Shown one piece after another: positions 1-64,000 of a DNA stretch of 64,000 nucleotides. How positions within the stretch are numbered: the stretch's first letter is position 1; each line of letters starts with the position of its first letter. The translations under genes were made by a program, and so were the position numbers. Location of the stretch: NCBI GenBank assembly GCA_021801255.1, contig JAJYYH010000036.1, positions 1 through 64,000 of the forward strand, in the 5' to 3' direction. The notes beneath the pieces were generated by a model. That model saw only the letters and a program-made list of their open reading frames with translations. It ran no database searches and was not told where the DNA came from. The DNA comes from Pseudomonadota bacterium (GTDB lineage: Bacteria > Pseudomonadota > Alphaproteobacteria > Acetobacterales > Acetobacteraceae).

Positions 1-406
1 TCCGCCTCGCTGAGCCCTTTCTGAAACTGCACCGAATTGCGCGCCATTGGCCAACCCCTTGTTAATCCACCGCATCCGAGCAATTGGACCACAGCAGAGT
101 CGGCTGAGCAAGGTGCGTAATCAGGAAATAATTTGCAATCTGCGTGGCTGGCCGACGAAACAGACCGACACAGCGAAGACTCTCATTTCCACCTGCATGG
201 ACAATGGCTTGATTCCGGAATACCTCACCTCGCAGTTTTCGTCCCTTCGCTCCTTGCTGGAGAGCGGCGTTCCGACCATACGAAACAGGAACGGCGGCCA
301 CGGCCAAGGGGAATCTTCCGTCCCCGTTCCCGAATACTTGGCTCGTTACGCGTTGAATCTCACAGCGACGACCATTCTGTTCTTGGTCGAAGCCCACAAA
401 AGCTAA
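1..406 (+). pseudogene. Decayed 3' fragment of STM4504/CBY_0614-type (AbiJ-N/DUF7014) defence-associated gene
   Basis: The frame ending at 406 encodes a C-terminal block with NGLIP, LRSLLESGVPTIRN, GHGQG, VPEYLARYALNLTATT and FLVEAHK. From memory this matches the C-terminal part of STM4504/CBY_0614 family proteins, which carry an AbiJ-like N-terminal region and are linked to abortive infection. The first 40 bases encode a piece resembling the family's EFLKAHEHYR stretch (EPFLKLHRIARH), but in a different frame that stops at about position 63. At least one frameshift therefore separates the two pieces. The 5' part lies outside the window. Base composition is clearly less GC-rich than the genes that follow, which suggests foreign origin. 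The family call is from recalled motifs only; the absence of an intact frame is seen directly. Confidence 0.55.
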
Positions 407-626
407 CCGAGATTATGCACGACTGCAGGCGGTTCCCATTGCATTTATAGGGCCAGCCAAGAAGCCGATCGTCCGTTACATTGCCGCGCTCCGGTATAGC
501 AACACGCGTCCGGCCGGCGGAATTCGCTGCTTTGGTCGTTCTCGTGCATAATCCTGGCTAAGAAACATCTGCCGGCGCGGCCAAAAGCGCGGGCGGGCTT
601 GATGAAACCATAAACGGGAGGAAACC

Positions 627-1394
627 ATGACAGACGGAATGGCCGGCAAGGTGGTTTTGGTGAGCGGCGGCGGCTCGGGGATCGGGCGGGCCAGTGCGCG
701 GGCCCTGGCGCGCGCCGGCGCGGCCGTGGCGGTCGCCGATCTCACCCGCGAGAGTGCCGCGGCGACGGTTGCCGAGATCGTGGCCCTGGGTGGGCGGGCG
801 GTCGCGCTGGCCGGCGATGTCAGCCGGGAGAGCGATGTCGTGGCGCTCATCGAGGCGGCGCGCGCGGCTTTCGGGCGGCTCGATGGCGCCTTCAACAATG
901 CCGGCATCAGCCCCGCCGCGGTCGGGAGCGCCGGCGTGCCGATCGCCGCGTTGCCCGAGGCGGCGTTCCAGCGGGTGATCGCGGTCAACCTCGCTGGCGT
1001 CTTTCTCTGCCTCAAGCACGAAATCACGGCGCTGGCGCGGGAGGCCGGCGGCGCCATTGTCAATACCGCCTCGGTCGCCGGCCTCGTCGGGCTGGCCGGC
1101 TCGGGCGCCTATGTCGCGAGCAAGCACGGCGTGATCGGCCTGACCCGCACCGCGGCGCTGGAAAACGCCGCCGTGGGCATCCGCGTCAACGCCGTCTGCC
1201 CCGGCTACATCGACACGCCGATGGTGGCGCCGCACATGCCGGCGCGCGGCCCGGATATTCTGGGCAAGGTGCCGTTTGCCCGGCTCGGGCGCGCCGACGA
1301 AATCGCCGAGTTGGTGCTCTGGCTGCTCTCCGATCGCGCCTCCTTCGTCACTGGCGCGGCCTATGTCGCCGATGGCGGCTATTCCGCCGCCTGA
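627..1394 (+). CDS. Short-chain dehydrogenase/reductase (SDR), classical type
   Basis: A 255-aa NAD(P)-dependent oxidoreductase of usual classical-SDR length. It has the glycine-rich cofactor motif SGGGSGIGRA near residue 12, the NNAGIS motif near residue 90, a Ser in NTASVAG, and the YVASK catalytic Tyr/Lys pair near residue 157. The C-terminal segment (FVTGAAYVADGGYSA) is typical of the family. A good ribosome-binding site (gggaggaaacc) sits just before the ATG. The substrate cannot be told from sequence: FabG-like reductases and sugar or secondary-alcohol dehydrogenases look alike here. It stands alone between the decayed defence gene and the pseudopilin genes. Confidence 0.93.
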   Translation: MTDGMAGKVVLVSGGGSGIGRASARALARAGAAVAVADLTRESAAATVAEIVALGGRAVALAGDVSRESDVVALIEAARAAFGRLDGAFNNAGISPAAVGSAGVPIAALPEAAFQRVIAVNLAGVFLCLKHEITALAREAGGAIVNTASVAGLVGLAGSGAYVASKHGVIGLTRTAALENAAVGIRVNAVCPGYIDTPMVAPHMPARGPDILGKVPFARLGRADEIAELVLWLLSDRASFVTGAAYVADGGYSAA

Positions 1395-1453
1395 ACGGGG
1401 GGGTTTCCCGCTTAACTCTTCTTTTATAAATTTGTCTCAATGATCCGGCTGCG

Positions 1454-2782
1454 ATGGCATATCTGCGGGCGGATCGTTGGTTGGGCTATCTCAGGCGCCG
1501 GCGCGGCGGGACGCGCGCGGGGCGGCGCGGGGCGGTCGCGATCATGGTCGGGCTCGCGCTGCCGGTGCTGATCGGCGCCGCCGGCCTCGCCGCCGATGTC
1601 GGGCTCTGGTATCGCGAGAGCGCGCGGCTCCAGATGGCCGCCGATGCCGGGGCCATGGGGGCAGCGCGGCTGTTGCAGAATTCCGCCGCCGCGCCGGCGG
1701 ATTACGTCGCCGCGGCGAGCGCCGAGGTCAACGGCGTGAGCGCCAACCATCTCATCGGCACGCTCCTGGCCGCCCCGGCGGTCAGCGTGGTCGCGGGCAG
1801 CAGCGTCACGGTGACGCTCTCCAGCCAGTCCGATCGCTTCTTCACGGCGCTGTTCTCTGCCACCCCGGTAACGCTGAGCGCAACCGCGATGGCGGGTCTT
1901 TCGACCACCGCCGCGCCCTGCGTCATGGCGCTCGGCAAAAACGTGCCGATCGGCATCGAGGTCGAGAACGAGGGCACGATCACCGCGACCAATTGCAGCG
2001 TCTTCTCCAATTCCGCGACCACGGTGCAATGCGACGCGACCGCCAATCCCTCGACCGCCTCGATCTATGTCCGCAATGGCTCGATCACCGCGCAAAGCGT
2101 CGGCGCCGCCGGCACGGTGTGCGACAATACCTGGAACGGCGGCTCGGTGATCTCGCCCGCCGGCACCTCGGATGCCGCGAGCCAGAGCGATCCCCACGCG
2201 GGCCTCGCCGCCCCGCCCGCCAGCAGCACCTGCCAGCCAAGCAGCTATGGCTGGCAGAATAACGGCGTGCTCAACCTCAATCCCGGCACCTATTGCGGCG
2301 GCCTCACCATCAGCAACGGCATGACAGTGAATTTCGCGCCCGGCACCTATGTCATCACCAACGGCAATTTCGACATCACCGGCGGCTCGACGGTGGGCAC
2401 CGCCGCGGGCGTGACGTTCTATCTCGGCGGCGACACTCCCGGGTCGGTACAATGGACCAACTATACCAATACGCAATGGTCGATGAGCGCGCCGGCGAGC
2501 GGCCCCTATGCCGGCATCCTGGTCTATCAGGGCGCGGGCAGCGACGGCAGCGCGCCCACCAACCAGGTGGTGGGCGGTTCGGGTCTTTCGATCAACGGCA
2601 CGATCTATACCCCGAACGCCCAGTTGCAGGTCACCAATGACGCGGTGCTGACCCACCCCGCCGATGGCGGGCTCGGCATCATCGCCCAGAGCATCAACGT
2701 CGAGGGCAGCGGCCAGATCCAGGCCGGCGGCGTGGTTCCGGGCGGCGGCGCCAGCAGCTCCCAGATCGTGCTGCTGCAATGA
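1454..2782 (+). CDS. TadG-like Flp pilus-assembly protein
   Basis: A 442-aa protein whose N-terminus has a basic stretch followed by the Tad pseudopilin segment GAVAIMVGLALPVLIGAAGLAADVGLWY, a single hydrophobic helix at about residues 28-52 with the conserved DVG-WY ending. The remainder is Gly/Ser/Thr/Asn-rich, with motifs such as NLNPGTYCGGL and NFAPGTYVI that suggest a secreted beta-rich domain. TadG-type proteins are inner-membrane-anchored minor pseudopilins of Flp/Tad systems. It overlaps the next gene by 4 bp (ATGA). No strong ribosome-binding site is visible, so the start is less sure than the frame. No tad/cpa secretion ATPase or secretin gene lies in the window. Confidence 0.82.
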   Translation: MAYLRADRWLGYLRRRRGGTRAGRRGAVAIMVGLALPVLIGAAGLAADVGLWYRESARLQMAADAGAMGAARLLQNSAAAPADYVAAASAEVNGVSANHLIGTLLAAPAVSVVAGSSVTVTLSSQSDRFFTALFSATPVTLSATAMAGLSTTAAPCVMALGKNVPIGIEVENEGTITATNCSVFSNSATTVQCDATANPSTASIYVRNGSITAQSVGAAGTVCDNTWNGGSVISPAGTSDAASQSDPHAGLAAPPASSTCQPSSYGWQNNGVLNLNPGTYCGGLTISNGMTVNFAPGTYVITNGNFDITGGSTVGTAAGVTFYLGGDTPGSVQWTNYTNTQWSMSAPASGPYAGILVYQGAGSDGSAPTNQVVGGSGLSINGTIYTPNAQLQVTNDAVLTHPADGGLGIIAQSINVEGSGQIQAGGVVPGGGASSSQIVLLQ

Positions 2783-3258
2783 CCCGCCGCAGCCTCGTCG
2801 CGGCCTGCCGTCGGGCGCGGCGCGGCTCGGTCGCGGTGGAATCGGCGCTCGCCATCGTCTTCGTGCTGACCCCGCTCTGCTTTGGCGCGGCCGATCTCGG
2901 CCTGACCTTCGCAACCCAAGCGCGGCTCGACCAGGCGATGGAGGCGGCGATCCTGTTCGCCTGGGGCAACCCGACCAGTGCCAGCCCGAGCGCGATCCAG
3001 ACCGTGGCCCAAAGCGCCTACGGGACGGCGGCGCCGAGCCTCGCCATGACCACCCCGGTGCTGGCCTGCTATTGCCTCACCATCGCCAACGGGCAGGAGA
3101 CGCAGACCGCGAGCGCCTGCGGCGGCACCTGCGCGAGCGGCCAGATGGCGACCTATCTCGCGCTTTCGCTGAGCGCCTCGCTCACCTTGCCGATGCCCCT
3201 GCCGGCGCTGCCCTCGCCGATCACCCTGACCTCCGCGGGCATGGTGCGCATCCAATGA
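2779..3258 (+). CDS. TadE-like pseudopilin
   Basis: A 159-aa protein starting in the ATGA overlap with the upstream TadG-like gene. The N-terminus has an Arg-rich head, then GSVAVESALAIVFVLTPLCFGAADLGL, the TadE-type transmembrane segment with its conserved E after AV. The C-terminal part is Ala/Ser/Thr-rich with two Cys pairs (ACYC and ACGGTC), which may form disulfides outside the membrane. It most likely acts with its two neighbours as a minor pilin set. The gene ends in another 4-bp ATGA overlap, so all three should be translated from one mRNA. Confidence 0.8.
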   Translation: MTRRSLVAACRRARRGSVAVESALAIVFVLTPLCFGAADLGLTFATQARLDQAMEAAILFAWGNPTSASPSAIQTVAQSAYGTAAPSLAMTTPVLACYCLTIANGQETQTASACGGTCASGQMATYLALSLSASLTLPMPLPALPSPITLTSAGMVRIQ

Positions 3259-3692
3259 AGCGGCGCGCGAAGGGGCGAAAATCCGGCGGCTGGCGCGACC
3301 GGCGCGGCGTCGCGGCCCTCGAATTCGCCCTGAGCGGCATTCCGGTGCTGATCCTCCTGCTCGCCACCATCGAATTCGGCCGGCTGATCGCCGATCAATA
3401 CGCGCTCTCGATCGGGGTCGAGCGGGCGGCGCGCTATGCCGTGGTGCATGGCAGCCAGTCTGCCGCGCCGGCCTCGGCGGCCGATATCATCGCGCAATTC
3501 TACGCCGCCGCCGCCCCCTTCCTCGCCGCCGGATCGAGCGGGCCGGTGGTCAGCGTCGCGTTCTCGCCGAGCAACGCCCCCGGCGGCCAGGTCAGCATCG
3601 CCGCCCTCTACGATTTCATCCCGGTCAGCACGCTGGAGGCGATCCCGGCGATCACGCTCAGCGCAGAGGCGAGCTACACTATTCAGAATTGA
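3255..3692 (+). CDS. TadE-like pseudopilin
   Basis: A 145-aa protein, third gene of the pseudopilin trio. The N-terminus (MKRRAKGRKSGG) is basic, followed by GVAALEFALSGIPVLILLLATIEFGRL, an unmistakable TadE motif with the conserved Glu at +5 of the hydrophobic stretch. The following ERAARYAVVHG is also typical of TadE-like proteins. The start is fixed by the ATGA overlap with the preceding gene; longer in-frame extensions upstream are antisense or frame shadows. It has one membrane helix and a small extracytoplasmic domain. Confidence 0.85.
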   Translation: MKRRAKGRKSGGWRDRRGVAALEFALSGIPVLILLLATIEFGRLIADQYALSIGVERAARYAVVHGSQSAAPASAADIIAQFYAAAAPFLAAGSSGPVVSVAFSPSNAPGGQVSIAALYDFIPVSTLEAIPAITLSAEASYTIQN

Positions 3693-3766
3693 GCGTTCGT
3701 GGCGGGTTTATCGCAGCAAACCAAGGCCAGGAGCAGGACAATCGGGTGAAGAATGTTTTGTACGAG

Positions 3767-3847
3767 CCAGGGCGCTGCCCTGGACAAGCTGGGGGCGGCG
3801 CCCCCAGACCCGCATCCCGGGAAGGGTTCCCGGGGCTCTGCCTCTGG
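3767..3847. repeat. Cluster of three GC-rich palindromes upstream of rpsB
   Basis: The 339-base gap between the TadE-like gene and rpsB holds three back-to-back hairpins: ccagggcg/ctgccctgg (3767-3783), ctgggggcggcgcccccag (3789-3807), and cccgggaagggttcccggg (3816-3834), followed by a partial fourth (ggggctctgcctctgg). From memory, this style of palindromic gggctctgccc sequence is common between genes of Acetobacteraceae. It could act as a transcription barrier between the pseudopilin genes and rpsB, but no T-run follows. In the rest of the gap I see no gene and no recognisable r-protein leader. Confidence 0.7.
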
Positions 3848-4031
3848 CCGTCAATCGCTCGCCCGCGATGACGCACGGCTTGCCTTGGCGGGGGTTTTCC
3901 GCCATATCCCGCGCGCCGGCCGCTTGCCGGTAATTCACACGCGGGGCGCCTTCCCCGGCTGATGCCGGGTCCGGTGGCCGCTGGCCTCGCCCCGCGGAGG
4001 TTCAACCGGACACGGGAAAGGAGATCGCGTC

Positions 4032-4808
4032 ATGGCGATGCCTGAATTCACCTTGCGCCAGCTACTCGAAGCCGGCGTGCATTTCGGTCACCATACGCGG
4101 CGCTGGGATCCGCGCATGGCGCCCTATCTGTTTGGCGTGCGCAACCAGGTGCACATCATCGACCTGCAACAGACGGTGCCGCTGCTCGACCGCGCGCTCC
4201 GCGCGGTGCGCGACGTGGTGGCCGGGGGCGGGCGGGTGCTGTTCGTCGGCACCAAGCGCGCGGCCGCCGAATATGTCGCCGACTCGGCCAAGCGCTGCGG
4301 CCAGTATTACGTCAACCACCGCTGGCTCGGCGGCACGCTGACCAACTGGAAGACCATCATCGCGAGCATCAAGCGGCTGCGCCAGATCGAGGACATGCTG
4401 AGCGGGGAGGTCCATGGCCTGACCAAGAAAGAGGTGCTGAACATCACCCGCACCCGCGACAAGCTGGAGCGCGCCTTGGGCGGCATCAAGGAGATGGGCG
4501 GGCTGCCCGATATCCTATTCATCATCGACACCAACAAGGAAAAACTCGCGGTCGAGGAGGCGACCAAGCTCGGTATTCCGGTGGTCGCCGTGCTCGACAG
4601 CAATTCCAATCCCCAAGGCGTCACCTATCCGATCCCTGGCAATGACGACGCGGTGCGCGCGATCGAACTCTATTGCGATCTCGTCGCCGGCGCCGTGCTC
4701 GATGGCATCAGCGCCGAGATGGCGGCCTCGGGCGCCGACCTCGGCGCCGCGCCGGAATTGCCGCCAGCCGCCCTCGCCGATCTTGCCCCCGAGCACCCCG
4801 CCGCCTGA
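4032..4808 (+). CDS. rpsB: 30S ribosomal protein S2
   Basis: A 258-aa protein, full length for bacterial S2. It begins with [20 protein letters not shown] and contains [38 protein letters not shown] and [14 protein letters not shown], the signature blocks of S2. The protein binds late on the 30S platform together with S1. An AAAGGAG ribosome-binding site precedes the ATG. It is followed by tsf, the usual partner, but the 126-bp spacer is filled by a hairpin repeat element whose first TGA is also the rpsB stop codon. Confidence 0.99.
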
Positions 4809-4910
4809 GCGTTTGAAAAAGCATGCCCCCGCGTCCCGGAATTGATCGGAAAAGAAGCAATGTTCCCAGAGAGTATTCGTTTTCAAGTGCGATTGATTTG
4901 CAGGCTCTGA
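4806..4910 (+). repeat. Dispersed hairpin repeat element, copy A (rpsB-tsf spacer)
   Basis: About 105 bp, the most diverged of four copies in the window (others at 17290, 52808 and, inverted, 59186). It starts at the rpsB stop codon (tgagcgtttgaaaaagcatg), has an imperfect pairing arm agagagtattcgttttcaag, and ends with the shared block cgattgatttgcaggctctg. The middle segment ggaattgatcgg also recurs in the other copies. It is AT-richer than the flanking genes. Lying between two highly expressed cotranscribed genes, it should be present in their mRNA as a stem-loop; any role in mRNA processing or partial termination is inference. Confidence 0.8.
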
Positions 4911-4934
4911 GCAAACCGAGACCGGGAGAAGAAA

Positions 4935-5855
4935 ATGGCTGAAATCACCGCCGCGTTGGTCAAGGAACTGCGCGAGAAAACCGGCGCCGGCATGATGGAT
5001 TGCAAGAAGGCGCTGGGCGAAACGAGCGGCGATCTCGAGGCCGCAACCGACTGGCTGCGCAAGAAGGGTCTCGCGGCGGCGGCGAAGAAATCCGGCCGCG
5101 TCGCCGCCGAAGGGTTGATCGCCGTCGCCTCGGTGCCGGCCAAGGCGGCGATGGTCGAGGTCAACGCCGAGACCGATTTCGTCGCACGCAACGAGCACTT
5201 CCAGCATTTTGTCGCAACCGTCGCCAAGGTCGCGCTGCATGTTGGGGAAGACATCGCCGCGATCGGTGCCGCCGCTTTTCCCGATAGCGGGCGAACGGTG
5301 GCCGAGGAACTGACCCATCTCGTGGCCACCATCGGCGAGAACATGTCGCTCCGCCGCGCCCGCGTGCTCGCCGTGCCGCAAGGCGTGGTGGCGAGCTATG
5401 TGCATGCCGCCCTCCGCCCCGGCCTCGGCAAGATCGGTGTGCTGGTCGCGCTCGAGGGCAATAGCGAGGGCCAGGCGCTGGAAACGCTCGGCCGTCAGGT
5501 CGGCATGCACATCGCCGCGACGCGGCCCGAGGCGATCGATATCGACGGCGTCGATCCCGCGGCGCTGCTGCGCGAGAAGGCGATCCTGGCCGAGCAGGCG
5601 CGGGCCTCGGGCAAGCCCGAGGCGATCATCGAGAAGATGGTCGAGGGCCGCATCCGCAAATACTATGAGGAAGTGGTGCTGCTGGAGCAGGTCTGGGTGC
5701 ATGACGGCGAGAGCCGGGTGCGCGCCGTGCTCGCGAAATCAGGGGCGCGGCTGGCCGGCTTCGCGCGGTTCCAGTTGGGCGAGGGCATCGCGCGCCAGGG
5801 CGGCGATTTCGCCGCCGAGGTCGCCGCCGCCGCCGGTCTCGCCGCAACCGAGTGA
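4935..5855 (+). CDS. tsf: Elongation factor Ts
   Basis: A 306-aa protein of usual EF-Ts length. The N-terminal UBA-like domain carries [20 protein letters not shown], and the core has [14 protein letters not shown], the two best EF-Ts signatures. The dimerisation-domain region includes [13 protein letters not shown] and the C-terminal GEGI. It is the nucleotide-exchange factor that recycles EF-Tu from GDP to GTP form in the cytoplasm. A ccgggagaagaaa ribosome-binding site precedes the ATG. It is second in the rpsB-tsf-pyrH-frr series. Confidence 0.99.
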
Positions 5856-5949
5856 GGCGCATCGGCGGCCCGCCGCGACGTCCGTCACGGCCCTTGTTCA
5901 TCGCCGGCCAGGCCAGTAGTTTGCGTTCGGCATGGGACGATCTCCTGGC

Positions 5950-6672
5950 ATGAGCGAGCGGCAACCCTATAAGCGCGTCCTTCTGAAAGTGTCCGGCGAG
6001 GCGCTGATGGGGGAGCGCGAGTACGGCCTCGATCCCGAAACCGTGCACCGCATCGCCAGCGATATCGGCGACGTCGTGGCGATGGGCGCCGAGGTCTGCC
6101 TGGTGATCGGCGGGGGCAATATTTTCCGCGGGGTTTCGGGAGCGGCCGGGGGCATGGATCGCGCCCAGGCTGACTACATGGGTATGTTGGCGACGGTGAT
6201 CAACGCGCTCGCGCTCCAGAACGCGCTGGAAAAGCGTGGAGTCGCGACCCGGGTGCAATCGGCCATTCCGATGGCCAGTGTCTGCGAGCCCTATATCCGC
6301 CGCCGTGCCGAGCGGCACATGGAAAAGGGCCGGGTGGTGATTTTCGCCGCCGGCACCGGCAACCCGTTCTTCACCACCGACACCGCGGCGGCCTTGCGCG
6401 CGGCCGAGATGAAGTGTGACGCGCTGCTCAAGGGCACCCAGGTCGATGGCGTCTATTCCGCCGATCCGCGCAAGGTCGCGGATGCCGAGCGCTACCACGA
6501 GCTGACCTATCTCGACGTGCTGTCGCGCGATCTCGCGGTGATGGACGCCGCGGCGGTCAGCCTGGCGCGCGAGAATGGCCTGCCGATCGTGGTGTTCAAC
6601 ATCAACGCTTCCGGCGCCTTCGCGCGCGTCATGCGCGGCGAGGGGCGTTTCACGACCATCGTCGAAGCCTAG
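5950..6672 (+). CDS. pyrH: UMP kinase
   Basis: A 240-aa amino-acid-kinase-fold enzyme that phosphorylates UMP to UDP in pyrimidine nucleotide synthesis; family members are hexameric and usually regulated by GTP and UTP. Seen here: [25 protein letters not shown], the [19 protein letters not shown] block, [13 protein letters not shown], and NGLPIVVFN. An in-frame ATG 18 bases upstream (5932) is also possible, but the chosen start gives the family's usual N-terminus just ahead of YKR. Spacing and order (tsf, pyrH, frr) match the conserved alphaproteobacterial operon. Confidence 0.98.
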
Positions 6673-6695
6673 GAAAATGTTCCGGGGGAATTGCC

Positions 6696-7262
6696 GTGGC
6701 GGCTGATCTCAATGCCTTGAAGCAGGATCTCTCCCGCCGGATGGAAGGCGCGCTGGAGACCCTGAAGCGCGAATTCGCCGGCCTGCGCACCGGGCGCGCG
6801 AGCCCCGCTTTGCTGGAGCCGGTGCGCGTCGAGGCCTATGGCGGCGAATTGCCGCTCAGCCAGGTCGGCACCATCGGCGTGCCGGAGGCCCGCATGCTCA
6901 CCGTTCAGGTCTGGGACCGGACCCTGGTCGGCGCGGTGGAGCGGGCGATCCGCGATGCCGGGCTCGGGCTCAACCCGGCCTCCGACGGCCAGCTCGTGCG
7001 GGTGCCAATCCCGATTCTGACGCAGGAGCGGCGGGTGGAACTCGCCAAGGCCGCCGCCCGCTATGCCGAGGGCGCGCGGGTCGCGGTACGCGGGGTGCGG
7101 CGCGATGGCATGGATCACATCAAGGCGCATGAGAAGAAACACGAAATCAGCGAGGACGATGTGGCGCATTGGTCGGATGAAGTGCAGAAACTAACCGATC
7201 ACTACATCAAGCGGGTCGACGAGATACTGGCGGAAAAGGAAAGGGACATCCGGCAGGTCTGA
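6696..7262 (+). CDS. frr: Ribosome recycling factor
   Basis: A 188-aa protein, normal RRF length. It uses a GTG start with tccgggggaa upstream. Diagnostic stretches are [34 protein letters not shown], and the C-terminal [25 protein letters not shown], with EF-G, splits the post-termination ribosome. It lies 23 bases after pyrH and 7 bases before uppS, so it is in the same transcription unit. Confidence 0.98.
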
Positions 7263-7269
7263 GGCTCTG

Positions 7270-8025
7270 ATGTCGGCCACCACCAAGACTGCGGCGCGCA
7301 AGGCTCTTCCGGCGGAGCTCGGGACGGTGCCGGCGCATGTCGCGATCATCATGGATGGCAACGGCCGCTGGGCCGCGTCACGCGGCCTGCCGCGGATCGC
7401 CGGCCATCGCGCCGGCGCCATGGCGGTGCGGCGCACCATCGAGGCGGCGCTGCACCATGGCGTCGCCTGGCTCACGCTCTATGCCTTCAGCAGCGAGAAC
7501 TGGCGCCGCCCAGCCGGCGAGGTCAACGACCTCACCACGCTGCTGCGCCACTATGTCAAAAGCGAGATCGCCGAACTCGCGGCCCATGGCGTGCGGCTCC
7601 GGGTGATCGGCGAGGCGGCGCGGTTTCCCGACGATATCCAGGCAAGCCTGGGCGCCGCCGAACGCGCGACGCGGGCCAATGCCCGGCTCAATCTCACCAT
7701 CGCGCTCTCCTATGGCGGGCGGGCCGAGATCGTTGCGGCGGCGCGGCGGGCGGCGGCGGCGATCGCGGCCGGCGAGATCGACCCCGCGGCGCTCGATGAG
7801 GCGGCGTTCGGCCGGCTGCTCTTCACCGACGGCATGCCCGATCCCGATCTCATCATCCGTACCAGCGGCGAACAGCGGCTCTCCAATTTCCTGCTCTGGC
7901 AAGCGGCCTATGCCGAGCTGGTGTTCCTGAACGTGCTGTGGCCGGATTTTGGCGCTGTACAATTCGCCGAGGCCCTGGCCGATTATGCCAGCCGGGAGCG
8001 CAGGTTCGGTGCCCGCCCCGGCTGA
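7270..8025 (+). CDS. uppS: Isoprenyl transferase (undecaprenyl diphosphate synthase)
   Basis: A 251-aa cis-prenyltransferase that extends farnesyl diphosphate with isopentenyl diphosphate to the C55 carrier used for peptidoglycan and polysaccharides. The catalytic Asp lies in IIMDGNGRWAASRGLPR; other family blocks are GHRAGAMAVR, TLYAFSSENWRRP, LSYGGRAEIV and the C-terminal PDLIIRTSGEQRLSNFLLWQ. Full length. It ends inside the start of cdsA (17-bp overlap), which suggests translational coupling. Confidence 0.98.
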   Translation: MSATTKTAARKALPAELGTVPAHVAIIMDGNGRWAASRGLPRIAGHRAGAMAVRRTIEAALHHGVAWLTLYAFSSENWRRPAGEVNDLTTLLRHYVKSEIAELAAHGVRLRVIGEAARFPDDIQASLGAAERATRANARLNLTIALSYGGRAEIVAAARRAAAAIAAGEIDPAALDEAAFGRLLFTDGMPDPDLIIRTSGEQRLSNFLLWQAAYAELVFLNVLWPDFGAVQFAEALADYASRERRFGARPG

Positions 8026-8890
8026 AACGCGGTCCTCATCATGGGGCGATCTGCGGGTGCGGGTGCTCTCGGCCTTGGTGCTGGCCCCGCTGGCGCTGGC
8101 CGGGATCTGGTTCGGCGCGGCCTTCTGGATGGCGCTGGTGCTGCTCGCGGCACTCGGCCTCACGGCGGAGTGGCTGGCGCTCTGCGCCCAGCCGGCGCCG
8201 AGCCCCCCGGCGCTCGCGGTGTTTTTTGCCGTCGCGGCCGCGACCCTGCTCACGGGAGCGGGTCTCGCCCAGGCAGGGCTCGCCGTGCTGGGGGGCGGGG
8301 CGGCGGTGGCCGCGATCGTGGCGACGCCGCCCGGCGACGCCGAGCCGGTCTGGCGCCGGGCCGCGCTTCTCGCCTTTGGCACTTTCTATATCGGGCTCGC
8401 GAGCGTCGCGCTGGTGTGGCTCCGCGGCGATGCCGGCACAGATCCTGGCGGCGGCGCGGGCACCGCCGCCGGGCGGGATAATATCTTTTTCCTGCTGCTG
8501 GTCATCTGGGCCAGCGATATCGGCGCCTATCTTGCCGGCCGGCTGATCGGCGGCCCGAAACTCGCCCCGGCGATCTCGCCGGGCAAGACCTGGTCGGGCG
8601 CGGCGGGCGGGCTGGTCGCCGCGATCGCCGCCGGAATCGCCGTCGCCGAGACCGCCTCGGCGCCGACGGCGCTCCATGCCGGGCTGATCGCCGCCGGCCT
8701 CGGCGTGGTGGCGCAGGGCGGCGATCTGCTCGAAAGTTTTCTCAAGCGCCAGTTTCGGGTTAAGGATTCAAGCCGGCTGATCCCCGGCCATGGTGGCCTG
8801 TTCGACCGCCTCGATGGCGTTCTGACGGCTGCCCCGGCGGCGGCGGTTTTGGCGCTCAGTCTCGGGCGAGGAGTTTTGCTGTGGACCTGA
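8009..8890 (+). CDS. cdsA: Phosphatidate cytidylyltransferase
   Basis: A 293-aa multi-spanning membrane enzyme making CDP-diacylglycerol from CTP and phosphatidate. The C-terminal CDS signature is clear: WASDIGAYLAGRLIGG, ISPGKTWSGAAGG, then GDLLESFLKRQFRVKD and IPGHGGLFDRLDG. Hydrophobic segments fill the N-terminal half. The GTG start at 8009 is chosen because it has a ggagcgcagg stretch upstream and a usual length; a longer frame to 7949 would run deep into uppS. It overlaps dxr by 10 bp. Confidence 0.96.
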   Translation: MPAPAETRSSSWGDLRVRVLSALVLAPLALAGIWFGAAFWMALVLLAALGLTAEWLALCAQPAPSPPALAVFFAVAAATLLTGAGLAQAGLAVLGGGAAVAAIVATPPGDAEPVWRRAALLAFGTFYIGLASVALVWLRGDAGTDPGGGAGTAAGRDNIFFLLLVIWASDIGAYLAGRLIGGPKLAPAISPGKTWSGAAGGLVAAIAAGIAVAETASAPTALHAGLIAAGLGVVAQGGDLLESFLKRQFRVKDSSRLIPGHGGLFDRLDGVLTAAPAAAVLALSLGRGVLLWT

Positions 8891-10083
8891 TCACACCCGC
8901 GCCTGATGCCGCCTTGCCGCCGGCGCCAGCGGGGCCGCGCAGCGTCACCGTGCTCGGCAGCACCGGCAGCGTCGGCACCCAGACGCTGTCCCTGCTCCAG
9001 GATCGCGCGCGCTTCCGCGTGCGCGCTTTGGTCGCCGGGCGCAATGTCGCGCTGCTCGCCGCCCAGGCCCGCCAGTTCGGCGCCGAATGGGCGGTGATCG
9101 CCGACCCCACCGCCTATCCGGCGCTCCGCGAGGCGCTCGCGGGCAGCGGGGTGCAGAGCGCCGCCGGCGCCGAGGCGGTGGTGGTGGCGGCGGCGCTGCC
9201 GGTCGATTGGACGATGGCGGCGATCACCGGGGCGGCCGGCCTGAAGGCAACGCTCGCCGCCATCGGTGCGGCGCGGGCCGTGGCGCTGGCCAACAAGGAG
9301 GCGCTGGTTTCGGCCGGCGAGGTCATGCTGCGGGCAGTCGAGGCGGCCGGGACGGTGCTGCTGCCGGTCGATTCCGAGCACAACGCGGTGTTCCAGGCGC
9401 TCGCCGACGGCAATCGCGCCAGCCTGGAAAAAATCGTCCTCACCGCCTCGGGCGGGCCGTTCCGCACCGCCTCGATCGCGGAGATGCGGGCGGCGACGCC
9501 GGAGATGGCGCTCCGTCATCCGATATGGTCGATGGGCGCCAAGATCAGCATCGATTCCGCCACGCTGATGAACAAAGGGCTCGAAGTGATCGAGGCCTCG
9601 CGGCTGTTCGCGCTCAGCGAGGCGCGCATCGAGGTGGTCGTGCATCCGCAATCGGTCATTCATGGCATGGCGCATTTCAGCGATGGCAGCGTGCTGGCGC
9701 AGCTCGGCTCGCCGGATATGCGGGTGCCGATCGCGCACGCCCTGGCCTGGCCCGCGCGCATGGCCACACCGGCGCCGCGGCTCGATCTCGCGGCGATCGG
9801 CCGGCTCGATTTTGCGCCGCCCGATGCCACGCGCTTTCCCGCCCTCGCCCTGGCGCGGGCCGCCTTGCGCGCGGGCGCCGGCGCCCCCACTGTTCTCAAT
9901 GCCGCGAACGAGGTCGCGGTCGCCGCCTTTCTTGCCCGCCGTATCGGTTTCCTGGCGATTGCCGAGCTGGTGGAGCGGGTGCTCGCACGGCTCGGCGCGC
10001 CGGCGGCGGACGATCTCGCCGCCGTGCTCGCGCTCGATGGCGAGGCCCGCGAGCTGGCCGAAAATCTGGTCGGAGTGTGTTGA
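8881..10083 (+). CDS. dxr: 1-deoxy-D-xylulose 5-phosphate reductoisomerase
   Basis: A 400-aa NADPH-dependent enzyme converting DXP to MEP, the committed step of the non-mevalonate isoprenoid pathway that feeds uppS. It has the Rossmann motif VTVLGSTGSVGTQTL, the VALANKEALVSAG block, metal/substrate motif DSEHNAVFQ, SGGPFR, and DSATLMNKGLEVIEA with HPQSVIHGM. GTG start inside the end of cdsA; the stop overlaps the rseP start (TGATG). Full length for the family. Confidence 0.98.
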   Translation: MDLITPAPDAALPPAPAGPRSVTVLGSTGSVGTQTLSLLQDRARFRVRALVAGRNVALLAAQARQFGAEWAVIADPTAYPALREALAGSGVQSAAGAEAVVVAAALPVDWTMAAITGAAGLKATLAAIGAARAVALANKEALVSAGEVMLRAVEAAGTVLLPVDSEHNAVFQALADGNRASLEKIVLTASGGPFRTASIAEMRAATPEMALRHPIWSMGAKISIDSATLMNKGLEVIEASRLFALSEARIEVVVHPQSVIHGMAHFSDGSVLAQLGSPDMRVPIAHALAWPARMATPAPRLDLAAIGRLDFAPPDATRFPALALARAALRAGAGAPTVLNAANEVAVAAFLARRIGFLAIAELVERVLARLGAPAADDLAAVLALDGEARELAENLVGVC

Positions 10084-11198
10084 TGGCGCAGTATTTTATT
10101 TCCGGGCCCCTGCGCTCCGTGCTGGCCTTTCTGGTCGTGCTCGGGGTGTTGGTGTTTTTCCACGAGCTTGGCCACTATCTCGCGGCGCGTTGGCGTGGCG
10201 TGCATGTCGAGGCGTTTTCCATTGGCTTTGGCCGCAAGCTCTTCGCCTGGACCGACCATTTAGGGACCGAGTGGCGGGTCGCCTGGCTGCCTTTGGGCGG
10301 CTTCGTCAAGCTGCACGGCCAGGAGCGGCCGGAAGACGCCACCCCCGAGGCGCGCGCGGCCTGGATCGCGGGGCGGACGTTTCACGAAAAACCGGTGCTC
10401 TCGCGCGCCATCGTCGTCGCCGCCGGGCCGCTCGCCAATTTTCTTCTGGCGATCGTGCTGTTTACCCTGCTGTTCGCCTTCGCCGGACGCCCGGTGGTGG
10501 AGCCGGTGGTGGGCGAGGTGATGGCGTCCTCGGCCGCCGCCAGCGCCGGGATCGTCAAGGGCGATCGCATTCTCGCCATCGATGGTGCCCCGATCACCCG
10601 CTTCGATGATATCCAGCGCATCGTCGCCGCCCATCCCGACAGCAAGCTGGAAGTCACGCTCAGCCGCGACGGCGCCACCCGGACGCTCGGTGTCACCACC
10701 GGCAGCCGCCTCGCCGCGGGCAGCAAGATCGGCCTGCTCGGCATCGCCGGCGGCACAATCCGCTACGAGCCGCTTTCGCTTGCGGCGGCGGCGGGCGCCG
10801 GCGTCGAGGAGACCTGGCGGGTGCTGGTCGAGACGGTGAGCGGGGTGTGGCAGATGATCACCGGGCGGATCGGCACCGATGATCTCGGCGGGCCGCTCCG
10901 CATCGCCCAGCTTTCGGGCCAGGTCGCGGCGCAAGGGACAGCGAGCCTGATTTCCTTCATCGCCGTGCTCTCGGTCAATCTCGGACTGATCAATCTGCTG
11001 CCCATCCCGGTGCTCGATGGCGGCCACCTGCTGTTCTATCTCGCCGAGGCGGTGCTGCGCCGCCCGATCCCCCCGCGCGCCCAGGAATATGGGTTTCGCG
11101 CCGGATTCGCGCTCCTCGTCGGGCTTTTCGTGTTCGCGACATGGAACGATCTCAGCCATCTCGGGGCGTTTCACTGGATCACCCGTCTCATCGGCTGA
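10083..11198 (+). CDS. rseP: Site-2 intramembrane zinc metalloprotease RseP/RasP
   Basis: A 371-aa inner-membrane protease. The first helix holds the zinc motif HELGHYLAARW; a second motif, GGFVKLHG, is typical; a PDZ domain lies at about residues 130-210 (GIVKGDRILAIDGAPI); and the C-terminal helix carries NLLPIPVLDGGHL with the third metal ligand. Members cleave anti-sigma factors and signal-peptide remnants. The start is set by TGATG overlap with dxr. The single PDZ is shorter than the two of E. coli RseP, as in many alphaproteobacteria. Confidence 0.97.
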   Translation: MAQYFISGPLRSVLAFLVVLGVLVFFHELGHYLAARWRGVHVEAFSIGFGRKLFAWTDHLGTEWRVAWLPLGGFVKLHGQERPEDATPEARAAWIAGRTFHEKPVLSRAIVVAAGPLANFLLAIVLFTLLFAFAGRPVVEPVVGEVMASSAAASAGIVKGDRILAIDGAPITRFDDIQRIVAAHPDSKLEVTLSRDGATRTLGVTTGSRLAAGSKIGLLGIAGGTIRYEPLSLAAAAGAGVEETWRVLVETVSGVWQMITGRIGTDDLGGPLRIAQLSGQVAAQGTASLISFIAVLSVNLGLINLLPIPVLDGGHLLFYLAEAVLRRPIPPRAQEYGFRAGFALLVGLFVFATWNDLSHLGAFHWITRLIG

Positions 11199-11334
11199 GC
11201 AGCCGCGGCCTCGCCAACCCCCTCCGACGTTAAAACTCGCGTTTCGGTGATCTCCTCTGTGGCGCGACCGGGGAGGCGCGGCTATTGTCCGCGCGCCGTG
11301 CGGGGCGCGGTGACAAGGCTTAGGAAGTTGGACG

Positions 11335-13884
11335 TTGAACATCGCGCGTGCCGCACGTATCGCGAGGCTCGGTTTGTTGGCCGTGAGCCTGCTCGCCGGC
11401 TCGGTGGCGGCACAGGAGCCGGTCGGGCCGCCCCCGGTGCCGCCGCCGGCAACCCCGGTGACGCCGCCGGCCAATCCGCCGGCCGCGCCCCCCGAAGCGG
11501 GGCATGGCGCCGAGGGCAGCGCGGCGGCGCCGGCGAAGCCGGCCGCCGGCCCGGAAATCACCCCGCCGCCGGTGGTGGTCCATCCGGTCAACCCAGAGGA
11601 TGTCATCACCGCCATCAATGTCGAGGGTAACAAGCGCATCGAGGCGGGCACCGTGCTGTCCTACATGCTGCTCCAGCCCGGCGACCCGTTCGATGTCGAT
11701 CGCATGGACCGCAGCCTCAAGACGCTCTACGCCACCGGCCTGTTCTCGGACGTCAATATCCGCCGCGAGGGCAATACGCTGGTGGTCAAGGTGGTGGAGA
11801 ACCCGCTCGTCAACCGCGTCGCCTTCGAGGGCAACAAGAAGCTCACCGATGATCAGTTGAAGGGTCAGATCCAGCTTCGCCAGAACGCCGTCTATACCGC
11901 CTCCCAGGCCCAGGCCGATCGCACCAAACTGCTCGATTTCTACGCCCAGAACGGCAAGTTCGCGGCCTCCATCGAGCCCCAGATCATCCGCCTCCCGGAC
12001 AACAAGGTCGATGTCGTGTTCAAGATCGACGAGGGGCCGACCTCGACGATCAGCCGCATCGCCTTCGTCGGCAACGTCGCGTTCAGCACCAGCACCCTGC
12101 TCGATGTGATCAGCAGCCGCGAGACGGCGTGGTGGCGCTTCCTCTCCTCCTCCGACACCTACAGCCCCGAGCGCCTCTCCTACGACAAGGAATTGCTGCG
12201 CAAATTCTATCTGCAGAACGGCTATGCCGATTTCCAGGTAACCGGGGCCAATGCCGAGTTGTCCCCCGACCGCCGCGCCTTCTTCGTCACCTTCACCCTC
12301 CACGAGGGCGATCGCTACAAGATCGCCAAGATCGCGGTGAATTCGCGCTTCCCCAAGATCGCCGGGGATTCGCTGCTGCCCGATGTCAAGCTCAAGGTCG
12401 GCGATTACTATAACGGCAACGCGGTCGAGGATTCGATCAAGGCGATTTCCAAGGACGTGCAAGCGCGCGGCGAGGCCTTCGTCGAGGTCAAGCCCCGGAT
12501 CGCGCGCAACGCCGAGAAGCATACCGTCGATCTCTTCTTCGACGTCGATTCCGGCCCGCGCGTCTATGTCGAGCGCATCGATATCGTTGGCAATACCTCG
12601 ACCCAGGACCAGGTGGTGCGCCGGCAATTGACCTTCGCCGAGGGCGACGCCTTCAGCCCGGACGCGGTGAAGGCCTCGACCGACAATCTCAAGGGATTGA
12701 ACTACTTCGACAACGTCAACATCACCGAGGCGCCCGGCTCGGCGCCCGACAAGGTCGTGGTGACGACCCAGGTGCAGGACAAGCCAACTGGCTCGCTCAG
12801 CCTCGGCGGCGGCTATTCGACGGATATCGGGCCGCTGCTCAATGTCGGCGTCTCGGAGAATAATTTCCTCGGGACCGGCGTCAATGCCTCGATCAACGCG
12901 GTCATCGCCGAGCTGGAAACCTCGGAGAACCTCTCACTGACCGATCCCTATTTCCTCGGCAACAACCTGCTCGCCGGGATCAATTTATTCCATGTAAATA
13001 ACAACTTCTACTATTTTGCCGAATACAGCGAACGGCGTACCGGTGTTTCGCTCAATCTCGCCTACCAGTTCAACGACCATTTCCGCCAGAGCTGGACGTA
13101 CACTTATGCGGATCGCGAGGTTTACAACGTCTATTCAGGGGCGAGCTATTATATCCAGGACCAGGCCGGCCAGTCCAACCTCTCCCAGCTCGGTCAGGTC
13201 TTCACCATGGATTACCGCGACAACCCGATCAACCCGCATAGCGGCTTCGTCGCCCGCGCCGGCACCGACTATGCCGGACCGGTGCTCGGCGGCCAGGCCG
13301 ATTTCGTGCGCGGCAAGCTCGATGCCCAGCAGATCATTCCGCTCGATGCCATCACCGGCAACAATGAATGGGCGATCTCGATCACCGGCGGGGCGGGTGA
13401 GCTTTATAGCCTCAACGGCCAGCAAACCTTTCTCGAGGACCGCTTCTATCTCGGCGGCCAGAACCTGCGCGGCTTCCTCGATGGCGGCGTCGGCCCGCAC
13501 GACCCCACCACTGGCGACAGCTTGGGCGGTAATTTCATCTGGACGCAATCGACGGAATTGTGGTTCCCCCTCCCCGTCTCACCGGATCTTGGCTTGTCAG
13601 GGCGGTTTTTCGCCGATATGGGCTCTCTGCAAGGGCTACAGGAAACCATCAATCCCACGTTACATGGCAGGCCTTTCTCGAACGGTACTGTTCCTGGCAC
13701 TCCCGGCTATTTCCGTCCGGGCCAGATCTACGACAACAATGGCGCCATTCGTCTCAGCGCCGGCGTCGGGGTAACCTGGAACAGCCCCTTCGGTCTGATC
13801 AATCTCGATTTAGGCGAGCCGATCATCATGCATAAATACGATATGACCGAAATTTTCCGCGTCGGCTTCGGCACGAGGTTCTGA
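11335..13884 (+). CDS. bamA: Outer-membrane protein assembly factor BamA
   Basis: An 849-aa outer-membrane protein. It starts at TTG with taggaag 8 bases upstream. A signal peptide (about 25 residues, ending SVAAQ) is followed by an unusual Pro/Ala-rich linker of about 50 residues, then POTRA repeats (INVEGNKRIEAGTVLSYM and later IDIVGNTSTQDQVVRRQL) and a C-terminal 16-strand barrel domain with LGGGYSTDIG, DRFYLGGQNLRGF and a terminal FGTRF that fits the outer-membrane beta-signal. It inserts beta-barrel proteins. ompH follows 3 bases later. Confidence 0.98.
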   Translation: MNIARAARIARLGLLAVSLLAGSVAAQEPVGPPPVPPPATPVTPPANPPAAPPEAGHGAEGSAAAPAKPAAGPEITPPPVVVHPVNPEDVITAINVEGNKRIEAGTVLSYMLLQPGDPFDVDRMDRSLKTLYATGLFSDVNIRREGNTLVVKVVENPLVNRVAFEGNKKLTDDQLKGQIQLRQNAVYTASQAQADRTKLLDFYAQNGKFAASIEPQIIRLPDNKVDVVFKIDEGPTSTISRIAFVGNVAFSTSTLLDVISSRETAWWRFLSSSDTYSPERLSYDKELLRKFYLQNGYADFQVTGANAELSPDRRAFFVTFTLHEGDRYKIAKIAVNSRFPKIAGDSLLPDVKLKVGDYYNGNAVEDSIKAISKDVQARGEAFVEVKPRIARNAEKHTVDLFFDVDSGPRVYVERIDIVGNTSTQDQVVRRQLTFAEGDAFSPDAVKASTDNLKGLNYFDNVNITEAPGSAPDKVVVTTQVQDKPTGSLSLGGGYSTDIGPLLNVGVSENNFLGTGVNASINAVIAELETSENLSLTDPYFLGNNLLAGINLFHVNNNFYYFAEYSERRTGVSLNLAYQFNDHFRQSWTYTYADREVYNVYSGASYYIQDQAGQSNLSQLGQVFTMDYRDNPINPHSGFVARAGTDYAGPVLGGQADFVRGKLDAQQIIPLDAITGNNEWAISITGGAGELYSLNGQQTFLEDRFYLGGQNLRGFLDGGVGPHDPTTGDSLGGNFIWTQSTELWFPLPVSPDLGLSGRFFADMGSLQGLQETINPTLHGRPFSNGTVPGTPGYFRPGQIYDNNGAIRLSAGVGVTWNSPFGLINLDLGEPIIMHKYDMTEIFRVGFGTRF

Positions 13885-13887
13885 CAC

Positions 13888-14844
13888 ATGCGATTTCCGC
13901 TTTCTCTCGGGGTGCTGCTCGGCGCCGCGATCCTTACGCAAACCACGCCAGGGCGGGCGCAGCAGGGCCAGGACTGGTTCGTGCCCGGCCAGCAGCAGCC
14001 GCAGAAATCGACGGCGCCGCGCACCAATACCCATGTCAACCCGCGCAACGCCCAACCTCCGGCGGCGGGTGTCGGTGCCGGCGCCGAAGCCGCGGCGCCG
14101 CCGCCCGGCCCGCCGCCGCAGCAGCAGATGCAACTGCAACTGCCCCCGGTCCCGCAATTGCCGCCGCTGCCCAAGGGCCCGGCGCCGCCGGCGGCGGTGA
14201 TCGGCGTGCTCGGCGTGCCCGAGGTGATGCGCGCCTCGACGGCGGCGCAGGAGGTCGAACGCGCCATCGGCGGGCGCCGCGCCAAGCTCAACCAGGACGC
14301 CCAAAAGGAACAGGCCGCCTGGCGCGACATGCAGCAGGCGCTGGTCAACGAGCGCAGCAAGCTCAACCCCGAGCAGATCCGCGCCCGCGAACGCGCGCTT
14401 CAGGATCGCATCACCAACGCGCAGCGCCAGTTCCGCGATCGCAACCGCATCATCCAGGAGGAGGGGCAATACGCCCTCGGCCAGATCGAGCAGACCTTGG
14501 TCGCGGTGATCCGCCAGATTTCGGAGAGCCGCGGCATGAACCTCGTGCTGCATCGCCAGCAGGTGGCGCTCAACGTCAATGAATTCGACATTACCGCCGA
14601 GGTCGCCGGAGAGCTCAACAAGGTGCTGCCGAGCGTGACCATCCCGGCCGAGGGCCAGGAGCCGCCGATGGTGCCGGTGAAGCCACCCGGACAGCCATCG
14701 GGGCAACCCCCAGTGGCGGCAGCCAACCCCGGCGCCGTGCCCGCCGGCACCCCGTCCGCCGGCACCCCTTCCGCTGCGGGCGCGCCGCCCGCGGCGACCC
14801 CGCCGCCGACCGCTCCCGGAGCGCCGGTGGCCAACGGCAAATAG
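13888..14844 (+). CDS. OmpH/Skp-family periplasmic chaperone with Pro-rich extensions
   Basis: A 318-aa exported protein. Signal peptide about 24 residues (LLGAAILTQTTPGRAQ). The central 170 residues are the OmpH/Skp coiled coil (VIGVLGVPEVMRASTAAQEV, then a charged helix ending GMNLVLHRQQVALN). Skp-like proteins shield unfolded outer-membrane proteins on their way to BamA, encoded just upstream. Compared with usual Skp (about 160-200 aa) it has a Pro/Gln/Ala-rich N-terminal spacer and a 90-residue Pro/Ala-rich tail with short repeats such as PSAGTPSA. The tails are low-complexity and of unknown role. Confidence 0.9.
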   Translation: MRFPLSLGVLLGAAILTQTTPGRAQQGQDWFVPGQQQPQKSTAPRTNTHVNPRNAQPPAAGVGAGAEAAAPPPGPPPQQQMQLQLPPVPQLPPLPKGPAPPAAVIGVLGVPEVMRASTAAQEVERAIGGRRAKLNQDAQKEQAAWRDMQQALVNERSKLNPEQIRARERALQDRITNAQRQFRDRNRIIQEEGQYALGQIEQTLVAVIRQISESRGMNLVLHRQQVALNVNEFDITAEVAGELNKVLPSVTIPAEGQEPPMVPVKPPGQPSGQPPVAAANPGAVPAGTPSAGTPSAAGAPPAATPPPTAPGAPVANGK

Positions 14845-14851
14845 GCCGGCG

Positions 14852-15970
14852 ATGCCGGAGATCCCCGGTGATCCGCGGTTTTTTGCCCGCCTCGGCCCGT
14901 TCGACCTGGCGCGGGTCGCAGCCGCCGCGGGCGGGCAAACCGACGAGGCGGCTCCGGCCGCGCTGGAACTGAGCGGCGTCGCGCCGCTGCAAGCCGCCGG
15001 GCCCCAGGAGGTGAGTTTTCTCGACAATCGCCGCTATGCCGGCGTGCTGCGGGCAAGCCGGGCGGGCGCGGTGATCGTCCATCCCACGATGCGCGATCAG
15101 GTGCCGCCCGGCACCGTGGCAATTGTCACGGCCGAGCCCTATCTCGGCTGGGCGCGGGTGGCGGCGCTGTTTCATCCCGCCCCGCCGCCCGTCCCCGGCA
15201 TCGCCCCGAGCGCCGTCGTCGATGCCTCGGCGCGGATCGATCCCTCGGCCGAGATCGGCCCGCTCGCGGTGATCGGAGCGGGCGCCGAGATCGGCCCCTT
15301 CTGCCGCATCGGCCCGCTCGCGGTGATCGGGCCAGGGGTGGTGATCGGGCGGGATTGCCGGATCGGGGCGCAGGTCACGATCAGCCATGCGATTTTGGGC
15401 GCCCGCGTCGCGCTCTATCCCGGCGCGCGCATCGGCCAGGACGGGTTCGGTTTTGCCGTGAGCGCAACTGGCTTCGTCTCGGTGCCGCAGCTCGGCCGGG
15501 TGATCCTGGAAGACGATGTCGAGATCGGCGCCAACAGCACGATCGACCGCGGCTCGGCGCAAGATACGGTGATCGGCGCCGGCTCGCGCCTCGACAATCT
15601 GGTGCAGATCGGGCACAATGTGCGGGTCGGCCGGCACTGCGTGATCGTCGCGCAAGCCGGGATTTCCGGCTCGACAGTGCTGGAGGATTTCGTCACGGTC
15701 GCCGGCCAGGCGGGGCTGATCGGCCATTTGCGGATCGGCGCCAAGGCGCGGATCGGCGGCCAGGCGGGGGTGATGGCGGATGTTCCCGCCGGGGCGGAGG
15801 TGGTGGGCAGCCCGGCGGAGCCGGTACGGGTGTTTTTCCGCCAGATCGCGACGCTGCGCCGGCTCGCCGATCGCAGCGGCGAGGCGGCGAAGGATCGCCA
15901 CGCGGCGCGGCCCGGAAGGCGCGGCGCGGGCGGGGGAAACGGCAAAAACGAGGCAGGAAAGCCGGGCTGA
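14852..15970 (+). CDS. lpxD: UDP-3-O-acylglucosamine N-acyltransferase
   Basis: A 372-aa left-handed beta-helix acyltransferase for the third lipid A step. The N-terminal domain has EVSFLDNRRY; the helix follows with many hexapeptide repeats (IDPSAEIGPLAVIGAGAEIG), the catalytic region LDNLVQIGHNVRVGRH, and the C-terminal MADVPAGAEVVGSPAEPVR. Slightly long at the C-terminus, with a Gly/Arg/Asn-rich tail of about 30 residues. It is 7 bases after ompH and 6 before fabZ. Confidence 0.97.
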   Translation: MPEIPGDPRFFARLGPFDLARVAAAAGGQTDEAAPAALELSGVAPLQAAGPQEVSFLDNRRYAGVLRASRAGAVIVHPTMRDQVPPGTVAIVTAEPYLGWARVAALFHPAPPPVPGIAPSAVVDASARIDPSAEIGPLAVIGAGAEIGPFCRIGPLAVIGPGVVIGRDCRIGAQVTISHAILGARVALYPGARIGQDGFGFAVSATGFVSVPQLGRVILEDDVEIGANSTIDRGSAQDTVIGAGSRLDNLVQIGHNVRVGRHCVIVAQAGISGSTVLEDFVTVAGQAGLIGHLRIGAKARIGGQAGVMADVPAGAEVVGSPAEPVRVFFRQIATLRRLADRSGEAAKDRHAARPGRRGAGGGNGKNEAGKPG

Positions 15971-15976
15971 TCGAGC

Positions 15977-16489
15977 ATGGATGCAACAGCGAAAGAAGCC
16001 AGTCCCGGCACGGTGGCGGGGGGAGGACAAACGGCGGGGGGGCGAACGATTGATATCGCCGGCATCCGGCACGCCATTCCGCACCGCTATCCGTTCCTGC
16101 TGATCGATCGGGTGGTCGACCTGATCCCCAATGTCGCGGCGATCGGGATCAAGAACGTCACCGTCAACGAGGCGTTTTTCCAGGGCCATTTCCCCGGCCA
16201 TCCGGTGATGCCGGGCGTGCTGATCATCGAGAGCATGGCGCAGACCGCGGCCGTGCTCGTGGTCGAGACGCTGGGGCCGGACTCGGCGGGCAAGCTGGTC
16301 TATTTCATGTCGATCGAGGGCGCGAAATTCCGCCGCCCCGTCGGTCCTGGCGATCAGTTGCGCATCCATGTCGCGAAGCAGCGGAGCCGTGGCAATGTGT
16401 GGAAATTCCACGCCATCGCCCGGGTCGATGGCGGCGCGGTCGCCGAGGCGGTCTATAGCGCCATGATCATGGATCAGCGGGCGGCGTGA
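15977..16489 (+). CDS. fabZ: 3-hydroxyacyl-[acyl-carrier-protein] dehydratase FabZ
   Basis: A 170-aa hot-dog-fold dehydratase of type II fatty-acid synthesis. Core motifs: HAIPHRYPFLLIDRV and NEAFFQGHFPGHPVMPGVLIIE, holding the catalytic His and Glu. The first 25 residues (Gly/Thr-rich) are an extension beyond the usual start near IDIAGI. Located between lpxD and lpxA, where it sets the balance between 3-hydroxyacyl-ACP for lipid A and fatty-acid elongation. The stop overlaps the lpxA GTG start. Confidence 0.97.
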   Translation: MDATAKEASPGTVAGGGQTAGGRTIDIAGIRHAIPHRYPFLLIDRVVDLIPNVAAIGIKNVTVNEAFFQGHFPGHPVMPGVLIIESMAQTAAVLVVETLGPDSAGKLVYFMSIEGAKFRRPVGPGDQLRIHVAKQRSRGNVWKFHAIARVDGGAVAEAVYSAMIMDQRAA

Positions 16490-17292
16490 GCGCGGTTCAT
16501 CCGAGTGCGCTGGTGGCGCTGGGCGCGGAACTCGGCGCCGGCGTCGAGATCGGCCCGTGGTGCCAGATCGGCCCCGAGGTGGTGCTGGAGCCGGGCGCGC
16601 GGCTGATCTCCCATGTCGTGGTCGATGGCCGCACCCGCATCGGCGCCGAGGCCGTGCTCTATCCCTTTGCCACCGTCGGCCTGGCGCCGCAGGATCTGAA
16701 ATATCGCGGCGAGCCGACTGCGACGGTGATCGGCCCACGCACCGTGGTCCGCGAGCACTGCACCATCCATCGCGGCACCGCGACGGGCGCCGGCATCACC
16801 CGCATCGGCGCCGATTGCCTGCTGATGGCGGTGGCCCATGTGGCGCATGACTGCGTGATCGGCGATGGCGTGATCATCGCCAACAACGTGGTGATGGGCG
16901 GACATGTCGAGATCGGCGATGGCGCGGTGATCGGCGGTGCCGCGGCGCTCCACCAATTCGTGCGGATCGGCCGCGCCGCCATGGTGGGCGGCGTCTCGGG
17001 GGTCGAGGCGGATGTCATTCCCTATGGCAGCGTGATCGGCAATCGCGCGCGCCTCGCCGGGCTCAATCTCGTGAAGCTGAAGCGCGCCGGGGTGGCACGC
17101 GCGCAGATCCACCATCTGCGCGCGGCGTTTCGCACGCTGTTCCAGGCCGAGGGGGTATTCGCCGATCGCCTCGCCCTGGTCCGCGCGCGGTATGGCGAGG
17201 ATCCGCTGGTGGGGGAAATCCTTGCCTTCATCGCCGCCCCCAGCCATCGCGGCCTGATCCGCGCCGCGCGCGCCGATCCCGCCGAAGACTGA
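16486..17292 (+). CDS. lpxA: Acyl-[ACP]-UDP-N-acetylglucosamine O-acyltransferase
   Basis: A 268-aa first enzyme of lipid A synthesis, a left-handed beta-helix trimer. Seen: VHPSALVALGAELGAGVEIG, FATVGLAPQDLKYRGEP, TIHRGTATG, VAHVAHDCVIGD (catalytic His region) and the C-terminal RTLFQAEGVFADRL. GTG start in a GTGA overlap with fabZ. In related genomes lpxI and lpxB often come next; here the gene ends in a hairpin repeat and two minus-strand genes follow. Confidence 0.98.
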   Translation: MSAVHPSALVALGAELGAGVEIGPWCQIGPEVVLEPGARLISHVVVDGRTRIGAEAVLYPFATVGLAPQDLKYRGEPTATVIGPRTVVREHCTIHRGTATGAGITRIGADCLLMAVAHVAHDCVIGDGVIIANNVVMGGHVEIGDGAVIGGAAALHQFVRIGRAAMVGGVSGVEADVIPYGSVIGNRARLAGLNLVKLKRAGVARAQIHHLRAAFRTLFQAEGVFADRLALVRARYGEDPLVGEILAFIAAPSHRGLIRAARADPAED

Positions 17293-17389
17293 GAGTTTGG
17301 AAAAGAATGCCCTCGCGCCCCAGAATCGATCGAAAAATCAATGTTTCAGAGGGCACTCTTTTTCAAGCTTGATGCACTTTCGTCCTCTG
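17290..17389 (+). repeat. Dispersed hairpin repeat element, copy B (after lpxA)
   Basis: About 100 bp beginning at the lpxA stop codon (tgagagtttggaaaagaatg). Left arm ttggaaaagaatgccctc pairs with right arm gagggcactctttttcaa in 16 of 18 positions, around a loop of about 30 bases with the recurrent cgatcgaaaaatcaatg. The right end (gatgcactttcgtcctctgg) is the least conserved of the four copies. It could act as a bidirectional stem-loop between convergent lpxA and the minus-strand lipoprotein gene. Confidence 0.85.
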
Positions 17390-17418
17390 GGGGTTTGACA
17401 TCCTCTGGGGGTTTGGAA
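17383..17418. repeat. Two-copy 18-bp tandem repeat
   Basis: Two consecutive units of tcctctgggggtttgaca and tcctctgggggtttggaa at the right edge of hairpin element copy B. The repeated tcctctgg is the element's own terminal sequence, so this looks like a partial duplication of its end. Confidence 0.85.
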
Positions 17419-17430
17419 AAATCGGCCGTA

Positions 17431-17799
17431 TCAATGATGCCCGGCGAAGCCACCATGTCCGGCGAAGCCGTGTCCTATAAAGCCATGCCCGCCGAATCCG
17501 TGCCCCCCGAACCCATGCCCGGCAAAACCACCATGGCCCCAGAAACCATGCCCGGCAAAGCCATGCCCCCAACCACCCCAACGATCACCCCAACCACCCC
17601 AACCACCCCAGCCGCCCCAGCCGCCCCAGCCGCCCCAGCCGCCGATGCCATCCCCCATGTAGCCGGGCCCTATGTCACCGCAAGCGGCCAGCAAAAGAAC
17701 GGAGAAGACGAGGGCGCCCGCCACGGCCCTGACCGTGACCCGGCACGGGCGCGATCGGGACGCCGCGATGGCCTTCCGGCCTCGCTTAGTCGCGATCAT
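17431..17799 (-). CDS. Gly/Trp/His-rich putative lipoprotein
   Basis: A 122-aa protein on the minus strand. A basic N-terminus and hydrophobic stretch end in a lipobox-like LLAAC at about residue 38, suggesting a lipid-anchored secreted protein; residues in between are ordinary for a signal peptide. The mature part is almost entirely low-complexity: six tandem GGW units, then about ten GHGF/GHGG-type units ending in GHH. The DNA shows matching 9-bp repeats (17571-17643). His- and Gly-rich repeats can bind metals, but no function is known to me. Its ATG lies within the end of the upstream gene, so the two are cotranscribed. Confidence 0.7.
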   Translation of the reverse strand: MIATKRGRKAIAASRSRPCRVTVRAVAGALVFSVLLLAACGDIGPGYMGDGIGGWGGWGGWGGWGGWGGWGDRWGGWGHGFAGHGFWGHGGFAGHGFGGHGFGGHGFIGHGFAGHGGFAGHH

Positions 17800-18274
17800 A
17801 TACGTCGAGATAAGTTGCGGTTTTTCCGTCCGTCGAGGTGAGCGTGCCGCGACAGGTCATCTTCCGCTGATCGCTGGACAGGGCGCAGTTCATCGTGTCC
17901 GTCTCACCCGCCGGCCCCTTGAATGTCGCTTGCAAGGCCGTACCGCTCAGTCGGAAGGCCGCGGTCGTCGCCGAGTCGATGGGATAAAATTCGCCGTTCG
18001 CCGGGGTGTCATAGGTCTCGGTGGATTTTCGTTGCTGGGCATCCGTGGTGGTGACCGACCAGCGCACGTGAAGGCTATCCACGCGCGAGAAATCCAGAAT
18101 CATATCGGCGGGCGCAGGCTCCCCCGGCGGCAATTTCGATTGGGCCTGATCCCAGTGCCACCGGCCGATGAACGGGTTCGCGTCATCCGCCCAGGCGGCG
18201 CCCGCCGCAACCAGCATCAGCGCACCGCACAATCCGAAGCCGAGCTGTTTCCCACCACACTGCCTCACGCGCAT
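17786..18274 (-). CDS. Secreted protein of unknown function
   Basis: A 162-aa protein with a signal peptide (about 29 residues, ending GAAWA before DDANPF). The mature domain starts FIGRWHWDQAQSKLPPGEP and continues with alternating hydrophobic/polar strands, resembling small beta-barrel or lipocalin-like periplasmic proteins; two Cys (MNCALSS, MTCRG) could form a disulfide. I do not recognise a specific family. It overlaps the Gly/Trp/His lipoprotein gene by 14 bp, implying joint function. Confidence 0.75.
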   Translation of the reverse strand: MRVRQCGGKQLGFGLCGALMLVAAGAAWADDANPFIGRWHWDQAQSKLPPGEPAPADMILDFSRVDSLHVRWSVTTTDAQQRKSTETYDTPANGEFYPIDSATTAAFRLSGTALQATFKGPAGETDTMNCALSSDQRKMTCRGTLTSTDGKTATYLDVYDRD

Positions 18275-18499
18275 CTCCCGTTATTGCCTTTCCGACCAGA
18301 CATGCGTTCGCGCCGACCCGCACCGCTCTCTTCGCGCTCGTGCCCCGGCGCGAGCCCCGGATCGCAGCATAAAAGGGCCTTCGCCGCGCACGCAACCGCG
18401 GCGGAACCACGATAAGGCCCGGCGCTCATCCGGTCGTTCCCGTCGGATGGTTCCCGCGGGCTGGACAAAACGAAAATGGCAAGCCGCGCCCCGGCCAGC

Positions 18500-18526
18500 G
18501 CCACGATGCCACGATGCCACGATGCC
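18500..18526. repeat. 9-bp tandem repeat (three units)
   Basis: Three exact copies of gccacgatg followed by a partial fourth (gccact), directly downstream of the thiE stop codon. The 254-base stretch between the secreted-protein gene and thiE holds no convincing gene. Confidence 0.9.
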
Positions 18527-18528
18527 AC

Positions 18529-19203
18529 TCAGGCCGCCCTGATCGCGGCATTCAACGCCCGCACGCCCGCCGCCGGTCCCCCCGCGTGCTGCCAAACGGC
18601 GCTGATGACGGCGAGGAAATCAGCGCCGGCCCGCACCAGGGGCGCGCAGTTTTCCGCGCTGATGCCGCCGATCGCGACGGCGGGAATTTCCATGAGCTCC
18701 GACCACCAGGCGAGAATTTCCGGCTCCGCCCGCGCCGGAGCCGCCTTGGTCGGCGTCGGGAAAAACGCCCCAAAAGCGACGTAATCCGCCCCCGCCTCGC
18801 CGGCGCTCATGGCGCGGTCGCGACTTGCGTAGCAACTCGCGCCGAGCTGAAAATCGGGGCCCATCAGGCGACGCGCCGCGGCCACGTCCATGTCCTCGGC
18901 CCCGACATGGGCGCCATCCGCCCCCATCTCGCGCACCAGATCCGGGCGGTCGTTGAGCAGGAAGGCAACGCCGCGCGATTGCACCACCGGGCGCAGGAGA
19001 TCGATCGCGTACCGGAGCGCGTCCTCGGTGACATCCTTGAGGCGGAGCTGCACGGCGGCGACATCGCCGGCATCGAGCGCAGCGGCGAGATCGTCACGAA
19101 ACCGTGCCGGCGCGAAAGCCGGCGGGGTGATGAGATAGAGCCGGCAGCCCCCACCTTCGCGATCGTCCCCGCCTTCGCGATCGTCCCCACCTTCCGCTGC
19201 CAT
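18529..19203 (-). CDS. thiE: Thiamine-phosphate synthase family protein
   Basis: A 224-aa TIM-barrel protein. ThiE joins HMP-PP and thiazole phosphate to thiamine phosphate. Family blocks: [71 protein letters not shown], and [16 protein letters not shown] departs slightly from the usual QLREK-type motif, so activity is likely but not certain. The N-terminus holds an 18-bp tandem duplication encoding EGGDDR twice before the barrel. It starts 3 bases after the aldolase stop and must be cotranscribed with it. Confidence 0.9.
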
Positions 19204-19206
19204 GGG

Positions 19207-20127
19207 TCAAGCGCGCCCCTGATAGATCTCGATGACTTTTCCGAGCAAGGCCAGCGCCTCTTCCTTGGGCCGCTGAAAGCTGTTGCGCCCGATGATGCTG
19301 CCGTTCGCCCCGCCATCGCGAAGCCCGCGCACGGTCTCCAGAAGCGCCTCGGTGCCGGTGCTCTCGCCGCCCGAGAACACCACCAGGCGGCGGCCGTTGA
19401 AGGCGGATTGCATCACATGCGCGACGCGGCTTGCCAGCGTCGCGCGGTCGATCGCCTGTTTCTCATAGACCTTCTTCGCCGCCTCCAGGCTGACATGGTC
19501 GGTGGGCGGCTTGACCTTGATGATATGGGCGCCCAGCAGCGCCGCCATGTGCGCGGCATAGGCACAGATATCGAGCGCTGTCTCGGCGGCTTTGTCGAGC
19601 CCCGGGCCACGCGGGTAGCTCCACACCACGACGGCGAGCCCCACCGATTTGGCTTCCTCGGCGAGTTCGCGCAATTCCTCCATCTGCTCGAAGGCGTATT
19701 CGCTGCCCGGGTAGATGGTAAAACCAATCGCCGCGCAGCCGAGGCGAAGGGCGTCGGCGACCGAGCCGGTCACCGCCTGGTCCTTGCTCGTTGCGAGGCT
19801 GTTCGAGGAGTTGAGCTTGAGGATGGTCGGGATCGCGCCGGCGAAGCTCGCGGCGCCGGCCTCGATCATGCCCAAGGGCGCGGCATAGGCGTTGAGCCCG
19901 GCCTCGATCGCGAGCTGGAAATGGTAATGCGGATCATAGGCCGGCGGGTTGGGCGCGAAACTCCGCGCCGGGCCGTGCTCGAACCCCTGATCGACGGGGA
20001 GAATGACCAGCTTGCCCGAGCCGCCGAGCTTCCCCGCCATCAGGATACGCGCGAGGTTGGCCTTGGTGCCGGGATTGTCGCTCTCATACCAGTCGAGAAT
20101 TTTCTTGACGCGCTGGGTGATCCGCAT
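19207..20127 (-). CDS. fba: Class I fructose-bisphosphate aldolase
   Basis: A 306-aa DhnA/FbaB-type aldolase, which cleaves fructose 1,6-bisphosphate through a Lys Schiff base. Seen: ILPVDQGFEHGPARSF, YDPHYHFQLA, LKLNSSNSL, GFTIYPGS, VVWSYPRGPG, GAHIIKVKPPTD with the catalytic Lys, VVFSGGE and GIIGRN-like GSIIGRNSF. ATG start. It leads a two-gene unit with thiE. Length matches bacterial class I enzymes of this subgroup. Confidence 0.95.
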   Translation of the reverse strand: MRITQRVKKILDWYESDNPGTKANLARILMAGKLGGSGKLVILPVDQGFEHGPARSFAPNPPAYDPHYHFQLAIEAGLNAYAAPLGMIEAGAASFAGAIPTILKLNSSNSLATSKDQAVTGSVADALRLGCAAIGFTIYPGSEYAFEQMEELRELAEEAKSVGLAVVVWSYPRGPGLDKAAETALDICAYAAHMAALLGAHIIKVKPPTDHVSLEAAKKVYEKQAIDRATLASRVAHVMQSAFNGRRLVVFSGGESTGTEALLETVRGLRDGGANGSIIGRNSFQRPKEEALALLGKVIEIYQGRA

Positions 20128-20206
20128 GCCGTTCCTTACTCCTTCGTCTCGGGCGCTCTCGTTGATCGGTTCCGGGACACGATCCGTGCCCGCTGCAAAA
20201 ATCTGG

Positions 20207-20677
20207 TTAGCGCAAGGGGGCGGGTTCTGTCATCAGCCAGGCGGCGATCAGGCGGGCGGCGCGCGGGGAAAAGGGATCGAGCGCGCCGCGATCGGCAAGG
20301 CCAAGATCGAGCGCCGGCGGGCGCCGGGCGAACAGCACGGCGCCGCTTTCCGCCGCCGCCGCCACCACGCGCCAGCGCGCGGGAGAGCCCTCGCCGAGGC
20401 CGATCGCCAGCTGGCCGGCGCGGAGTGCGGCAAGTGCGGCGGCCGGGCTGTCGGCGCAGTCGAGCAGATCGGCCATTTCGGTCCCCGGATACGCCGCCCG
20501 CGCCCGCGCGATCAGCGCCCGCCACCAGGGCGCGCCGGCGAAGCATCCGGCCGCCACCCCCGAGAGCAGCAGCACCGCCCGGCCGGGGGCGAGGGCCGCC
20601 AGGGCGTGGTCAAGCCCATGCACGACGATCGCCGGGGCCCGCAATGCGGCGGCACTCGGGGGCGGGACGCTAATCAT
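20207..20677 (-). CDS. Hypothetical protein
   Basis: A 156-aa Ala/Leu/Arg-rich soluble protein with no domain I recognise. It has an alternating pattern (AIVVHGLDHALAALAPGRAVLLLSG, then AGAPWWRALIARARAAYPG and LLDCADSPAAALAALRAGQLAIG) that suggests a small alpha/beta fold. It is divergent from the zapA unit, with only 60 bases between the two starts, and could share its regulatory region. Confidence 0.7.
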   Translation of the reverse strand: MISVPPPSAAALRAPAIVVHGLDHALAALAPGRAVLLLSGVAAGCFAGAPWWRALIARARAAYPGTEMADLLDCADSPAAALAALRAGQLAIGLGEGSPARWRVVAAAAESGAVLFARRPPALDLGLADRGALDPFSPRAARLIAAWLMTEPAPLR

Positions 20678-20737
20678 TGCTTGACGATCAAGTCCTTCGG
20701 GGGTTGAAACTCAAGCTTGAGAGTTGCGGAGCAGGCG

Positions 20738-20935
20738 ATGGCGGATCCCGAGCAGGCGCAGGAAAAAGCTTTGGCCCGGCTGGAAGCGGCACTGGAGCGC
20801 ATCGCGGCCGAGACGGAACCGCCGCGGGCCGCGCCAAAAGCCGCGCCGGCCGACCCCATCTTGCACGAAATCGCCGCCACGCTCGATGCCATGATCGTCC
20901 GGCTACGCGCCGTGCTCGCCGCGGAAAGCGGCTGA
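20738..20935 (+). CDS. Small coiled-coil protein upstream of zapA
   Basis: A 65-aa protein, mostly helical with heptad-like spacing (EKALARLEAALERIAAE, then LHEIAATLDAMIVRLRAVLA) split by an Ala/Pro hinge. Small proteins of this kind (DUF4164-like) often lie just before zapA in alphaproteobacteria and are suspected cell-division helpers. The ATG at 20738 is chosen over the in-frame TTG at 20717 because of the gcggagcagg ribosome-binding site. Confidence 0.75.
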   Translation: MADPEQAQEKALARLEAALERIAAETEPPRAAPKAAPADPILHEIAATLDAMIVRLRAVLAAESG

Positions 20936-20954
20936 ACCGAGGGAGAAAAAACGC

Positions 20955-21293
20955 TTGGCCCAGGTGACGCTGCGGATCAACGGCTATGCCTATACGGTCG
21001 GCTGCGAGGATGGCCAGGAGGCGCATCTGCAATCGATGGCCGAGGAAATCGACCAGCGCATCAACCAGATCCGCGCGCTCGGTGGCCAGAGTGGCGAGGC
21101 GCGGCTGCTGCTGCTCGCCGCCCTGCTGATGGCCGATGAACTCCACGATCTCAAGGCGGAACTCGCGCAGATGGCGACGCCTCCCGGCCAGGCGGGCGGC
21201 GCGGTGGCCAAGCCGGATGGCGCGCTGCTCAAGCGCCTCGACCAGCTCGCGGCACGCGCCGAGGTGATTGCGGAACGGCTTGCGCATGCCTAG
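20955..21293 (+). CDS. zapA: Cell division protein ZapA
   Basis: A 112-aa protein, normal ZapA size. It starts at TTG with gggagaaaaa upstream. The N-terminal domain has VTLRINGYAYTVGCEDGQEAHLQSMAEEID, followed by a coiled coil. ZapA binds FtsZ filaments and bundles them at the division site. Its position before 6S RNA and fthC is a conserved alphaproteobacterial arrangement. Confidence 0.95.
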   Translation: MAQVTLRINGYAYTVGCEDGQEAHLQSMAEEIDQRINQIRALGGQSGEARLLLLAALLMADELHDLKAELAQMATPPGQAGGAVAKPDGALLKRLDQLAARAEVIAERLAHA

Positions 21294-21299
21294 ATGACA

Positions 21300-21460
21300 A
21301 AAGCGGAGCTGCCCGGTGCGTCAGGCTGTTCATCCCCGGGGCCAGTAAGCGTTCTCCAGGGAGCTGGCTCTGCCGGGATCGTGGTCTCGGTATCTGGCGC
21401 CCACCTGCACAAGCAGGCCTTGGGAGGATGTGGTGCCAACGGCCAGGGCGGCTCCGCGCT
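21300..21460 (+). ncRNA. ssrS: 6S RNA
   Basis: The zapA-fthC gap is the usual place for 6S RNA. Its ends can form a closing stem: gcggagctgccc (21303-21314) pairs over 12 positions with gggcggctccgc (21446-21457), with one G-U pair. Between them lie paired segments around a larger open region (ggggccagtaagcgttctccagggagctggc), as expected for the RNA that mimics an open promoter and sequesters sigma70 RNA polymerase. The length of about 160 nt fits. Exact ends are uncertain. Confidence 0.8.
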
Positions 21461-21507
21461 CGCTTTTCTCCCCCCAGGTTTTTCTCCTCCAGGTCGGTTT
21501 CTCCGCG

Positions 21508-22077
21508 ATGAGCGCGGAAGCTGAACTTGCCGCGCGCAAGGCAGCGGCACGGGCGCGGGCCTTGGCCCGGCGCGCCGCGGCGGATCCGGCGCTGGGCGCG
21601 GCGCTCGCCCGGCATCTGCTGGCCGAAATGCCCCCGCCCGCGGGCGTTGTCGTCGCCGGGTTCTGGCCGATCGGCGGAGAAATCGATCTCCGCCCGCTGC
21701 TCCACGCCCTCCATGGCCGCGGCCACCCCATTGTCCTGCCCGAGACGCCGCCGCGCGGCCGGCCACTGATTTTCCGCCGCTGGACGCCCGATGCCCCGCT
21801 CCGGCCGGGCCGCTTCGGCACGTCCTACCCGGAAGGCGCGGCGTGCCGCCCCGACTGGGTGCTGGTGCCACTTCTCGCCTTCGACCGCGCCGGGCGGCGG
21901 CTCGGCTATGGCGCCGGCTATTACGACCGCACGCTGGCCGCGCTCCCCGGGGTGCCGCGCATCGGCTGCGCCTATGCCGCCCAGGAGATGGACGCGGTGC
22001 CCGCCGGGCCCTACGACGCGAGGCTTGAGGCGGTCGTGACCGAACTGGGCGTGATCCGCTGCGGGAAGACGGGGTAG
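21508..22077 (+). CDS. fthC: 5-formyltetrahydrofolate cyclo-ligase
   Basis: A 189-aa enzyme converting 5-formyl-THF to 5,10-methenyl-THF with ATP. Diagnostic blocks: VVAGFWPIGGEIDLRPLL near the N-terminus, VLVPLLAFDRAGRRLGYGAGYYDRTLA with the ATP/metal site, and the Cys-containing IGCAYAAQE. The start at 21508 avoids running into 6S RNA; an upstream in-frame ATG at 21430 would overlap that RNA. Cotranscription with 6S RNA is usual. Confidence 0.93.
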   Translation: MSAEAELAARKAAARARALARRAAADPALGAALARHLLAEMPPPAGVVVAGFWPIGGEIDLRPLLHALHGRGHPIVLPETPPRGRPLIFRRWTPDAPLRPGRFGTSYPEGAACRPDWVLVPLLAFDRAGRRLGYGAGYYDRTLAALPGVPRIGCAYAAQEMDAVPAGPYDARLEAVVTELGVIRCGKTG

Positions 22078-22080
22078 AGC

Positions 22081-22896
22081 ATGCGCATTCTTTTTCTCGG
22101 CGATCTCGTCGGGCGCAGCGGGCGCGAGGCGGCCATCGCCGCCCTTCCCGAATTGCGCCGGCGGCTTCGCGTGGATCTTGCCCTCGTCAATGCCGAGAAC
22201 GCCTCGCACGGCTTCGGCCTCGCGCCCGACATGGCCGACGCGCTGTTCGCCGCCGGCGCCGATGTGCTGACGCTCGGCAACCATGCCTGGGACCGCAAGG
22301 AGATCATTCCCTATATCGCCCGCACCCCGCGCCTGATCCGCCCGCTGAACTACGCCCCCGGCACGCCGGGTGCGGGCGTCGCCGAGATCGCGCTCACCGA
22401 TGGCCGGCGGGCGCTGGTGCTGAACCTGATGGGCAGGCTGTTCATGGAGCTGCTCGATTGCCCGTTTCGGGCAACCGCGGACGTGCTCACCCGGCACCGT
22501 CTCGGCGCCACGGCGCAGGCGATCATCGCCGATTTCCACGCCGAGGCGACCAGCGAAAAAATGGCCTTCGCCCATTCCTTCGACGGCAAGCTCTCGCTCG
22601 TCGTCGGCACCCACACCCATTGCCCGACGGCGGACGATCAGATCCTCCCCGGCGGCACCGCTTTTCAGAGCGATCTCGGCATGTGCGGCGACTACGACAG
22701 CGTCATCGGCATGGCGAAAGCCCCCGCCTCGGCGCGGTTCTGGCGCAAGCTGCCCGCCGAAAAACTCCAGCCGGCGGAGGGCGAGGCGACGCTCTGCGGC
22801 GTCTTCGTCGAAACCGATGACGCAACCGGCCTCGCCCGCGCCATCGCCCCCCTCCGCCAGGGCGGCCGCCTCGCCCCGGCGATGCCCGATTTTTAG
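22081..22896 (+). CDS. TIGR00282/YmdB-family metallophosphoesterase
   Basis: A 271-aa calcineurin-like phosphoesterase. Metal-binding motifs are seen in order: FLGDLVGRSGREA (Asp), NAENASHGFG (Asn), TLGNHAWDRKEI (Asn/His) and GTHTHCPTADDQILPGGTAF (His). Members act on 2',3'-cyclic nucleotides in Bacillus (YmdB); the substrate here is not known. It sits 3 bases after fthC. Confidence 0.92.
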   Translation: MRILFLGDLVGRSGREAAIAALPELRRRLRVDLALVNAENASHGFGLAPDMADALFAAGADVLTLGNHAWDRKEIIPYIARTPRLIRPLNYAPGTPGAGVAEIALTDGRRALVLNLMGRLFMELLDCPFRATADVLTRHRLGATAQAIIADFHAEATSEKMAFAHSFDGKLSLVVGTHTHCPTADDQILPGGTAFQSDLGMCGDYDSVIGMAKAPASARFWRKLPAEKLQPAEGEATLCGVFVETDDATGLARAIAPLRQGGRLAPAMPDF

Positions 22897-22912
22897 CGCG
22901 CGGGAGTTCGCG

Positions 22913-23437
22913 ATGCCGGATGCCACACCCTTCCCCGATGCCAGCATCGCCATCGTCCATCCCGATGGCCGCTTCATCCTCGGGGGAAAAGTCTGGCGCG
23001 CGGCACTCGGGCGCGGCGGCGTGCGGGCGGACAAGCGCGAAGGCGATGGCGCGACGCCGGCGGGGTTGCTGCCGCTCCGCCGCGTGCTCTACCGCGCCGA
23101 TCGCCTTTCGATCCCGCAAGCCTCCGTGCCGCGCGAGCCGCTCGCCCCCGATAATGGCTGGTGCGACGACCCCACGCATGCCGACTACAACCGCCAGATC
23201 CGTCTGCCCCATCCCGCCGGCCATGAGGTATTATGGCGCGATGACGCTCTCTATGACCTGATCGGCGTGCTCGGCTGGAACGACGACCCGCCGCGCCCCG
23301 GGCGTGGCTCGGCGATTTTTCTCCATGTCGCGCGCCCTGATTTTGCCCCGACCGCCGGCTGCGTCGCCCTGCCGCTCGCGGCGCTCCGCGCGGTGCTCGC
23401 CGCCGGGCTCAGGGGTGTGCGCGTGCTTGCCCCTTGA
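22913..23437 (+). CDS. L,D-transpeptidase (YkuD domain)
   Basis: A 174-aa protein with KREGDGATPAGLLPLRRVLYR and the catalytic HVARPDFAPTAGCVALP (His and Cys), the YkuD signature. Enzymes of this family form 3-3 crosslinks or anchor proteins to peptidoglycan. No signal peptide is evident, which is common for this short subgroup. The ATG is preceded by cgggag. The last 187 bases are antisense to the end of the large Hint-domain gene. Confidence 0.92.
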   Translation: MPDATPFPDASIAIVHPDGRFILGGKVWRAALGRGGVRADKREGDGATPAGLLPLRRVLYRADRLSIPQASVPREPLAPDNGWCDDPTHADYNRQIRLPHPAGHEVLWRDDALYDLIGVLGWNDDPPRPGRGSAIFLHVARPDFAPTAGCVALPLAALRAVLAAGLRGVRVLAP

Positions 23438-26400
23438 GCGGGGATGAAAAGCCGCGCGGCGCGGCGCGCGAGGCGGCCCTGGAGCGCCGCAAGTGCCGGC
23501 CCGCTCAGCAGCAGCGGCGCGCAGCGCGCCGACGCGGTGGCGGGGAGGGCCGGCGGCGGGGTCGCGAACAGCGCCCGATCGCCGGTATCGAGATAGCTCT
23601 CGACCGGCAGCCCCTCGGCGAGCAGAACGGCATGGCGCGCGAGTTCGACATGGAAATAGCGCACCCGCCCGCCCGGCTCCTCGCGAATGCTGGCGCCGTT
23701 CACCAGCAGCTTGACCGGCACCAGGAAGCCGGCGGCAAAAATTGCGTGATCGGGCGAGAGCACGACATCGCGGCGCGGCACGCGGCGGGCGAAGGCGCCA
23801 GCCTGCACGCGGATCGGGCCGACGCGGGCGGGATGGGGATGGCGATCGCCATCGATCTCGCGCGATCCGATCCAGAAAATCTCGCCAAAACCGCCGCAAG
23901 CGAGCAAAACCCGCTCACCCGGCCGCAAATCCTCGACCGCGACCGATCCGGCTTGGGTATCAAGCCGCGTGCCCGCGGCGAAACAGGGCGGCGGGGCGAA
24001 GAGCAGGGCCGTGCCGCCGGCGCCGTCGCTGGCAAGGGCAAAATTCGCGGCCGTGTAGTTCCCCGGCATCGCCAGGGCGGCAACCGGCGCGCCTTGATCG
24101 GCAATGGCGAGCGTGCCGTTGGCGTAAGTGAGGGTATCGCCGCCGGCGGTGAAGGCGGCGGCGGTGAAATCGATGGTATCGCCCTCTGAAAATCCCTCGA
24201 TCGGGCCAAAAACCTCACCGGGATCGGGGAGCGTGAGCAGCGCCTGGGCCGCGGTAAAATCGATGGTCTCTGAACCGGCCAGCGCGCCCTCGAGCACGGC
24301 ATCGCCGCCGGCGCCGATCGCCAGCGTGCCGCTCGCCCCACCCGTCGCGGCGAGGTTGTTGGCCAGCACCAGGGTGCCTCCGATCGCCTCGGCCAGCGCG
24401 TCGTTCTGGAGCGTGCCGGTGAGATCGAGCGTGCCGCGCGCGGCGAGCACGGTGCCGGCATTGGCGAGCACGCCGGAAAAGCTGCTCGCACCCAGCCCCG
24501 CCAGCTTCTCGAACAGCCCGGCATTGCTGATCGGAGCGCCATTATAGCCGGTAAGCGCGGCGTCCGCGGTGATCTCGGCGGTCGCCCCGGCGGCGATGAC
24601 GAGCTGGCCGGCGCTGCTCGCCGTCCCCAGCGTGAGCGCGCCATCGAGCAGCAGCGTGCCACTATCGGCAACCACCGCGCCGCCGCTGACGGCCAGCCCG
24701 CCGGCCTCGACATTCCCCGACACCGCGACGGTGCCGGCGCCATCGATCGCGCCATCGAGCGATGCGCCCCCGGTAAGGGCGAGCGTCGTGTTGTTGGGAT
24801 CGAGCGTGGCGCCGGGGGCGAGCGTAAAGGCCCCGGCATAGCTTGCGCCGGCTTGATCCGTTAGTTCCGCGCCGGCGGTGACGCCGAACGCGCCCAGACT
24901 GAGCGCGGTGCCGGCTTCCAGGGTATAGAAACTCACCGCCCCCGCAGCACTGGGGCTGGGGCCGGCGGTGAGGTCGAGCGTGCCGGCGCCCGCCAGCGCG
25001 CCGCCCAGCGTGGTGCTGCCGGAGGCCAGCGAGAGCGTGCCGCGCGCGACCGCGAGCGTGCCTTTATTGTCGAGATTGGCGAAGAGATAGCTCAGCCCCA
25101 GCCCGGCGGTCTTTTCCAGCACTCCGGCATTGGCGATGGCGAGCGTGCCCAGGGTGTTGAGATCGGCATCGGCGTTGAGGTCGAACACGCCGCCGGCGGC
25201 GATGTCGAGGCTTGGCGAATCGCCACTGGCAAGCCCGAGCGTCAGGCTGCCATCGGCCGTGAGCGTGCCGGCAAGGGCAATCGTCTCCGACCCGCCGACC
25301 TGCCAGCCGGACGCCTCGGCGCCGCCGGTGATATCGAGCGCGCCCGCGCCGCTCAGCGTGCCCGCGAGCAGCGCCGGCCCGGCGAGGGCGAGGGTCGCGG
25401 CCCCGGCTGCCAAGCTCGCCCCGGGAGCGAGCTGGAACGCGCCGGAAATGGCGAGATCACCCGCCAGAGCGACGCTCGCGCCATTCTCGAGGGAAAATTC
25501 CGCGACATCGAGGGCGAGGCCGGCGCCGAGCGTCGCCGTGCCGGCGAGCGCCACGGCGCCCGCCCCGGTGAACAGGCCGGAGAAGGTATCGGCGCCGGTG
25601 AACAGCAGCGTGCCATCGGCGACCGCGATGGTGCCGCTGCTGGTGATCCCGCCGGCCAGCGTGCCGGTGGCATTGCCGGTGGTTTTTTCCAAGAGGCCCG
25701 CGTTGTCGAGCGCCGCCGCCCCGCTCATGGCGATGCCACCATTACCGAGACTGTCGAACACCCCGCCCGCGGCGATCGCCAGCGTCGCCCCCTCCAGGGT
25801 CGGCGCGGCGACGGCGATCAGCGTGCCTTGATCGCGGAGGCTCGCGCCCTGGGCGATCACCGCGCCCGAAAGGTCGCCGCTTCCCGCCGCGATCACCGCC
25901 CCCGCCCCGGCGAGCGTGCCGGCGAGGTCGGCCGCGCCGGCGAGCGTGAGGGTATGGCCATTGAGGGCCAGCGTGCCGCCCGCCGCCGCGATGAGGTTTC
26001 CGGTATAAATGAGGGATTGATCGAGCGTCGTGGTAGCGTCGAGATCGAGCACATGGGTGCTGATCGCCCCACCCGCGACAATCGTCGCGTCGCCCGAAAG
26101 CGCCAGCGTGCCGCCCCCGCCGATTGCCGCCCCGATCGTCGCGGCGCCGACCTGCAAAACGCCAGCGCCGAGCGCGATCGTGCCGCCTTGCAGGGCGAGA
26201 GAGCCAAGTGTGCCGCCCGAGAGCAGATCGAGGCTGCCCCCGTCCATGTTCACGGCGCCAGCCCAGTCCGCGCCGTCGTTGACGGCAAGCATCCCGGACA
26301 GCACATCGAGCGTCACCAGGGTGCCGCCGGCGAGGGCGTTCACCGTGGCGCTGGTGCCATAGGCCAGCGTGCTCGCGGCCGTACCGTCATTGGGCACCAC

Positions 26401-28749
26401 CGCGAGCACGCTGGCGGTCGGGGTCGAGGACCAGTTTGCGTCGGTCCAGGTGCCGCTGGCGCCGTCCCAGCTCCAGGTCGCGGTGGTGATCGCGGCGGTG
26501 GGGTTGCTGAACACCGGACTTGACGGATTGAATAGGATCTCGGTGCCGCCCGCGCCATCACCCGCCAGCGCCAATTGGGCGGGATCGGTGAGACCGGGCA
26601 AGGCGAGCGCGCCGACGACGCTCGCCGCCCCGCCATTGCTGGCCTCGGTGAGGGTGAGCGTGTTGTTGGCATAGGAAAAACCGTTGGCGGCGAGGCCGGC
26701 GAGATCGATCGTGTCGGCGGCGCCGAAGCCGCTGATCGCGGCGGTGACGGCGCCGGGCTCATCAAGGGTGAGGGCGGCATCGCCGGGCGCGAAAACCAGG
26801 CGCTCATTGCCCGCCACCGCGCCGCCCAGGGTGACGCGGGCGCCCGCGCCGAGGCTGAGCGTGCCGCTCGCCCCGGCTGCCGCGCCGAGGGCGCCGGCGA
26901 TCGCGAGGGCGGCATCGCCCACCGTGACCCAGCCGTCATTGCCGAGCGTGCCGGCAAGGTCGAGCGTGCCGGCCAAGGCGGCGATGGTGCCGGTATTGCC
27001 GAGCGCGCCCTGCAACGTCGTGGTGCCGAGGGCGCCGGTTTTTTGCAAAATCCCGGCATTCTCCAGCGCGCCGCCGGCGCCGCCGAGAAAACCATCCTGG
27101 CCGATCGTGAGCGTGGCGCCGGAGGCGATCGCGAGCCCCGCCTGATCGCTGCTCGCGGCGCCGAGCGTGAGCGGGCCATCGAGCAGCGCCGCGCCGCTTA
27201 CCGCGAGGGTGGCGCCGGCGGTCGCGGTCAGCCCGGCGAGATCGGCGCTGCCGGAAAGGACCAGCGTGCCGGGGCCGAGCAGCGTTCCCGCCAGCGCCGC
27301 CGGGCCGGAGAGCGAAAGCGTCGTGCCGCCGAGATCGAGCGTGCTGCCTTGGCCGAGCCCGAAGGTGTGGGCATCGCTGGTCGCGCCCGCCAGGGTGAGG
27401 CGGCTGCCGTTGCCCGTGACCGCGAGCGTCGCGACCGTGATCACCACCCCGGGTTCCAGGGTGAAGGTGCCAGCGCCGCTCAACAGCAGGCTGCCCTCGC
27501 CGGTGAGCGTGCCGCCGAGGCTTGCCGCCCCGCCAGCGAGGGCGAGCGTGCCGCTTTGCGCGCTGAGCGTGCCGGTATTGACGATATCGGCGGTGAGGTT
27601 GCTGGTGCCGCCGCCGCCGGATTTTTCCAGCAATCCGGCATTGCCGAGCGTGCCGCGCGCGACGAAGGCGGCATCGGTAAGGAAATCGAAGCTCGCGCCG
27701 GCGGCGATCGCCAGCGCGGCGCCGCTTGCGAGGGAGACCGCGCCATCCTCGGTCAGCGTCGCGGCATCGATGAGGGTGGCCCCGCTCAGGATCAGCCCGT
27801 TGAGATCGGTGGCCCCGGTCACGCCGACCGTGCCCGGCCCGGCGATCACGCCGGCCAGGCTATCGGCGCCGGCGAGGGTGAGATTGGCGCCATTGAGGGC
27901 GAGCGAGACGCCGGGGCCGAGGGTGAAGGCGCCGGGCACCTCGAGCGCACCGGAGAGGCTGAGCGCGGTCCCGGCATTGAGCGCCTGGAGCGTCGCAACA
28001 TGGACGATCAGCCCGGCGCCCAAGATGAAATCACCGGCGCCGGACAGCGCCAGCGCGCCGGCGCCGGTGATCGTGCCATCGAGCGTGCTCTGGCCGCCAA
28101 AAAGGCCAAGCGTGCCGTGGGCGAGGTCGAGGGTGCCCTGATTGTCGAAATTGCCCGCGATATCGCTCACGCCGCTGGCAAGCGCGGTGATCAGCCCGTC
28201 ATTGACCACCCCGCCGGTGCCCTCGCCCTCCAGCGTGGTGGGGTCGGCGATGACGAAGTGTCCGTCGGCGGCGATGACCAGCGCGCTGGTGTCCCCGCTC
28301 GCCGCCCCGACGCTGAGCGCCCCGGCGCTCGCGAGCACGCCATCGACCACCAGACTGGCGTCATTGTCGAGGGCCAGGCCCTGGGCGATGGCCCCGGCGC
28401 CGAGCGTAAGGCTGCCGGGCCCGCTGATCGCGCCGGCCAGCGTCGCGGCGCCGGCGAGCGCGAGCGTGCCGCCCGCGAGCACCAGCGTGCCGCCGGCCTG
28501 ATCGAGGGCGCCGGTCACGCTGCCGCCCGCGAGGGTGAGCGTGCCGCTGGTAAGATCGAGGGTCGCGGCGGGATCGCTCACTTGCAGCGTCGCCAGGGCG
28601 GCGGTGGTGGTGGCGAAGGAGACGATCAGCGGCAGGGTACCGCCGATCACCGCCGTCTCGGAGGCGGTGGGCAGGCCAAGGCTCCAATTGGCGGCATTGC
28701 TCCAATTCCCCGAGCCGGCGAGCCAGTCATCCTGCGCCCCACCCGGCAT
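23251..28749 (-). CDS. Giant repeat protein with C-terminal Hint domain
   Basis: An 1832-aa protein. The N-terminus (AGSGNWSNAANWSLGLP) is a domain found at the front of many large bacterial surface proteins. The middle is Gly/Ala/Leu/Thr-rich beta-helix-like sequence, with at least five copies of a long unit marked by NAGLLEK (around DNA positions 27640, 27050, 25690, 25110, 24510). A Hint_2-type domain begins at about residue 1590 with PCFAAGTRLDT, with SPDHAI further on and VESYLDTGDR near the end. No signal peptide is evident, so a type I or other leaderless route is likely (inference). After about residue 1750 the frame runs 187 bases into the antisense of the L,D-transpeptidase gene. 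The final domain of its paralogue at 50900 is missing. Confidence 0.85.
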   Translation of the reverse strand: MPGGAQDDWLAGSGNWSNAANWSLGLPTASETAVIGGTLPLIVSFATTTAALATLQVSDPAATLDLTSGTLTLAGGSVTGALDQAGGTLVLAGGTLALAGAATLAGAISGPGSLTLGAGAIAQGLALDNDASLVVDGVLASAGALSVGAASGDTSALVIAADGHFVIADPTTLEGEGTGGVVNDGLITALASGVSDIAGNFDNQGTLDLAHGTLGLFGGQSTLDGTITGAGALALSGAGDFILGAGLIVHVATLQALNAGTALSLSGALEVPGAFTLGPGVSLALNGANLTLAGADSLAGVIAGPGTVGVTGATDLNGLILSGATLIDAATLTEDGAVSLASGAALAIAAGASFDFLTDAAFVARGTLGNAGLLEKSGGGGTSNLTADIVNTGTLSAQSGTLALAGGAASLGGTLTGEGSLLLSGAGTFTLEPGVVITVATLAVTGNGSRLTLAGATSDAHTFGLGQGSTLDLGGTTLSLSGPAALAGTLLGPGTLVLSGSADLAGLTATAGATLAVSGAALLDGPLTLGAASSDQAGLAIASGATLTIGQDGFLGGAGGALENAGILQKTGALGTTTLQGALGNTGTIAALAGTLDLAGTLGNDGWVTVGDAALAIAGALGAAAGASGTLSLGAGARVTLGGAVAGNERLVFAPGDAALTLDEPGAVTAAISGFGAADTIDLAGLAANGFSYANNTLTLTEASNGGAASVVGALALPGLTDPAQLALAGDGAGGTEILFNPSSPVFSNPTAAITTATWSWDGASGTWTDANWSSTPTASVLAVVPNDGTAASTLAYGTSATVNALAGGTLVTLDVLSGMLAVNDGADWAGAVNMDGGSLDLLSGGTLGSLALQGGTIALGAGVLQVGAATIGAAIGGGGTLALSGDATIVAGGAISTHVLDLDATTTLDQSLIYTGNLIAAAGGTLALNGHTLTLAGAADLAGTLAGAGAVIAAGSGDLSGAVIAQGASLRDQGTLIAVAAPTLEGATLAIAAGGVFDSLGNGGIAMSGAAALDNAGLLEKTTGNATGTLAGGITSSGTIAVADGTLLFTGADTFSGLFTGAGAVALAGTATLGAGLALDVAEFSLENGASVALAGDLAISGAFQLAPGASLAAGAATLALAGPALLAGTLSGAGALDITGGAEASGWQVGGSETIALAGTLTADGSLTLGLASGDSPSLDIAAGGVFDLNADADLNTLGTLAIANAGVLEKTAGLGLSYLFANLDNKGTLAVARGTLSLASGSTTLGGALAGAGTLDLTAGPSPSAAGAVSFYTLEAGTALSLGAFGVTAGAELTDQAGASYAGAFTLAPGATLDPNNTTLALTGGASLDGAIDGAGTVAVSGNVEAGGLAVSGGAVVADSGTLLLDGALTLGTASSAGQLVIAAGATAEITADAALTGYNGAPISNAGLFEKLAGLGASSFSGVLANAGTVLAARGTLDLTGTLQNDALAEAIGGTLVLANNLAATGGASGTLAIGAGGDAVLEGALAGSETIDFTAAQALLTLPDPGEVFGPIEGFSEGDTIDFTAAAFTAGGDTLTYANGTLAIADQGAPVAALAMPGNYTAANFALASDGAGGTALLFAPPPCFAAGTRLDTQAGSVAVEDLRPGERVLLACGGFGEIFWIGSREIDGDRHPHPARVGPIRVQAGAFARRVPRRDVVLSPDHAIFAAGFLVPVKLLVNGASIREEPGGRVRYFHVELARHAVLLAEGLPVESYLDTGDRALFATPPPALPATASARCAPLLLSGPALAALQGRLARRAARLFIPAQGASTRTPLSPAASTARSAASGRATQPAVGAKSGRATWRKIAEPRPGRGGSSFQPSTPIRS

Positions 28750-28880
28750 GCCCGCCTCCCTCTCGGCAATACCCCAAGACGCCGCTCAATGATCGACCAG
28801 CGCCGCCACCCTGATGGATCGGCCGAAAGGGTTTATCAACTATTGCGCGTGGATCGCCAAGTATTTTTCTGCCAAACCAA

Positions 28881-28909
28881 ATAAAGTTTTTCTTCTAAGA
28901 TGCTGTCAA
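28881..28909 (-). promoter_or_regulatory. Possible promoter of the giant Hint-protein gene
   Basis: On the minus strand a perfect -35 TTGACA (28904-28909) is followed after 17 bases by CTTTAT (28881-28886), a weak -10 match, inside an AT-rich patch. It overlaps the end of the upstream gene and lies 130 bases before the Hint-protein start. Confidence 0.4.
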
Positions 28910-29518
28910 CACGTCCGTTTCGATAAACAGAATCGACCGCGAGGCAGCCGGCAGGCCGCGCACCATTCCCGGCGCCAGGCCGGCCGGCAGGATGATCCGC
29001 TCCAGGCCGCGGCGCAGCCCGGCGGGCGTCACATAGCCGCTGCCGAGGCAGGTTTCGCACATCAGGCAGGCGCCGCCATCGTCGCGCCCGCGCGCCCCCG
29101 CCCCGGCGCAGGCGGGACAGCGGAGCGGCGGCAGGGCAAGATCGATGGGGCCCTTGAGCGGGGCGCAGAGCAGGAAGCGCTGCCCCGGAAGTGCCGCGAG
29201 AAACCGTCGCGCCGCATCCGCCTCGCGCTGATCGCGAGCCCGCGCCCCGAGCCACACCCACGCCCATCCCGCGCCCCAATCGCTGGGCAGGCGGGGTGGG
29301 TCGGGGAGCAGCACATGCCAGGCGAGATGGCGGCACAGCCGCGGAATTTCCCAGTTGAGTGCGGGCGCGGCGGGATCGGGGGCGAGCAGGACCAGGGGTC
29401 TCGCGCCGCGCAGGGCCGCCGCCCGGTCGCAGCGCCGGGCCGCATCAAGGGTCTCGGGCGTGGCGCGCCAGACCTGCCAGGCGGGGGTGATTGGGGCTGC
29501 GGTCTCGGGCGCGGTCAT
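28895..29518 (-). CDS. Hypothetical protein with Cys-rich zinc-finger-like motif
   Basis: A 207-aa protein I cannot assign. The first half is Trp/Pro-rich (WQVWRATPETL, LNWEIPRLCRHLAWHVLLPDP). The second half has CPACAGAGARG followed by CLMCETCLGSGYVTPAGL, two CXXC pairs spaced like a DnaJ-type zinc ribbon, likely to bind zinc. No membrane segment or signal peptide is evident. The end of the gene carries the possible promoter of the Hint-protein gene downstream. Confidence 0.7.
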   Translation of the reverse strand: MTAPETAAPITPAWQVWRATPETLDAARRCDRAAALRGARPLVLLAPDPAAPALNWEIPRLCRHLAWHVLLPDPPRLPSDWGAGWAWVWLGARARDQREADAARRFLAALPGQRFLLCAPLKGPIDLALPPLRCPACAGAGARGRDDGGACLMCETCLGSGYVTPAGLRRGLERIILPAGLAPGMVRGLPAASRSILFIETDVLTAS

Positions 29519-29615
29519 GAGGCGGCTCGCTTGTGATGCCCCGCCATCGCGGGCGCGACGGGAGAGGGTTGCGCAGCCAAGGGCAAAAGTCTAGGAGACG
29601 GCGCCACGGGCCGGC

Positions 29616-29690
29616 GCTGCTGTAGCTCAGTGGTAGAGCACACCCTTGGTAAGGGTGAGGCCGTGAGTTCAATCCTCACCAGCAGCACCA
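29616..29690 (+). tRNA. tRNA-Thr (GGT)
   Basis: A 75-nt cloverleaf with 3' CCA encoded: acceptor gctgctg/cagcagc, D-arm gctcagtggtagagc, anticodon stem caccc/gggtg with loop ttggtaa, anticodon GGT at 29648-29650, and T-arm gtgagttcaatcctcac. It reads ACC/ACT Thr codons. It lies just upstream of the dcw cluster. Confidence 0.97.
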
Positions 29691-29899
29691 GGCGGCGCCG
29701 TTGCATGACGCCCGCGCGGGCCGCCGTTCCACGTGCGGCCGTTGAATCTTCGATCCGTTCCCGGGTTATCCGAACAAAATGCGAATACTTGCGGACATGG
29801 CGCGGAGCCCGTCATTCGCGCGCGCGGTAATAGTAAACGATTGATTAACAGAAAAAAATACTCGCTCAAGCCAAGTCAAACCGTGGATTCCCTTTGACG

Positions 29900-29933
29900 C
29901 CCATAATTTCCCATGATATCCCATGATTTCCCA
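29900..29933. promoter_or_regulatory. MraZ operator (four TGGG boxes)
   Basis: Four CCCA boxes (TGGG on the minus strand) lie at 29900, 29910, 29920 and 29930, exactly 10 bases apart. MraZ is known to bind TGGGN direct repeats spaced by 5 bases in front of mraZ. A possible -35 (ttgacg, 29894-29899) abuts the first box, so binding would occlude the promoter. This fits autorepression of the dcw operon. In the rest of the 339-base tRNA-mraZ gap an AT-rich patch at about 29825-29875 and no other feature are seen. Confidence 0.8.
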
Positions 29934-30029
29934 AAACGGGGGTGGGCGGCCAGGACGGCCGGCACGGCCCGGCGGGAATGGACCCACGCGCCCGATGGAG
30001 CGCCCGACAGCGAAGAGGCATCTGGCCGG

Positions 30030-30491
30030 ATGACCCACTTTCTGGGCACCCACCAGAACAAATTGGATGGCAAAGGACGGGTCTCCGTGCCGGCGCCGTT
30101 CCGTGCCGCCCTGCGGGCGCTCGACGAGCGCGGCGCCGGTGCCCTGGTGCTGCGCCCGGCGCACACCCACCCCTGTATCGAGGCCTGGCCGGAAGCGGCG
30201 TTTCACGCCTTGGCCGGGCCGCTCGATCGGCTCGACCTGTTCAGCGACGCCCATGACGATCTCGCCGCCGCGCTCTACGCCGATGCCTATCCGGTCGAGA
30301 CCGACAAGGAGGGGCGGATCGTGCTGCCCGACCCGCTGATCTCCCATGCCGGGCTCGGCGAGGGCGTGGTGTTCATGGGGCTCGGACGGATTTTCCAGAT
30401 CTGGGAACCGCAGGCGGCGGCGCGGCGGCGCGCCGAGGCGCGCGAGCGCGCGCGCGCCCGCGGCGTCACCCTGCCGGCGGCGAGCGCGTGA
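30030..30491 (+). CDS. mraZ: Transcriptional regulator MraZ
   Basis: A 153-aa AbrB/SpoVT-fold protein with two swapped-hairpin domains. Start [25 protein letters not shown] is the family signature; the second domain has [18 protein letters not shown]. It is the first dcw gene and should repress the operon via the four boxes upstream. The start is set by gaagagg and the typical N-terminus. Ends in TGATG overlap with rsmH. Confidence 0.96.
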
Positions 30492-31480
30492 TGAGCGGCC
30501 ATATCCCGGTGCTGCGCGATGCCATGCTGGCGCTGCTCGGCCCGCGCCCCGACGCCACCTATCTCGATGCGACGCTGGGCGGCGGCGGCTACGCCGCGGC
30601 GATTCTCGACGCCGCTCCCTGTACTCTGTTCGCGATCGACCGCGACCCCGCGGCGATCGCCCGTGGCGCGGCGCTGGCCGCGCGCCATCCCGGCCGGCTG
30701 CATCTCTTGCCAGGTCGCTTCGGTGACATGCTGTCCCTGCTCGCGACGGCTGGCGTTACCCGGCTCGACGGCGTGGTGATGGATCTTGGCGTCTCGTCCG
30801 ATCAGCTCGACGATCCGGCGCGGGGGTTTTCCTTCCGCACCGATGGCCCGCTCGACATGCGCATGGACCAAAGCGGTCCGACCGCCGCCGATCTCGTCAA
30901 TACCCTCCCCGAATTGGCGCTCGCCGATATCCTCGCTGAATTCGGCGAGGAGCGTTTCGCCCGCCGCATCGCCCGCGCCATCGCCGCCGACCGCACCGCA
31001 ACCCCGTTCACCACGACGCGGCAACTAGCCGCGCTGATCCGCCGCATCGTGCCCCCCGCGCGCGACGGGATCGACCCCGCGACCCGCAGCTTTCAGGCGC
31101 TGCGCATCACGGTGAACGACGAGTTGGGCGAGATCGCGCGCGGCCTCGCGGCGGCAGCGGCGCTGCTGGCGCCGGGCGGGCGGCTCATTGTCGTGGCCTT
31201 CCATTCGCTCGAGGACCGCCTGGTCAAGCGCTTCATGCAGCGCGCCGCCGGGCGCGAGGGCGCCCCGTCGCGTCATGATCCGCGCGGCCTCATGGCCCGC
31301 CCGGCGCCAGTCTATCGCCTGCTGACGCCGCGCCCGACAAGCGCCAGCGCCGCCGAAATCGCCGCCAATCCGCGCGCCAGGAGCGCCCGTCTGCGCGCCC
31401 TTGAACGCCTCGCCCCGGAACATCCGGCGACCGAACATCCGGCGACGGAACACCCAGCCATGGAGGAACGCCGCGCATGA
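30491..31480 (+). CDS. rsmH: 16S rRNA (cytosine(1402)-N(4))-methyltransferase
   Basis: A 329-aa SAM-dependent methyltransferase (MraW). Seen: [29 protein letters not shown] (SAM loop), [41 protein letters not shown] and [15 protein letters not shown]. The C-terminus ends in three tandem 15-bp units (31418-31462) encoding EHPAT-type repeats, outside the enzyme core. Usual length apart from that tail. Confidence 0.98.
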
Positions 31481-32229
31481 TCCGCCCGGTCACCTCGCTC
31501 ACCCTGATCCTCGCCGCCAGCTCCGGCCTCTACCTCTATCAGGTCAAGCACCGCACCCGCCTGCTCGATCACCGCATCGCCGTGACCGTCGCGGAGACCG
31601 CGGCGCTCCGCGCGCGGAGCGGCGTTCTGCAGGCCGAGTGGGCGCTGCTCAACCAGCCCGACCGGCTCGGCGATCTCGCCCTGCGCTATCTGGCGCTGCG
31701 CCCGCTCCAGCCGGCGCAATTCGTGGCGGCCGCTGATCTCGCGACGCATCTGCCCCCCGTGGCCCCGGCGGAAGACCCCGCGCCAGCGGCGACCGCGCCG
31801 ATCGCGGCACGCACCGACGCCCCGCCTGTGCCCGAGACCGTGGTGGACCCGGCCGCCGCGCCGGCGCCGGTGGCTACCCCGCGTCCGGCGCTTGGCGTGC
31901 TCCCGGCGCTTGGCGCGCTCAAGGCGATGGCGGTGATGACGCCGGCGCCCGCCCATCCGCCGGCCCGCCCGCCAGCCCCGACGATGCGCCGTCCTCCCGC
32001 CCCCCCGGCGCTGGCGCCGCAGCCGGTGGCACTCGCCCTCGCGCATCCGCGCGGCGACGCGGCAACGCGCGGCGCGCGCAGCGAGCCGGCGAGCCCGCGC
32101 TCGCCCACGCTCGGCGTGCCGGCGGCGACGCTGGTCAGCACGCCCTCCTTCATCGGCTCGGCGCTCGGCGGCCGCCACGCCAACCTGCCCCCGCCAGTTC
32201 CGCTTGCCGCGCGCCCGGACGCCCAATGA
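31477..32229 (+). CDS. ftsL: Cell division protein FtsL
   Basis: A 250-aa protein between rsmH and ftsI, the FtsL position. The N-terminus has one membrane helix ([19 protein letters not shown]) and a short coiled coil ([28 protein letters not shown]), with [16 protein letters not shown] matching alphaproteobacterial FtsL. The remaining half is a Pro/Ala-rich low-complexity tail, longer than in usual FtsL (about 100-140 aa). FtsL works with FtsQ and FtsB to activate FtsWI. Confidence 0.88.
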
Positions 32230-34220
32230 CCGACGCCCCCTCGCCCGATTCGCCCCCGCGCGGGTCGCCAGCCCGGGCCTTTGGCGCGCCGCGCCGGGCC
32301 GCCGTGCCGCGCATGGAGGATGTGCGCGTCACCGCGCCCGATCTCGCGCGCCGGGCGCTCCTGGAGAAAGCCCGTGGCCGGCTGGTGCTGGCGGCGGCGG
32401 GTTTCGCCGTGCTGTTCGGCCTCGCGGCGGTGAAGCTCGCGGATGCGACGCTGCTGCGCCCGCTCAGCCCGCCGCCGGCAAAGCCGCTGATCGTCGCACC
32501 CCCGCCCACCACGCCCGAAGCACCCGACGCCTTCGCCCCCCATGTCGCGCGCGCCAACATCGTCGATCGCAATGGCCAGATCCTGGCGATCTCGCTGCCC
32601 ACCGCCGAGCTTTATGCCAATCCGCGCGAAATGATCGACCCCACCGAGGTCGCGCGCCAGTTGCAGCGCGCCGTGCCGCGGCTCGACCGCGCCGAGATCG
32701 CCGCCCGCCTCGCCTCGGGGAAAGCCTTCGTCTATCTCGCCCGCCAGATTACCCCGCGCGAGGAACTGGCGATCAACGATCTCGGCATTCCGGGGGTGTA
32801 TTTCCAACCTTCCGAACGGCGCCACTATCCGCTCGGGCGGGTCGCGGCGCAGGTTCTGGGCGGCGTCGATGTCGATGAGCGGGGTGTTGCCGGTATCGAG
32901 CGCAGTTTTGATGCCCGCCTGCGCAGCGACCCCGCGCCCTTGCGTCTCTCCCTCGATGTCCGCGTCCAGGCGGTGGTGCGCGAGGAATTGCTCGCCGCGA
33001 TGGGCGAGTTCCAGGCGATCGGCGCCACCGGCATCGTCATGGATGTGCGCACCGGCGAGGTGCTGGCGATGGTGAGCCTGCCCGACTACGACGCCAACGA
33101 ATTCGGCGCATCCCCGCCCGAGGACCGTTTTAACCGCGCGGTGACGGGCATGTTCGAGCCCGGCAGCACGTTCAAATTGCAGACCGCGGCGATGGCGCTC
33201 GATTCCGGGGCGGCGCATCTCTGGGACCAGTTCGACGCCTCCCAGCCGATCCATATCGGGCGCTTCACCATCACCGATTTCGAGGGCAAGCATCGCTGGC
33301 TCTATCTCCCCGAAGTGCTCGCCTATTCCTCCAATCTCGGCGCCGCCCATATCGCCTTGGCGGTCGGCGCCGAGCGCCAGCGCGCCTGGCTGCGCCAGAT
33401 GGGGTTTTTCTCGCGCATCGGCATCGAGCTGCCCGAGGCCGGGCTGCCGATCGTCCCGCCCGCGTCCAACTGGCGCGAGGCGGCGACGATGACGATCGGC
33501 TTCGGCCACGGCATCGCGGTCTCGCCCTTGCACGTCGTGCGTGGCACCGCGGCGATCGCCAATGGCGGCATCGTGCTGCGCCCGACGCTGCTCGCGCTGC
33601 CCGAGGGCAGGGCACCCGAGGGCACGCGGATCATGCAGGAGAGCACCTCGGCGGTGATGCGCAAGCTGATGCGCCTCGTCGTTACCGCGGGCTATGGCAA
33701 GAAGGCGGATGTTCCCGGCTATTTCGTCGGCGGCAAGACCGGAACGGCCGAGAAGGTCGGCGCGCACGGCTATCGCAAGCACACCAACGTCTCGGCCTTC
33801 GTCAGCGTGTTTCCGATGAACGCGCCGGCCTACGCGGTCTATATGATGCTCGATGAGCCGCACGGGAACGCATCGACGGGGTTTTTCTCGACCGCCGGGC
33901 AGGTCAGCGCGCCGGCCGCCGGGCGGGTGATCGCGCGCATCGGCCCGATGCTCGGCCTGTTTCCCGAAACCAATAATGCCGCCGCGATCGAGGCATCGCT
34001 CGCCATCGCGCTGCAGCCTGGCCGGCCCGGCAATCTCCACCCCCCGATGGCCGCCCTCACCCGCCCGGCCCTGCCCGCAGCGGCCAAGCCCGCCCCGGCG
34101 ATCACCGCCCCCGCCACGGGGCGCGACGGGCAGCACGAGGCGGCGTTGCCGGCGCGCCTCGCCGCCTTCGATCCGGCAACCACCCCGCTCGTCTCCCCGG
34201 CCGGCAATGCAGCTCGCTGA
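32226..34220 (+). CDS. ftsI: Peptidoglycan D,D-transpeptidase FtsI (PBP3)
   Basis: A 664-aa class B penicillin-binding protein with one N-terminal helix (about residues 55-75). Pedestal domain starts at RANIVDRNGQILAIS; active-site motifs are FEPGSTFKLQT (SxxK), AYSSNLGAA (SxN) and VGGKTGTAEK (KTG). It crosslinks septal peptidoglycan with FtsW. The C-terminus has a Pro/Ala-rich tail. It overlaps both neighbours. Confidence 0.97.
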   Translation: MTDAPSPDSPPRGSPARAFGAPRRAAVPRMEDVRVTAPDLARRALLEKARGRLVLAAAGFAVLFGLAAVKLADATLLRPLSPPPAKPLIVAPPPTTPEAPDAFAPHVARANIVDRNGQILAISLPTAELYANPREMIDPTEVARQLQRAVPRLDRAEIAARLASGKAFVYLARQITPREELAINDLGIPGVYFQPSERRHYPLGRVAAQVLGGVDVDERGVAGIERSFDARLRSDPAPLRLSLDVRVQAVVREELLAAMGEFQAIGATGIVMDVRTGEVLAMVSLPDYDANEFGASPPEDRFNRAVTGMFEPGSTFKLQTAAMALDSGAAHLWDQFDASQPIHIGRFTITDFEGKHRWLYLPEVLAYSSNLGAAHIALAVGAERQRAWLRQMGFFSRIGIELPEAGLPIVPPASNWREAATMTIGFGHGIAVSPLHVVRGTAAIANGGIVLRPTLLALPEGRAPEGTRIMQESTSAVMRKLMRLVVTAGYGKKADVPGYFVGGKTGTAEKVGAHGYRKHTNVSAFVSVFPMNAPAYAVYMMLDEPHGNASTGFFSTAGQVSAPAAGRVIARIGPMLGLFPETNNAAAIEASLAIALQPGRPGNLHPPMAALTRPALPAAAKPAPAITAPATGRDGQHEAALPARLAAFDPATTPLVSPAGNAAR

Positions 34221-35658
34221 CCTGATCCAGGGTCTCGCCCTCGCGACGGCACCGCTGCCAGCGGTTGAAGTGCGCGCCATCACCGCCGATAGCCGCGCGG
34301 TGCGGCCTGGCGTCCTGTTCGCCGCCCTGCCCGGCGCGCGCCAGGATGGCCGACGCTTCATCGCCGAGGCCGTGGCTAAGGGCGCCGTCGCCGTGCTGGC
34401 GCCCCCCGACACACCCTGGCCCGAAGGCGTGGCCCGCGTCCCGCTGCTCCAGAGCGGCAATCCCCGCCAGGCCCTGGCGCGGATCGCCGCCCGGCTGGCC
34501 GGCGCCCAACCGAAAATCATCGCCGCCGTCACCGGCACCAACGGCAAGACCAGTACCGTCGAGTTTCTCCGCCAGATCTGGGATTTTGCCGGGCAGCGCG
34601 CGGCAAGCCTCGGCACGCTCGGCCTGATGGCCCGGGACATGCCGCCGCAACCCGGCCTCACCACCCCCGATCCGGTGCGGCTGGCCGAGACGCTCGCCTC
34701 CCTCGCGCGGGCCGGTGTCGATCACCTCGCCTGCGAGGCCTCCTCGCACGGGCTCGATCAATACCGGCTCGACGGCGTGCGGCTGGCCGCTGGCGGCTTC
34801 ACCAATTTTACCCGCGACCATCTCGACTACCACCCCGGCATGGCGGCCTATCGCGCCGCCAAGCTCCGCCTGTTCGCGGAATTGCTGCCCGCGGGCGCGC
34901 CGGCGGCGTTTTCCCGCGCGCTCGATGGCGAAACCACCGCCGCCCTCGGCGAGATCGCCGCCCGCCGCCGCCTGCGCCTGATCGCGGTCGGCGAGGGAGA
35001 AGCTGATTTCGCCATCGAGCGCGCCCAGGCGCTGCCCGAGGGGCAGGAGATCGTGCTCCGCGCGGGCGGCACCCGCCGCGTCATCGCACTGCCGCTGGTC
35101 GGGCGCTTTCAGGCCGATAACGCCCTCCTCGCCGCCGCCCTGGCCGAGGCCCTTGGAGTGGAGAACGCCCTCGCCGCCCTGCCCCAGCTCCAGGGCGTGC
35201 GCGGGCGGCTGGAGCGGGTTGCCACCCACCAGGGGGCGGCGATCTATGTCGATTACGCCCACACCCCCGACGCGCTGGCCCGCCTGCTCGACGCCCTGCG
35301 CCCGCACACCCGAGGCCGGCTGCATCTGGTGTTCGGCGCCGGCGGCGATCGCGATCCCGGCAAGCGGCCCTTGATGGGCGCGATCGCGGCCGAGCGTGCC
35401 GATTGCGTCATCGTCACCGACGATAATCCGCGCAGCGAAAATCCCCACGCCATTCGCGCCGCCATTCGCGCCGCCTGCCCCGGCGCGCACGAAATTGGCG
35501 CCCGCGCCGAAGCGATCGCGGCGGCGATCGCGGCGCTGGCCCAGGGCGATGTCCTGGTGGTCGCCGGCAAGGGCCACGAACAGGGCCAGATCGTCGGCGA
35601 TACCGTGCTCCCCTTCGATGACAGGGCGGTGATCCGCACGCTTTTGGGGGCGGCATGA
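34207..35658 (+). CDS. murE: UDP-MurNAc-tripeptide synthetase, meso-DAP-adding
   Basis: A 483-aa Mur ligase. ATP loop VTGTNGKTSTVEF, substrate block GLTTPDPVRLAETL, EASSHGLDQYRLDG, FTNFTRDHLDYH, YAHTPDALARLL and VTDDNPRSENP. The DNPR motif is the known marker for meso-diaminopimelate rather than lysine. The start is within the end of ftsI (14-bp overlap). Confidence 0.98.
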   Translation: MQLADLIQGLALATAPLPAVEVRAITADSRAVRPGVLFAALPGARQDGRRFIAEAVAKGAVAVLAPPDTPWPEGVARVPLLQSGNPRQALARIAARLAGAQPKIIAAVTGTNGKTSTVEFLRQIWDFAGQRAASLGTLGLMARDMPPQPGLTTPDPVRLAETLASLARAGVDHLACEASSHGLDQYRLDGVRLAAGGFTNFTRDHLDYHPGMAAYRAAKLRLFAELLPAGAPAAFSRALDGETTAALGEIAARRRLRLIAVGEGEADFAIERAQALPEGQEIVLRAGGTRRVIALPLVGRFQADNALLAAALAEALGVENALAALPQLQGVRGRLERVATHQGAAIYVDYAHTPDALARLLDALRPHTRGRLHLVFGAGGDRDPGKRPLMGAIAAERADCVIVTDDNPRSENPHAIRAAIRAACPGAHEIGARAEAIAAAIAALAQGDVLVVAGKGHEQGQIVGDTVLPFDDRAVIRTLLGAA

Positions 35659-37019
35659 GCGCGCTCTGGGAGGCGGCCGATCTACGCGCCGCGACGGGGG
35701 GCGTCATGGCCAGCGCATTCGCCGCGAACGGCGTGGCGATCGACAGCCGTGGCCTGACGCCGGGCGATCTCTTCATCGCGCTCCGCGCGGCGCGCGACGG
35801 CCATGATTTCGTCACCGCAGCGCTTCGCCAGGGTGCCGCCGGCGCCATGGTCGATCATCGCCCCGCCGATCTGCCGAGCGATGCGCCGCTGCTGCTGGTG
35901 AAGGACACGCAAGCCGGGCTCACCGCGCTCGGCGCCTATGGCCGGACGCGCGCCACGGGCAAGGTGTTCGCCATCACCGGCAGCGTCGGCAAAACCACCA
36001 CCAAGGAAATGCTGCGCGCTATTCTGGCCACGCAAACCACGGTGCATGCAGCGGAAGCCTCGCACAACAACCAGTGGGGCGTGCCGCTGACCTTGGCGCG
36101 CCTGCCGCCCGATCGTGGCGCCGCGGTGGTCGAGATCGGCATGAACCATGCGGGCGAGATTTTGCCGCTCGCCCGCCTCGCCCGCCCGCACGCCGCCATC
36201 ATCACCGCGATCGCCCCCGCCCATATCGGCAATCTCGGCAGCCTGGACGCGATCGCCCGGGAAAAAGCCTGTCTGCTCGCCGGGGTGATCGCGGGCGGGG
36301 TCGCGGTGCTGCCGGCGGAGAGCGAATTTTTGCCCCTGCTGCGCGCGGCCGCCACGGGTCTGCGGGTGATCACGTTCGGTGAACCGGGCGCGGCGCGGCT
36401 GATCGCGTTTGCCGGCGACGCCGCAGGCAGCACGGTGAGGGCGGACATCGGCGGGCGGGAATTTACCTTCCGCCTGGGTCTCGCCGGGCGCCCGATGGCG
36501 CTCAATGCGCTGGCCGCGCTCGCCGCCGCCACGGCACTCGGCTTCGATCCCGAGATCGGCGCCGCCGCGCTGGCCGATTTTCGCGGGCTTGCCGGGCGCG
36601 GCGCGCGGCGCCCAATCCGGCTGCCAAAGGGCGGCACCGCGACGCTGATCGACGAAAGCTACAACGCCTCGCCCGCCGCGATGCGCGCCGCACTCGCGGT
36701 GCTGGCGCTGCAAAAAGGGCGCCGCGTCGCGGTGCTCGGCGACATGCTCGAACTCGGCGCGGCGGGCGCTGCCGAACACGCGGCGCTCGCCGCCGCGGCG
36801 GCATCGAGCGCCGATCTGGTGTTCGCCTGCGGCCCCTTGATGCGGCAGCTTTTTGCCGCCATCCCGGCCGCACAGCAGGGCGCCTACGCGCCCGATTCAG
36901 CAAGCCTGGCGCCGCTCCTCGAGGCCAGCCTCGGTGCGGGCGACGTGGTGCTGGTGAAAGGCAGCCTGGGCAGCCGGATGCGCGTCATCACCGCGCGCCT
37001 GGAAGGGGAGCAGCGCTGA
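35655..37019 (+). CDS. murF: UDP-MurNAc-tripeptide D-alanyl-D-alanine ligase
   Basis: A 454-aa Mur ligase that adds D-Ala-D-Ala to the precursor. Seen: [37 protein letters not shown] (ATP loop), [29 protein letters not shown] and [15 protein letters not shown]. Overlaps murE by 4 bases and mraY by 1. Confidence 0.98.
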
Positions 37020-38107
37020 TGCTCTACGATCTCGCGCATCCCCTGGCGGAGCATTTCCTGCTTTTCAATCTGCTGCGCTACCTCACCTTCCGCTCGGGTG
37101 CGGCCTGCCTCACCGCGCTCGCCGTGAGCTTCATCATCGGCCCGGGGCTGATCCGCTGGCTGAAATCGGTGCAGCACCAGGGCCAGCCGATCCGCGATGA
37201 CGGGCCGGCGCGCCATTTGATCGAGAAAAAAGGCACGCCGACCATGGGCGGCGTCTTGATCCTGGTGGCCCTGATCACCTCGACGCTGCTCTGGGCCGAT
37301 CTCGGCAACCCCTATGTCTGGGTGGTGATGGGGCTGACCCTCGGCTATGGCGTGCTCGGCTTCGCCGATGATTTCCTCAAGCTCAGCCGGCGCAACGTGC
37401 GCGGCGTGCCGGGGCGGGTGAAACTGCTTGCCCAAAGCCTGCTCGGCGTGCTCGCCGCATTCGCCGTCATGCAGATCACCCATCCCCCCCTCGGTTCCGG
37501 CGTAACCTTGCCTTTGTTCAAGGATGTGCTGATCCCGCTTGGCATTTTCTTTCCCGTCTTCGGCGCCTTCGTGATGGTCGGGGCGTCGAACGCGGTCAAT
37601 CTCACCGATGGGCTGGATGGGCTGGCGATCGTGCCGACGATCATCGCCGCCGGCGTTTTCGGCCTGATTTCCTATCTCGTCGGCAACCGGCTGTTCGCCG
37701 AATACCTGCAATTGCACCATGTCCCCGGGGTCGGCGAACTCGCGGTGTTCTGTTCGGCGCTGATCGGCGCGGGGCTTGGGTTCCTGTGGTTCAATGCGCC
37801 GCCGGCGGCGGTGTTCATGGGCGATACCGGCAGCCTTGCCTTGGGCGGCGCCCTGGGGGCGGTCGCGGTTGCGACCAAGCACGAGATCGTGCTGATGATC
37901 GTGGGTGGTCTTTTCGTCGTCGAGACGGTCTCGGTGATTATCCAGGTTTTCTGGTTCAAGCGCACCGGGCGGCGGGTGTTCCTGATGGCGCCGTTGCATC
38001 ACCATTTCGAAAAAAAGGGCTGGGCGGAAGCGACGATCGTCATCCGTTTCTGGATTATTTCCATGATCCTCGCCCTCGCCGGGCTGGCGACGCTGAAAAT
38101 CCGATGA
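37019..38107 (+). CDS. mraY: Phospho-N-acetylmuramoyl-pentapeptide transferase
   Basis: A 362-aa polytopic membrane enzyme forming lipid I from undecaprenyl phosphate (the product line of uppS). Motifs: [25 protein letters not shown] (Asp pair), [39 protein letters not shown], and [13 protein letters not shown]. About ten hydrophobic segments; normal length. Confidence 0.99.
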
Positions 38108-39462
38108 GCGGCTGGGGCAGGATTTTCCGCGATCAGCGCATCGCCGTGCTCGGCCTCGGGCGCAACGGCCTGCCGGCGGCGCGGGCGCTGGCCGCGATGG
38201 GCGCCGATGTCATCGCCTGGGACGATTTTCCCGCGGCCCGCGCCGCCGCCGAGGACGCCGGCATCCGCGTCGCCCCGCTCACCCCGGCGGGCTGGGACGC
38301 GCTGTTGCTCTCGCCCGGCATTCCGCACCGCCTGCCCCGGCCGCACCCGCTCGCCGCCGCCTTTCACGATGCCGGCATCGCGATCGTTTGCGATGCCGAG
38401 TTGTTGTTCCGCGCCGTGCGCGGCCTCGGCTCGCGCGCCAAATTCGTGGGCATCACCGGCACCAACGGCAAATCGACCACCACGGCGCTGCTCGCCCACA
38501 TCCTCGGTGCGGCCGGGCGGGCGCATGCGGCGGGCGGCAATCTCGGCCCCGCCGCACTCGCGCTGCCGCTTTTGCCCGATGACGGCGTCTATGTTCTCGA
38601 AATGTCGTCCTATCTGCTGGAGCGTCTCGCAACGCTGCGTTTCGATGCCGCCGCCTTGCTCAATCTTTCGCCCGATCATCTCGACCGGCACGGCGACATG
38701 GCGGGCTATCGTGCCGCGAAAGCGCATGTCTTTGATCGTCAGACCGCCGCGGATTGGGCGGTGATCGGCATCGATGACGACGACACGCGCGCTTTCGCCG
38801 ATGAAGCGAGGGCCGCGCGCACGCTCCGCATTTCCGGCTCGATGCCCGCCGATGTCTGGGCCGATGGCACGGCTTTGCGCGATGCTCAAGGCGTCCTCGT
38901 CGATCTCGCAGAGGCGCGCGCCTTGCCGGGGACGCACAACGCGCAGAACGCGGCGGCGGCTTTCGCGTTGGCCGGCGCGCTCGACCTGCCGCGCGCGGCG
39001 ATCGCGGCGGGTATTTCGAGCTATCCCGGCCTGCCGCATCGCCAGGAAAAAATCGCCGAGATCGCCGGCACCGTCTTCATCAATGACAGCAAGGCAACGA
39101 ACGCCGACTCCGCCGCGCGGGCGCTTGCCTGCTATCCGCGCATCGTCTGGATCGCCGGGGGCATCGCCAAGGCCGGCGGGATCGCGCCGCTCGCGCCGTT
39201 TTTCCCGCGCCTCGCCGAGGTCTTGCTGATCGGGCGCGATGCCCCGGTTTTCGCCGCAACGCTCGCCGCGCACGGCGTTGCCCAGCGCATCGTTGCGACC
39301 TTGGAAAACGCGGTGCCCGCCGCCTTCGCCCGCGCCCGCGCAACGGGTGCCGTCGTGCTGCTCTCGCCGGCCGCCGCGAGTTTCGACCAGTTCGCGAATT
39401 TCGAGGCGCGCGGCGACAAATTTCGCGCGCTGGTCCTTGAACTCGCGCGTGGTCACGCCTGA
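38104..39462 (+). CDS. murD: UDP-MurNAc-L-alanine:D-glutamate ligase
   Basis: A 452-aa Mur ligase. The N-terminus has [17 protein letters not shown], then SPGIPHRLP, the ATP loop [41 protein letters not shown] and [17 protein letters not shown]. The start ATG overlaps the mraY stop (ATGA). Usual length. Confidence 0.98.
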
Positions 39463-40583
39463 TGCCCGCCCTTTCGCGCGCCGATACCTCGCTTTTTGGC
39501 CGCTGGTGGTGGACCATCGACCGGCTCACGCTGCTCGCGCTCGGCGTGCTCATCGGCTTCGGCTATGTGATGATGCTGGCGGCGAGCCCGGCGGTCGCCG
39601 AGCGCATCGGCGAAGCGCGCGACGCGCTGATCCTGAAGCAGGTGGTGTTTCTGGCACTGGCCGGGCTGATCATCACGCTCGCCTCGCTGCTCTCGCCGCG
39701 CGGCGTGCGCAGGCTGGCGCTGCTGGGCGGGATCATCGCGCTCGCGCTGACCGCGCTCACGCTGTTCAAGGGCGTCGAGATCAAGGGCGCGCGGCGCTGG
39801 ATCGCGCTGCCCGGGATGTCGCTACAGCCGAGCGAGTTTTTGAAACCCTGCTTCGCCGTCATCGCCGCCTGGCTGATCGCCGAGGCGCGCCGTCGCCCAC
39901 GCCTGCCCGGCATGCTGATCGCGACCGCGCTTTACGCGGTGATCGCGCTGCTTCTGAAATCGCAGCCCGATATCGGCATGTTGACGGTGATCACCGCGGT
40001 GTTTCTGGCACAGCTCTATCTTGGCGGGCTCAATCTCTTCGTGTTCGCGCTGTGCCTCGCCGGCACCGGCGGGGCGGGGGTCGCGGCCTATGTCTTTTTC
40101 CCGCACGTGCAGAGCCGCATCGCGCGGTTTCTCGATCCTGGCAAGGGCGATCACTACCAGATCACCACCGCGCTCGAGGCCTTCGGCAATGGCGGGCTGT
40201 TCGGGCGCGGCCCCGGCGAGGGGCGGATCAAGGATCTGCTGCCCGATGCCCATGCCGATTTCGTCTTCGCGGTGGCCGGAGAGGAATTCGGTTTTGTCGT
40301 CTGTCTGGCGCTGCTCGGCATCTTCGCCTTCATCGTCGTGCGTGGCCTGCTGCGTCTGATCGCGGAGAACGATCTTTTCGTCATCCTGGCCGCCGCCGGG
40401 CTGATCATCAGTTTCGGCCTGCAGGCCTTCGTCAACATGGCCTCCTCGCTGCATCTCATCCCGACCAAGGGCATGACGCTGCCCTTCGTTTCCTATGGCG
40501 GCTCCTCGGTGCTCGCGGTCGCACTCGGCATGGGCATGCTGCTGGCGCTGACCCGCAGGCGCCACCACGGCGATGCGCCATGA
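39462..40583 (+). CDS. ftsW: Peptidoglycan glycosyltransferase FtsW
   Basis: A 373-aa SEDS-family polymerase with about ten membrane helices. Conserved: KGARRWIALPGMSLQPSEF, LKSQPDIGMLTVI, and the C-terminal SLHLIPTKGMTLPFVSYGGSSV. It polymerises septal glycan with FtsI as partner. One-base overlap with murD. Confidence 0.98.
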   Translation: MPALSRADTSLFGRWWWTIDRLTLLALGVLIGFGYVMMLAASPAVAERIGEARDALILKQVVFLALAGLIITLASLLSPRGVRRLALLGGIIALALTALTLFKGVEIKGARRWIALPGMSLQPSEFLKPCFAVIAAWLIAEARRRPRLPGMLIATALYAVIALLLKSQPDIGMLTVITAVFLAQLYLGGLNLFVFALCLAGTGGAGVAAYVFFPHVQSRIARFLDPGKGDHYQITTALEAFGNGGLFGRGPGEGRIKDLLPDAHADFVFAVAGEEFGFVVCLALLGIFAFIVVRGLLRLIAENDLFVILAAAGLIISFGLQAFVNMASSLHLIPTKGMTLPFVSYGGSSVLAVALGMGMLLALTRRRHHGDAP

Positions 40584-40593
40584 AGGGGAAAGC

Positions 40594-41729
40594 ATGATGC
40601 GCGGGCCGATGGCGCGGCCGATCATCCTCGCCGCCGGCGGCACGGCGGGGCATTTTTTCCCCGCCGAGGCGCTCGCCGGCGAACTCATCGCGCGGGGGCA
40701 TCGGGTGGTGCTGTTCACCGATGCGCGCACGGGGGTACCGCAGGCGGGCGTCTTCGCCGGGCGGGAGTGTTTCGTCATCCCCGGCGCCGGGCTGGCCGGG
40801 CGCGGTCCCTGGCGCGGCATGGCCGCGATCGCGCGGCTGGTCGGCGGCGTGCTCGCGGCGCGGCGTCTCTTCTTGCGGCTGCGGCCGGCGGCGTTGGTGG
40901 CGTTCGGCGGCTATCCGGCGGTCGCCCCGGTGCTCGCCGCGCGCTTCCTGCGCCCACGCCCGCCGGTGCTGCTGCATGAGCAGAACGCCGTGCTCGGCCG
41001 CGCCAACCGTTTTCTCGTCCGCCGCGCAACCGCCCTCGCCGTGAGTTTTCCGGCAACCCAGCGCCTGCCCCCCGGGGTGACGCCCACGTTCACCGGCAAT
41101 CCGGTGCGCCCGGCCGTGGCCGCGCTGGCCGGCGCCCCCTACGCGCCGGCCGGCGCCACGGATGAAATCCGCCTCCTCGTGCTCGGCGGCTCGCTCGGCG
41201 CGCGGGTGATGAGCGATGTCGTGCCAGGGGCGCTCGCGCTTCTCCCTGATCCCCTGCGGGCCCGGCTCCGCCTTGCGCAGCAATGCCGCGCCGAGGATCT
41301 CGTAAGGGTGCGCGACGCCTATCGGCGGAGCGGCATCGCCGCCGAACTTGCGCCCTTCATCGCCGATCTGCCGGCGCGGTTGGCTGACGCCCATCTCGTC
41401 ATCGCCCGCGCCGGCGCCTCGACGGTTGCCGAACTCGCCGCCCTCGGCCGCCCGGCGATCCTGGTGCCGCTGCCGAGCGCGATTGACGACCATCAAACCG
41501 CCAACGCGCGCGCCCTGGAAGCCGCCGGCGGGGCATTGCTGATGGCCGAGGCCGGGCTCTCCGTGGACAGCCTCGCCGCCGCCCTCGCGGCGCTGCTCGG
41601 CGATCCGGCCCGCCTCCGCGTGATGGCCACGGGCGCCGGCGCGCTCGGCCGGGTCGGGGCGGCCGCCCTGCTCGCCGATCTCACCGAGCACCACCTCGCC
41701 CCGGATCAGGCCGGGATGGAGAGGGTGCG

Positions 41730-41733
<4 letters not shown>
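40594..41733 (+). CDS. murG: UDP-GlcNAc:lipid I N-acetylglucosaminyltransferase
   Basis: A 379-aa GT28 enzyme making lipid II at the inner-membrane face. Seen: [70 protein letters not shown] and [17 protein letters not shown]. The start at 40594 follows aaggggaaagc; in-frame ATGs at 40573 and 40609 are alternatives. Confidence 0.98.
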
Positions 41734-43162
<1,429 letters not shown>

Positions 43163-43166
<4 letters not shown>

Positions 43167-44080
43167 CCGCGACCCTCGCCCTGCCGCCGCTCCGCGGGCG
43201 CATCACGCCAGGCGCGGCCCTTGCACCCTTCACCTGGTTTCGCGTCGGCGGGCCGGCGGAATATCTCATCCGCCCGGCGGATGCCGAGGATCTCGCTGCC
43301 CTGCTCAAGGCGCTCCCCGAGGAAATGCCGGTCGGCGTCATCGGCGCCGCCTCCAACCTCATCATCCGTGATGGCGGGCTGCCCGGGGTGGTGCTGCGGC
43401 TCGGGCGCGGCTTCGGCGAGATCGTGAGCGAAGCGGATGGCGTGATCGCCGGGGGGGCGGTGCTCGATGCGACGCTCGCCGCGGCCGCCGCCGCGGCTGG
43501 GCTCGGCGGGCTCGAATTCCTGGCCGGCATTCCCGGCACGATCGGCGGCGCGGTCGCGATGAATGCCGGGGCCTATGGCGGCGATATCGCCGGCGTGCTC
43601 GACTGGGCCGAGATCGTGACCCGCGGCGGCGAGACGATCCGGCTGACCTCCGCCGATCTCGGCTTCGCCTATCGCCACGCCACCCTGCTTCCCGGCGCCG
43701 TGGTGCTGCGCGCCCGCCTCCGCGCCACGCCCGATGCGCCGGACGCGATCGCGGCGCGGATCGGCGAAATCCGTGCCCGTCGCGCGGCGACCCAGCCGAT
43801 CCGTGCCCGCACCGGCGGCTCGACCTTCCGCAATCCCGCGTCGGGCGAAAGCTCGCTCAAGGCCTGGGAGCTGATCGCCGCCGCCGGCTGTCGCGGCCTC
43901 ACCCGGGGCGGCGCGATGGTTTCGGAAAAACACTGCAATTTCCTCATCAACACCGGCGCGGCCACGGCCGCCGAGCTGGAGGGGCTCGGCGAGGAGGTGA
44001 GGACGCGGGTGCGGGAGGCGACCGGGGTTGCGCTGGAGTGGGAAATCCGCCGCCTCGGCCGGCCCGGCGTGCGGCCATGA
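43163..44080 (+). CDS. murB: UDP-N-acetylenolpyruvoylglucosamine reductase
   Basis: A 305-aa FAD enzyme reducing UDP-GlcNAc-enolpyruvate to UDP-MurNAc. Seen: [59 protein letters not shown], and TGGSTFRNP with the catalytic Ser. The start is fixed by the ATGA overlap with murC; long upstream in-frame sequence is a shadow of murC. Confidence 0.98.
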
Positions 44081-44994
44081 AGCAAGTTGCCGTGCTCCAT
44101 GGCGGGATTTCCGCCGAGCGCGAGGTCAGCCTCGCCTCCGGCCGCCAGGTCATCGGCGCCCTGGAAACGGCAGGCTATGCGGTGCGCGGGATCGAGGCCG
44201 GGCCCGATCTCGCCGCCCTCATCGCCGCCCTTACCCCCGCGCCGGACGTGGTGTTCAACGCGCTGCACGGGCGCTTCGGCGAGGATGGCGCGATCCAGGG
44301 GGTGCTGGAATGGCTCGGTATTCCCTATACCCATTCCGGCGTGCTCGCCTCGGCGATGGCGATGGACAAGGCGCGGGCGCGGGCGGTGTTCGCCGCGGCC
44401 GGCCTGCCGCTCGCGGCGGGGAAAGTGGTGACGATCGGCGATCTCGCGCGCGCCGATCCGCTGCCGCCGCCTTATGTCGTCAAGCCGCTGAACGAGGGTT
44501 CCTCGGTCGGCGTCGAGATCGTGCGCGCGGGAGACAACCGCCGCGCCGCGATCGCCGCCGCCTGGCGGTTCGGCGCAACCGCCTTGGTCGAGGCGTTCAT
44601 TCCGGGACGCGAAATCACCGTCGGCGTGCTCGAGGACCGGGCGCTGACCGTGACCGAAATCCTCCCCGCCGCCGGATTCTACGATTACCGCGCGAAATAC
44701 ACCGAAGGCGGTTCGCGCCATGTCCTGCCGGCGGCGATCCACGGCGCGGCGTTCGATCAGGCGCTGGAAGTGGCCGTGGCCGCGCATCGGGCGCTCGGCT
44801 GCCGGGGCGCGAGCCGCGCCGATTTCCGCTACGACGACACCTCGGGCGAGCCCGGACGGCTGGTGCTGCTGGAAGTGAACACCCAGCCGGGCATGACCGC
44901 GACCTCGCTCTTGCCCGAGCAGGCGGCGCTCATGGGCATCGATTTTCCCGCGCTCTGCGCCTGGATGGTGGAGCGGGCGGCATGCCGCGTGTAG
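44077..44994 (+). CDS. ddl: D-alanine:D-alanine ligase
   Basis: A 305-aa ATP-grasp enzyme making the dipeptide used by MurF. VAVLHGGISAEREVSLASG, NALHGRFGEDGAIQG, YVVKPLNEGSSVGVEIV and VLLEVNTQPGMTATSL are diagnostic. The start lies in the ATGA overlap with murB. Normal length. Confidence 0.98.
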   Translation: MKQVAVLHGGISAEREVSLASGRQVIGALETAGYAVRGIEAGPDLAALIAALTPAPDVVFNALHGRFGEDGAIQGVLEWLGIPYTHSGVLASAMAMDKARARAVFAAAGLPLAAGKVVTIGDLARADPLPPPYVVKPLNEGSSVGVEIVRAGDNRRAAIAAAWRFGATALVEAFIPGREITVGVLEDRALTVTEILPAAGFYDYRAKYTEGGSRHVLPAAIHGAAFDQALEVAVAAHRALGCRGASRADFRYDDTSGEPGRLVLLEVNTQPGMTATSLLPEQAALMGIDFPALCAWMVERAACRV

Positions 44995-45944
44995 CGAAAA
45001 CCCCGCGCCGCGCGGCCCCTGGACGGCCGCCAGCCTGGCGCCTGCTGCTCCGCCGCGCCCGCCGCGCCACCCGCCCGGCGCTCTACGCGACCGCCCTGCT
45101 CGGCGCGGCCGGGGCGCTTGCGGTCGGCTTCCACCGGCAAACCACAACCACCGCGCCTGGCGACAGCCTGGCGGCGCGCGGCGAATGGCTCGGCCGGCTC
45201 ACCGCCGGTCTCGGGCTCAGGGTCGAGAAAGTGGTGATCGAGGGGCGTGCGAACACGCCCGAGCCGCTGGTCCGCGCCGCGCTCGGCGTGGCGCGCGGCG
45301 ATCCGCTCTATGGCGTCTCGCTCGATGCCGCGCGTGCCCGGCTCGAAAGCCTTGCCTGGGTGCAGCGCGCCGAGGTGGCACGCTTCCTCCCCGACACCAT
45401 CCTGGTACGCCTGACCGAGCGGCGGCCCTTCGCGGTGTGGCAGAACCAGGGGCGTTTCACCCTGATCGATCGCGCCGGGCGCGAGGTCGCCGACGAGGGG
45501 GTGGCGAATTTCAAGACCCTGCCGCTGGTGGTCGGCGCCGACGCCCCGGCGCATACCGCCCTGATCCTCGATCTCCTCGACAAATATCCGTCCCTCCGCG
45601 CCCGCATCAGCGCCCTGGTGCGGGTCGGCGCGCGGCGCTGGACGCTGCATCTCGGCAATGGCGTCGATGTGCTGCTGCCCGAGGGCCACGAGGCCGAGGC
45701 GCTGGCGCGGCTGATGCAGCTGCAAGCCACGTACGATCTGCTCGACCGCCGGCTCGCGATCGTCGATCTGCGCGCCCCCGACCGGCTGGTGCTGCGCGCC
45801 CTCGGCGAGGCCACGACCCCGGCCGCGCCGGGGGATGCCGGGGCGCTGCCGACGCCGCCGATCCCGGCGCCGGACACCCCGGCGCCGAACACCCCGCCAC
45901 CATCGCCGCATGGCGAGAGCGAAAGCACCGGGCGGCCGACATGA
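44982..45944 (+). CDS. ftsQ: Cell division protein FtsQ
   Basis: A 320-aa bitopic protein: basic cytoplasmic head, one helix (ALYATALLGAAGALAVGF), a POTRA domain (LRVEKVVIEGRANTPEPLVRAALGV) and the FtsQ beta domain (AEVARFLPDTILVRLTERRPFAVW, DRAGREVAD). A 40-residue Pro/Thr-rich tail with PDTPAPNTP-type repeats follows. It scaffolds FtsL/FtsB at the septum. Overlaps ddl by 13 bp. Confidence 0.96.
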   Translation: MPRVAKTPRRAAPGRPPAWRLLLRRARRATRPALYATALLGAAGALAVGFHRQTTTTAPGDSLAARGEWLGRLTAGLGLRVEKVVIEGRANTPEPLVRAALGVARGDPLYGVSLDAARARLESLAWVQRAEVARFLPDTILVRLTERRPFAVWQNQGRFTLIDRAGREVADEGVANFKTLPLVVGADAPAHTALILDLLDKYPSLRARISALVRVGARRWTLHLGNGVDVLLPEGHEAEALARLMQLQATYDLLDRRLAIVDLRAPDRLVLRALGEATTPAAPGDAGALPTPPIPAPDTPAPNTPPPSPHGESESTGRPT

Positions 45945-45954
45945 GGTTCACGCG

Positions 45955-47256
45955 ATGAACGATCTTTCCGGCCGTTTCCTGCCCCCCCTCCGCGGCGAGG
46001 AGGAAGCGCCGCCGCGGCCCCGGCTGCACCGCGCCGGCCCGTTCGGCGTGCTCGATATCGGCTCGACCAAGATCGCCTGCCTGATCGGCCGGGTCGAGAC
46101 CGACGGCACGCTGCGCGTCCTCGGCACCGGCTGGCGCCGCTCGCAGGGCGTGCGCGGCGGCGGCATCGTCGATCTGGAAGCCGCCGAGCGCGCCATTCGC
46201 GGCGCCGTGGGCGATGCCGAGAACATGGCCGACACGCGCCTGCGCGCGGTGACGCTCAATCTCTCCTGCGGCGTGCCGGAAAGTCGCCTTTTTAACGTGC
46301 AATGGGCGATCGGCGGGCGCGCGGTGACGGCGGGGGATCTCCGCCGCGTGGTGCAGGAGGGAAGGGCGCGGGCCGCCGCCGAGGGGCGCGAGACCATCCA
46401 CGCCCTGCCACTCGCCTTCAGCGCCGACGAAACCGGGGGGATCTTCGACCCCCGCGGCATGCATTGCGAGACCTTGGCGGCACGGCTCCATGTCATCGAT
46501 GCCACCACCACGGCGCTGCGCAATCTCAACGCCTGCATGGCGCGCGCCGACCTCGCCATCACCGAACTGGTCTCCGCCCCGCTCGCCGCCGGCCTCGCCT
46601 GTCTGGTCGATGACGAGCGCGAACTCGGCGCGACGCTGATCGATATGGGCGGCGGCACCACCGGGATCGCGGTGTTCGCCGAGAACCAGGTGCTGCACAC
46701 CGCGATGCTGCCCGTGGGGGGGGGGCATGTGACCAACGACATCGCGCGGCTGCTTTCGACGCCTCTCAGCCATGCCGAACGGCTCAAGACACTCTATGGC
46801 AACACCCAGACGAGCCCCGACGACGAGCGCGAATTCCTCCCCGTGCCGCTGATCGGCGAGGACGAGCACCACCTCGCCAAGGTGCCGCGCAGCCACATCA
46901 TCAGCATCATCCATCCCCGGCTCGAAGAAACCTTCGAGCTGGTCAGGGAACGCCTCGAAAGTGCCGGGCTGGCGCGCGAGGGCGGACACCGCGTGGTGCT
47001 CACCGGGGGGGCCTGCCAGATGCCCGGGGCCCGCGAACTCGCCGCCCGCGTGCTCGGCCGTCAGGTGCGGCTTGGCCGGCCGGCGCCGCTCCGCGGTCTG
47101 CCCGATCTCGTCAGCGGCCCCGCCGCCGCCACCGCCGCCGGGCTGCTCGCCTGGGCGGCGGGGGCGGGGCGGCATCTCCCGGAACTCGATTTTGTCCCGC
47201 AACGGAGTGCCGGCTGGCTCGGCCGCTTCGTCGATTTCCTGCGCGAGCGCGTCTGA
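45955..47256 (+). CDS. ftsA: Cell division protein FtsA
   Basis: A 433-aa actin-fold protein that tethers FtsZ to the membrane. [20 protein letters not shown] (phosphate 1), [14 protein letters not shown] (phosphate 2), [16 protein letters not shown], and the C-terminal amphipathic [13 protein letters not shown] for membrane binding. The start is the only suitable ATG in frame; 10 bases after ftsQ. Confidence 0.97.
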
Positions 47257-47317
47257 TGCCGCGCCCGCGCCGCGCCCGCCATTCCCATCAACAACTCGCA
47301 AAAAGGGAGCTGTCCCG

Positions 47318-48844
47318 ATGACCCTGAACCTCACCGTCCCGCAACACACCCACACCGACTTCACCCCCCGGATCAGCGTCATCGGGGTCGGCGGCGGCGG
47401 CACCAACGCGGTCGATAACATGATCGCGCTCAATCTCCAGGGGGTGGATTTCGTCGTCGCCAATACCGACGCGCAGCAGCTCCAGCATTCCCGCGCCGAT
47501 CGCCGGGTGCAGCTCGGCCCGCACATCACCCAGGGCCTTGGCGCCGGCGCCAAGCCCGAGATCGGCCGCGCCGCGGCGGAGGAAGCGGCCGAGGAACTCT
47601 ATCGCTATCTCGACGGCGCGCACATGGTGTTCATCACCGCCGGTATGGGCGGGGGCACTGGCACCGGCGCGGCGCCGGTGATCGCCCGCATGGCCCGCGA
47701 ACGCAATATCCTCACCGTCGGCGTGGTCACCAAGCCGTTCTCCTTCGAGGGACCGAGGCGGGCGCGCGCCGCCGAGCTCGGGATCGAGGAGTTGCAGCAA
47801 TATGTCGATACGCTGATCGTCATCCCCAACCAGAATCTCTTCCGCCTCGCCAATGAGCGCACCGGTTTCCGCGAGGCCTTCAAGATGGCCGATCATGTGC
47901 TCTATATGGGCGTGCGCGGCGTCACCGATTTGATGGTGGTGCCGGGTCTGGTCAATCTTGATTTCGCCGATATCCGCACCGTGATGGCGGAGATGGGCAA
48001 GGCGATGATGGGCACCGGCGAGGCCGATGGCGACAACCGCGCGGTGCGCGCGGCCGAGGCGGCGATCAACAATCCGCTGCTCGAGGATACCAGCATGGCG
48101 GGCGCCCGCGGCCTGCTGATCAACATCACCGGCGGCGACGACATGACGCTGTTCGAGGTCGATCAGGCCGCCAACCGCATCCGGGAAGAGGTGGACGAGG
48201 ATGCCAATATCATCTTCGGCTCGGCGGTCGATGAGGCGCTGAACGGCAAGATCCGGGTCTCGGTGGTGGCGACCGGGATCGACACCCCGGCGCCCGCCGA
48301 GCGCCCGCGCCTCATTGCGGTGGGCGGCGGCTACGCCACGCCTGACGAGGAGGGGTCGCCACGGCGCGCCGAGGTGCCAGCAGCCCCGAATCCGGGGCCG
48401 ATCAGCCCAGCGCCGATCAGCCTCGTCGGCGAGGCCCGCGCCGAGGCGCCGCTGCGACAGATGCCAGCCCACGCGGCGGAACCCGGCCAGCCCGGCCCCG
48501 CCGCGCCCCGCCCACGCCCGGTCGCCCCGCTCGCCACTGTCCCGCTCGCCACTGGGCCGCTCGCCACTGGGCCGCATCCATCGGGGCTGTTCGCTCCCGC
48601 GACGCGCGCCAGCGCCAGCGAGCCGCCCGCCGCGCCGAGCCGAGCGAGCAGCCTGTTCGGCACGGTGACCGGAGCGCTCAGGCGCAACCTGCAGGCCAGC
48701 CGCGCCGCCAGCCCGCCCCCGGCCCGCGCTGAACGGCTGGGCCATGAGGCGGAGGCCGAGCCCCGGCGCGCCAGTATGCGCCCGGCGGGGGAGGAGGATA
48801 TCGGCCTCGATATCCCGACCTTCCTGCGCCGCCAGAGTTCCTGA
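47318..48844 (+). CDS. ftsZ: Cell division protein FtsZ
   Basis: A 508-aa tubulin homologue. [37 protein letters not shown] (tubulin signature), [12 protein letters not shown] and [19 protein letters not shown]. The C-terminal linker is long and Pro/Ala-rich with three 15-bp tandem units (48527-48571, LATGP-type), and the terminal peptide [10 protein letters not shown] is the FtsA-binding tail. Ribosome-binding site aaaaaggga precedes ATG. Confidence 0.99.
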
Positions 48845-49064
48845 AAGGCGGCAGAAATGCGGCAAAAATACTGCAAAAATAAACTGTTGGAACGAAATAT
48901 TCGGAAATAATGATTGACTCGCGCCGCTCTTCGAAACTGCTAGGTTGAAGGTGCGGCGCGGGGTTTTCCGCGCCGTGCCAGCCCGGTGCGACACCGGGTC
49001 GCCCCGCGCCAGGCCCTCCTGCGACGGGCTTGGCAGTTCAGGAGCGAAAGCAGCGATCGGAGCG
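48845..49064 (+). promoter_or_regulatory. ftsZ-lpxC intergenic region with two hairpins
   Basis: After ftsZ comes an AT-rich stretch (48860-48925) with a ttgact-like -35, probably an lpxC promoter, though no good -10 is seen. It is followed by two neighbouring hairpins: cggcgcgg/ccgcgccg with a six-base loop (48954-48975) and cccggtg/caccggg with a three-base loop (48982-48998). They would lie in the lpxC leader. Neither is followed by a T-run, so neither looks like a simple terminator. Confidence 0.5.
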
Positions 49065-50114
49065 ATGAATTTTCTCACGCATGACACTCTGGCGCACGAC
49101 ACTCTAGCGTACGACACTTGGGCGCAGGGCAAGCTGAACGAGCCGGCGGCATGTGCCGCGATGTCCCCCCTGGCCGCGCCGCCGCCCTTTGCCATACCGC
49201 CCATGCGGCAACGCACCCTGAAGGGCAAGATCGGCTGCGTCGGTGTCGGCCTGCATGGCGGGCGAGCAGTTTCGCTCACCCTCCATCCCGCCGCCCCCGG
49301 AACCGGCATCGTGTTCCGCCGCACCGATGTCGCGGCGTCTGGCGCGGGCCGCATCGACATTCCGGCGCGGTTCGACGCGGTCGCCGATACCAGGCTCTGC
49401 ACCGAACTCGCCGCCCCCGGCGCGGAAGATGTCACCGTCGGCACGGTCGAGCATCTGATGGCGGCACTCGCCGGCTGCGGCGTCGATAATGTGCTGGTCG
49501 AGATCGACGGGCCGGAATTGCCGATCCTCGATGGCTCGGCCGCGCCTTTCGTGTTCTTGATCGATTGCGCCGGCGTCGTCGAACAGGCGGCACCACGGCG
49601 GGTGATCGAGATCCTGCGCCCCGTGGAGGTGATTGCCGGCGATGCCTCGGCCGCGTTCTATCCCACCGCCGGGAGCGACGGCCTCGATATGGCGCTCTCG
49701 ATCGCCTTCGACGCCCCGGCGATCGGGCGCCAGGCGCTCGCGCTCCACCTCACCGAGGAGAGCTTCCGCCGCGAACTGGCGCGCGCCCGTACTTTCACCC
49801 TGGCCTCGATCATCACCGCGCTTCAGGCCTCCGGCCGTGCCATCGGCGGCAGCCTGGACAATGCCGTGGTCGTGGATGGGGCGCGCGTTCTCAATCCCGA
49901 CGGGCTGCGCATGCCCGATGAATTCGTCCGCCACAAGCTGCTCGACGCGGTAGGCGATCTGGCGCTCGCGGGGGCGTCGCTGCGCGGGCGGTTCGTCGCC
50001 CATCGCTCGGGCCATGCCCTCAACAACCAATTGCTGCGAGCCCTGTTCGCCATCCCCCTGGCGTGGCGCGACGCGACGCCCGCGCTACCCGAATGGCTTT
50101 CGGCCGCCGCCTGA
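49065..50114 (+). CDS. lpxC: UDP-3-O-acyl-N-acetylglucosamine deacetylase
   Basis: A zinc deacetylase for the committed lipid A step. Core: RTLKGKIGCVGVGLHGGRAV, TVEHLMAALAGCGVDNVLVEIDGPELPILDGSA, and the C-terminal DEFVRHKLLDAVGDLALAG and GHALNNQLLRAL with metal/catalytic residues. From the ATG at 49065 it is 349 aa; the family is about 305, and an internal ATG at 49203 gives 303. The extra N-terminus carries three 15-bp tandem units (49080-49124, HDTLA-type). Neither start has a strong ribosome-binding site. Confidence 0.96.
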   Translation: MNFLTHDTLAHDTLAYDTWAQGKLNEPAACAAMSPLAAPPPFAIPPMRQRTLKGKIGCVGVGLHGGRAVSLTLHPAAPGTGIVFRRTDVAASGAGRIDIPARFDAVADTRLCTELAAPGAEDVTVGTVEHLMAALAGCGVDNVLVEIDGPELPILDGSAAPFVFLIDCAGVVEQAAPRRVIEILRPVEVIAGDASAAFYPTAGSDGLDMALSIAFDAPAIGRQALALHLTEESFRRELARARTFTLASIITALQASGRAIGGSLDNAVVVDGARVLNPDGLRMPDEFVRHKLLDAVGDLALAGASLRGRFVAHRSGHALNNQLLRALFAIPLAWRDATPALPEWLSAAA

Positions 50115-50138
50115 AAGCTTAAAATCCGCTTGATTCCC

Positions 50139-50154
50139 ACGCGCCGCGTTTTTT
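50139..50154 (+). terminator. Weak possible terminator after lpxC
   Basis: A short GC stem acgc/gcgt (loop gcc) followed by six T bases, between convergent lpxC and flbT. The stem is short, so support is modest. Confidence 0.35.
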
Positions 50155-50208
50155 CGCCCCCTTCCTAAAGTTCATGAAAACAGGCCATTGCTATCGGGCG
50201 GCGGGGGA

Positions 50209-50619
50209 TCACCCCGCGGCCTTCGGCGGCGGCGCCAGCACCGCATCCTCGTGGCTGATCACCCGGCGCGCTAGCCGCAGCGCCTGGTAGCAATCATCGG
50301 CCTCGGCCAACGCAAGAGCGCGGTTGAGAATTTCGCGCGCCAGGTTCGAGGTCGTCGCCGCCTGGAACTCATTGATCAGGACGCGCGCATCGGCGAGCCC
50401 CTGCTCACGCTCCGCCTCGGTGCCGATATAGGCGGTCTGTAGGGCGAAATAGATCCGCCGCGCCGGGGTATTCGCCTGCAGGGGGGGCATGATCTGCTTG
50501 CCGAACAGGAAGCGGGCGCGCGCCGCGAGTTCGATCCGTGTTTTGTTGCGGAAGCGAATGGCCGCGCCGTTGACGATCATCATCTCGCCTTGGCGCAACT
50601 CCAGGATCAGGTTCGACAT
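50209..50619 (-). CDS. flbT: Flagellar biosynthesis repressor FlbT
   Basis: A 136-aa protein; the start MSNLILELRQGEMMIVNGAAIRF and LFGKQIMPPLQANTPARRIYFALQTAYIG are family signatures. In Caulobacter FlbT destabilises flagellin mRNA at its 5' leader and links flagellin output to assembly. gggagg lies upstream of the chosen ATG; a 22-residue longer form would start at 50685. No other flagellar gene is present within 50 kb upstream or 13 kb downstream in this window. Confidence 0.92.
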   Translation of the reverse strand: MSNLILELRQGEMMIVNGAAIRFRNKTRIELAARARFLFGKQIMPPLQANTPARRIYFALQTAYIGTEAEREQGLADARVLINEFQAATTSNLAREILNRALALAEADDCYQALRLARRVISHEDAVLAPPPKAAG

Positions 50620-50899
50620 GCGCCGCTCTATAGCCTCCCGGTTGAAATCGGCGGGAAGGAGAGCGCTGACGCCTTGTCCGCCCATTTTGCGGCCCCGGCA
50701 CAGTCAAACCGTCCCAACCCGGCTCTTCCCGCGCGCCGTTCTGGAACGCGGTGTCCCCATCTTCGTCGCCATCGCTTAATCGCTGGTGAACGCGCGCGAC
50801 GCCGCGCCCGGAAGTTGCGGCGGGGGTATGATTTTTCTGGCCATGCCCGCGAAATCGTGGCAATCTCGGGAAATGAGATAGACTTTTTGTCCAAACCAT

Positions 50900-52810
50900 A
50901 TGGTTGCAATGACTTCAAGCTGGATCTCGCCCCAAGGTGGCAATTGGCTGACGCCGGCCAACTGGTCGTCCGGCGGCGTGCCCAGTTCTGGCCAATCCGC
51001 CGCCATCGGGCTCTCCGGCAGCTATCTCGTGAGCCTCGAGCAATCGGCCACGCTCGCCAGTTTGACGCTCGATGCCGCCGGCGCCACGGTCCTGCTCGCC
51101 CCGGCTTTCCCGCTCGCCAATGTCACGCTCGATCTTGCCGGCAGCCTCGACCTCGCCGCCGGCACGCTGATGCTCGCGGGCGGCGAAATGCCGGTTGCGA
51201 CCGCGCTCGGCGGCAGCGCCGGGGCGACCGAGATCATCACCTATGCGGCCCTCGATCTCGGCGCCGGCCTGACCGGCGGCGGGGTGCTCGATGCTGCCTT
51301 CGCGGTGATCACGGCCACCGGCAGCGAGGTTTTCGACCCGGCGCAAATCACCCTCGGCGATCAGGCGGCGCTGCTGGCCGGCGCCGGCACGCTGACGCTC
51401 GGCCCCGCGGCGGCGGTGACGCTGGGCGGGGTGGGCGATGTCCTCGGCGGCAATCTGGTCAATGCCGGCACGCTGGTTTTCACCGGCGCCACCGAGATCA
51501 ACCCCTATGGCGCCGCCGATTTCACCAATACCGGCACGATCGCCGTGGTTTCCGGCACGGTTGCCGGGAATTTCGCCGATTTCGTCAATCAGGGCGAGAT
51601 CACCGTGGCCGGCACGCTGACCCTGGGCGCCGGGAGTTTTGCCAACCAAGGCGAGGTGGTCATCGCCCCTGGCGCGGCGCTCACGCTCGACCTCGCCATT
51701 GCTCCGGCGCCGGGCGCGCTCGGCGTGATCGATAATGCGGGCGGCAAGGTCAGCGTCGTCATCGCGGGTTCCGGGGCCACCCTCGCCTCATCCCCGGCCG
51801 CGGCGGCGATCCCGCCCCCCGCCTGCTTCCTCGCCGGCACGCGCATCGCGACCGCAACGGGCGAGATCGCGGTCGAATGTCTCCGCCCCGGCCAGCTTGT
51901 CGCGACCGCAAGCGGCGGCCTCGCGCCGGTGGTCTGGATGGGCGAGCGCCGCATCGATTGCCGGCGCCATCCCCGCGCGTCGGAGGTCGAGCCGGTGCGC
52001 ATTCTCGCCGACGCCTTCGCCCCTGGCCTGCCACGGCGCGATCTCTGGCTCTCGCCCGACCACGCCATCGCCATCCTCTCCGAGGCGGCGGGTGCAGCGC
52101 CGTTGCTGGTGCCCGCCAAATGCCTGCTCAATGGCGCCACCGTGGTGCAGGAGCGGGTGGCGACGGCGTGGTATTTCCATGTCGAGCTGCCCTGCCACGA
52201 CATCATCCGCGCCGAGGGGCTGGCGGTCGAGAGCTATCTCGATACCGGCAATCGCGGCGATTTCGCCAATGCCGGCAGCGTCACCACGCTCTATCCCGAT
52301 TTCGTGCCGAAAACCCGGGCGCATTCCTGCGCGCCGCTGGTGCGCCAGGGCGCGGCGGTGACGCGGCTGCGGCGGCGGCTGCTGGCGCGCGCCGAGACGC
52401 TCGGCTGGCGGCCCCGCGTTGCGGCCGATCCGCATCTCCGGATCGGCGCGCGGGTGATCCGCCCGGCGGCGCAACAGGGCGCGCTCCTGCGGTTTCTCGT
52501 GCCCGCCGGCACGGCGCGCCTCACGCTCGCCTCGCGCGCCGGCATGGCGCTCGAGACCACGCCGGCGCGGCTCGACTACCGCCGGCTCGGCGTGCGCCTG
52601 GGCGGCGCCGTGTTCAACGGCCGCCCGATCCCGCTCGACGGCCCGGCCTTCGGCGCCGGGTTTTACCCGCTCGAGGGGCGCGACACCGCGCGGCCCTGGC
52701 GCTGGAGCGATGGCGCCGGCGAACTCGCCCTGCCGCCCCTGCGCCACGGGGCGGTGCTCGATCTGCTGGTGCTCGACGCGATCCCCGGCCACCGCCGCAG
52801 CGCCGCCTGA
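50900..52810 (+). CDS. Hint-domain surface protein
   Basis: A 636-aa protein sharing its N- and C-terminal modules with the giant Hint protein at 23251. N-terminus GGNWLTPANWSSGGVP; short Gly/Ala-rich beta-repeat section with NAGTL, NTGTI and NQGEI turns; Hint_2 domain from about residue 309 (PACFLAGTRIAT, LSPDHAI, VESYLDTGNRGD). The last 190 residues form an additional domain (SCAPLVRQGAAV through AGFYPLEGRDTARPWRWSDG) absent from the giant. Hint domains can self-cleave at the first Cys. No signal peptide. A second ATG at 50909 is possible. Confidence 0.88.
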   Translation: MVAMTSSWISPQGGNWLTPANWSSGGVPSSGQSAAIGLSGSYLVSLEQSATLASLTLDAAGATVLLAPAFPLANVTLDLAGSLDLAAGTLMLAGGEMPVATALGGSAGATEIITYAALDLGAGLTGGGVLDAAFAVITATGSEVFDPAQITLGDQAALLAGAGTLTLGPAAAVTLGGVGDVLGGNLVNAGTLVFTGATEINPYGAADFTNTGTIAVVSGTVAGNFADFVNQGEITVAGTLTLGAGSFANQGEVVIAPGAALTLDLAIAPAPGALGVIDNAGGKVSVVIAGSGATLASSPAAAAIPPPACFLAGTRIATATGEIAVECLRPGQLVATASGGLAPVVWMGERRIDCRRHPRASEVEPVRILADAFAPGLPRRDLWLSPDHAIAILSEAAGAAPLLVPAKCLLNGATVVQERVATAWYFHVELPCHDIIRAEGLAVESYLDTGNRGDFANAGSVTTLYPDFVPKTRAHSCAPLVRQGAAVTRLRRRLLARAETLGWRPRVAADPHLRIGARVIRPAAQQGALLRFLVPAGTARLTLASRAGMALETTPARLDYRRLGVRLGGAVFNGRPIPLDGPAFGAGFYPLEGRDTARPWRWSDGAGELALPPLRHGAVLDLLVLDAIPGHRRSAA

Positions 52811-52911
52811 AAGTTTGCAAAAGAATGCCCTCTTGCTCGGAAATCGACGAGAAAAACCCATTGTTCCCAGAGGGCGTTCTTTCTCAAGGTCGACTGATTT
52901 CCAGGCTCTGA
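52808..52911 (+). repeat. Dispersed hairpin repeat element, copy C
   Basis: 104 bp starting at the stop codon of the Hint-protein gene. Left arm ttgcaaaagaatgccctc and right arm gagggcgttctttctcaa pair except for three positions; the loop holds aaatcgacgagaaaaacccattg; right block cgactgatttccaggctctg. It ends 13 bases from the convergent SDR gene. Confidence 0.85.
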
Positions 52912-52923
52912 GGCGAGCCCGGT

Positions 52924-53709
52924 TCAGATCAGCGTCTGCATGTCGCCGTCGATCGCGATCGCCTGGCCGCTGATCGTGGCGCCGAAGGGGCTGGCAAGAT
53001 AGAGCGCCATATTGGCGATATCCTGCTCGGTGACAAAGGTGCGCAGGCTGGTCGCGACCACCGCGCGCTCGGTCTGCTCGTTCTCGGAAATCCCCGCCGC
53101 CTGCGCCTTGGCGCGGATCACCGCGCGGATACGCGCGCCATCGACGAGGCCGGGCAGCAGCGCGTTGGCGCGGATGCCATCGGGGCCGAGTTCGATGGCG
53201 ATCGTCTTGGTGAAGCCGATCACCCCCCATTTTGCCGCGGCATAAGGGGCGCGCAGCGGAAAACCGAAACGCCCGGCGGCCGAGCTGAGATTGATGATCG
53301 CCCCACCCCCGGCCTCGCGCAGCGCTGGAATGGCGAGGCGCGCGCAATGAAAATAGCTTTCGAGATCGATGCGCAGCGTCTCTTCCAGCTCCTCGGGCAG
53401 CACCTCCTCGACCCGCTTGGTGGGCCCGGCGATACCGGCATTGTTGACCAGCACGTCGAGCCCGCCGAGATGATCGAGCGCCGCGGCCATGAAGGCCTCG
53501 ATCTCGGCCCGCTGGCCAGCGTCGGCGCGCACGCCCGGATGGCCCGCTTCGGCGAGTGCCTTCTCGTCGATGTCGCAGATGAACACCCGCGCGCCGCACG
53601 CGGCGAAGCTGTCGGCCATCACCCGCCCGATGCCGCGCGCCGCCGCCGAAATCGCCACCCGCAAGCCGCCCAGATCGAGCGGCAGCGCCCGCCTCGCCCC
53701 CGTGATCAT
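52924..53709 (-). CDS. Short-chain dehydrogenase/reductase (SDR)
   Basis: A 261-aa classical SDR. VAISAAARGIGRVMADSF is the cofactor loop (first Gly replaced by Ala), then DVLVNNAGIAGPTKR, INLSSAAGRFG with the catalytic Ser, and YAAAKWG with Tyr/Lys. The C-terminal part resembles 3-hydroxy-acid or sugar SDRs; substrate unknown. It faces away from the TauE-type gene. Confidence 0.92.
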   Translation of the reverse strand: MITGARRALPLDLGGLRVAISAAARGIGRVMADSFAACGARVFICDIDEKALAEAGHPGVRADAGQRAEIEAFMAAALDHLGGLDVLVNNAGIAGPTKRVEEVLPEELEETLRIDLESYFHCARLAIPALREAGGGAIINLSSAAGRFGFPLRAPYAAAKWGVIGFTKTIAIELGPDGIRANALLPGLVDGARIRAVIRAKAQAAGISENEQTERAVVATSLRTFVTEQDIANMALYLASPFGATISGQAIAIDGDMQTLI

Positions 53710-53768
53710 GCCAATTTCTCTCCGTTATCGACCGCCTCAGCCTGCCACGCGGGGCTTGGGCGGAAAAG

Positions 53769-54587
53769 ATGCATGGGGCCATGCCGGCCACCCGTGCTAT
53801 CAAAAACGCTGCCCAAGCGGACCATCCAGGGGGGACGGCCATTCACGCGACGACGTTGTTGCTGCTCGCCCTCGTGGCCTTCGCCGCGGGCGCCCAGAAC
53901 GCGCTGGCCGGGGGTGGGTCGTTCCTCACCCTGCCGGCGCTGATCCTGAGCGGGCTCGATCCCCGTAGCGCCAATATCACCTCGACGGTGGCGCTTTTCC
54001 CCGGTCAGGTGACGACGAGCTGGGCGGGGCGGCGGCATGTCGCGGGGGCGGGGGATTTGAGTTTCCGCGCGCTTTTCGCGGTCAGCCTGTTGGGGGGCGT
54101 GCTCGGGGCGCTGTTGCTGCTGGCGACGCCGGCTGATTTTTTCGCCCGCCTCGTGCCGTGGCTGGTGCTCTTCGCGACCGCCGTGTTCGCCTGGGGAAGT
54201 TTTCGCCGCGCCCCATCGCGCCCGCGCCATCTCGGGCCGCTGGCCGGCGGGGGGATGCAATTCCTGATCGCCATCTATGGCGGCTATTTCGGCGGCGGCA
54301 TCGGCTTTCTCATGCTTGCCGCCCTCACCGCGGCGGGTCTGACCGTGCGCGCGGCGGGAGCCACCAAGAACGCGCTGGCGGCGGTGATGAACGCCGCGGC
54401 GGTGGCGATTTTCATGTTCTCCCCTGATGTCGCGTGGGCACGCGCCGGGGTTGTCGCCCTTGCCGCGATCGCCGGCGGGGCGCTCGGCGCCTATCTCCTG
54501 GTGCGCGTCAACGAGAAGATGCTGCGCCTTGGCATCGTTGCGATCGGCATCGCCCTGACCATCGGCCTGTTCCTCCGCGCGCCGTGA
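53769..54587 (+). CDS. TauE/SafE-family sulfite/sulfonate exporter permease
   Basis: A membrane protein of up to 272 aa with about eight helices. Family blocks: FAAGAQNALAGGGSFLTLPALILSGLDPRSANITSTVALFPGQ in the first half and the paired IYGGYFGGGIGFLMLAALTAAGL in the second. Members export small organic or inorganic anions; substrate cannot be told. The start is uncertain: ATGs at 53769 and 53781 lack a clear ribosome-binding site, while aggggggacgg lies just before a non-standard ATT at 53841. Confidence 0.88.
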   Translation: MHGAMPATRAIKNAAQADHPGGTAIHATTLLLLALVAFAAGAQNALAGGGSFLTLPALILSGLDPRSANITSTVALFPGQVTTSWAGRRHVAGAGDLSFRALFAVSLLGGVLGALLLLATPADFFARLVPWLVLFATAVFAWGSFRRAPSRPRHLGPLAGGGMQFLIAIYGGYFGGGIGFLMLAALTAAGLTVRAAGATKNALAAVMNAAAVAIFMFSPDVAWARAGVVALAAIAGGALGAYLLVRVNEKMLRLGIVAIGIALTIGLFLRAP

Positions 54588-54654
54588 AGAGCGACGCGGG
54601 AGCCTCGGTGCGCGGCAAGCAGGCCTCCGATGAGACCCCAAGGGCTCGGCGGGA

Positions 54655-56733
54655 TCAAGGGTGGGAATAATTACCGAGATCAACGGCGCTGGCCTGGGCC
54701 TTGGCCAGATCAGCCGGTTGAGCCGCGACGGCGTGAGCCGCCCCATGATCCCGTCCACGACGCCCTTTTGGTAGAAAATCCGTCACCGTTGCATAGTCTA
54801 TTCGGGTGGCGAGGCGTGCCGAGAAATCGAGGACGAAAGTGGGGTTGTCCTTAGCCAAAAGCGGCGAAAAATGGGGGTCGGTGCCACGAAGAAAGTCTTT
54901 GTATCGGCGTCTGAACAAGGCCGAGTCGCGAGGATGGCGATCACGGCCATCGAGGCTTTTGCCGCGGCTTGCCGACTCGTGGTGCACGAGAATGGCTTCC
55001 GCGCAGTTCACGACGCGATAGCCTTTCTGGCCAATCCGCAAGCAGAGATCTGTGTCATTGTAGCCCACCTCGAGCTTCTCGTCGTAGCCGCCCACGGCAT
55101 GAAAAACTTCCGCGGGCACCAGCATGCAGGCCGCCGTGACGGCGCTATATTCGCGTGTTGCGTGAAGCGAGGCGCCGTAGCCTGCCTCGTCCGAGCGGAA
55201 CAGAACCGTCTTGAAGGCGTGCTCGGCGCTGTCGTGCATGCCGACAATCACCCCTGAATGTTGGACGGTGCCGTCTGGGTAGAGGAGGGTTGCGCCTACC
55301 GCGCCAACATCGGCGCGCATCGCCAGGTCGAGCATGGCATCGAGCCAGCCCGGTTTGGTGGCCTCGATGTCGTTGTTAAGGAACAAATAGTAGTCGTAGC
55401 CGGCGCCGCTGTTAAATACCGCGTAGTTGTTAATGGCGCTGTAGTTGAATTTTCCCTGATAGGATAAAATACGCGCCGCGCCGGAATGCTCCAATTCGTG
55501 CAGATAGCTCAAGGTCTCTGGATCGTCGGACTGATGATCGATGATGACGAGATCGAGATCAAGACCCTTCGTTGTCTCTCGCAGGGTTTCGATCGAGAGG
55601 CGTAGCAGACCCGCCTGGTTCTTCGTCGGAATGACGCCGAGGATGCGACCCGAGGAGACACCAAAATATCTTACGTTGAAGGTGTTGAACGAGGGGCCCG
55701 GGCGCACGTCGGCATCATCAAAACCGATCCGGCGAAGATGCTCCGTTTTAAGGGCGCAAGTGGTAAAATTTATTGCATCTTGTTTATAAGTGCGGCCTGT
55801 GCTCTCCGGATGGGTGCGCCACCGGTAGAGGATATCCGGTATGTGCGTTACATTTTTCGCGATTTCCAGGGCGCGCAGCACGAAGTCAATGTCTTGCGAG
55901 ATGGTCAGCGACGTGTTGAGGCCGCCGATCCTTCGCGCGAGGGCGGACCTGACCGCCACGGGATGCACGAAGAACGGGTAGGAAAGGTAGTAGGTGTGGG
56001 AAAAGGCCGGGCGGAGCTGGACGCCGATGATCTCTTCCAGGTTCTCGCTGGTGACGACCTCGTCCCCGTAGAGAATATCCGCGTCCTCGGAAAAAGCCGC
56101 ATCGCTCAGGCGAGCCAGGCCATGGGGCTCAAGCATGTCATCGTGGTCCATGAAGAGCAAATATTCGCCGGTTGCCTGCTCGATCCCGATATTCGTCGCG
56201 CGCGAAACACCCTGGTTTTGCTCAAGCGTTATATATTTCACCCGCGGGTCGTTACTGGCGGCGCGGGCCAGGATGGCGTTCAGCAAATCATCTTTCGAAC
56301 CGTCGTCAACGCAGATCAGCTCCCAATGGGGATAGGTCTGACCGACGACACTCGCAATCGCCTCTGCAAGCCATTCCGGCCGCACTTTATAGACCGGCAT
56401 GACAATGCTAAACTGGGCGGAACCCCGACATTGGATGGCCCCGTAGTCCGCTGCCGCGCGATAGCGGGCAAACCAAGACGTCGGGCTGATCTGGTTGGCT
56501 GGATTAATCTGATCAACTCTTCGCACCGTCCGTTTTATGCCGGAAAGTCCGCGGCTGCGATAAATCCAGGCGACTCTCTTGATTGTATTTCTTAATCCCC
56601 CAGCGTGTTTTATGGAAAACCTCAGGACATACCAAACCCGTTTCATTTTATTTTTAATAACCAGCAGCGGCTTAATGACCCTCCAGCTTAGCGAACCCTT
56701 GAGCGATGTGATTTGTGTATCGGATCTGGGCAC
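54655..56733 (-). CDS. Glycosyltransferase with two GT2 domains
   Basis: A 692-aa protein with two GT-A (family 2) domains. First: FSIVMPVYKVRPEWLAEAI, then CVDDGSKDD, FMDHDDMLEPHGL. Second: ILGVIPTKNQAGLLRLSI, IIDHQSDDPETL, LFLNNDIEATKPGWLDAML and GYNDTDLCLRIGQKGYRVV. Such tandem enzymes build repeating sugar chains such as rhamnans. GTG start 15 bases after the stop of the upstream glycosyltransferase gene; the two form an operon. Visibly AT-richer than neighbours. Confidence 0.9.
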   Translation of the reverse strand: MPRSDTQITSLKGSLSWRVIKPLLVIKNKMKRVWYVLRFSIKHAGGLRNTIKRVAWIYRSRGLSGIKRTVRRVDQINPANQISPTSWFARYRAAADYGAIQCRGSAQFSIVMPVYKVRPEWLAEAIASVVGQTYPHWELICVDDGSKDDLLNAILARAASNDPRVKYITLEQNQGVSRATNIGIEQATGEYLLFMDHDDMLEPHGLARLSDAAFSEDADILYGDEVVTSENLEEIIGVQLRPAFSHTYYLSYPFFVHPVAVRSALARRIGGLNTSLTISQDIDFVLRALEIAKNVTHIPDILYRWRTHPESTGRTYKQDAINFTTCALKTEHLRRIGFDDADVRPGPSFNTFNVRYFGVSSGRILGVIPTKNQAGLLRLSIETLRETTKGLDLDLVIIDHQSDDPETLSYLHELEHSGAARILSYQGKFNYSAINNYAVFNSGAGYDYYLFLNNDIEATKPGWLDAMLDLAMRADVGAVGATLLYPDGTVQHSGVIVGMHDSAEHAFKTVLFRSDEAGYGASLHATREYSAVTAACMLVPAEVFHAVGGYDEKLEVGYNDTDLCLRIGQKGYRVVNCAEAILVHHESASRGKSLDGRDRHPRDSALFRRRYKDFLRGTDPHFSPLLAKDNPTFVLDFSARLATRIDYATVTDFLPKGRRGRDHGAAHAVAAQPADLAKAQASAVDLGNYSHP

Positions 56734-56748
56734 GATTGACTTATTCCA

Positions 56749-59088
56749 TTATCCTACGCTGCTTGAATGGTCATGCGCTTGTTCGAACAAGGCGCCACAG
56801 CGGCGACGTCCGACTGGCGGCCCGCTCATAATCATGCGCACCTCTTCGACAAAAGCGTCTGGATCACAATCTCGCTTCACGCGTTCAAGCGCGGCCTGGC
56901 GGAGGCGTTGCCAGACCGTCTCGCTCTGATAAAGCCGCGCGCAGGCCTCGGCAAGGGCTGATGGCGTCGCGCCCACCAGAATCTCGGCATCATGTGTCCA
57001 GCCGAGCTGTTCGGCCAGCAAGGGGGTGGTGACCACCGGCACCCCTTTTGCCGCAGCTTCATGCACTTTGTGGGGAATACCCGCAGCGTAGCGGGTGGGC
57101 GCAACGAAGACCCGGGCGCACTCATAAAGCGCAGATAAATCGTCGATGCGCTGTAGCACGCGAATGCGTGGGTCGGAAAGAGCGAGGACGCGCGGCGCAG
57201 TACACCGGCCCGCGACCAAGAGTCCATAACGGTCTCCGATCAGATTGTCCAAAAGTGGCATAACCGTCCTGGCGAACCACACAATAGAATCTGCGTTCGG
57301 AGATAGGTCGGAGTCGAGCGCGCCGACGAATAGAAAATCGCGGCGCTCACCAAATCCCGACACTGTCGGCTCGACGCGAAGCGCGTGGCCAAGCACACGC
57401 ACATCAGCGCATCCTGCTTTCCGAAAGGCCCTGGCATCGGATTGCGAAACGGCGATTACCGTCTGCGCCGTACGGGCCAAATCCATTTCCGTGCGCAGCA
57501 TCGCCTCGCGCCGCGAGCGCGAGAGCGGCCGGCCGACAATTTCGCGGCGCCGCCATTCCCGCGGCGCAAAAATTGCCTCGGCGTCGTAGATGATGCGGGT
57601 CACAATTTTGTTTGGTGCGCTGGCGAGAAAATCTCGCATGTTGTGCGGTCGGCTTATCATAATGGAATCGTAGTAATTCTGTCGTTCGGCCAAAAATGGT
57701 CGCAAACCATTTTGGCCTAGGCCAAGCATGAATTCGATGCCGCGCGGAAACGCCGTATGGATCGCCGCGTTGTTGTCATGCGGAAACAGCACCGGATAGA
57801 ATGTGACGAACCAACCATCGGCAGCCAGTGTGCGCAGAATCTCCGCGGCGCGCGGATAACCTGCGCCAAGCGAAGGATAAGGGACGCGGTCATCGATCAC
57901 GAGCACGCGCCGATCAGCCCCGCGGGCGCGCGCCACGAGCGGTGACGCATCGGCGGGCCAGTGGCCGGACTGCAGCGCTTCGCGATGGCGGGTAACAAAG
58001 AGTTCTTGATGCGCGCGCTGCAATTCCAAGGCTGCCTCGAGTTTCACGGCGCTCCCAAACTCGTAATGGTCGACGACCGCATTCGGCTCATAAATGACGC
58101 GATAACCCGCAGCACGCAGCCGCATGCAAAAATCCGTCTCCTCGTAATAAGCCGGAGCAAAGACCGGATCAAAACCGTCGAGCTCCGCAAAAACCGAATG
58201 GCGTACCAGCAAAAAAGCCCCCGAGCAGTAATCCACCTCACGCTGAAACTGAAATTCGGGCGCTGCCGGGTCCGCGCCACGGCCATAACCGAGACAGGAG
58301 CCATCACGCCAAATGATGCTGCCCGCTTCCTGAAGCCGACCATCGGGTAGAATGATCGGCCCGCCGACCGCACCATTGCTCGGATCGGAGCAAAGCGTAT
58401 CAAATGCTGCGCGCAGCGAGCCTAGCCGCAGACAGGCGTCATTGTTCAGCAAAAGCAGCGTCTTGCCGCGGGCAAGAGCGGCTCCTTGATTGACCGCCGC
58501 AAGAAAATGCCGATTTTCCGCATTGCGCACGATCCGGGCACCATCCAACCGCTCCAAAAGTGCGGTGGTCTCGTCGGTCGAGGCATTGTCGATGATGATC
58601 ACTTCCGTAGCCAAATCGACCGTATCGGCAATCGACTGCAAACAGGCGAATGTGAGCGGCGCCTGATTGAACAACACCAATAAAATTGACACATCCGGCG
58701 CCGTCGATGCTGGAAGTGCCAAGCGCTCGTCAGTATCGAGGAACGCCGCCAACTCCGCCGCGGCGCCGACCCGCAGGGCCGCCTTTGCCGTTGCCGTTGT
58801 CGGCGCCTCAACCGGCGCAAAGTTTTTGGCGCGACGCCGGTTCAAAAAACGGAAATAGCCTGAACGCTTGAGCCAGTTGACCACGCGGCGCGCGGGCCCG
58901 CTCCAACGCCAGACGGTGGACTGGTAGATCGCTTGTAATTCCGCCTCAAGCTGGGCCGATTTCTGCTCAAGCATCCGCTCGTTTTCCCGCGCCGTGCGCA
59001 GCGCGCGCCGCAGCGATGCCACTTCGTCGGCTTCGCGGATCCGACCATCCCAGGAGGGTGGTGTCGAACGGGACAATTCATCGGACAT
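56749..59088 (-). CDS. Glycosyltransferase with coiled coil, GT2 and GT4-like domains
   Basis: A 779-aa protein. N-terminal coiled coil (RRALRTARENERMLEQKSAQLE) and a SxVWRWSGPARR segment common in polysaccharide glycosyltransferases; GT2 domain from DVSILLVLFNQAPLTFACL, with IIDNASTDET and LLNNDACLRLGSL; GT4/GT-B domain from LVIDDRVPYPSLGAGYPRA through VAPTRYAAGIPHKVHEAAAKGVPVVTT. Probable surface polysaccharide synthesis. Its upstream region carries hairpin repeat copy D in inverted orientation. Confidence 0.9.
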   Translation of the reverse strand: MSDELSRSTPPSWDGRIREADEVASLRRALRTARENERMLEQKSAQLEAELQAIYQSTVWRWSGPARRVVNWLKRSGYFRFLNRRRAKNFAPVEAPTTATAKAALRVGAAAELAAFLDTDERLALPASTAPDVSILLVLFNQAPLTFACLQSIADTVDLATEVIIIDNASTDETTALLERLDGARIVRNAENRHFLAAVNQGAALARGKTLLLLNNDACLRLGSLRAAFDTLCSDPSNGAVGGPIILPDGRLQEAGSIIWRDGSCLGYGRGADPAAPEFQFQREVDYCSGAFLLVRHSVFAELDGFDPVFAPAYYEETDFCMRLRAAGYRVIYEPNAVVDHYEFGSAVKLEAALELQRAHQELFVTRHREALQSGHWPADASPLVARARGADRRVLVIDDRVPYPSLGAGYPRAAEILRTLAADGWFVTFYPVLFPHDNNAAIHTAFPRGIEFMLGLGQNGLRPFLAERQNYYDSIMISRPHNMRDFLASAPNKIVTRIIYDAEAIFAPREWRRREIVGRPLSRSRREAMLRTEMDLARTAQTVIAVSQSDARAFRKAGCADVRVLGHALRVEPTVSGFGERRDFLFVGALDSDLSPNADSIVWFARTVMPLLDNLIGDRYGLLVAGRCTAPRVLALSDPRIRVLQRIDDLSALYECARVFVAPTRYAAGIPHKVHEAAAKGVPVVTTPLLAEQLGWTHDAEILVGATPSALAEACARLYQSETVWQRLRQAALERVKRDCDPDAFVEEVRMIMSGPPVGRRRCGALFEQAHDHSSSVG

Positions 59089-59603
59089 GTTCCGGGCCTG
59101 ACCAAACTTGAGAGCGCGTTCAATAATCTGGAGATAAAATTCCGTTTGAGATGCCGCGGCGAGAGAGTTCAGAACGCGGACGCGCTCAGAACGTGAAAAT
59201 CAATCGAACTTGAAAATAATGCCCTCTCGAGATAGTGGTTTCCTCCGTCGATTCCCGGGTAATAGGGCATTCTTTCAAACTCTCAGCCGGTACGTTAAAA
59301 TCAGGAGAGATTTCTCCTCGCGAAAGGAAGACAGCCGACAATTTTGCTGTGCGGCTCAGCGGCCATGCCGGACTCAAAGGCCGAAGATTTTTTGCCAATA
59401 TGCCGCAACCGCAAAACCAAACAGGGGCCTCATCATTCGGCAAAAACCAGCGACCATTCGGTAATCCCTAAAGAGGAAGCGCAAAACTGTCAACAAGAAT
59501 GTGATAGCCGGCCTGCCTGCCGACTTTCTCTTCCTCTCCGAACCTGTTACTTCGAGCCTCGGCACAAAGCCCGTCTCAACGACGCCGAACCAAAGGTAAT
59601 ACT
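59089..59603. other. 515-bp gap between divergent glycosyltransferase genes
   Basis: Holds hairpin repeat copy D (59186-59285). To its right (59286-59603) the sequence is AT-richer than the genes, with a possible long-range stem agaggaag/cttcctct (about 59470 and 59530). I find no gene; several small open frames here lack ribosome-binding sites or homology I recognise. Promoters for both flanking genes should lie here. Confidence 0.6.
59186..59285 (-). repeat. Dispersed hairpin repeat element, copy D (inverted)
   Basis: Read on the minus strand it starts tgagagtttgaaagaatg, has arms tttgaaagaatgccct and agggcattattttcaa, loop gaatcgacggagg, and right block cgattgattttcacgttctg. It aligns end to end with copies A-C. 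Unlike those, no gene ends at its first TGA. Confidence 0.85.
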
Positions 59604-62177
59604 ATGGATAGTGCCCCCGCCCCGCCCTCCTCCGAGCCCACGCCCTCCGCCGAAGACCCTATCCGCGCACGCGATCTCGCGGTCATCGGCCAGCTCGCGG
59701 GGCGGGTAGCCGCGCTGGAAGCCGAACTCATCGCCGCGCGCGCCGCTCGCAAGGACGCCGAAACGCAGGCTGCGGCACTGCGCGCCGATCTCGCGCCACT
59801 CTACGCCTTGGCGGCGCAGGCGCGCCAGATTGAGGCGGTACAGGAAGCCTACGGCACAGCCTTACAGCGTGCCGAACGCCGTGGGCTGCGTGCCCGGCTC
59901 GGGCAGTCGCGGCACAACCGGCGCCTCATCGCCGTGATCGCCGCCAGCCCGCTTTTCAATCGCGCCTGGTACCTGACGGAATACCCTGACGTCGCCGCAC
60001 GCGGCGTTGAGCCGGCGCGGCACTACCTTGAGGAAGGCGCCTTCGTAGGGCGAGATCCTGGACCACATTTCTCGACCGCCTACTACCTGCGCCAAAATCT
60101 TGACGTGGTCGTCAGCGGGCTCAATCCGCTGGTGCACTATGAACTCTACGGCCGGGCTGAAAGCCGACCGACCGAACCACCGCCCGAGTATCGGGCAGCG
60201 CTGCCAGACGCAGCGCCCCCCAACTTTCCCGACGCGGCCGCGCCCCGCGGCGTGCCGCGCATCCTGATCGTCTCGGGCGAGGCCGATACGCCCGGCCATA
60301 CCTACCGCGTCCTCCGCTTCGCCGCCGCCGCCCGCGCGCACGGCGCCGCGGTCACGCCGCATGTCCCGGAGGAGGCGGAAAATCTTGTCGCTCTCGTCCG
60401 CCTCGCCGATCTCCTCGTCCTCTGGCGGGTGGAATGGAACGAGCCGCTCGCCCGGCTGATCGAGGCGGCGCGCGGGCGCGGCGTGCCGATCCTGTTCGAT
60501 ATCGACGATCTGATGTTCGACCCCGACCTCGCCGACCCCAAGATCATCGATGCCCTCCGCTCGGGCGATCTCGATGTCGAGGCCGTGCGCGGCCACTATG
60601 AGCGGGTGCAAAAAATCCTGTGCGCCGCCGATTTCGCCGCCGCACCGACGCCGTTCCTCGCCGGGCAAATCCAGCGCTGGGCGATCCCGGCCTTCGTGCT
60701 GCCCAACGGCTTCGATGACGACAACTGGGCGATTGCGCGCCAGGCGGCGCGAGCACGCGCGCTCGCGCCCGGCGACGGGCTGATCCGGCTCGGCTACGCC
60801 TCGGGCAGCCGCACCCATCAGCGCGATTTCGCGCAAATCGCCGGCGCCGTCGGGCGTATCCTCGCCGAGCGCCCGCAGTGCCGCCTCGTGCTGTTCCGCC
60901 GCTTCCCCTGGCCGACCCTCGATATCGAGGAGTTTTCCGCGCTCGCCGGCCTCGAGGACCAGATCGAGTGGCGCGACATGGTGCCGGTCGCCCAGCTGCC
61001 CGGCGAACTCGCCCGGTTCGATGTCAACCTGGCACCGCTCGAACTCGACAACCCGTTTTGCGCCGCCAAAAGCGAGCTGAAATTTTTCGAGGCCGCACTC
61101 GCCGGGGTGCCCAGCGTCTGCACGCCGACCGATACCTTCCGCCGCGCCGTGCGCGATGGCGAGACCGGGTTTCTCGCCGCCTCCGAAGAAGGCTGGTATC
61201 GCGCCCTCACCCGCCTGATCGACGACGCGGCGCTGCGCCGGCGCATGGCGCGCGCCGCCTATCTCGACTGTCTCTGGACCTATGGCCCGGAGCGGCGGAT
61301 CGAGCTGGTCGGCAGCATGCTCACCCAGATGCTCCACCGTGGCCGGAGCGCGGCGCGCGCCTTCGCGCTCGACCGCGCGCTCAGCGAATGCCGCCCGCGC
61401 CGCCTCCCCGAGATCCCCGAGAGCGAGACCGTCTTCGCGCATGACGCCATGGCTCAGGCCTTGGTGACAGTGGTGGTGCCGCTCTACAACTACGCCCACC
61501 ATGTCATCGAGACGCTGGAGTCGATCAAGGCGCAGACGCTCGAGGCGCTCGACCTCGTCATCGTCGATGACCGCTCGACCGATGACGGGCTCAAGCTGGC
61601 CGAAGCCTGGCTCGCGGCAAACCGCACCCGCTTCGGCCGCGCCCTGCTGCTCCGCAACCAGCGCAATAGCGGTCTCGGCCCGACCCGCAACGCGGGCTTC
61701 GCGGCCGCCGAAACCCGATTTGTCATGCCCTTCGATGCCGACAATATCCTGCTCGCGCCCTGCATCGCGCGCTGCCTCGCGGCGCTCGAGGACAGTGGCG
61801 CGGCGTTCGCCTATCCCTCGCTGCAAACCTTCGGCGCGGAGGAGAAGGTTTTCAGCGATCTCCCCTATGATCCGATCCGCCTGCGGCCGGGCAATTATAT
61901 CGACGCGACGGCGCTGATCCGGCTTGCCGCCTGGGCCGCGGTCGGCGGCTATGGCGATTTCCGCACCGGCTGGGAAGACTACGATTTCTGGTGCCGCATG
62001 GCCGAAAACGGCCTCTTTGGCGTGCATGTCGATGCCGTGCTGGCGCGCTATCGCGTGCATGCCAGCTCGATGCTGCGTACCGTCACCGATCTCGCCGAGA
62101 ACCGCCGCGCCCTCATCGCCCGCCTGCGCGCGCTGCACCCCTGGGTGCTCGAGGGACGGGATGGGCCGGAAAAATAA
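59604..62177 (+). CDS. Glycosyltransferase with GT4-like and GT2 domains
   Basis: An 857-aa protein. N-terminal coiled coil (VAALEAELIAARAARKDAE); a two-unit FNRAWYLTEYPDVAARG / STAYYLRQNLDVVVSG repeat region seen before many polysaccharide glycosyltransferases; GT-B domain (ILIVSGEADTPGHTYRVLRF, FDIDDLMFDPDLAD, CAAKSELKFFEAALAGVPSV); C-terminal GT2 domain (LVTVVVPLYNYAHHVIETLESI, IVDDRSTDDGLKLA, MPFDADNILLAPCI, GWEDYDFWCRMAENG). Its end overlaps the convergent gene by 65 bp. GC-rich, unlike the two preceding minus-strand glycosyltransferases. Confidence 0.9.
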   Translation: MDSAPAPPSSEPTPSAEDPIRARDLAVIGQLAGRVAALEAELIAARAARKDAETQAAALRADLAPLYALAAQARQIEAVQEAYGTALQRAERRGLRARLGQSRHNRRLIAVIAASPLFNRAWYLTEYPDVAARGVEPARHYLEEGAFVGRDPGPHFSTAYYLRQNLDVVVSGLNPLVHYELYGRAESRPTEPPPEYRAALPDAAPPNFPDAAAPRGVPRILIVSGEADTPGHTYRVLRFAAAARAHGAAVTPHVPEEAENLVALVRLADLLVLWRVEWNEPLARLIEAARGRGVPILFDIDDLMFDPDLADPKIIDALRSGDLDVEAVRGHYERVQKILCAADFAAAPTPFLAGQIQRWAIPAFVLPNGFDDDNWAIARQAARARALAPGDGLIRLGYASGSRTHQRDFAQIAGAVGRILAERPQCRLVLFRRFPWPTLDIEEFSALAGLEDQIEWRDMVPVAQLPGELARFDVNLAPLELDNPFCAAKSELKFFEAALAGVPSVCTPTDTFRRAVRDGETGFLAASEEGWYRALTRLIDDAALRRRMARAAYLDCLWTYGPERRIELVGSMLTQMLHRGRSAARAFALDRALSECRPRRLPEIPESETVFAHDAMAQALVTVVVPLYNYAHHVIETLESIKAQTLEALDLVIVDDRSTDDGLKLAEAWLAANRTRFGRALLLRNQRNSGLGPTRNAGFAAAETRFVMPFDADNILLAPCIARCLAALEDSGAAFAYPSLQTFGAEEKVFSDLPYDPIRLRPGNYIDATALIRLAAWAAVGGYGDFRTGWEDYDFWCRMAENGLFGVHVDAVLARYRVHASSMLRTVTDLAENRRALIARLRALHPWVLEGRDGPEK

Positions 62178-64000
62178 AGACCGGGGGTCTTGCCCCTCGC
62201 CTTAGCCCTTTTCCCCCCCCGAGGGCTTCGGCGATGTCGCGCAGCACCGCCTCCTGGCGGGCGCGCAGGATTTTTCCCCCGCCAAGCCGGCGCGCCGCAA
62301 GACGGTGGAGGGCACGGATCTCGGCGAGATGGCGCCGGCGTGGGGTGCCGGCGGTGACGCTCGCGTCGTGGCGGCGATGGCGGTTGAGCGCGGCGGCGAC
62401 ATAGGCGACGCTGCCGCCCGCGGCCCCGGCGAGCGCCTCGAGATAGAGCCGCCAGTCGCCGGCGAGGCGATAATCGGCAAGATCATCAGCCCGCGCCAGC
62501 GCGCCCAGGAGCGCGGTGCGCCGCCAGACGACGGCGGACGCATTGAGAATGAGATTGCGCTCGGCGAGAAAGCGTCGCGCGAAACCATCCGCGGTGAACA
62601 CGTCATCGGCGGCCAGCGCGCCCGGCCCGGCGCTCGCCGCGTAATAGGCGCGATAATCGGGCCACAGCACGCGGTCCGCGGCGTCGATCGCGGCACTGTC
62701 GGTGAATCCGAGGATCGCATCGGGGGCCGCGGCCAGGGAAGCCGCGAGGCGCTCCAGAAAACGCGGCTCGGCGCTGTCATCGGCCTCGGCGATCCAGAGG
62801 AAGTCGCCACGCGCCAGTTCGGCGGCGCGGCGCCACTGCGCGAACACCGAGCCGGAATTTTCCCCGGCACGGACAATCCGCAGATCGCGCTGCCACGCCG
62901 CCGCCGTCGCCTCGGCGATGGCGATGCTGTCATCGCGCGAGGCGTCATCGAGCAGGATGACCTCGCGGACCGGATAGGTCTGGCTGAAAATCGCGGCGAG
63001 CCGGGCGGGCAGGAAGCGGCCATAGTCGTAGTTCGGCACCACCACCGAGATGCCAAGAAGCTCGGGACAAGCGAGCTGGAGCAGCGCGTCGGCGTAGTCG
63101 CCAAACGGGCTCGCCTTCGCCGCGGCGGCGGCGCGGCGAAGGCGCTCCGCCCGGCTCGGAATCGCGCGGGTGCAGGCCACCAAGGCGCGCGCCATGGCAT
63201 CGGCATCGGCGAAGGGCACCACCTCGCCGGCAGCCCTCGCGGTAATGAACTCCGCCGCCCCGCCGCTGCCGGCAAAGGCGATAATCGGCAGGCCGGCGGC
63301 GGCGGCCTCCAGCATCACCGAGGGGTAGGGGTCTTCGCGTGAGGGCAGCAGCAGCGCGTCGGCGGCCGAGAGCCATTCCGTGACGTTATCGCAAAACCCG
63401 GGAAAATGCGCCGTGCGGCTGGCCTCGGCGGCGGCGATCTCGGGGTCGAGATAGGTCGCGATCTGGCGGTCGATGCGGCCGAGCCAGGCGAGATGGACAT
63501 GCCGCCCACGCCGGCGCAACGCCCGCCAGACCTGGAGGAACAGATCGAACCCCTTGCGCAGATCGCCATAGCCGACCCCAACCGCCAGCACCGCCTCGGG
63601 CCCAAGCCCAAGCCCGCGCCGCAACCGCCGCCGCGCTTCGGGGGAAAAGCGGATATCCTGGTAGAGACCCTGAGGCAGGATGCGCGCCCGCTCAGGCGGC
63701 AGAGGCGCCAGCGTGGCAAAGCGATCACGCACGAAGGCCGCGGGAAACACCACCTGGTGCGTAACGCGCACCGCCGCCCTGGCCGCCTCCTGAAGCTGCT
63801 TCTCGCGGATCAGTTGCGGCAGTTCGTGGATCAAGAGGATCGGCGTGATGCCCTGGCGCACCAGTTCGGGGCAATGCGCGGCGGCGGCGGCGGTGTTGAC
63901 GATCGCCCGGCGCACGCCCTTGCCGTGATAGAGCCCGCGCAGCGCCGTGGCGAAGCTCGCTTCGTCGCGGGTAATGAGGGTCGGCGCCACCTTGCCGTAT
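62113..64000 (-). CDS. Glycosyltransferase with GT4 and GT2 domains, 5' end outside window
   Basis: At least 629 codons; the frame stays open to the window edge (YGK precedes the first GTG at 63990), so the N-terminus is missing. GT4/GT-B part: GVGYGDLRKGFDLFLQVWRAL, FPGFCDNVTEWLSAADALLLPSREDPYPSVMLEAAAAGLPII. GT2 part: GISVVVPNYDYGRFLPARLAAIFSQTYPV, LLDDASRDDSI, FLWIAEADDSAEPRFLERL. The same domain order as the 59604 gene, so they may be paralogues. Convergent overlap of 65 bp at the 3' end. Confidence 0.9.
   Translation of the reverse strand, partial: YGKVAPTLITRDEASFATALRGLYHGKGVRRAIVNTAAAAAHCPELVRQGITPILLIHELPQLIREKQLQEAARAAVRVTHQVVFPAAFVRDRFATLAPLPPERARILPQGLYQDIRFSPEARRRLRRGLGLGPEAVLAVGVGYGDLRKGFDLFLQVWRALRRRGRHVHLAWLGRIDRQIATYLDPEIAAAEASRTAHFPGFCDNVTEWLSAADALLLPSREDPYPSVMLEAAAAGLPIIAFAGSGGAAEFITARAAGEVVPFADADAMARALVACTRAIPSRAERLRRAAAAAKASPFGDYADALLQLACPELLGISVVVPNYDYGRFLPARLAAIFSQTYPVREVILLDDASRDDSIAIAEATAAAWQRDLRIVRAGENSGSVFAQWRRAAELARGDFLWIAEADDSAEPRFLERLAASLAAAPDAILGFTDSAAIDAADRVLWPDYRAYYAASAGPGALAADDVFTADGFARRFLAERNLILNASAVVWRRTALLGALARADDLADYRLAGDWRLYLEALAGAAGGSVAYVAAALNRHRRHDASVTAGTPRRRHLAEIRALHRLAARRLGGGKILRARQEAVLRDIAEALGGGKGLRRGARPPVFIFPAHPVPRAPRGAARAGGR

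What the first reader, a model, noticed from the sequence alone, without database searches (positions are those of the whole stretch)
4806..59285. A four-copy dispersed hairpin element of about 100-105 bp
Copies at 4806-4910, 17290-17389, 52808-52911 (plus) and 59186-59285 (minus) align end to end: a left TGAgagTTTG edge, arm around AAAGAATGCCCT, loop with a GAATCGAtCG-like block, complementary arm gagggcattcttttTCAA, and a right block CGATTGATTT..CTCTGA. Arms vary together in places, which suggests the stem is kept as RNA or DNA structure. The ends form rough inverted repeats. It resembles a REP/MITE-type element mobilised by an enzyme elsewhere, but I know no named family.
Basis: seen in the sequence. 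Interest (0 to 1): 0.75.

Follow-up and report, generated by a model that had tools for sequence, protein, structure and literature searches.

The report
Mobile hairpin repeat at gene ends
This roughly 100-letter hairpin sequence has spread to about a hundred places in this bacterium's genome, mostly right at the stop signal of a gene and pointing the same way as that gene, and it resembles a known class of small mobile repeats but carries a different tag and has no identified enzyme to move it.

Summary
The window copies belong to a 101-bp element with at least 96 copies in this 3.18 Mb genome, none found in five congeners. It is in 28 of 397 sampled family genomes, own included (17 of 102 genera), and in no other of 385 class genomes. 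Anatomy: CTGA, 22-bp stem, ~37-nt loop, 20-nt tail ending CTGA. Across genera the stem covaries (58 double-change cells, 16.6 in shuffles). Within this genome it mostly decays, so the hairpin seems needed for moving more than for the host. Of 173 copies, 122 start at an in-frame TGA stop; of 161, the upstream gene is on the same strand for 143, opposite for 5, absent for 13. Most of the stop-codon effect follows from a CTGA(G/C) target plus a preference for the first ~100 nt after a gene end. Best reading: a non-autonomous, REP-like mobile palindrome with a CTGA tag, so far seen only in Acetobacteraceae, moved by an unidentified enzyme. Searches for Y1, IS5-type and reverse-transcriptase mobilisers gave no consistent candidate. 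New variant of a known kind.

The parts
4806..4910 (+). copy 1 of the element, between rpsB and tsf; begins at the rpsB TGA stop
17290..17389 (+). copy 2; begins at the TGA stop of an lpxA-like gene (16486-17292); right end mutated to CTCTGGG
52808..52911 (+). copy 3; begins at the TGA stop of a Hint-domain gene; faces a short-chain dehydrogenase gene on the other strand
59186..59285 (-). copy 4; between two divergent glycosyltransferase genes, not at a stop codon
17405..17420 (+). CTGGGGGTTTGGAAAA, 88% match to the left edge of copy 2: probable remnant of a second, tandem copy
   Evidence: family D2

Best explanation
It is a non-autonomous mobile palindrome that works like a REP element. The unit is about 101 bp: a CTGA in the target is followed directly by a 22-bp hairpin with a ~37-nt loop and a 20-nt tail that itself ends in CTGA. 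Shown: it has moved over evolutionary time (empty sites, patchy spread, per-genome subfamilies, a head-to-tail tandem of period 101). Inferred: an enzyme supplied in trans recognises the hairpin and ends and inserts the unit 3' of CTGA(G/C), acting with strand polarity, because relative to the element the target is nearly always TGA and hardly ever TCA. Insertions land in, or survive in, the first ~100 nt after a gene in sense orientation, where the stop codon is the commonest CTGA. The only copy found in G186, close to the consensus, lies on a contig with a MobF relaxase, which suggests that conjugative DNA can carry it between genera.
For: 96 places in own genome, none in 5 congeners (none with the second model either). 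28 of 397 family genomes, own included, 17 of 102 genera. rpsB-tsf site empty in four congeners, with the CCTGA stop already there; copy 2 site empty in three. Stem: 95.1% of 811 cells paired, 58 double-change cells against 16.6 +- 4.7 in shuffles and 5-11 with slid partners, which pair 33-53%. Nearest neighbour in the same genome for 137 of 139 copies, shuffles at most 55. Ends: left TGA 85 of 93, right TGA 69 of 93 own copies. Base after the element G 76%, C 20%, T 0% of 122 stop-type copies, against 31, 28 and 21% at 325 natural CTGA stops. Tandem pair C22:94511/94612, period 101. Stem pairing mostly decays within the genome. Relaxase contig.
Against: No mobiliser found: Y1_Tnp in 2 of 11 carriers and not flanked by the element. 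No longer copy with a gene inside among the six right ends outside the 93 copies: four look left-truncated, two internally deleted (in L280 the contig ends soon after). Strand polarity could also appear if TGA is simply the element's own terminal sequence. Selection after insertion could produce the sense bias. In the own genome pairing, though decaying, still slightly exceeds every shuffle. 36 of 173 copies are not within 100 nt of a same-strand gene end, and copy 4 is in a divergent region.
Confidence: 0.55

Rival explanations
1. A classical MITE: terminal inverted repeats GAGnYTTG.. flanked by a 3-bp TGA target-site duplication, moved by a DDE transposase of the IS5 type (TNA targets, recalled).
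For: Ends form an imperfect inverted repeat and TGA stands on both sides; the target preference C-TGA-G is symmetric in outline.
Against: The middle base hardly varies, and the two triplets agree on something other than TGA in only 1 of 204 copies (CGA/CGA; the copies from other genomes were partly fetched by a pattern that fixes the GA). TCA, expected if orientation were random, is nearly absent. IS5-type genes are most numerous (18) in congener G001, which lacks the element, and none of 30 inspected loci (of 43 hits) showed matching ends, by a coarse inverted-repeat scan.
Confidence: 0.25
2. A host RNA element (terminator, attenuator or mRNA stabiliser) kept by selection at gene ends.
For: Sense orientation and gene-end placement; hairpin with covariation; own copies pair slightly more than any of 500 shuffles (1,653 cells against 1,632 +- 6, maximum 1,649); sits inside operons such as rpsB-tsf, atpG-atpD, gcvT-gcvH.
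Against: Absent from the same sites in congeners. In this genome 283 stem cells are broken by a one-sided change against 27 compensated (16.6 expected, maximum 28). A strong terminator inside atpG-atpD is implausible (inference); the terminator scan found none in L007 1400-1800 but allows loops of only 3-8 nt.
Confidence: 0.12
3. Insertion at the RNA level (reverse splicing or similar, then reverse transcription), giving sense orientation.
For: Upstream gene on the same strand for 143, opposite for 5 of 161.
Against: RVT_1 in only 2 of 10 carriers tested, one of them below the cut-off; 2 of 10 genomes without the element also have it. I recognise no splice-site features (not tested).
Confidence: 0.06

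Closest known systems
GTAG-tagged REP elements with RAYT (PMC3733652; PMC2817692)
   Same: Tetranucleotide tag at the foot of a palindrome, high copy number, gene-end placement between unidirectional or convergent ORFs; GTAG REPs often supply the TAG stop codon (section 15 of PMC3733652 read).
   Different: 101 bp instead of 20-40 bp, tag CTGA instead of GTAG, loop ~37 nt, 3' tail with a second CTGA, nearly fixed orientation to the upstream gene, no consistent RAYT.
CGTC-tagged REPs of Alphaproteobacteria (PMC3733652)
   Same: Alphaproteobacterial palindromes without a dedicated transposase.
   Different: Different tag and size; that paper reports them missing in Acetobacteraceae (passage).
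MITEs, and Bru-RS / RIME-type ~100-bp palindromes of Alphaproteobacteria (recalled)
   Same: Size, imperfect terminal inverted repeats, dispersed copies.
   Different: No parent IS with the same ends found; no variable target duplication. Their sequences were not compared here.
IS200/IS605-type HUH transposition (recalled)
   Same: Hairpin recognition, insertion 3' of a short motif, strand polarity.
   Different: Y1_Tnp found in only 2 of 11 carriers.

Membership tests
REP (GTAG/CGTC superfamilies) | 20-40 bp palindrome | tested here: not met
   unit 101 bp, 22-bp stem, loop 36-38 nt
REP (GTAG/CGTC superfamilies) | unpaired GTAG or CGTC tag at one end | tested here: not met
   CTGA at the foot in 160 of 175 regex-selected copies (the regex partly fixes it); left TGA in 85 of 93 model-selected own copies
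REP (GTAG superfamily) | associated RAYT (Y1_Tnp) gene | tested here: not met
   2 of 11 carriers; no element in the loci around them
MITE | terminal inverted repeats | tested here: met
   11 positions, 89.4% paired
MITE | target-site duplication | tested here: inconclusive
   TGA on both sides but nearly invariant, so it cannot be told from element sequence
MITE | parent IS with the same ends | tested here: inconclusive
   none found: no long copy among the right ends of the own genome and 30 of 43 IS5-type hits inspected; other IS families not tested
IS200/IS605-derived element | hairpin substrate and 3'-of-motif insertion | tested here: inconclusive
   anatomy fits; cleavage not testable
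Intrinsic terminator | short-loop GC stem followed by T run | tested here: not met
   0 found in L007 1400-1800, the only stretch scanned
Rfam families | score above gathering threshold | tested here: not met
   3 hits in window, none at the element

The most novel reading that the evidence does not exclude
Insertion itself is coupled to transcription: a hairpin element that is placed in sense, at the exposed strand at the 3' ends of genes, by an enzyme type not yet linked to REP or MITE elements, so that the element's tag and the TGA stop codon coincide by mechanism and not by selection.
Probability: 0.2. Interest if true: 0.8.

Novelty: new variant of a known kind. Interest (0 to 1): 0.52.

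Why it matters
It adds a palindromic mobile element with a new tag to a bacterial family where the CGTC-type REPs of Alphaproteobacteria are reported missing. Its target (CTGA, usually a stop codon) and nearly fixed sense orientation make a clear question testable: do small palindromes reach gene ends because they are aimed there or because only those insertions survive? The contrast seen here, a stem that covaries between genera but mostly decays inside a genome, is an argument for mobility over host function that can be applied to other REP-like repeats.

Tried and rejected
Rejected or weakened: a chance palindrome; a four-copy curiosity; a strong terminator (inference from operon sites; the scan is blind to long loops); an Rfam RNA; a RAYT-driven REP; an IS5-type MITE with a parent among the loci inspected; an RT-driven element. 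An exact stem pattern in genome contigs gave nothing; a looser left-edge pattern gave 95 stretches, of which 80 were listed; one (Geitlerinema, L134) carries only the edge and is taken as chance. Nothing in viral contigs by that pattern, nor in plasmids or phages by blastn with one stretch that holds two copies. A possible pairing of a loop AATCGA with the tail was not tested. That the whole placement is stop-codon recognition was tested and weakened: inside the gene-end zone the stop is favoured only 2.2-fold (p=0.011), while the zone itself is favoured 6.9-fold.

Limits. Genes were called by my own codon-usage script trained on the window. The copies used for placement were chosen by a regex that drops degenerate copies (64 of 93 own copies). 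Null sites come from the same fetched loci. Shuffles do not keep relatedness. Three of the 96 own places (C36:33687, C31:9159, C15:36352) were not fetched. Wide scans used strict filters and scored few candidates per genome. Paper searches run; judged by titles and abstract starts, none listed this family.

Full report
Observation. The four copies are real and align end to end. Three start exactly at a TGA stop codon: of rpsB (copy 1, with tsf starting 24 nt after the element), of an lpxA-like gene (copy 2) and of a Hint-domain gene (copy 3). Copy 4 lies between divergent genes and not at a stop.

Extent. A model from ten copies gives 96 places at E<=1e-4 in the 3.18 Mb genome, probably a lower bound since 150 of 1,781 candidates were scored, and none in five congeners. 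A second model from 37 diverse copies finds the element in 28 of 397 genomes of the family, own included, in 17 of 102 genera, again in none of the five congeners, and in 1 of 385 genomes drawn from the class, the own one. Both large scans used strict filters and scored about ten candidates per genome. A left-edge pattern in named genomes gave 95 stretches, 80 listed, from MAGs named Acetobacteraceae or only Proteobacteria, from Roseomonas acroporae, and one from Geitlerinema taken as chance. No match was found in viral contigs, plasmids or phages.

Anatomy. The unit reads CTGA, then a 22-bp stem (GAGTTTG..GAATGCCC with GGGC.TTC..CAAGTTC), a loop of 36-38 nt and a tail of 20-21 nt, GATTnnTTTnCAnGCTCTGA. 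A tandem pair with period 101 shares the CTGA. Across 37 diverse copies 95.1% of 811 stem cells are paired; 58 cells carry changes on both sides against 16.6 +- 4.7 in shuffles (0 of 500 reach it), and slid partners pair only 33-53% with 5-11 such cells. The shuffles ignore relatedness; the slid control does not. Pair 25-67 occurs as G-C, U-A, A-U, C-G and G-U. The two ends also form an 11-position inverted repeat with 89.4% pairing but weaker covariation (score reached by 5 of 500 shuffles).

Conserved to move more than to stay. In the 93 fetched own copies, 1,964 stem cells with letters on both sides include 283 broken by a one-sided change and only 27 two-sided changes that keep the pair, against 16.6 +- 3.6 in shuffles, maximum 28. 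Against this reading, the total of paired cells, 1,653, lies just above every shuffle (1,632 +- 6, maximum 1,649); subfamily structure or some selection on single copies could do that. Still, pairs are kept between lineages far more clearly than between copies of one genome. Copies are most similar within a genome: the nearest neighbour is in the same genome for 137 of 139, against at most 55 in shuffles (60 own copies and 79 from eight other genomes). This is what repeated amplification of a master copy predicts.

Placement. CTGA sites outside genes are stops in 29, 21 and 25% (Fisher odds ratios 6.9, 8.8 and 8.9). The upstream gene within 400 nt is on the same strand for 143, opposite for 5 and absent for 13 of 161; null sites 310, 126 and 146 of 582. 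For non-stop copies alone, 28 same and 5 opposite against 145 and 126, p=6e-4. Split finer over 173 copies: 122 at the stop, 15 within 100 nt of a same-strand gene end, 36 elsewhere; null 187, 51 and 433. Being in the zone is favoured 6.9-fold (p=2e-25), being exactly at the stop only 2.2-fold (p=0.011). The base after the element is G in 76% and T in none of 122 stop-type copies, against 31% and 21% at 325 natural CTGA stops, so the target is CTGA(G/C). Aimed insertion and survival cannot be told apart here.

Sites. Copies lie inside operons: rpsB-tsf (own), after infC (L218, own), atpG-atpD (L258) and gcvT-gcvH (L253), gene names by NCBIfam, and between two genes that I read by eye as CoA-transferase subunits in two genera (L245, L251; loops differ, so taken as independent). 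Such sites speak against a strong terminator.

Empty sites. At rpsB-tsf four congeners have the CCTGA stop and no element. At copy 2 three congeners have no element, and their gene ends with TAA or TAG about three codons later in the alignment, so there the element may have supplied a new stop. Flanks of copies 3 and 4 gave no match in the stretches fetched.

Ends. By the covariance alignment, the left triplet is TGA in 85 and the right in 69 of 93 own copies, both in 63; in other genomes both are TGA in 98 of 111, and one copy has CGA on both sides (many of the 111 were fetched with a pattern that fixes the GA). A duplicated target with a free middle base would vary concordantly; it does not. 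TGA is therefore either required in the target or borne by the element.

Mobiliser. Y1_Tnp occurs in 2 of 11 carriers; the own one lies in frame inside a long ORF, with equal hits in two congeners, and no element lies in the loci around these genes. IS5-type genes are most numerous in an element-free congener and none of 30 inspected loci of 43 hits showed matching ends in a coarse scan, though one element lies beside a broken one in G080. RVT_1 is in 2 of 10 carriers and 2 of 10 others. Of six right ends outside the 93 copies, four look left-truncated and two internally deleted; none belongs to a longer element with a gene. The only copy found in G186, close to consensus, lies on a contig with a MobF relaxase, an SSB gene and an IS1595 transposase, a plausible vehicle.

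Literature. PMC3733652 (abstract, passages and section 15 read) describes GTAG REPs that often provide the TAG stop and REPs near the 3' ends of unidirectional and convergent genes, and states that CGTC REPs are missing in Acetobacteraceae. PMC2817692, PMC4666352 and PMC2884548 were seen as passages. Bru-RS, RIME and IS200/IS605 are recalled.

Verdict. A CTGA-tagged, REP-like mobile palindrome, so far seen only in Acetobacteraceae. It works like a REP or MITE but fails REP membership on size, tag and RAYT; MITE membership is open for want of a parent element and a testable duplication.

Noticed in passing
L076 (G000:C42, around 14049-14276): A RAYT-type Y1_Tnp sits in frame inside a long ORF that looks (by eye) like a DNA methylase, with REP-like peptide repeats; equal hits are in congeners G001 and G004.
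   Followed up: partly
L084, L120 (236 bp), L159 (117 bp): Variants whose loop is replaced by a CCCTCTCC..GGAGAGGG insert, in the longer two followed by GGGGTGAGG, resembling the triplex (TMECO) motif of E. coli in PMC4666352 (passage).
   Followed up: partly
G000:C63:15346-15451: A copy of another subfamily (TGTGAAAG type), closest to a copy in MAG G2_14 (score 71 against 49 for the best other own copy): a separate acquisition or an old relic.
   Followed up: partly
G000 C48:43816-55125: Four copies within about 11 kb, a local cluster.
   Followed up: no
L280 (G000:C2): A left-truncated copy whose remaining tail now supplies the stop codon (TTG GAT TGA) of the upstream gene.
   Followed up: no
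window 21303-21458, 3936-4022: 6S RNA and the rpsB sRNA family (RF01815) reach Rfam thresholds.
   Followed up: no
window 17383-17415 and 17437-17469: Short tandem repeats just after copy 2 (spacing 18).
   Followed up: no
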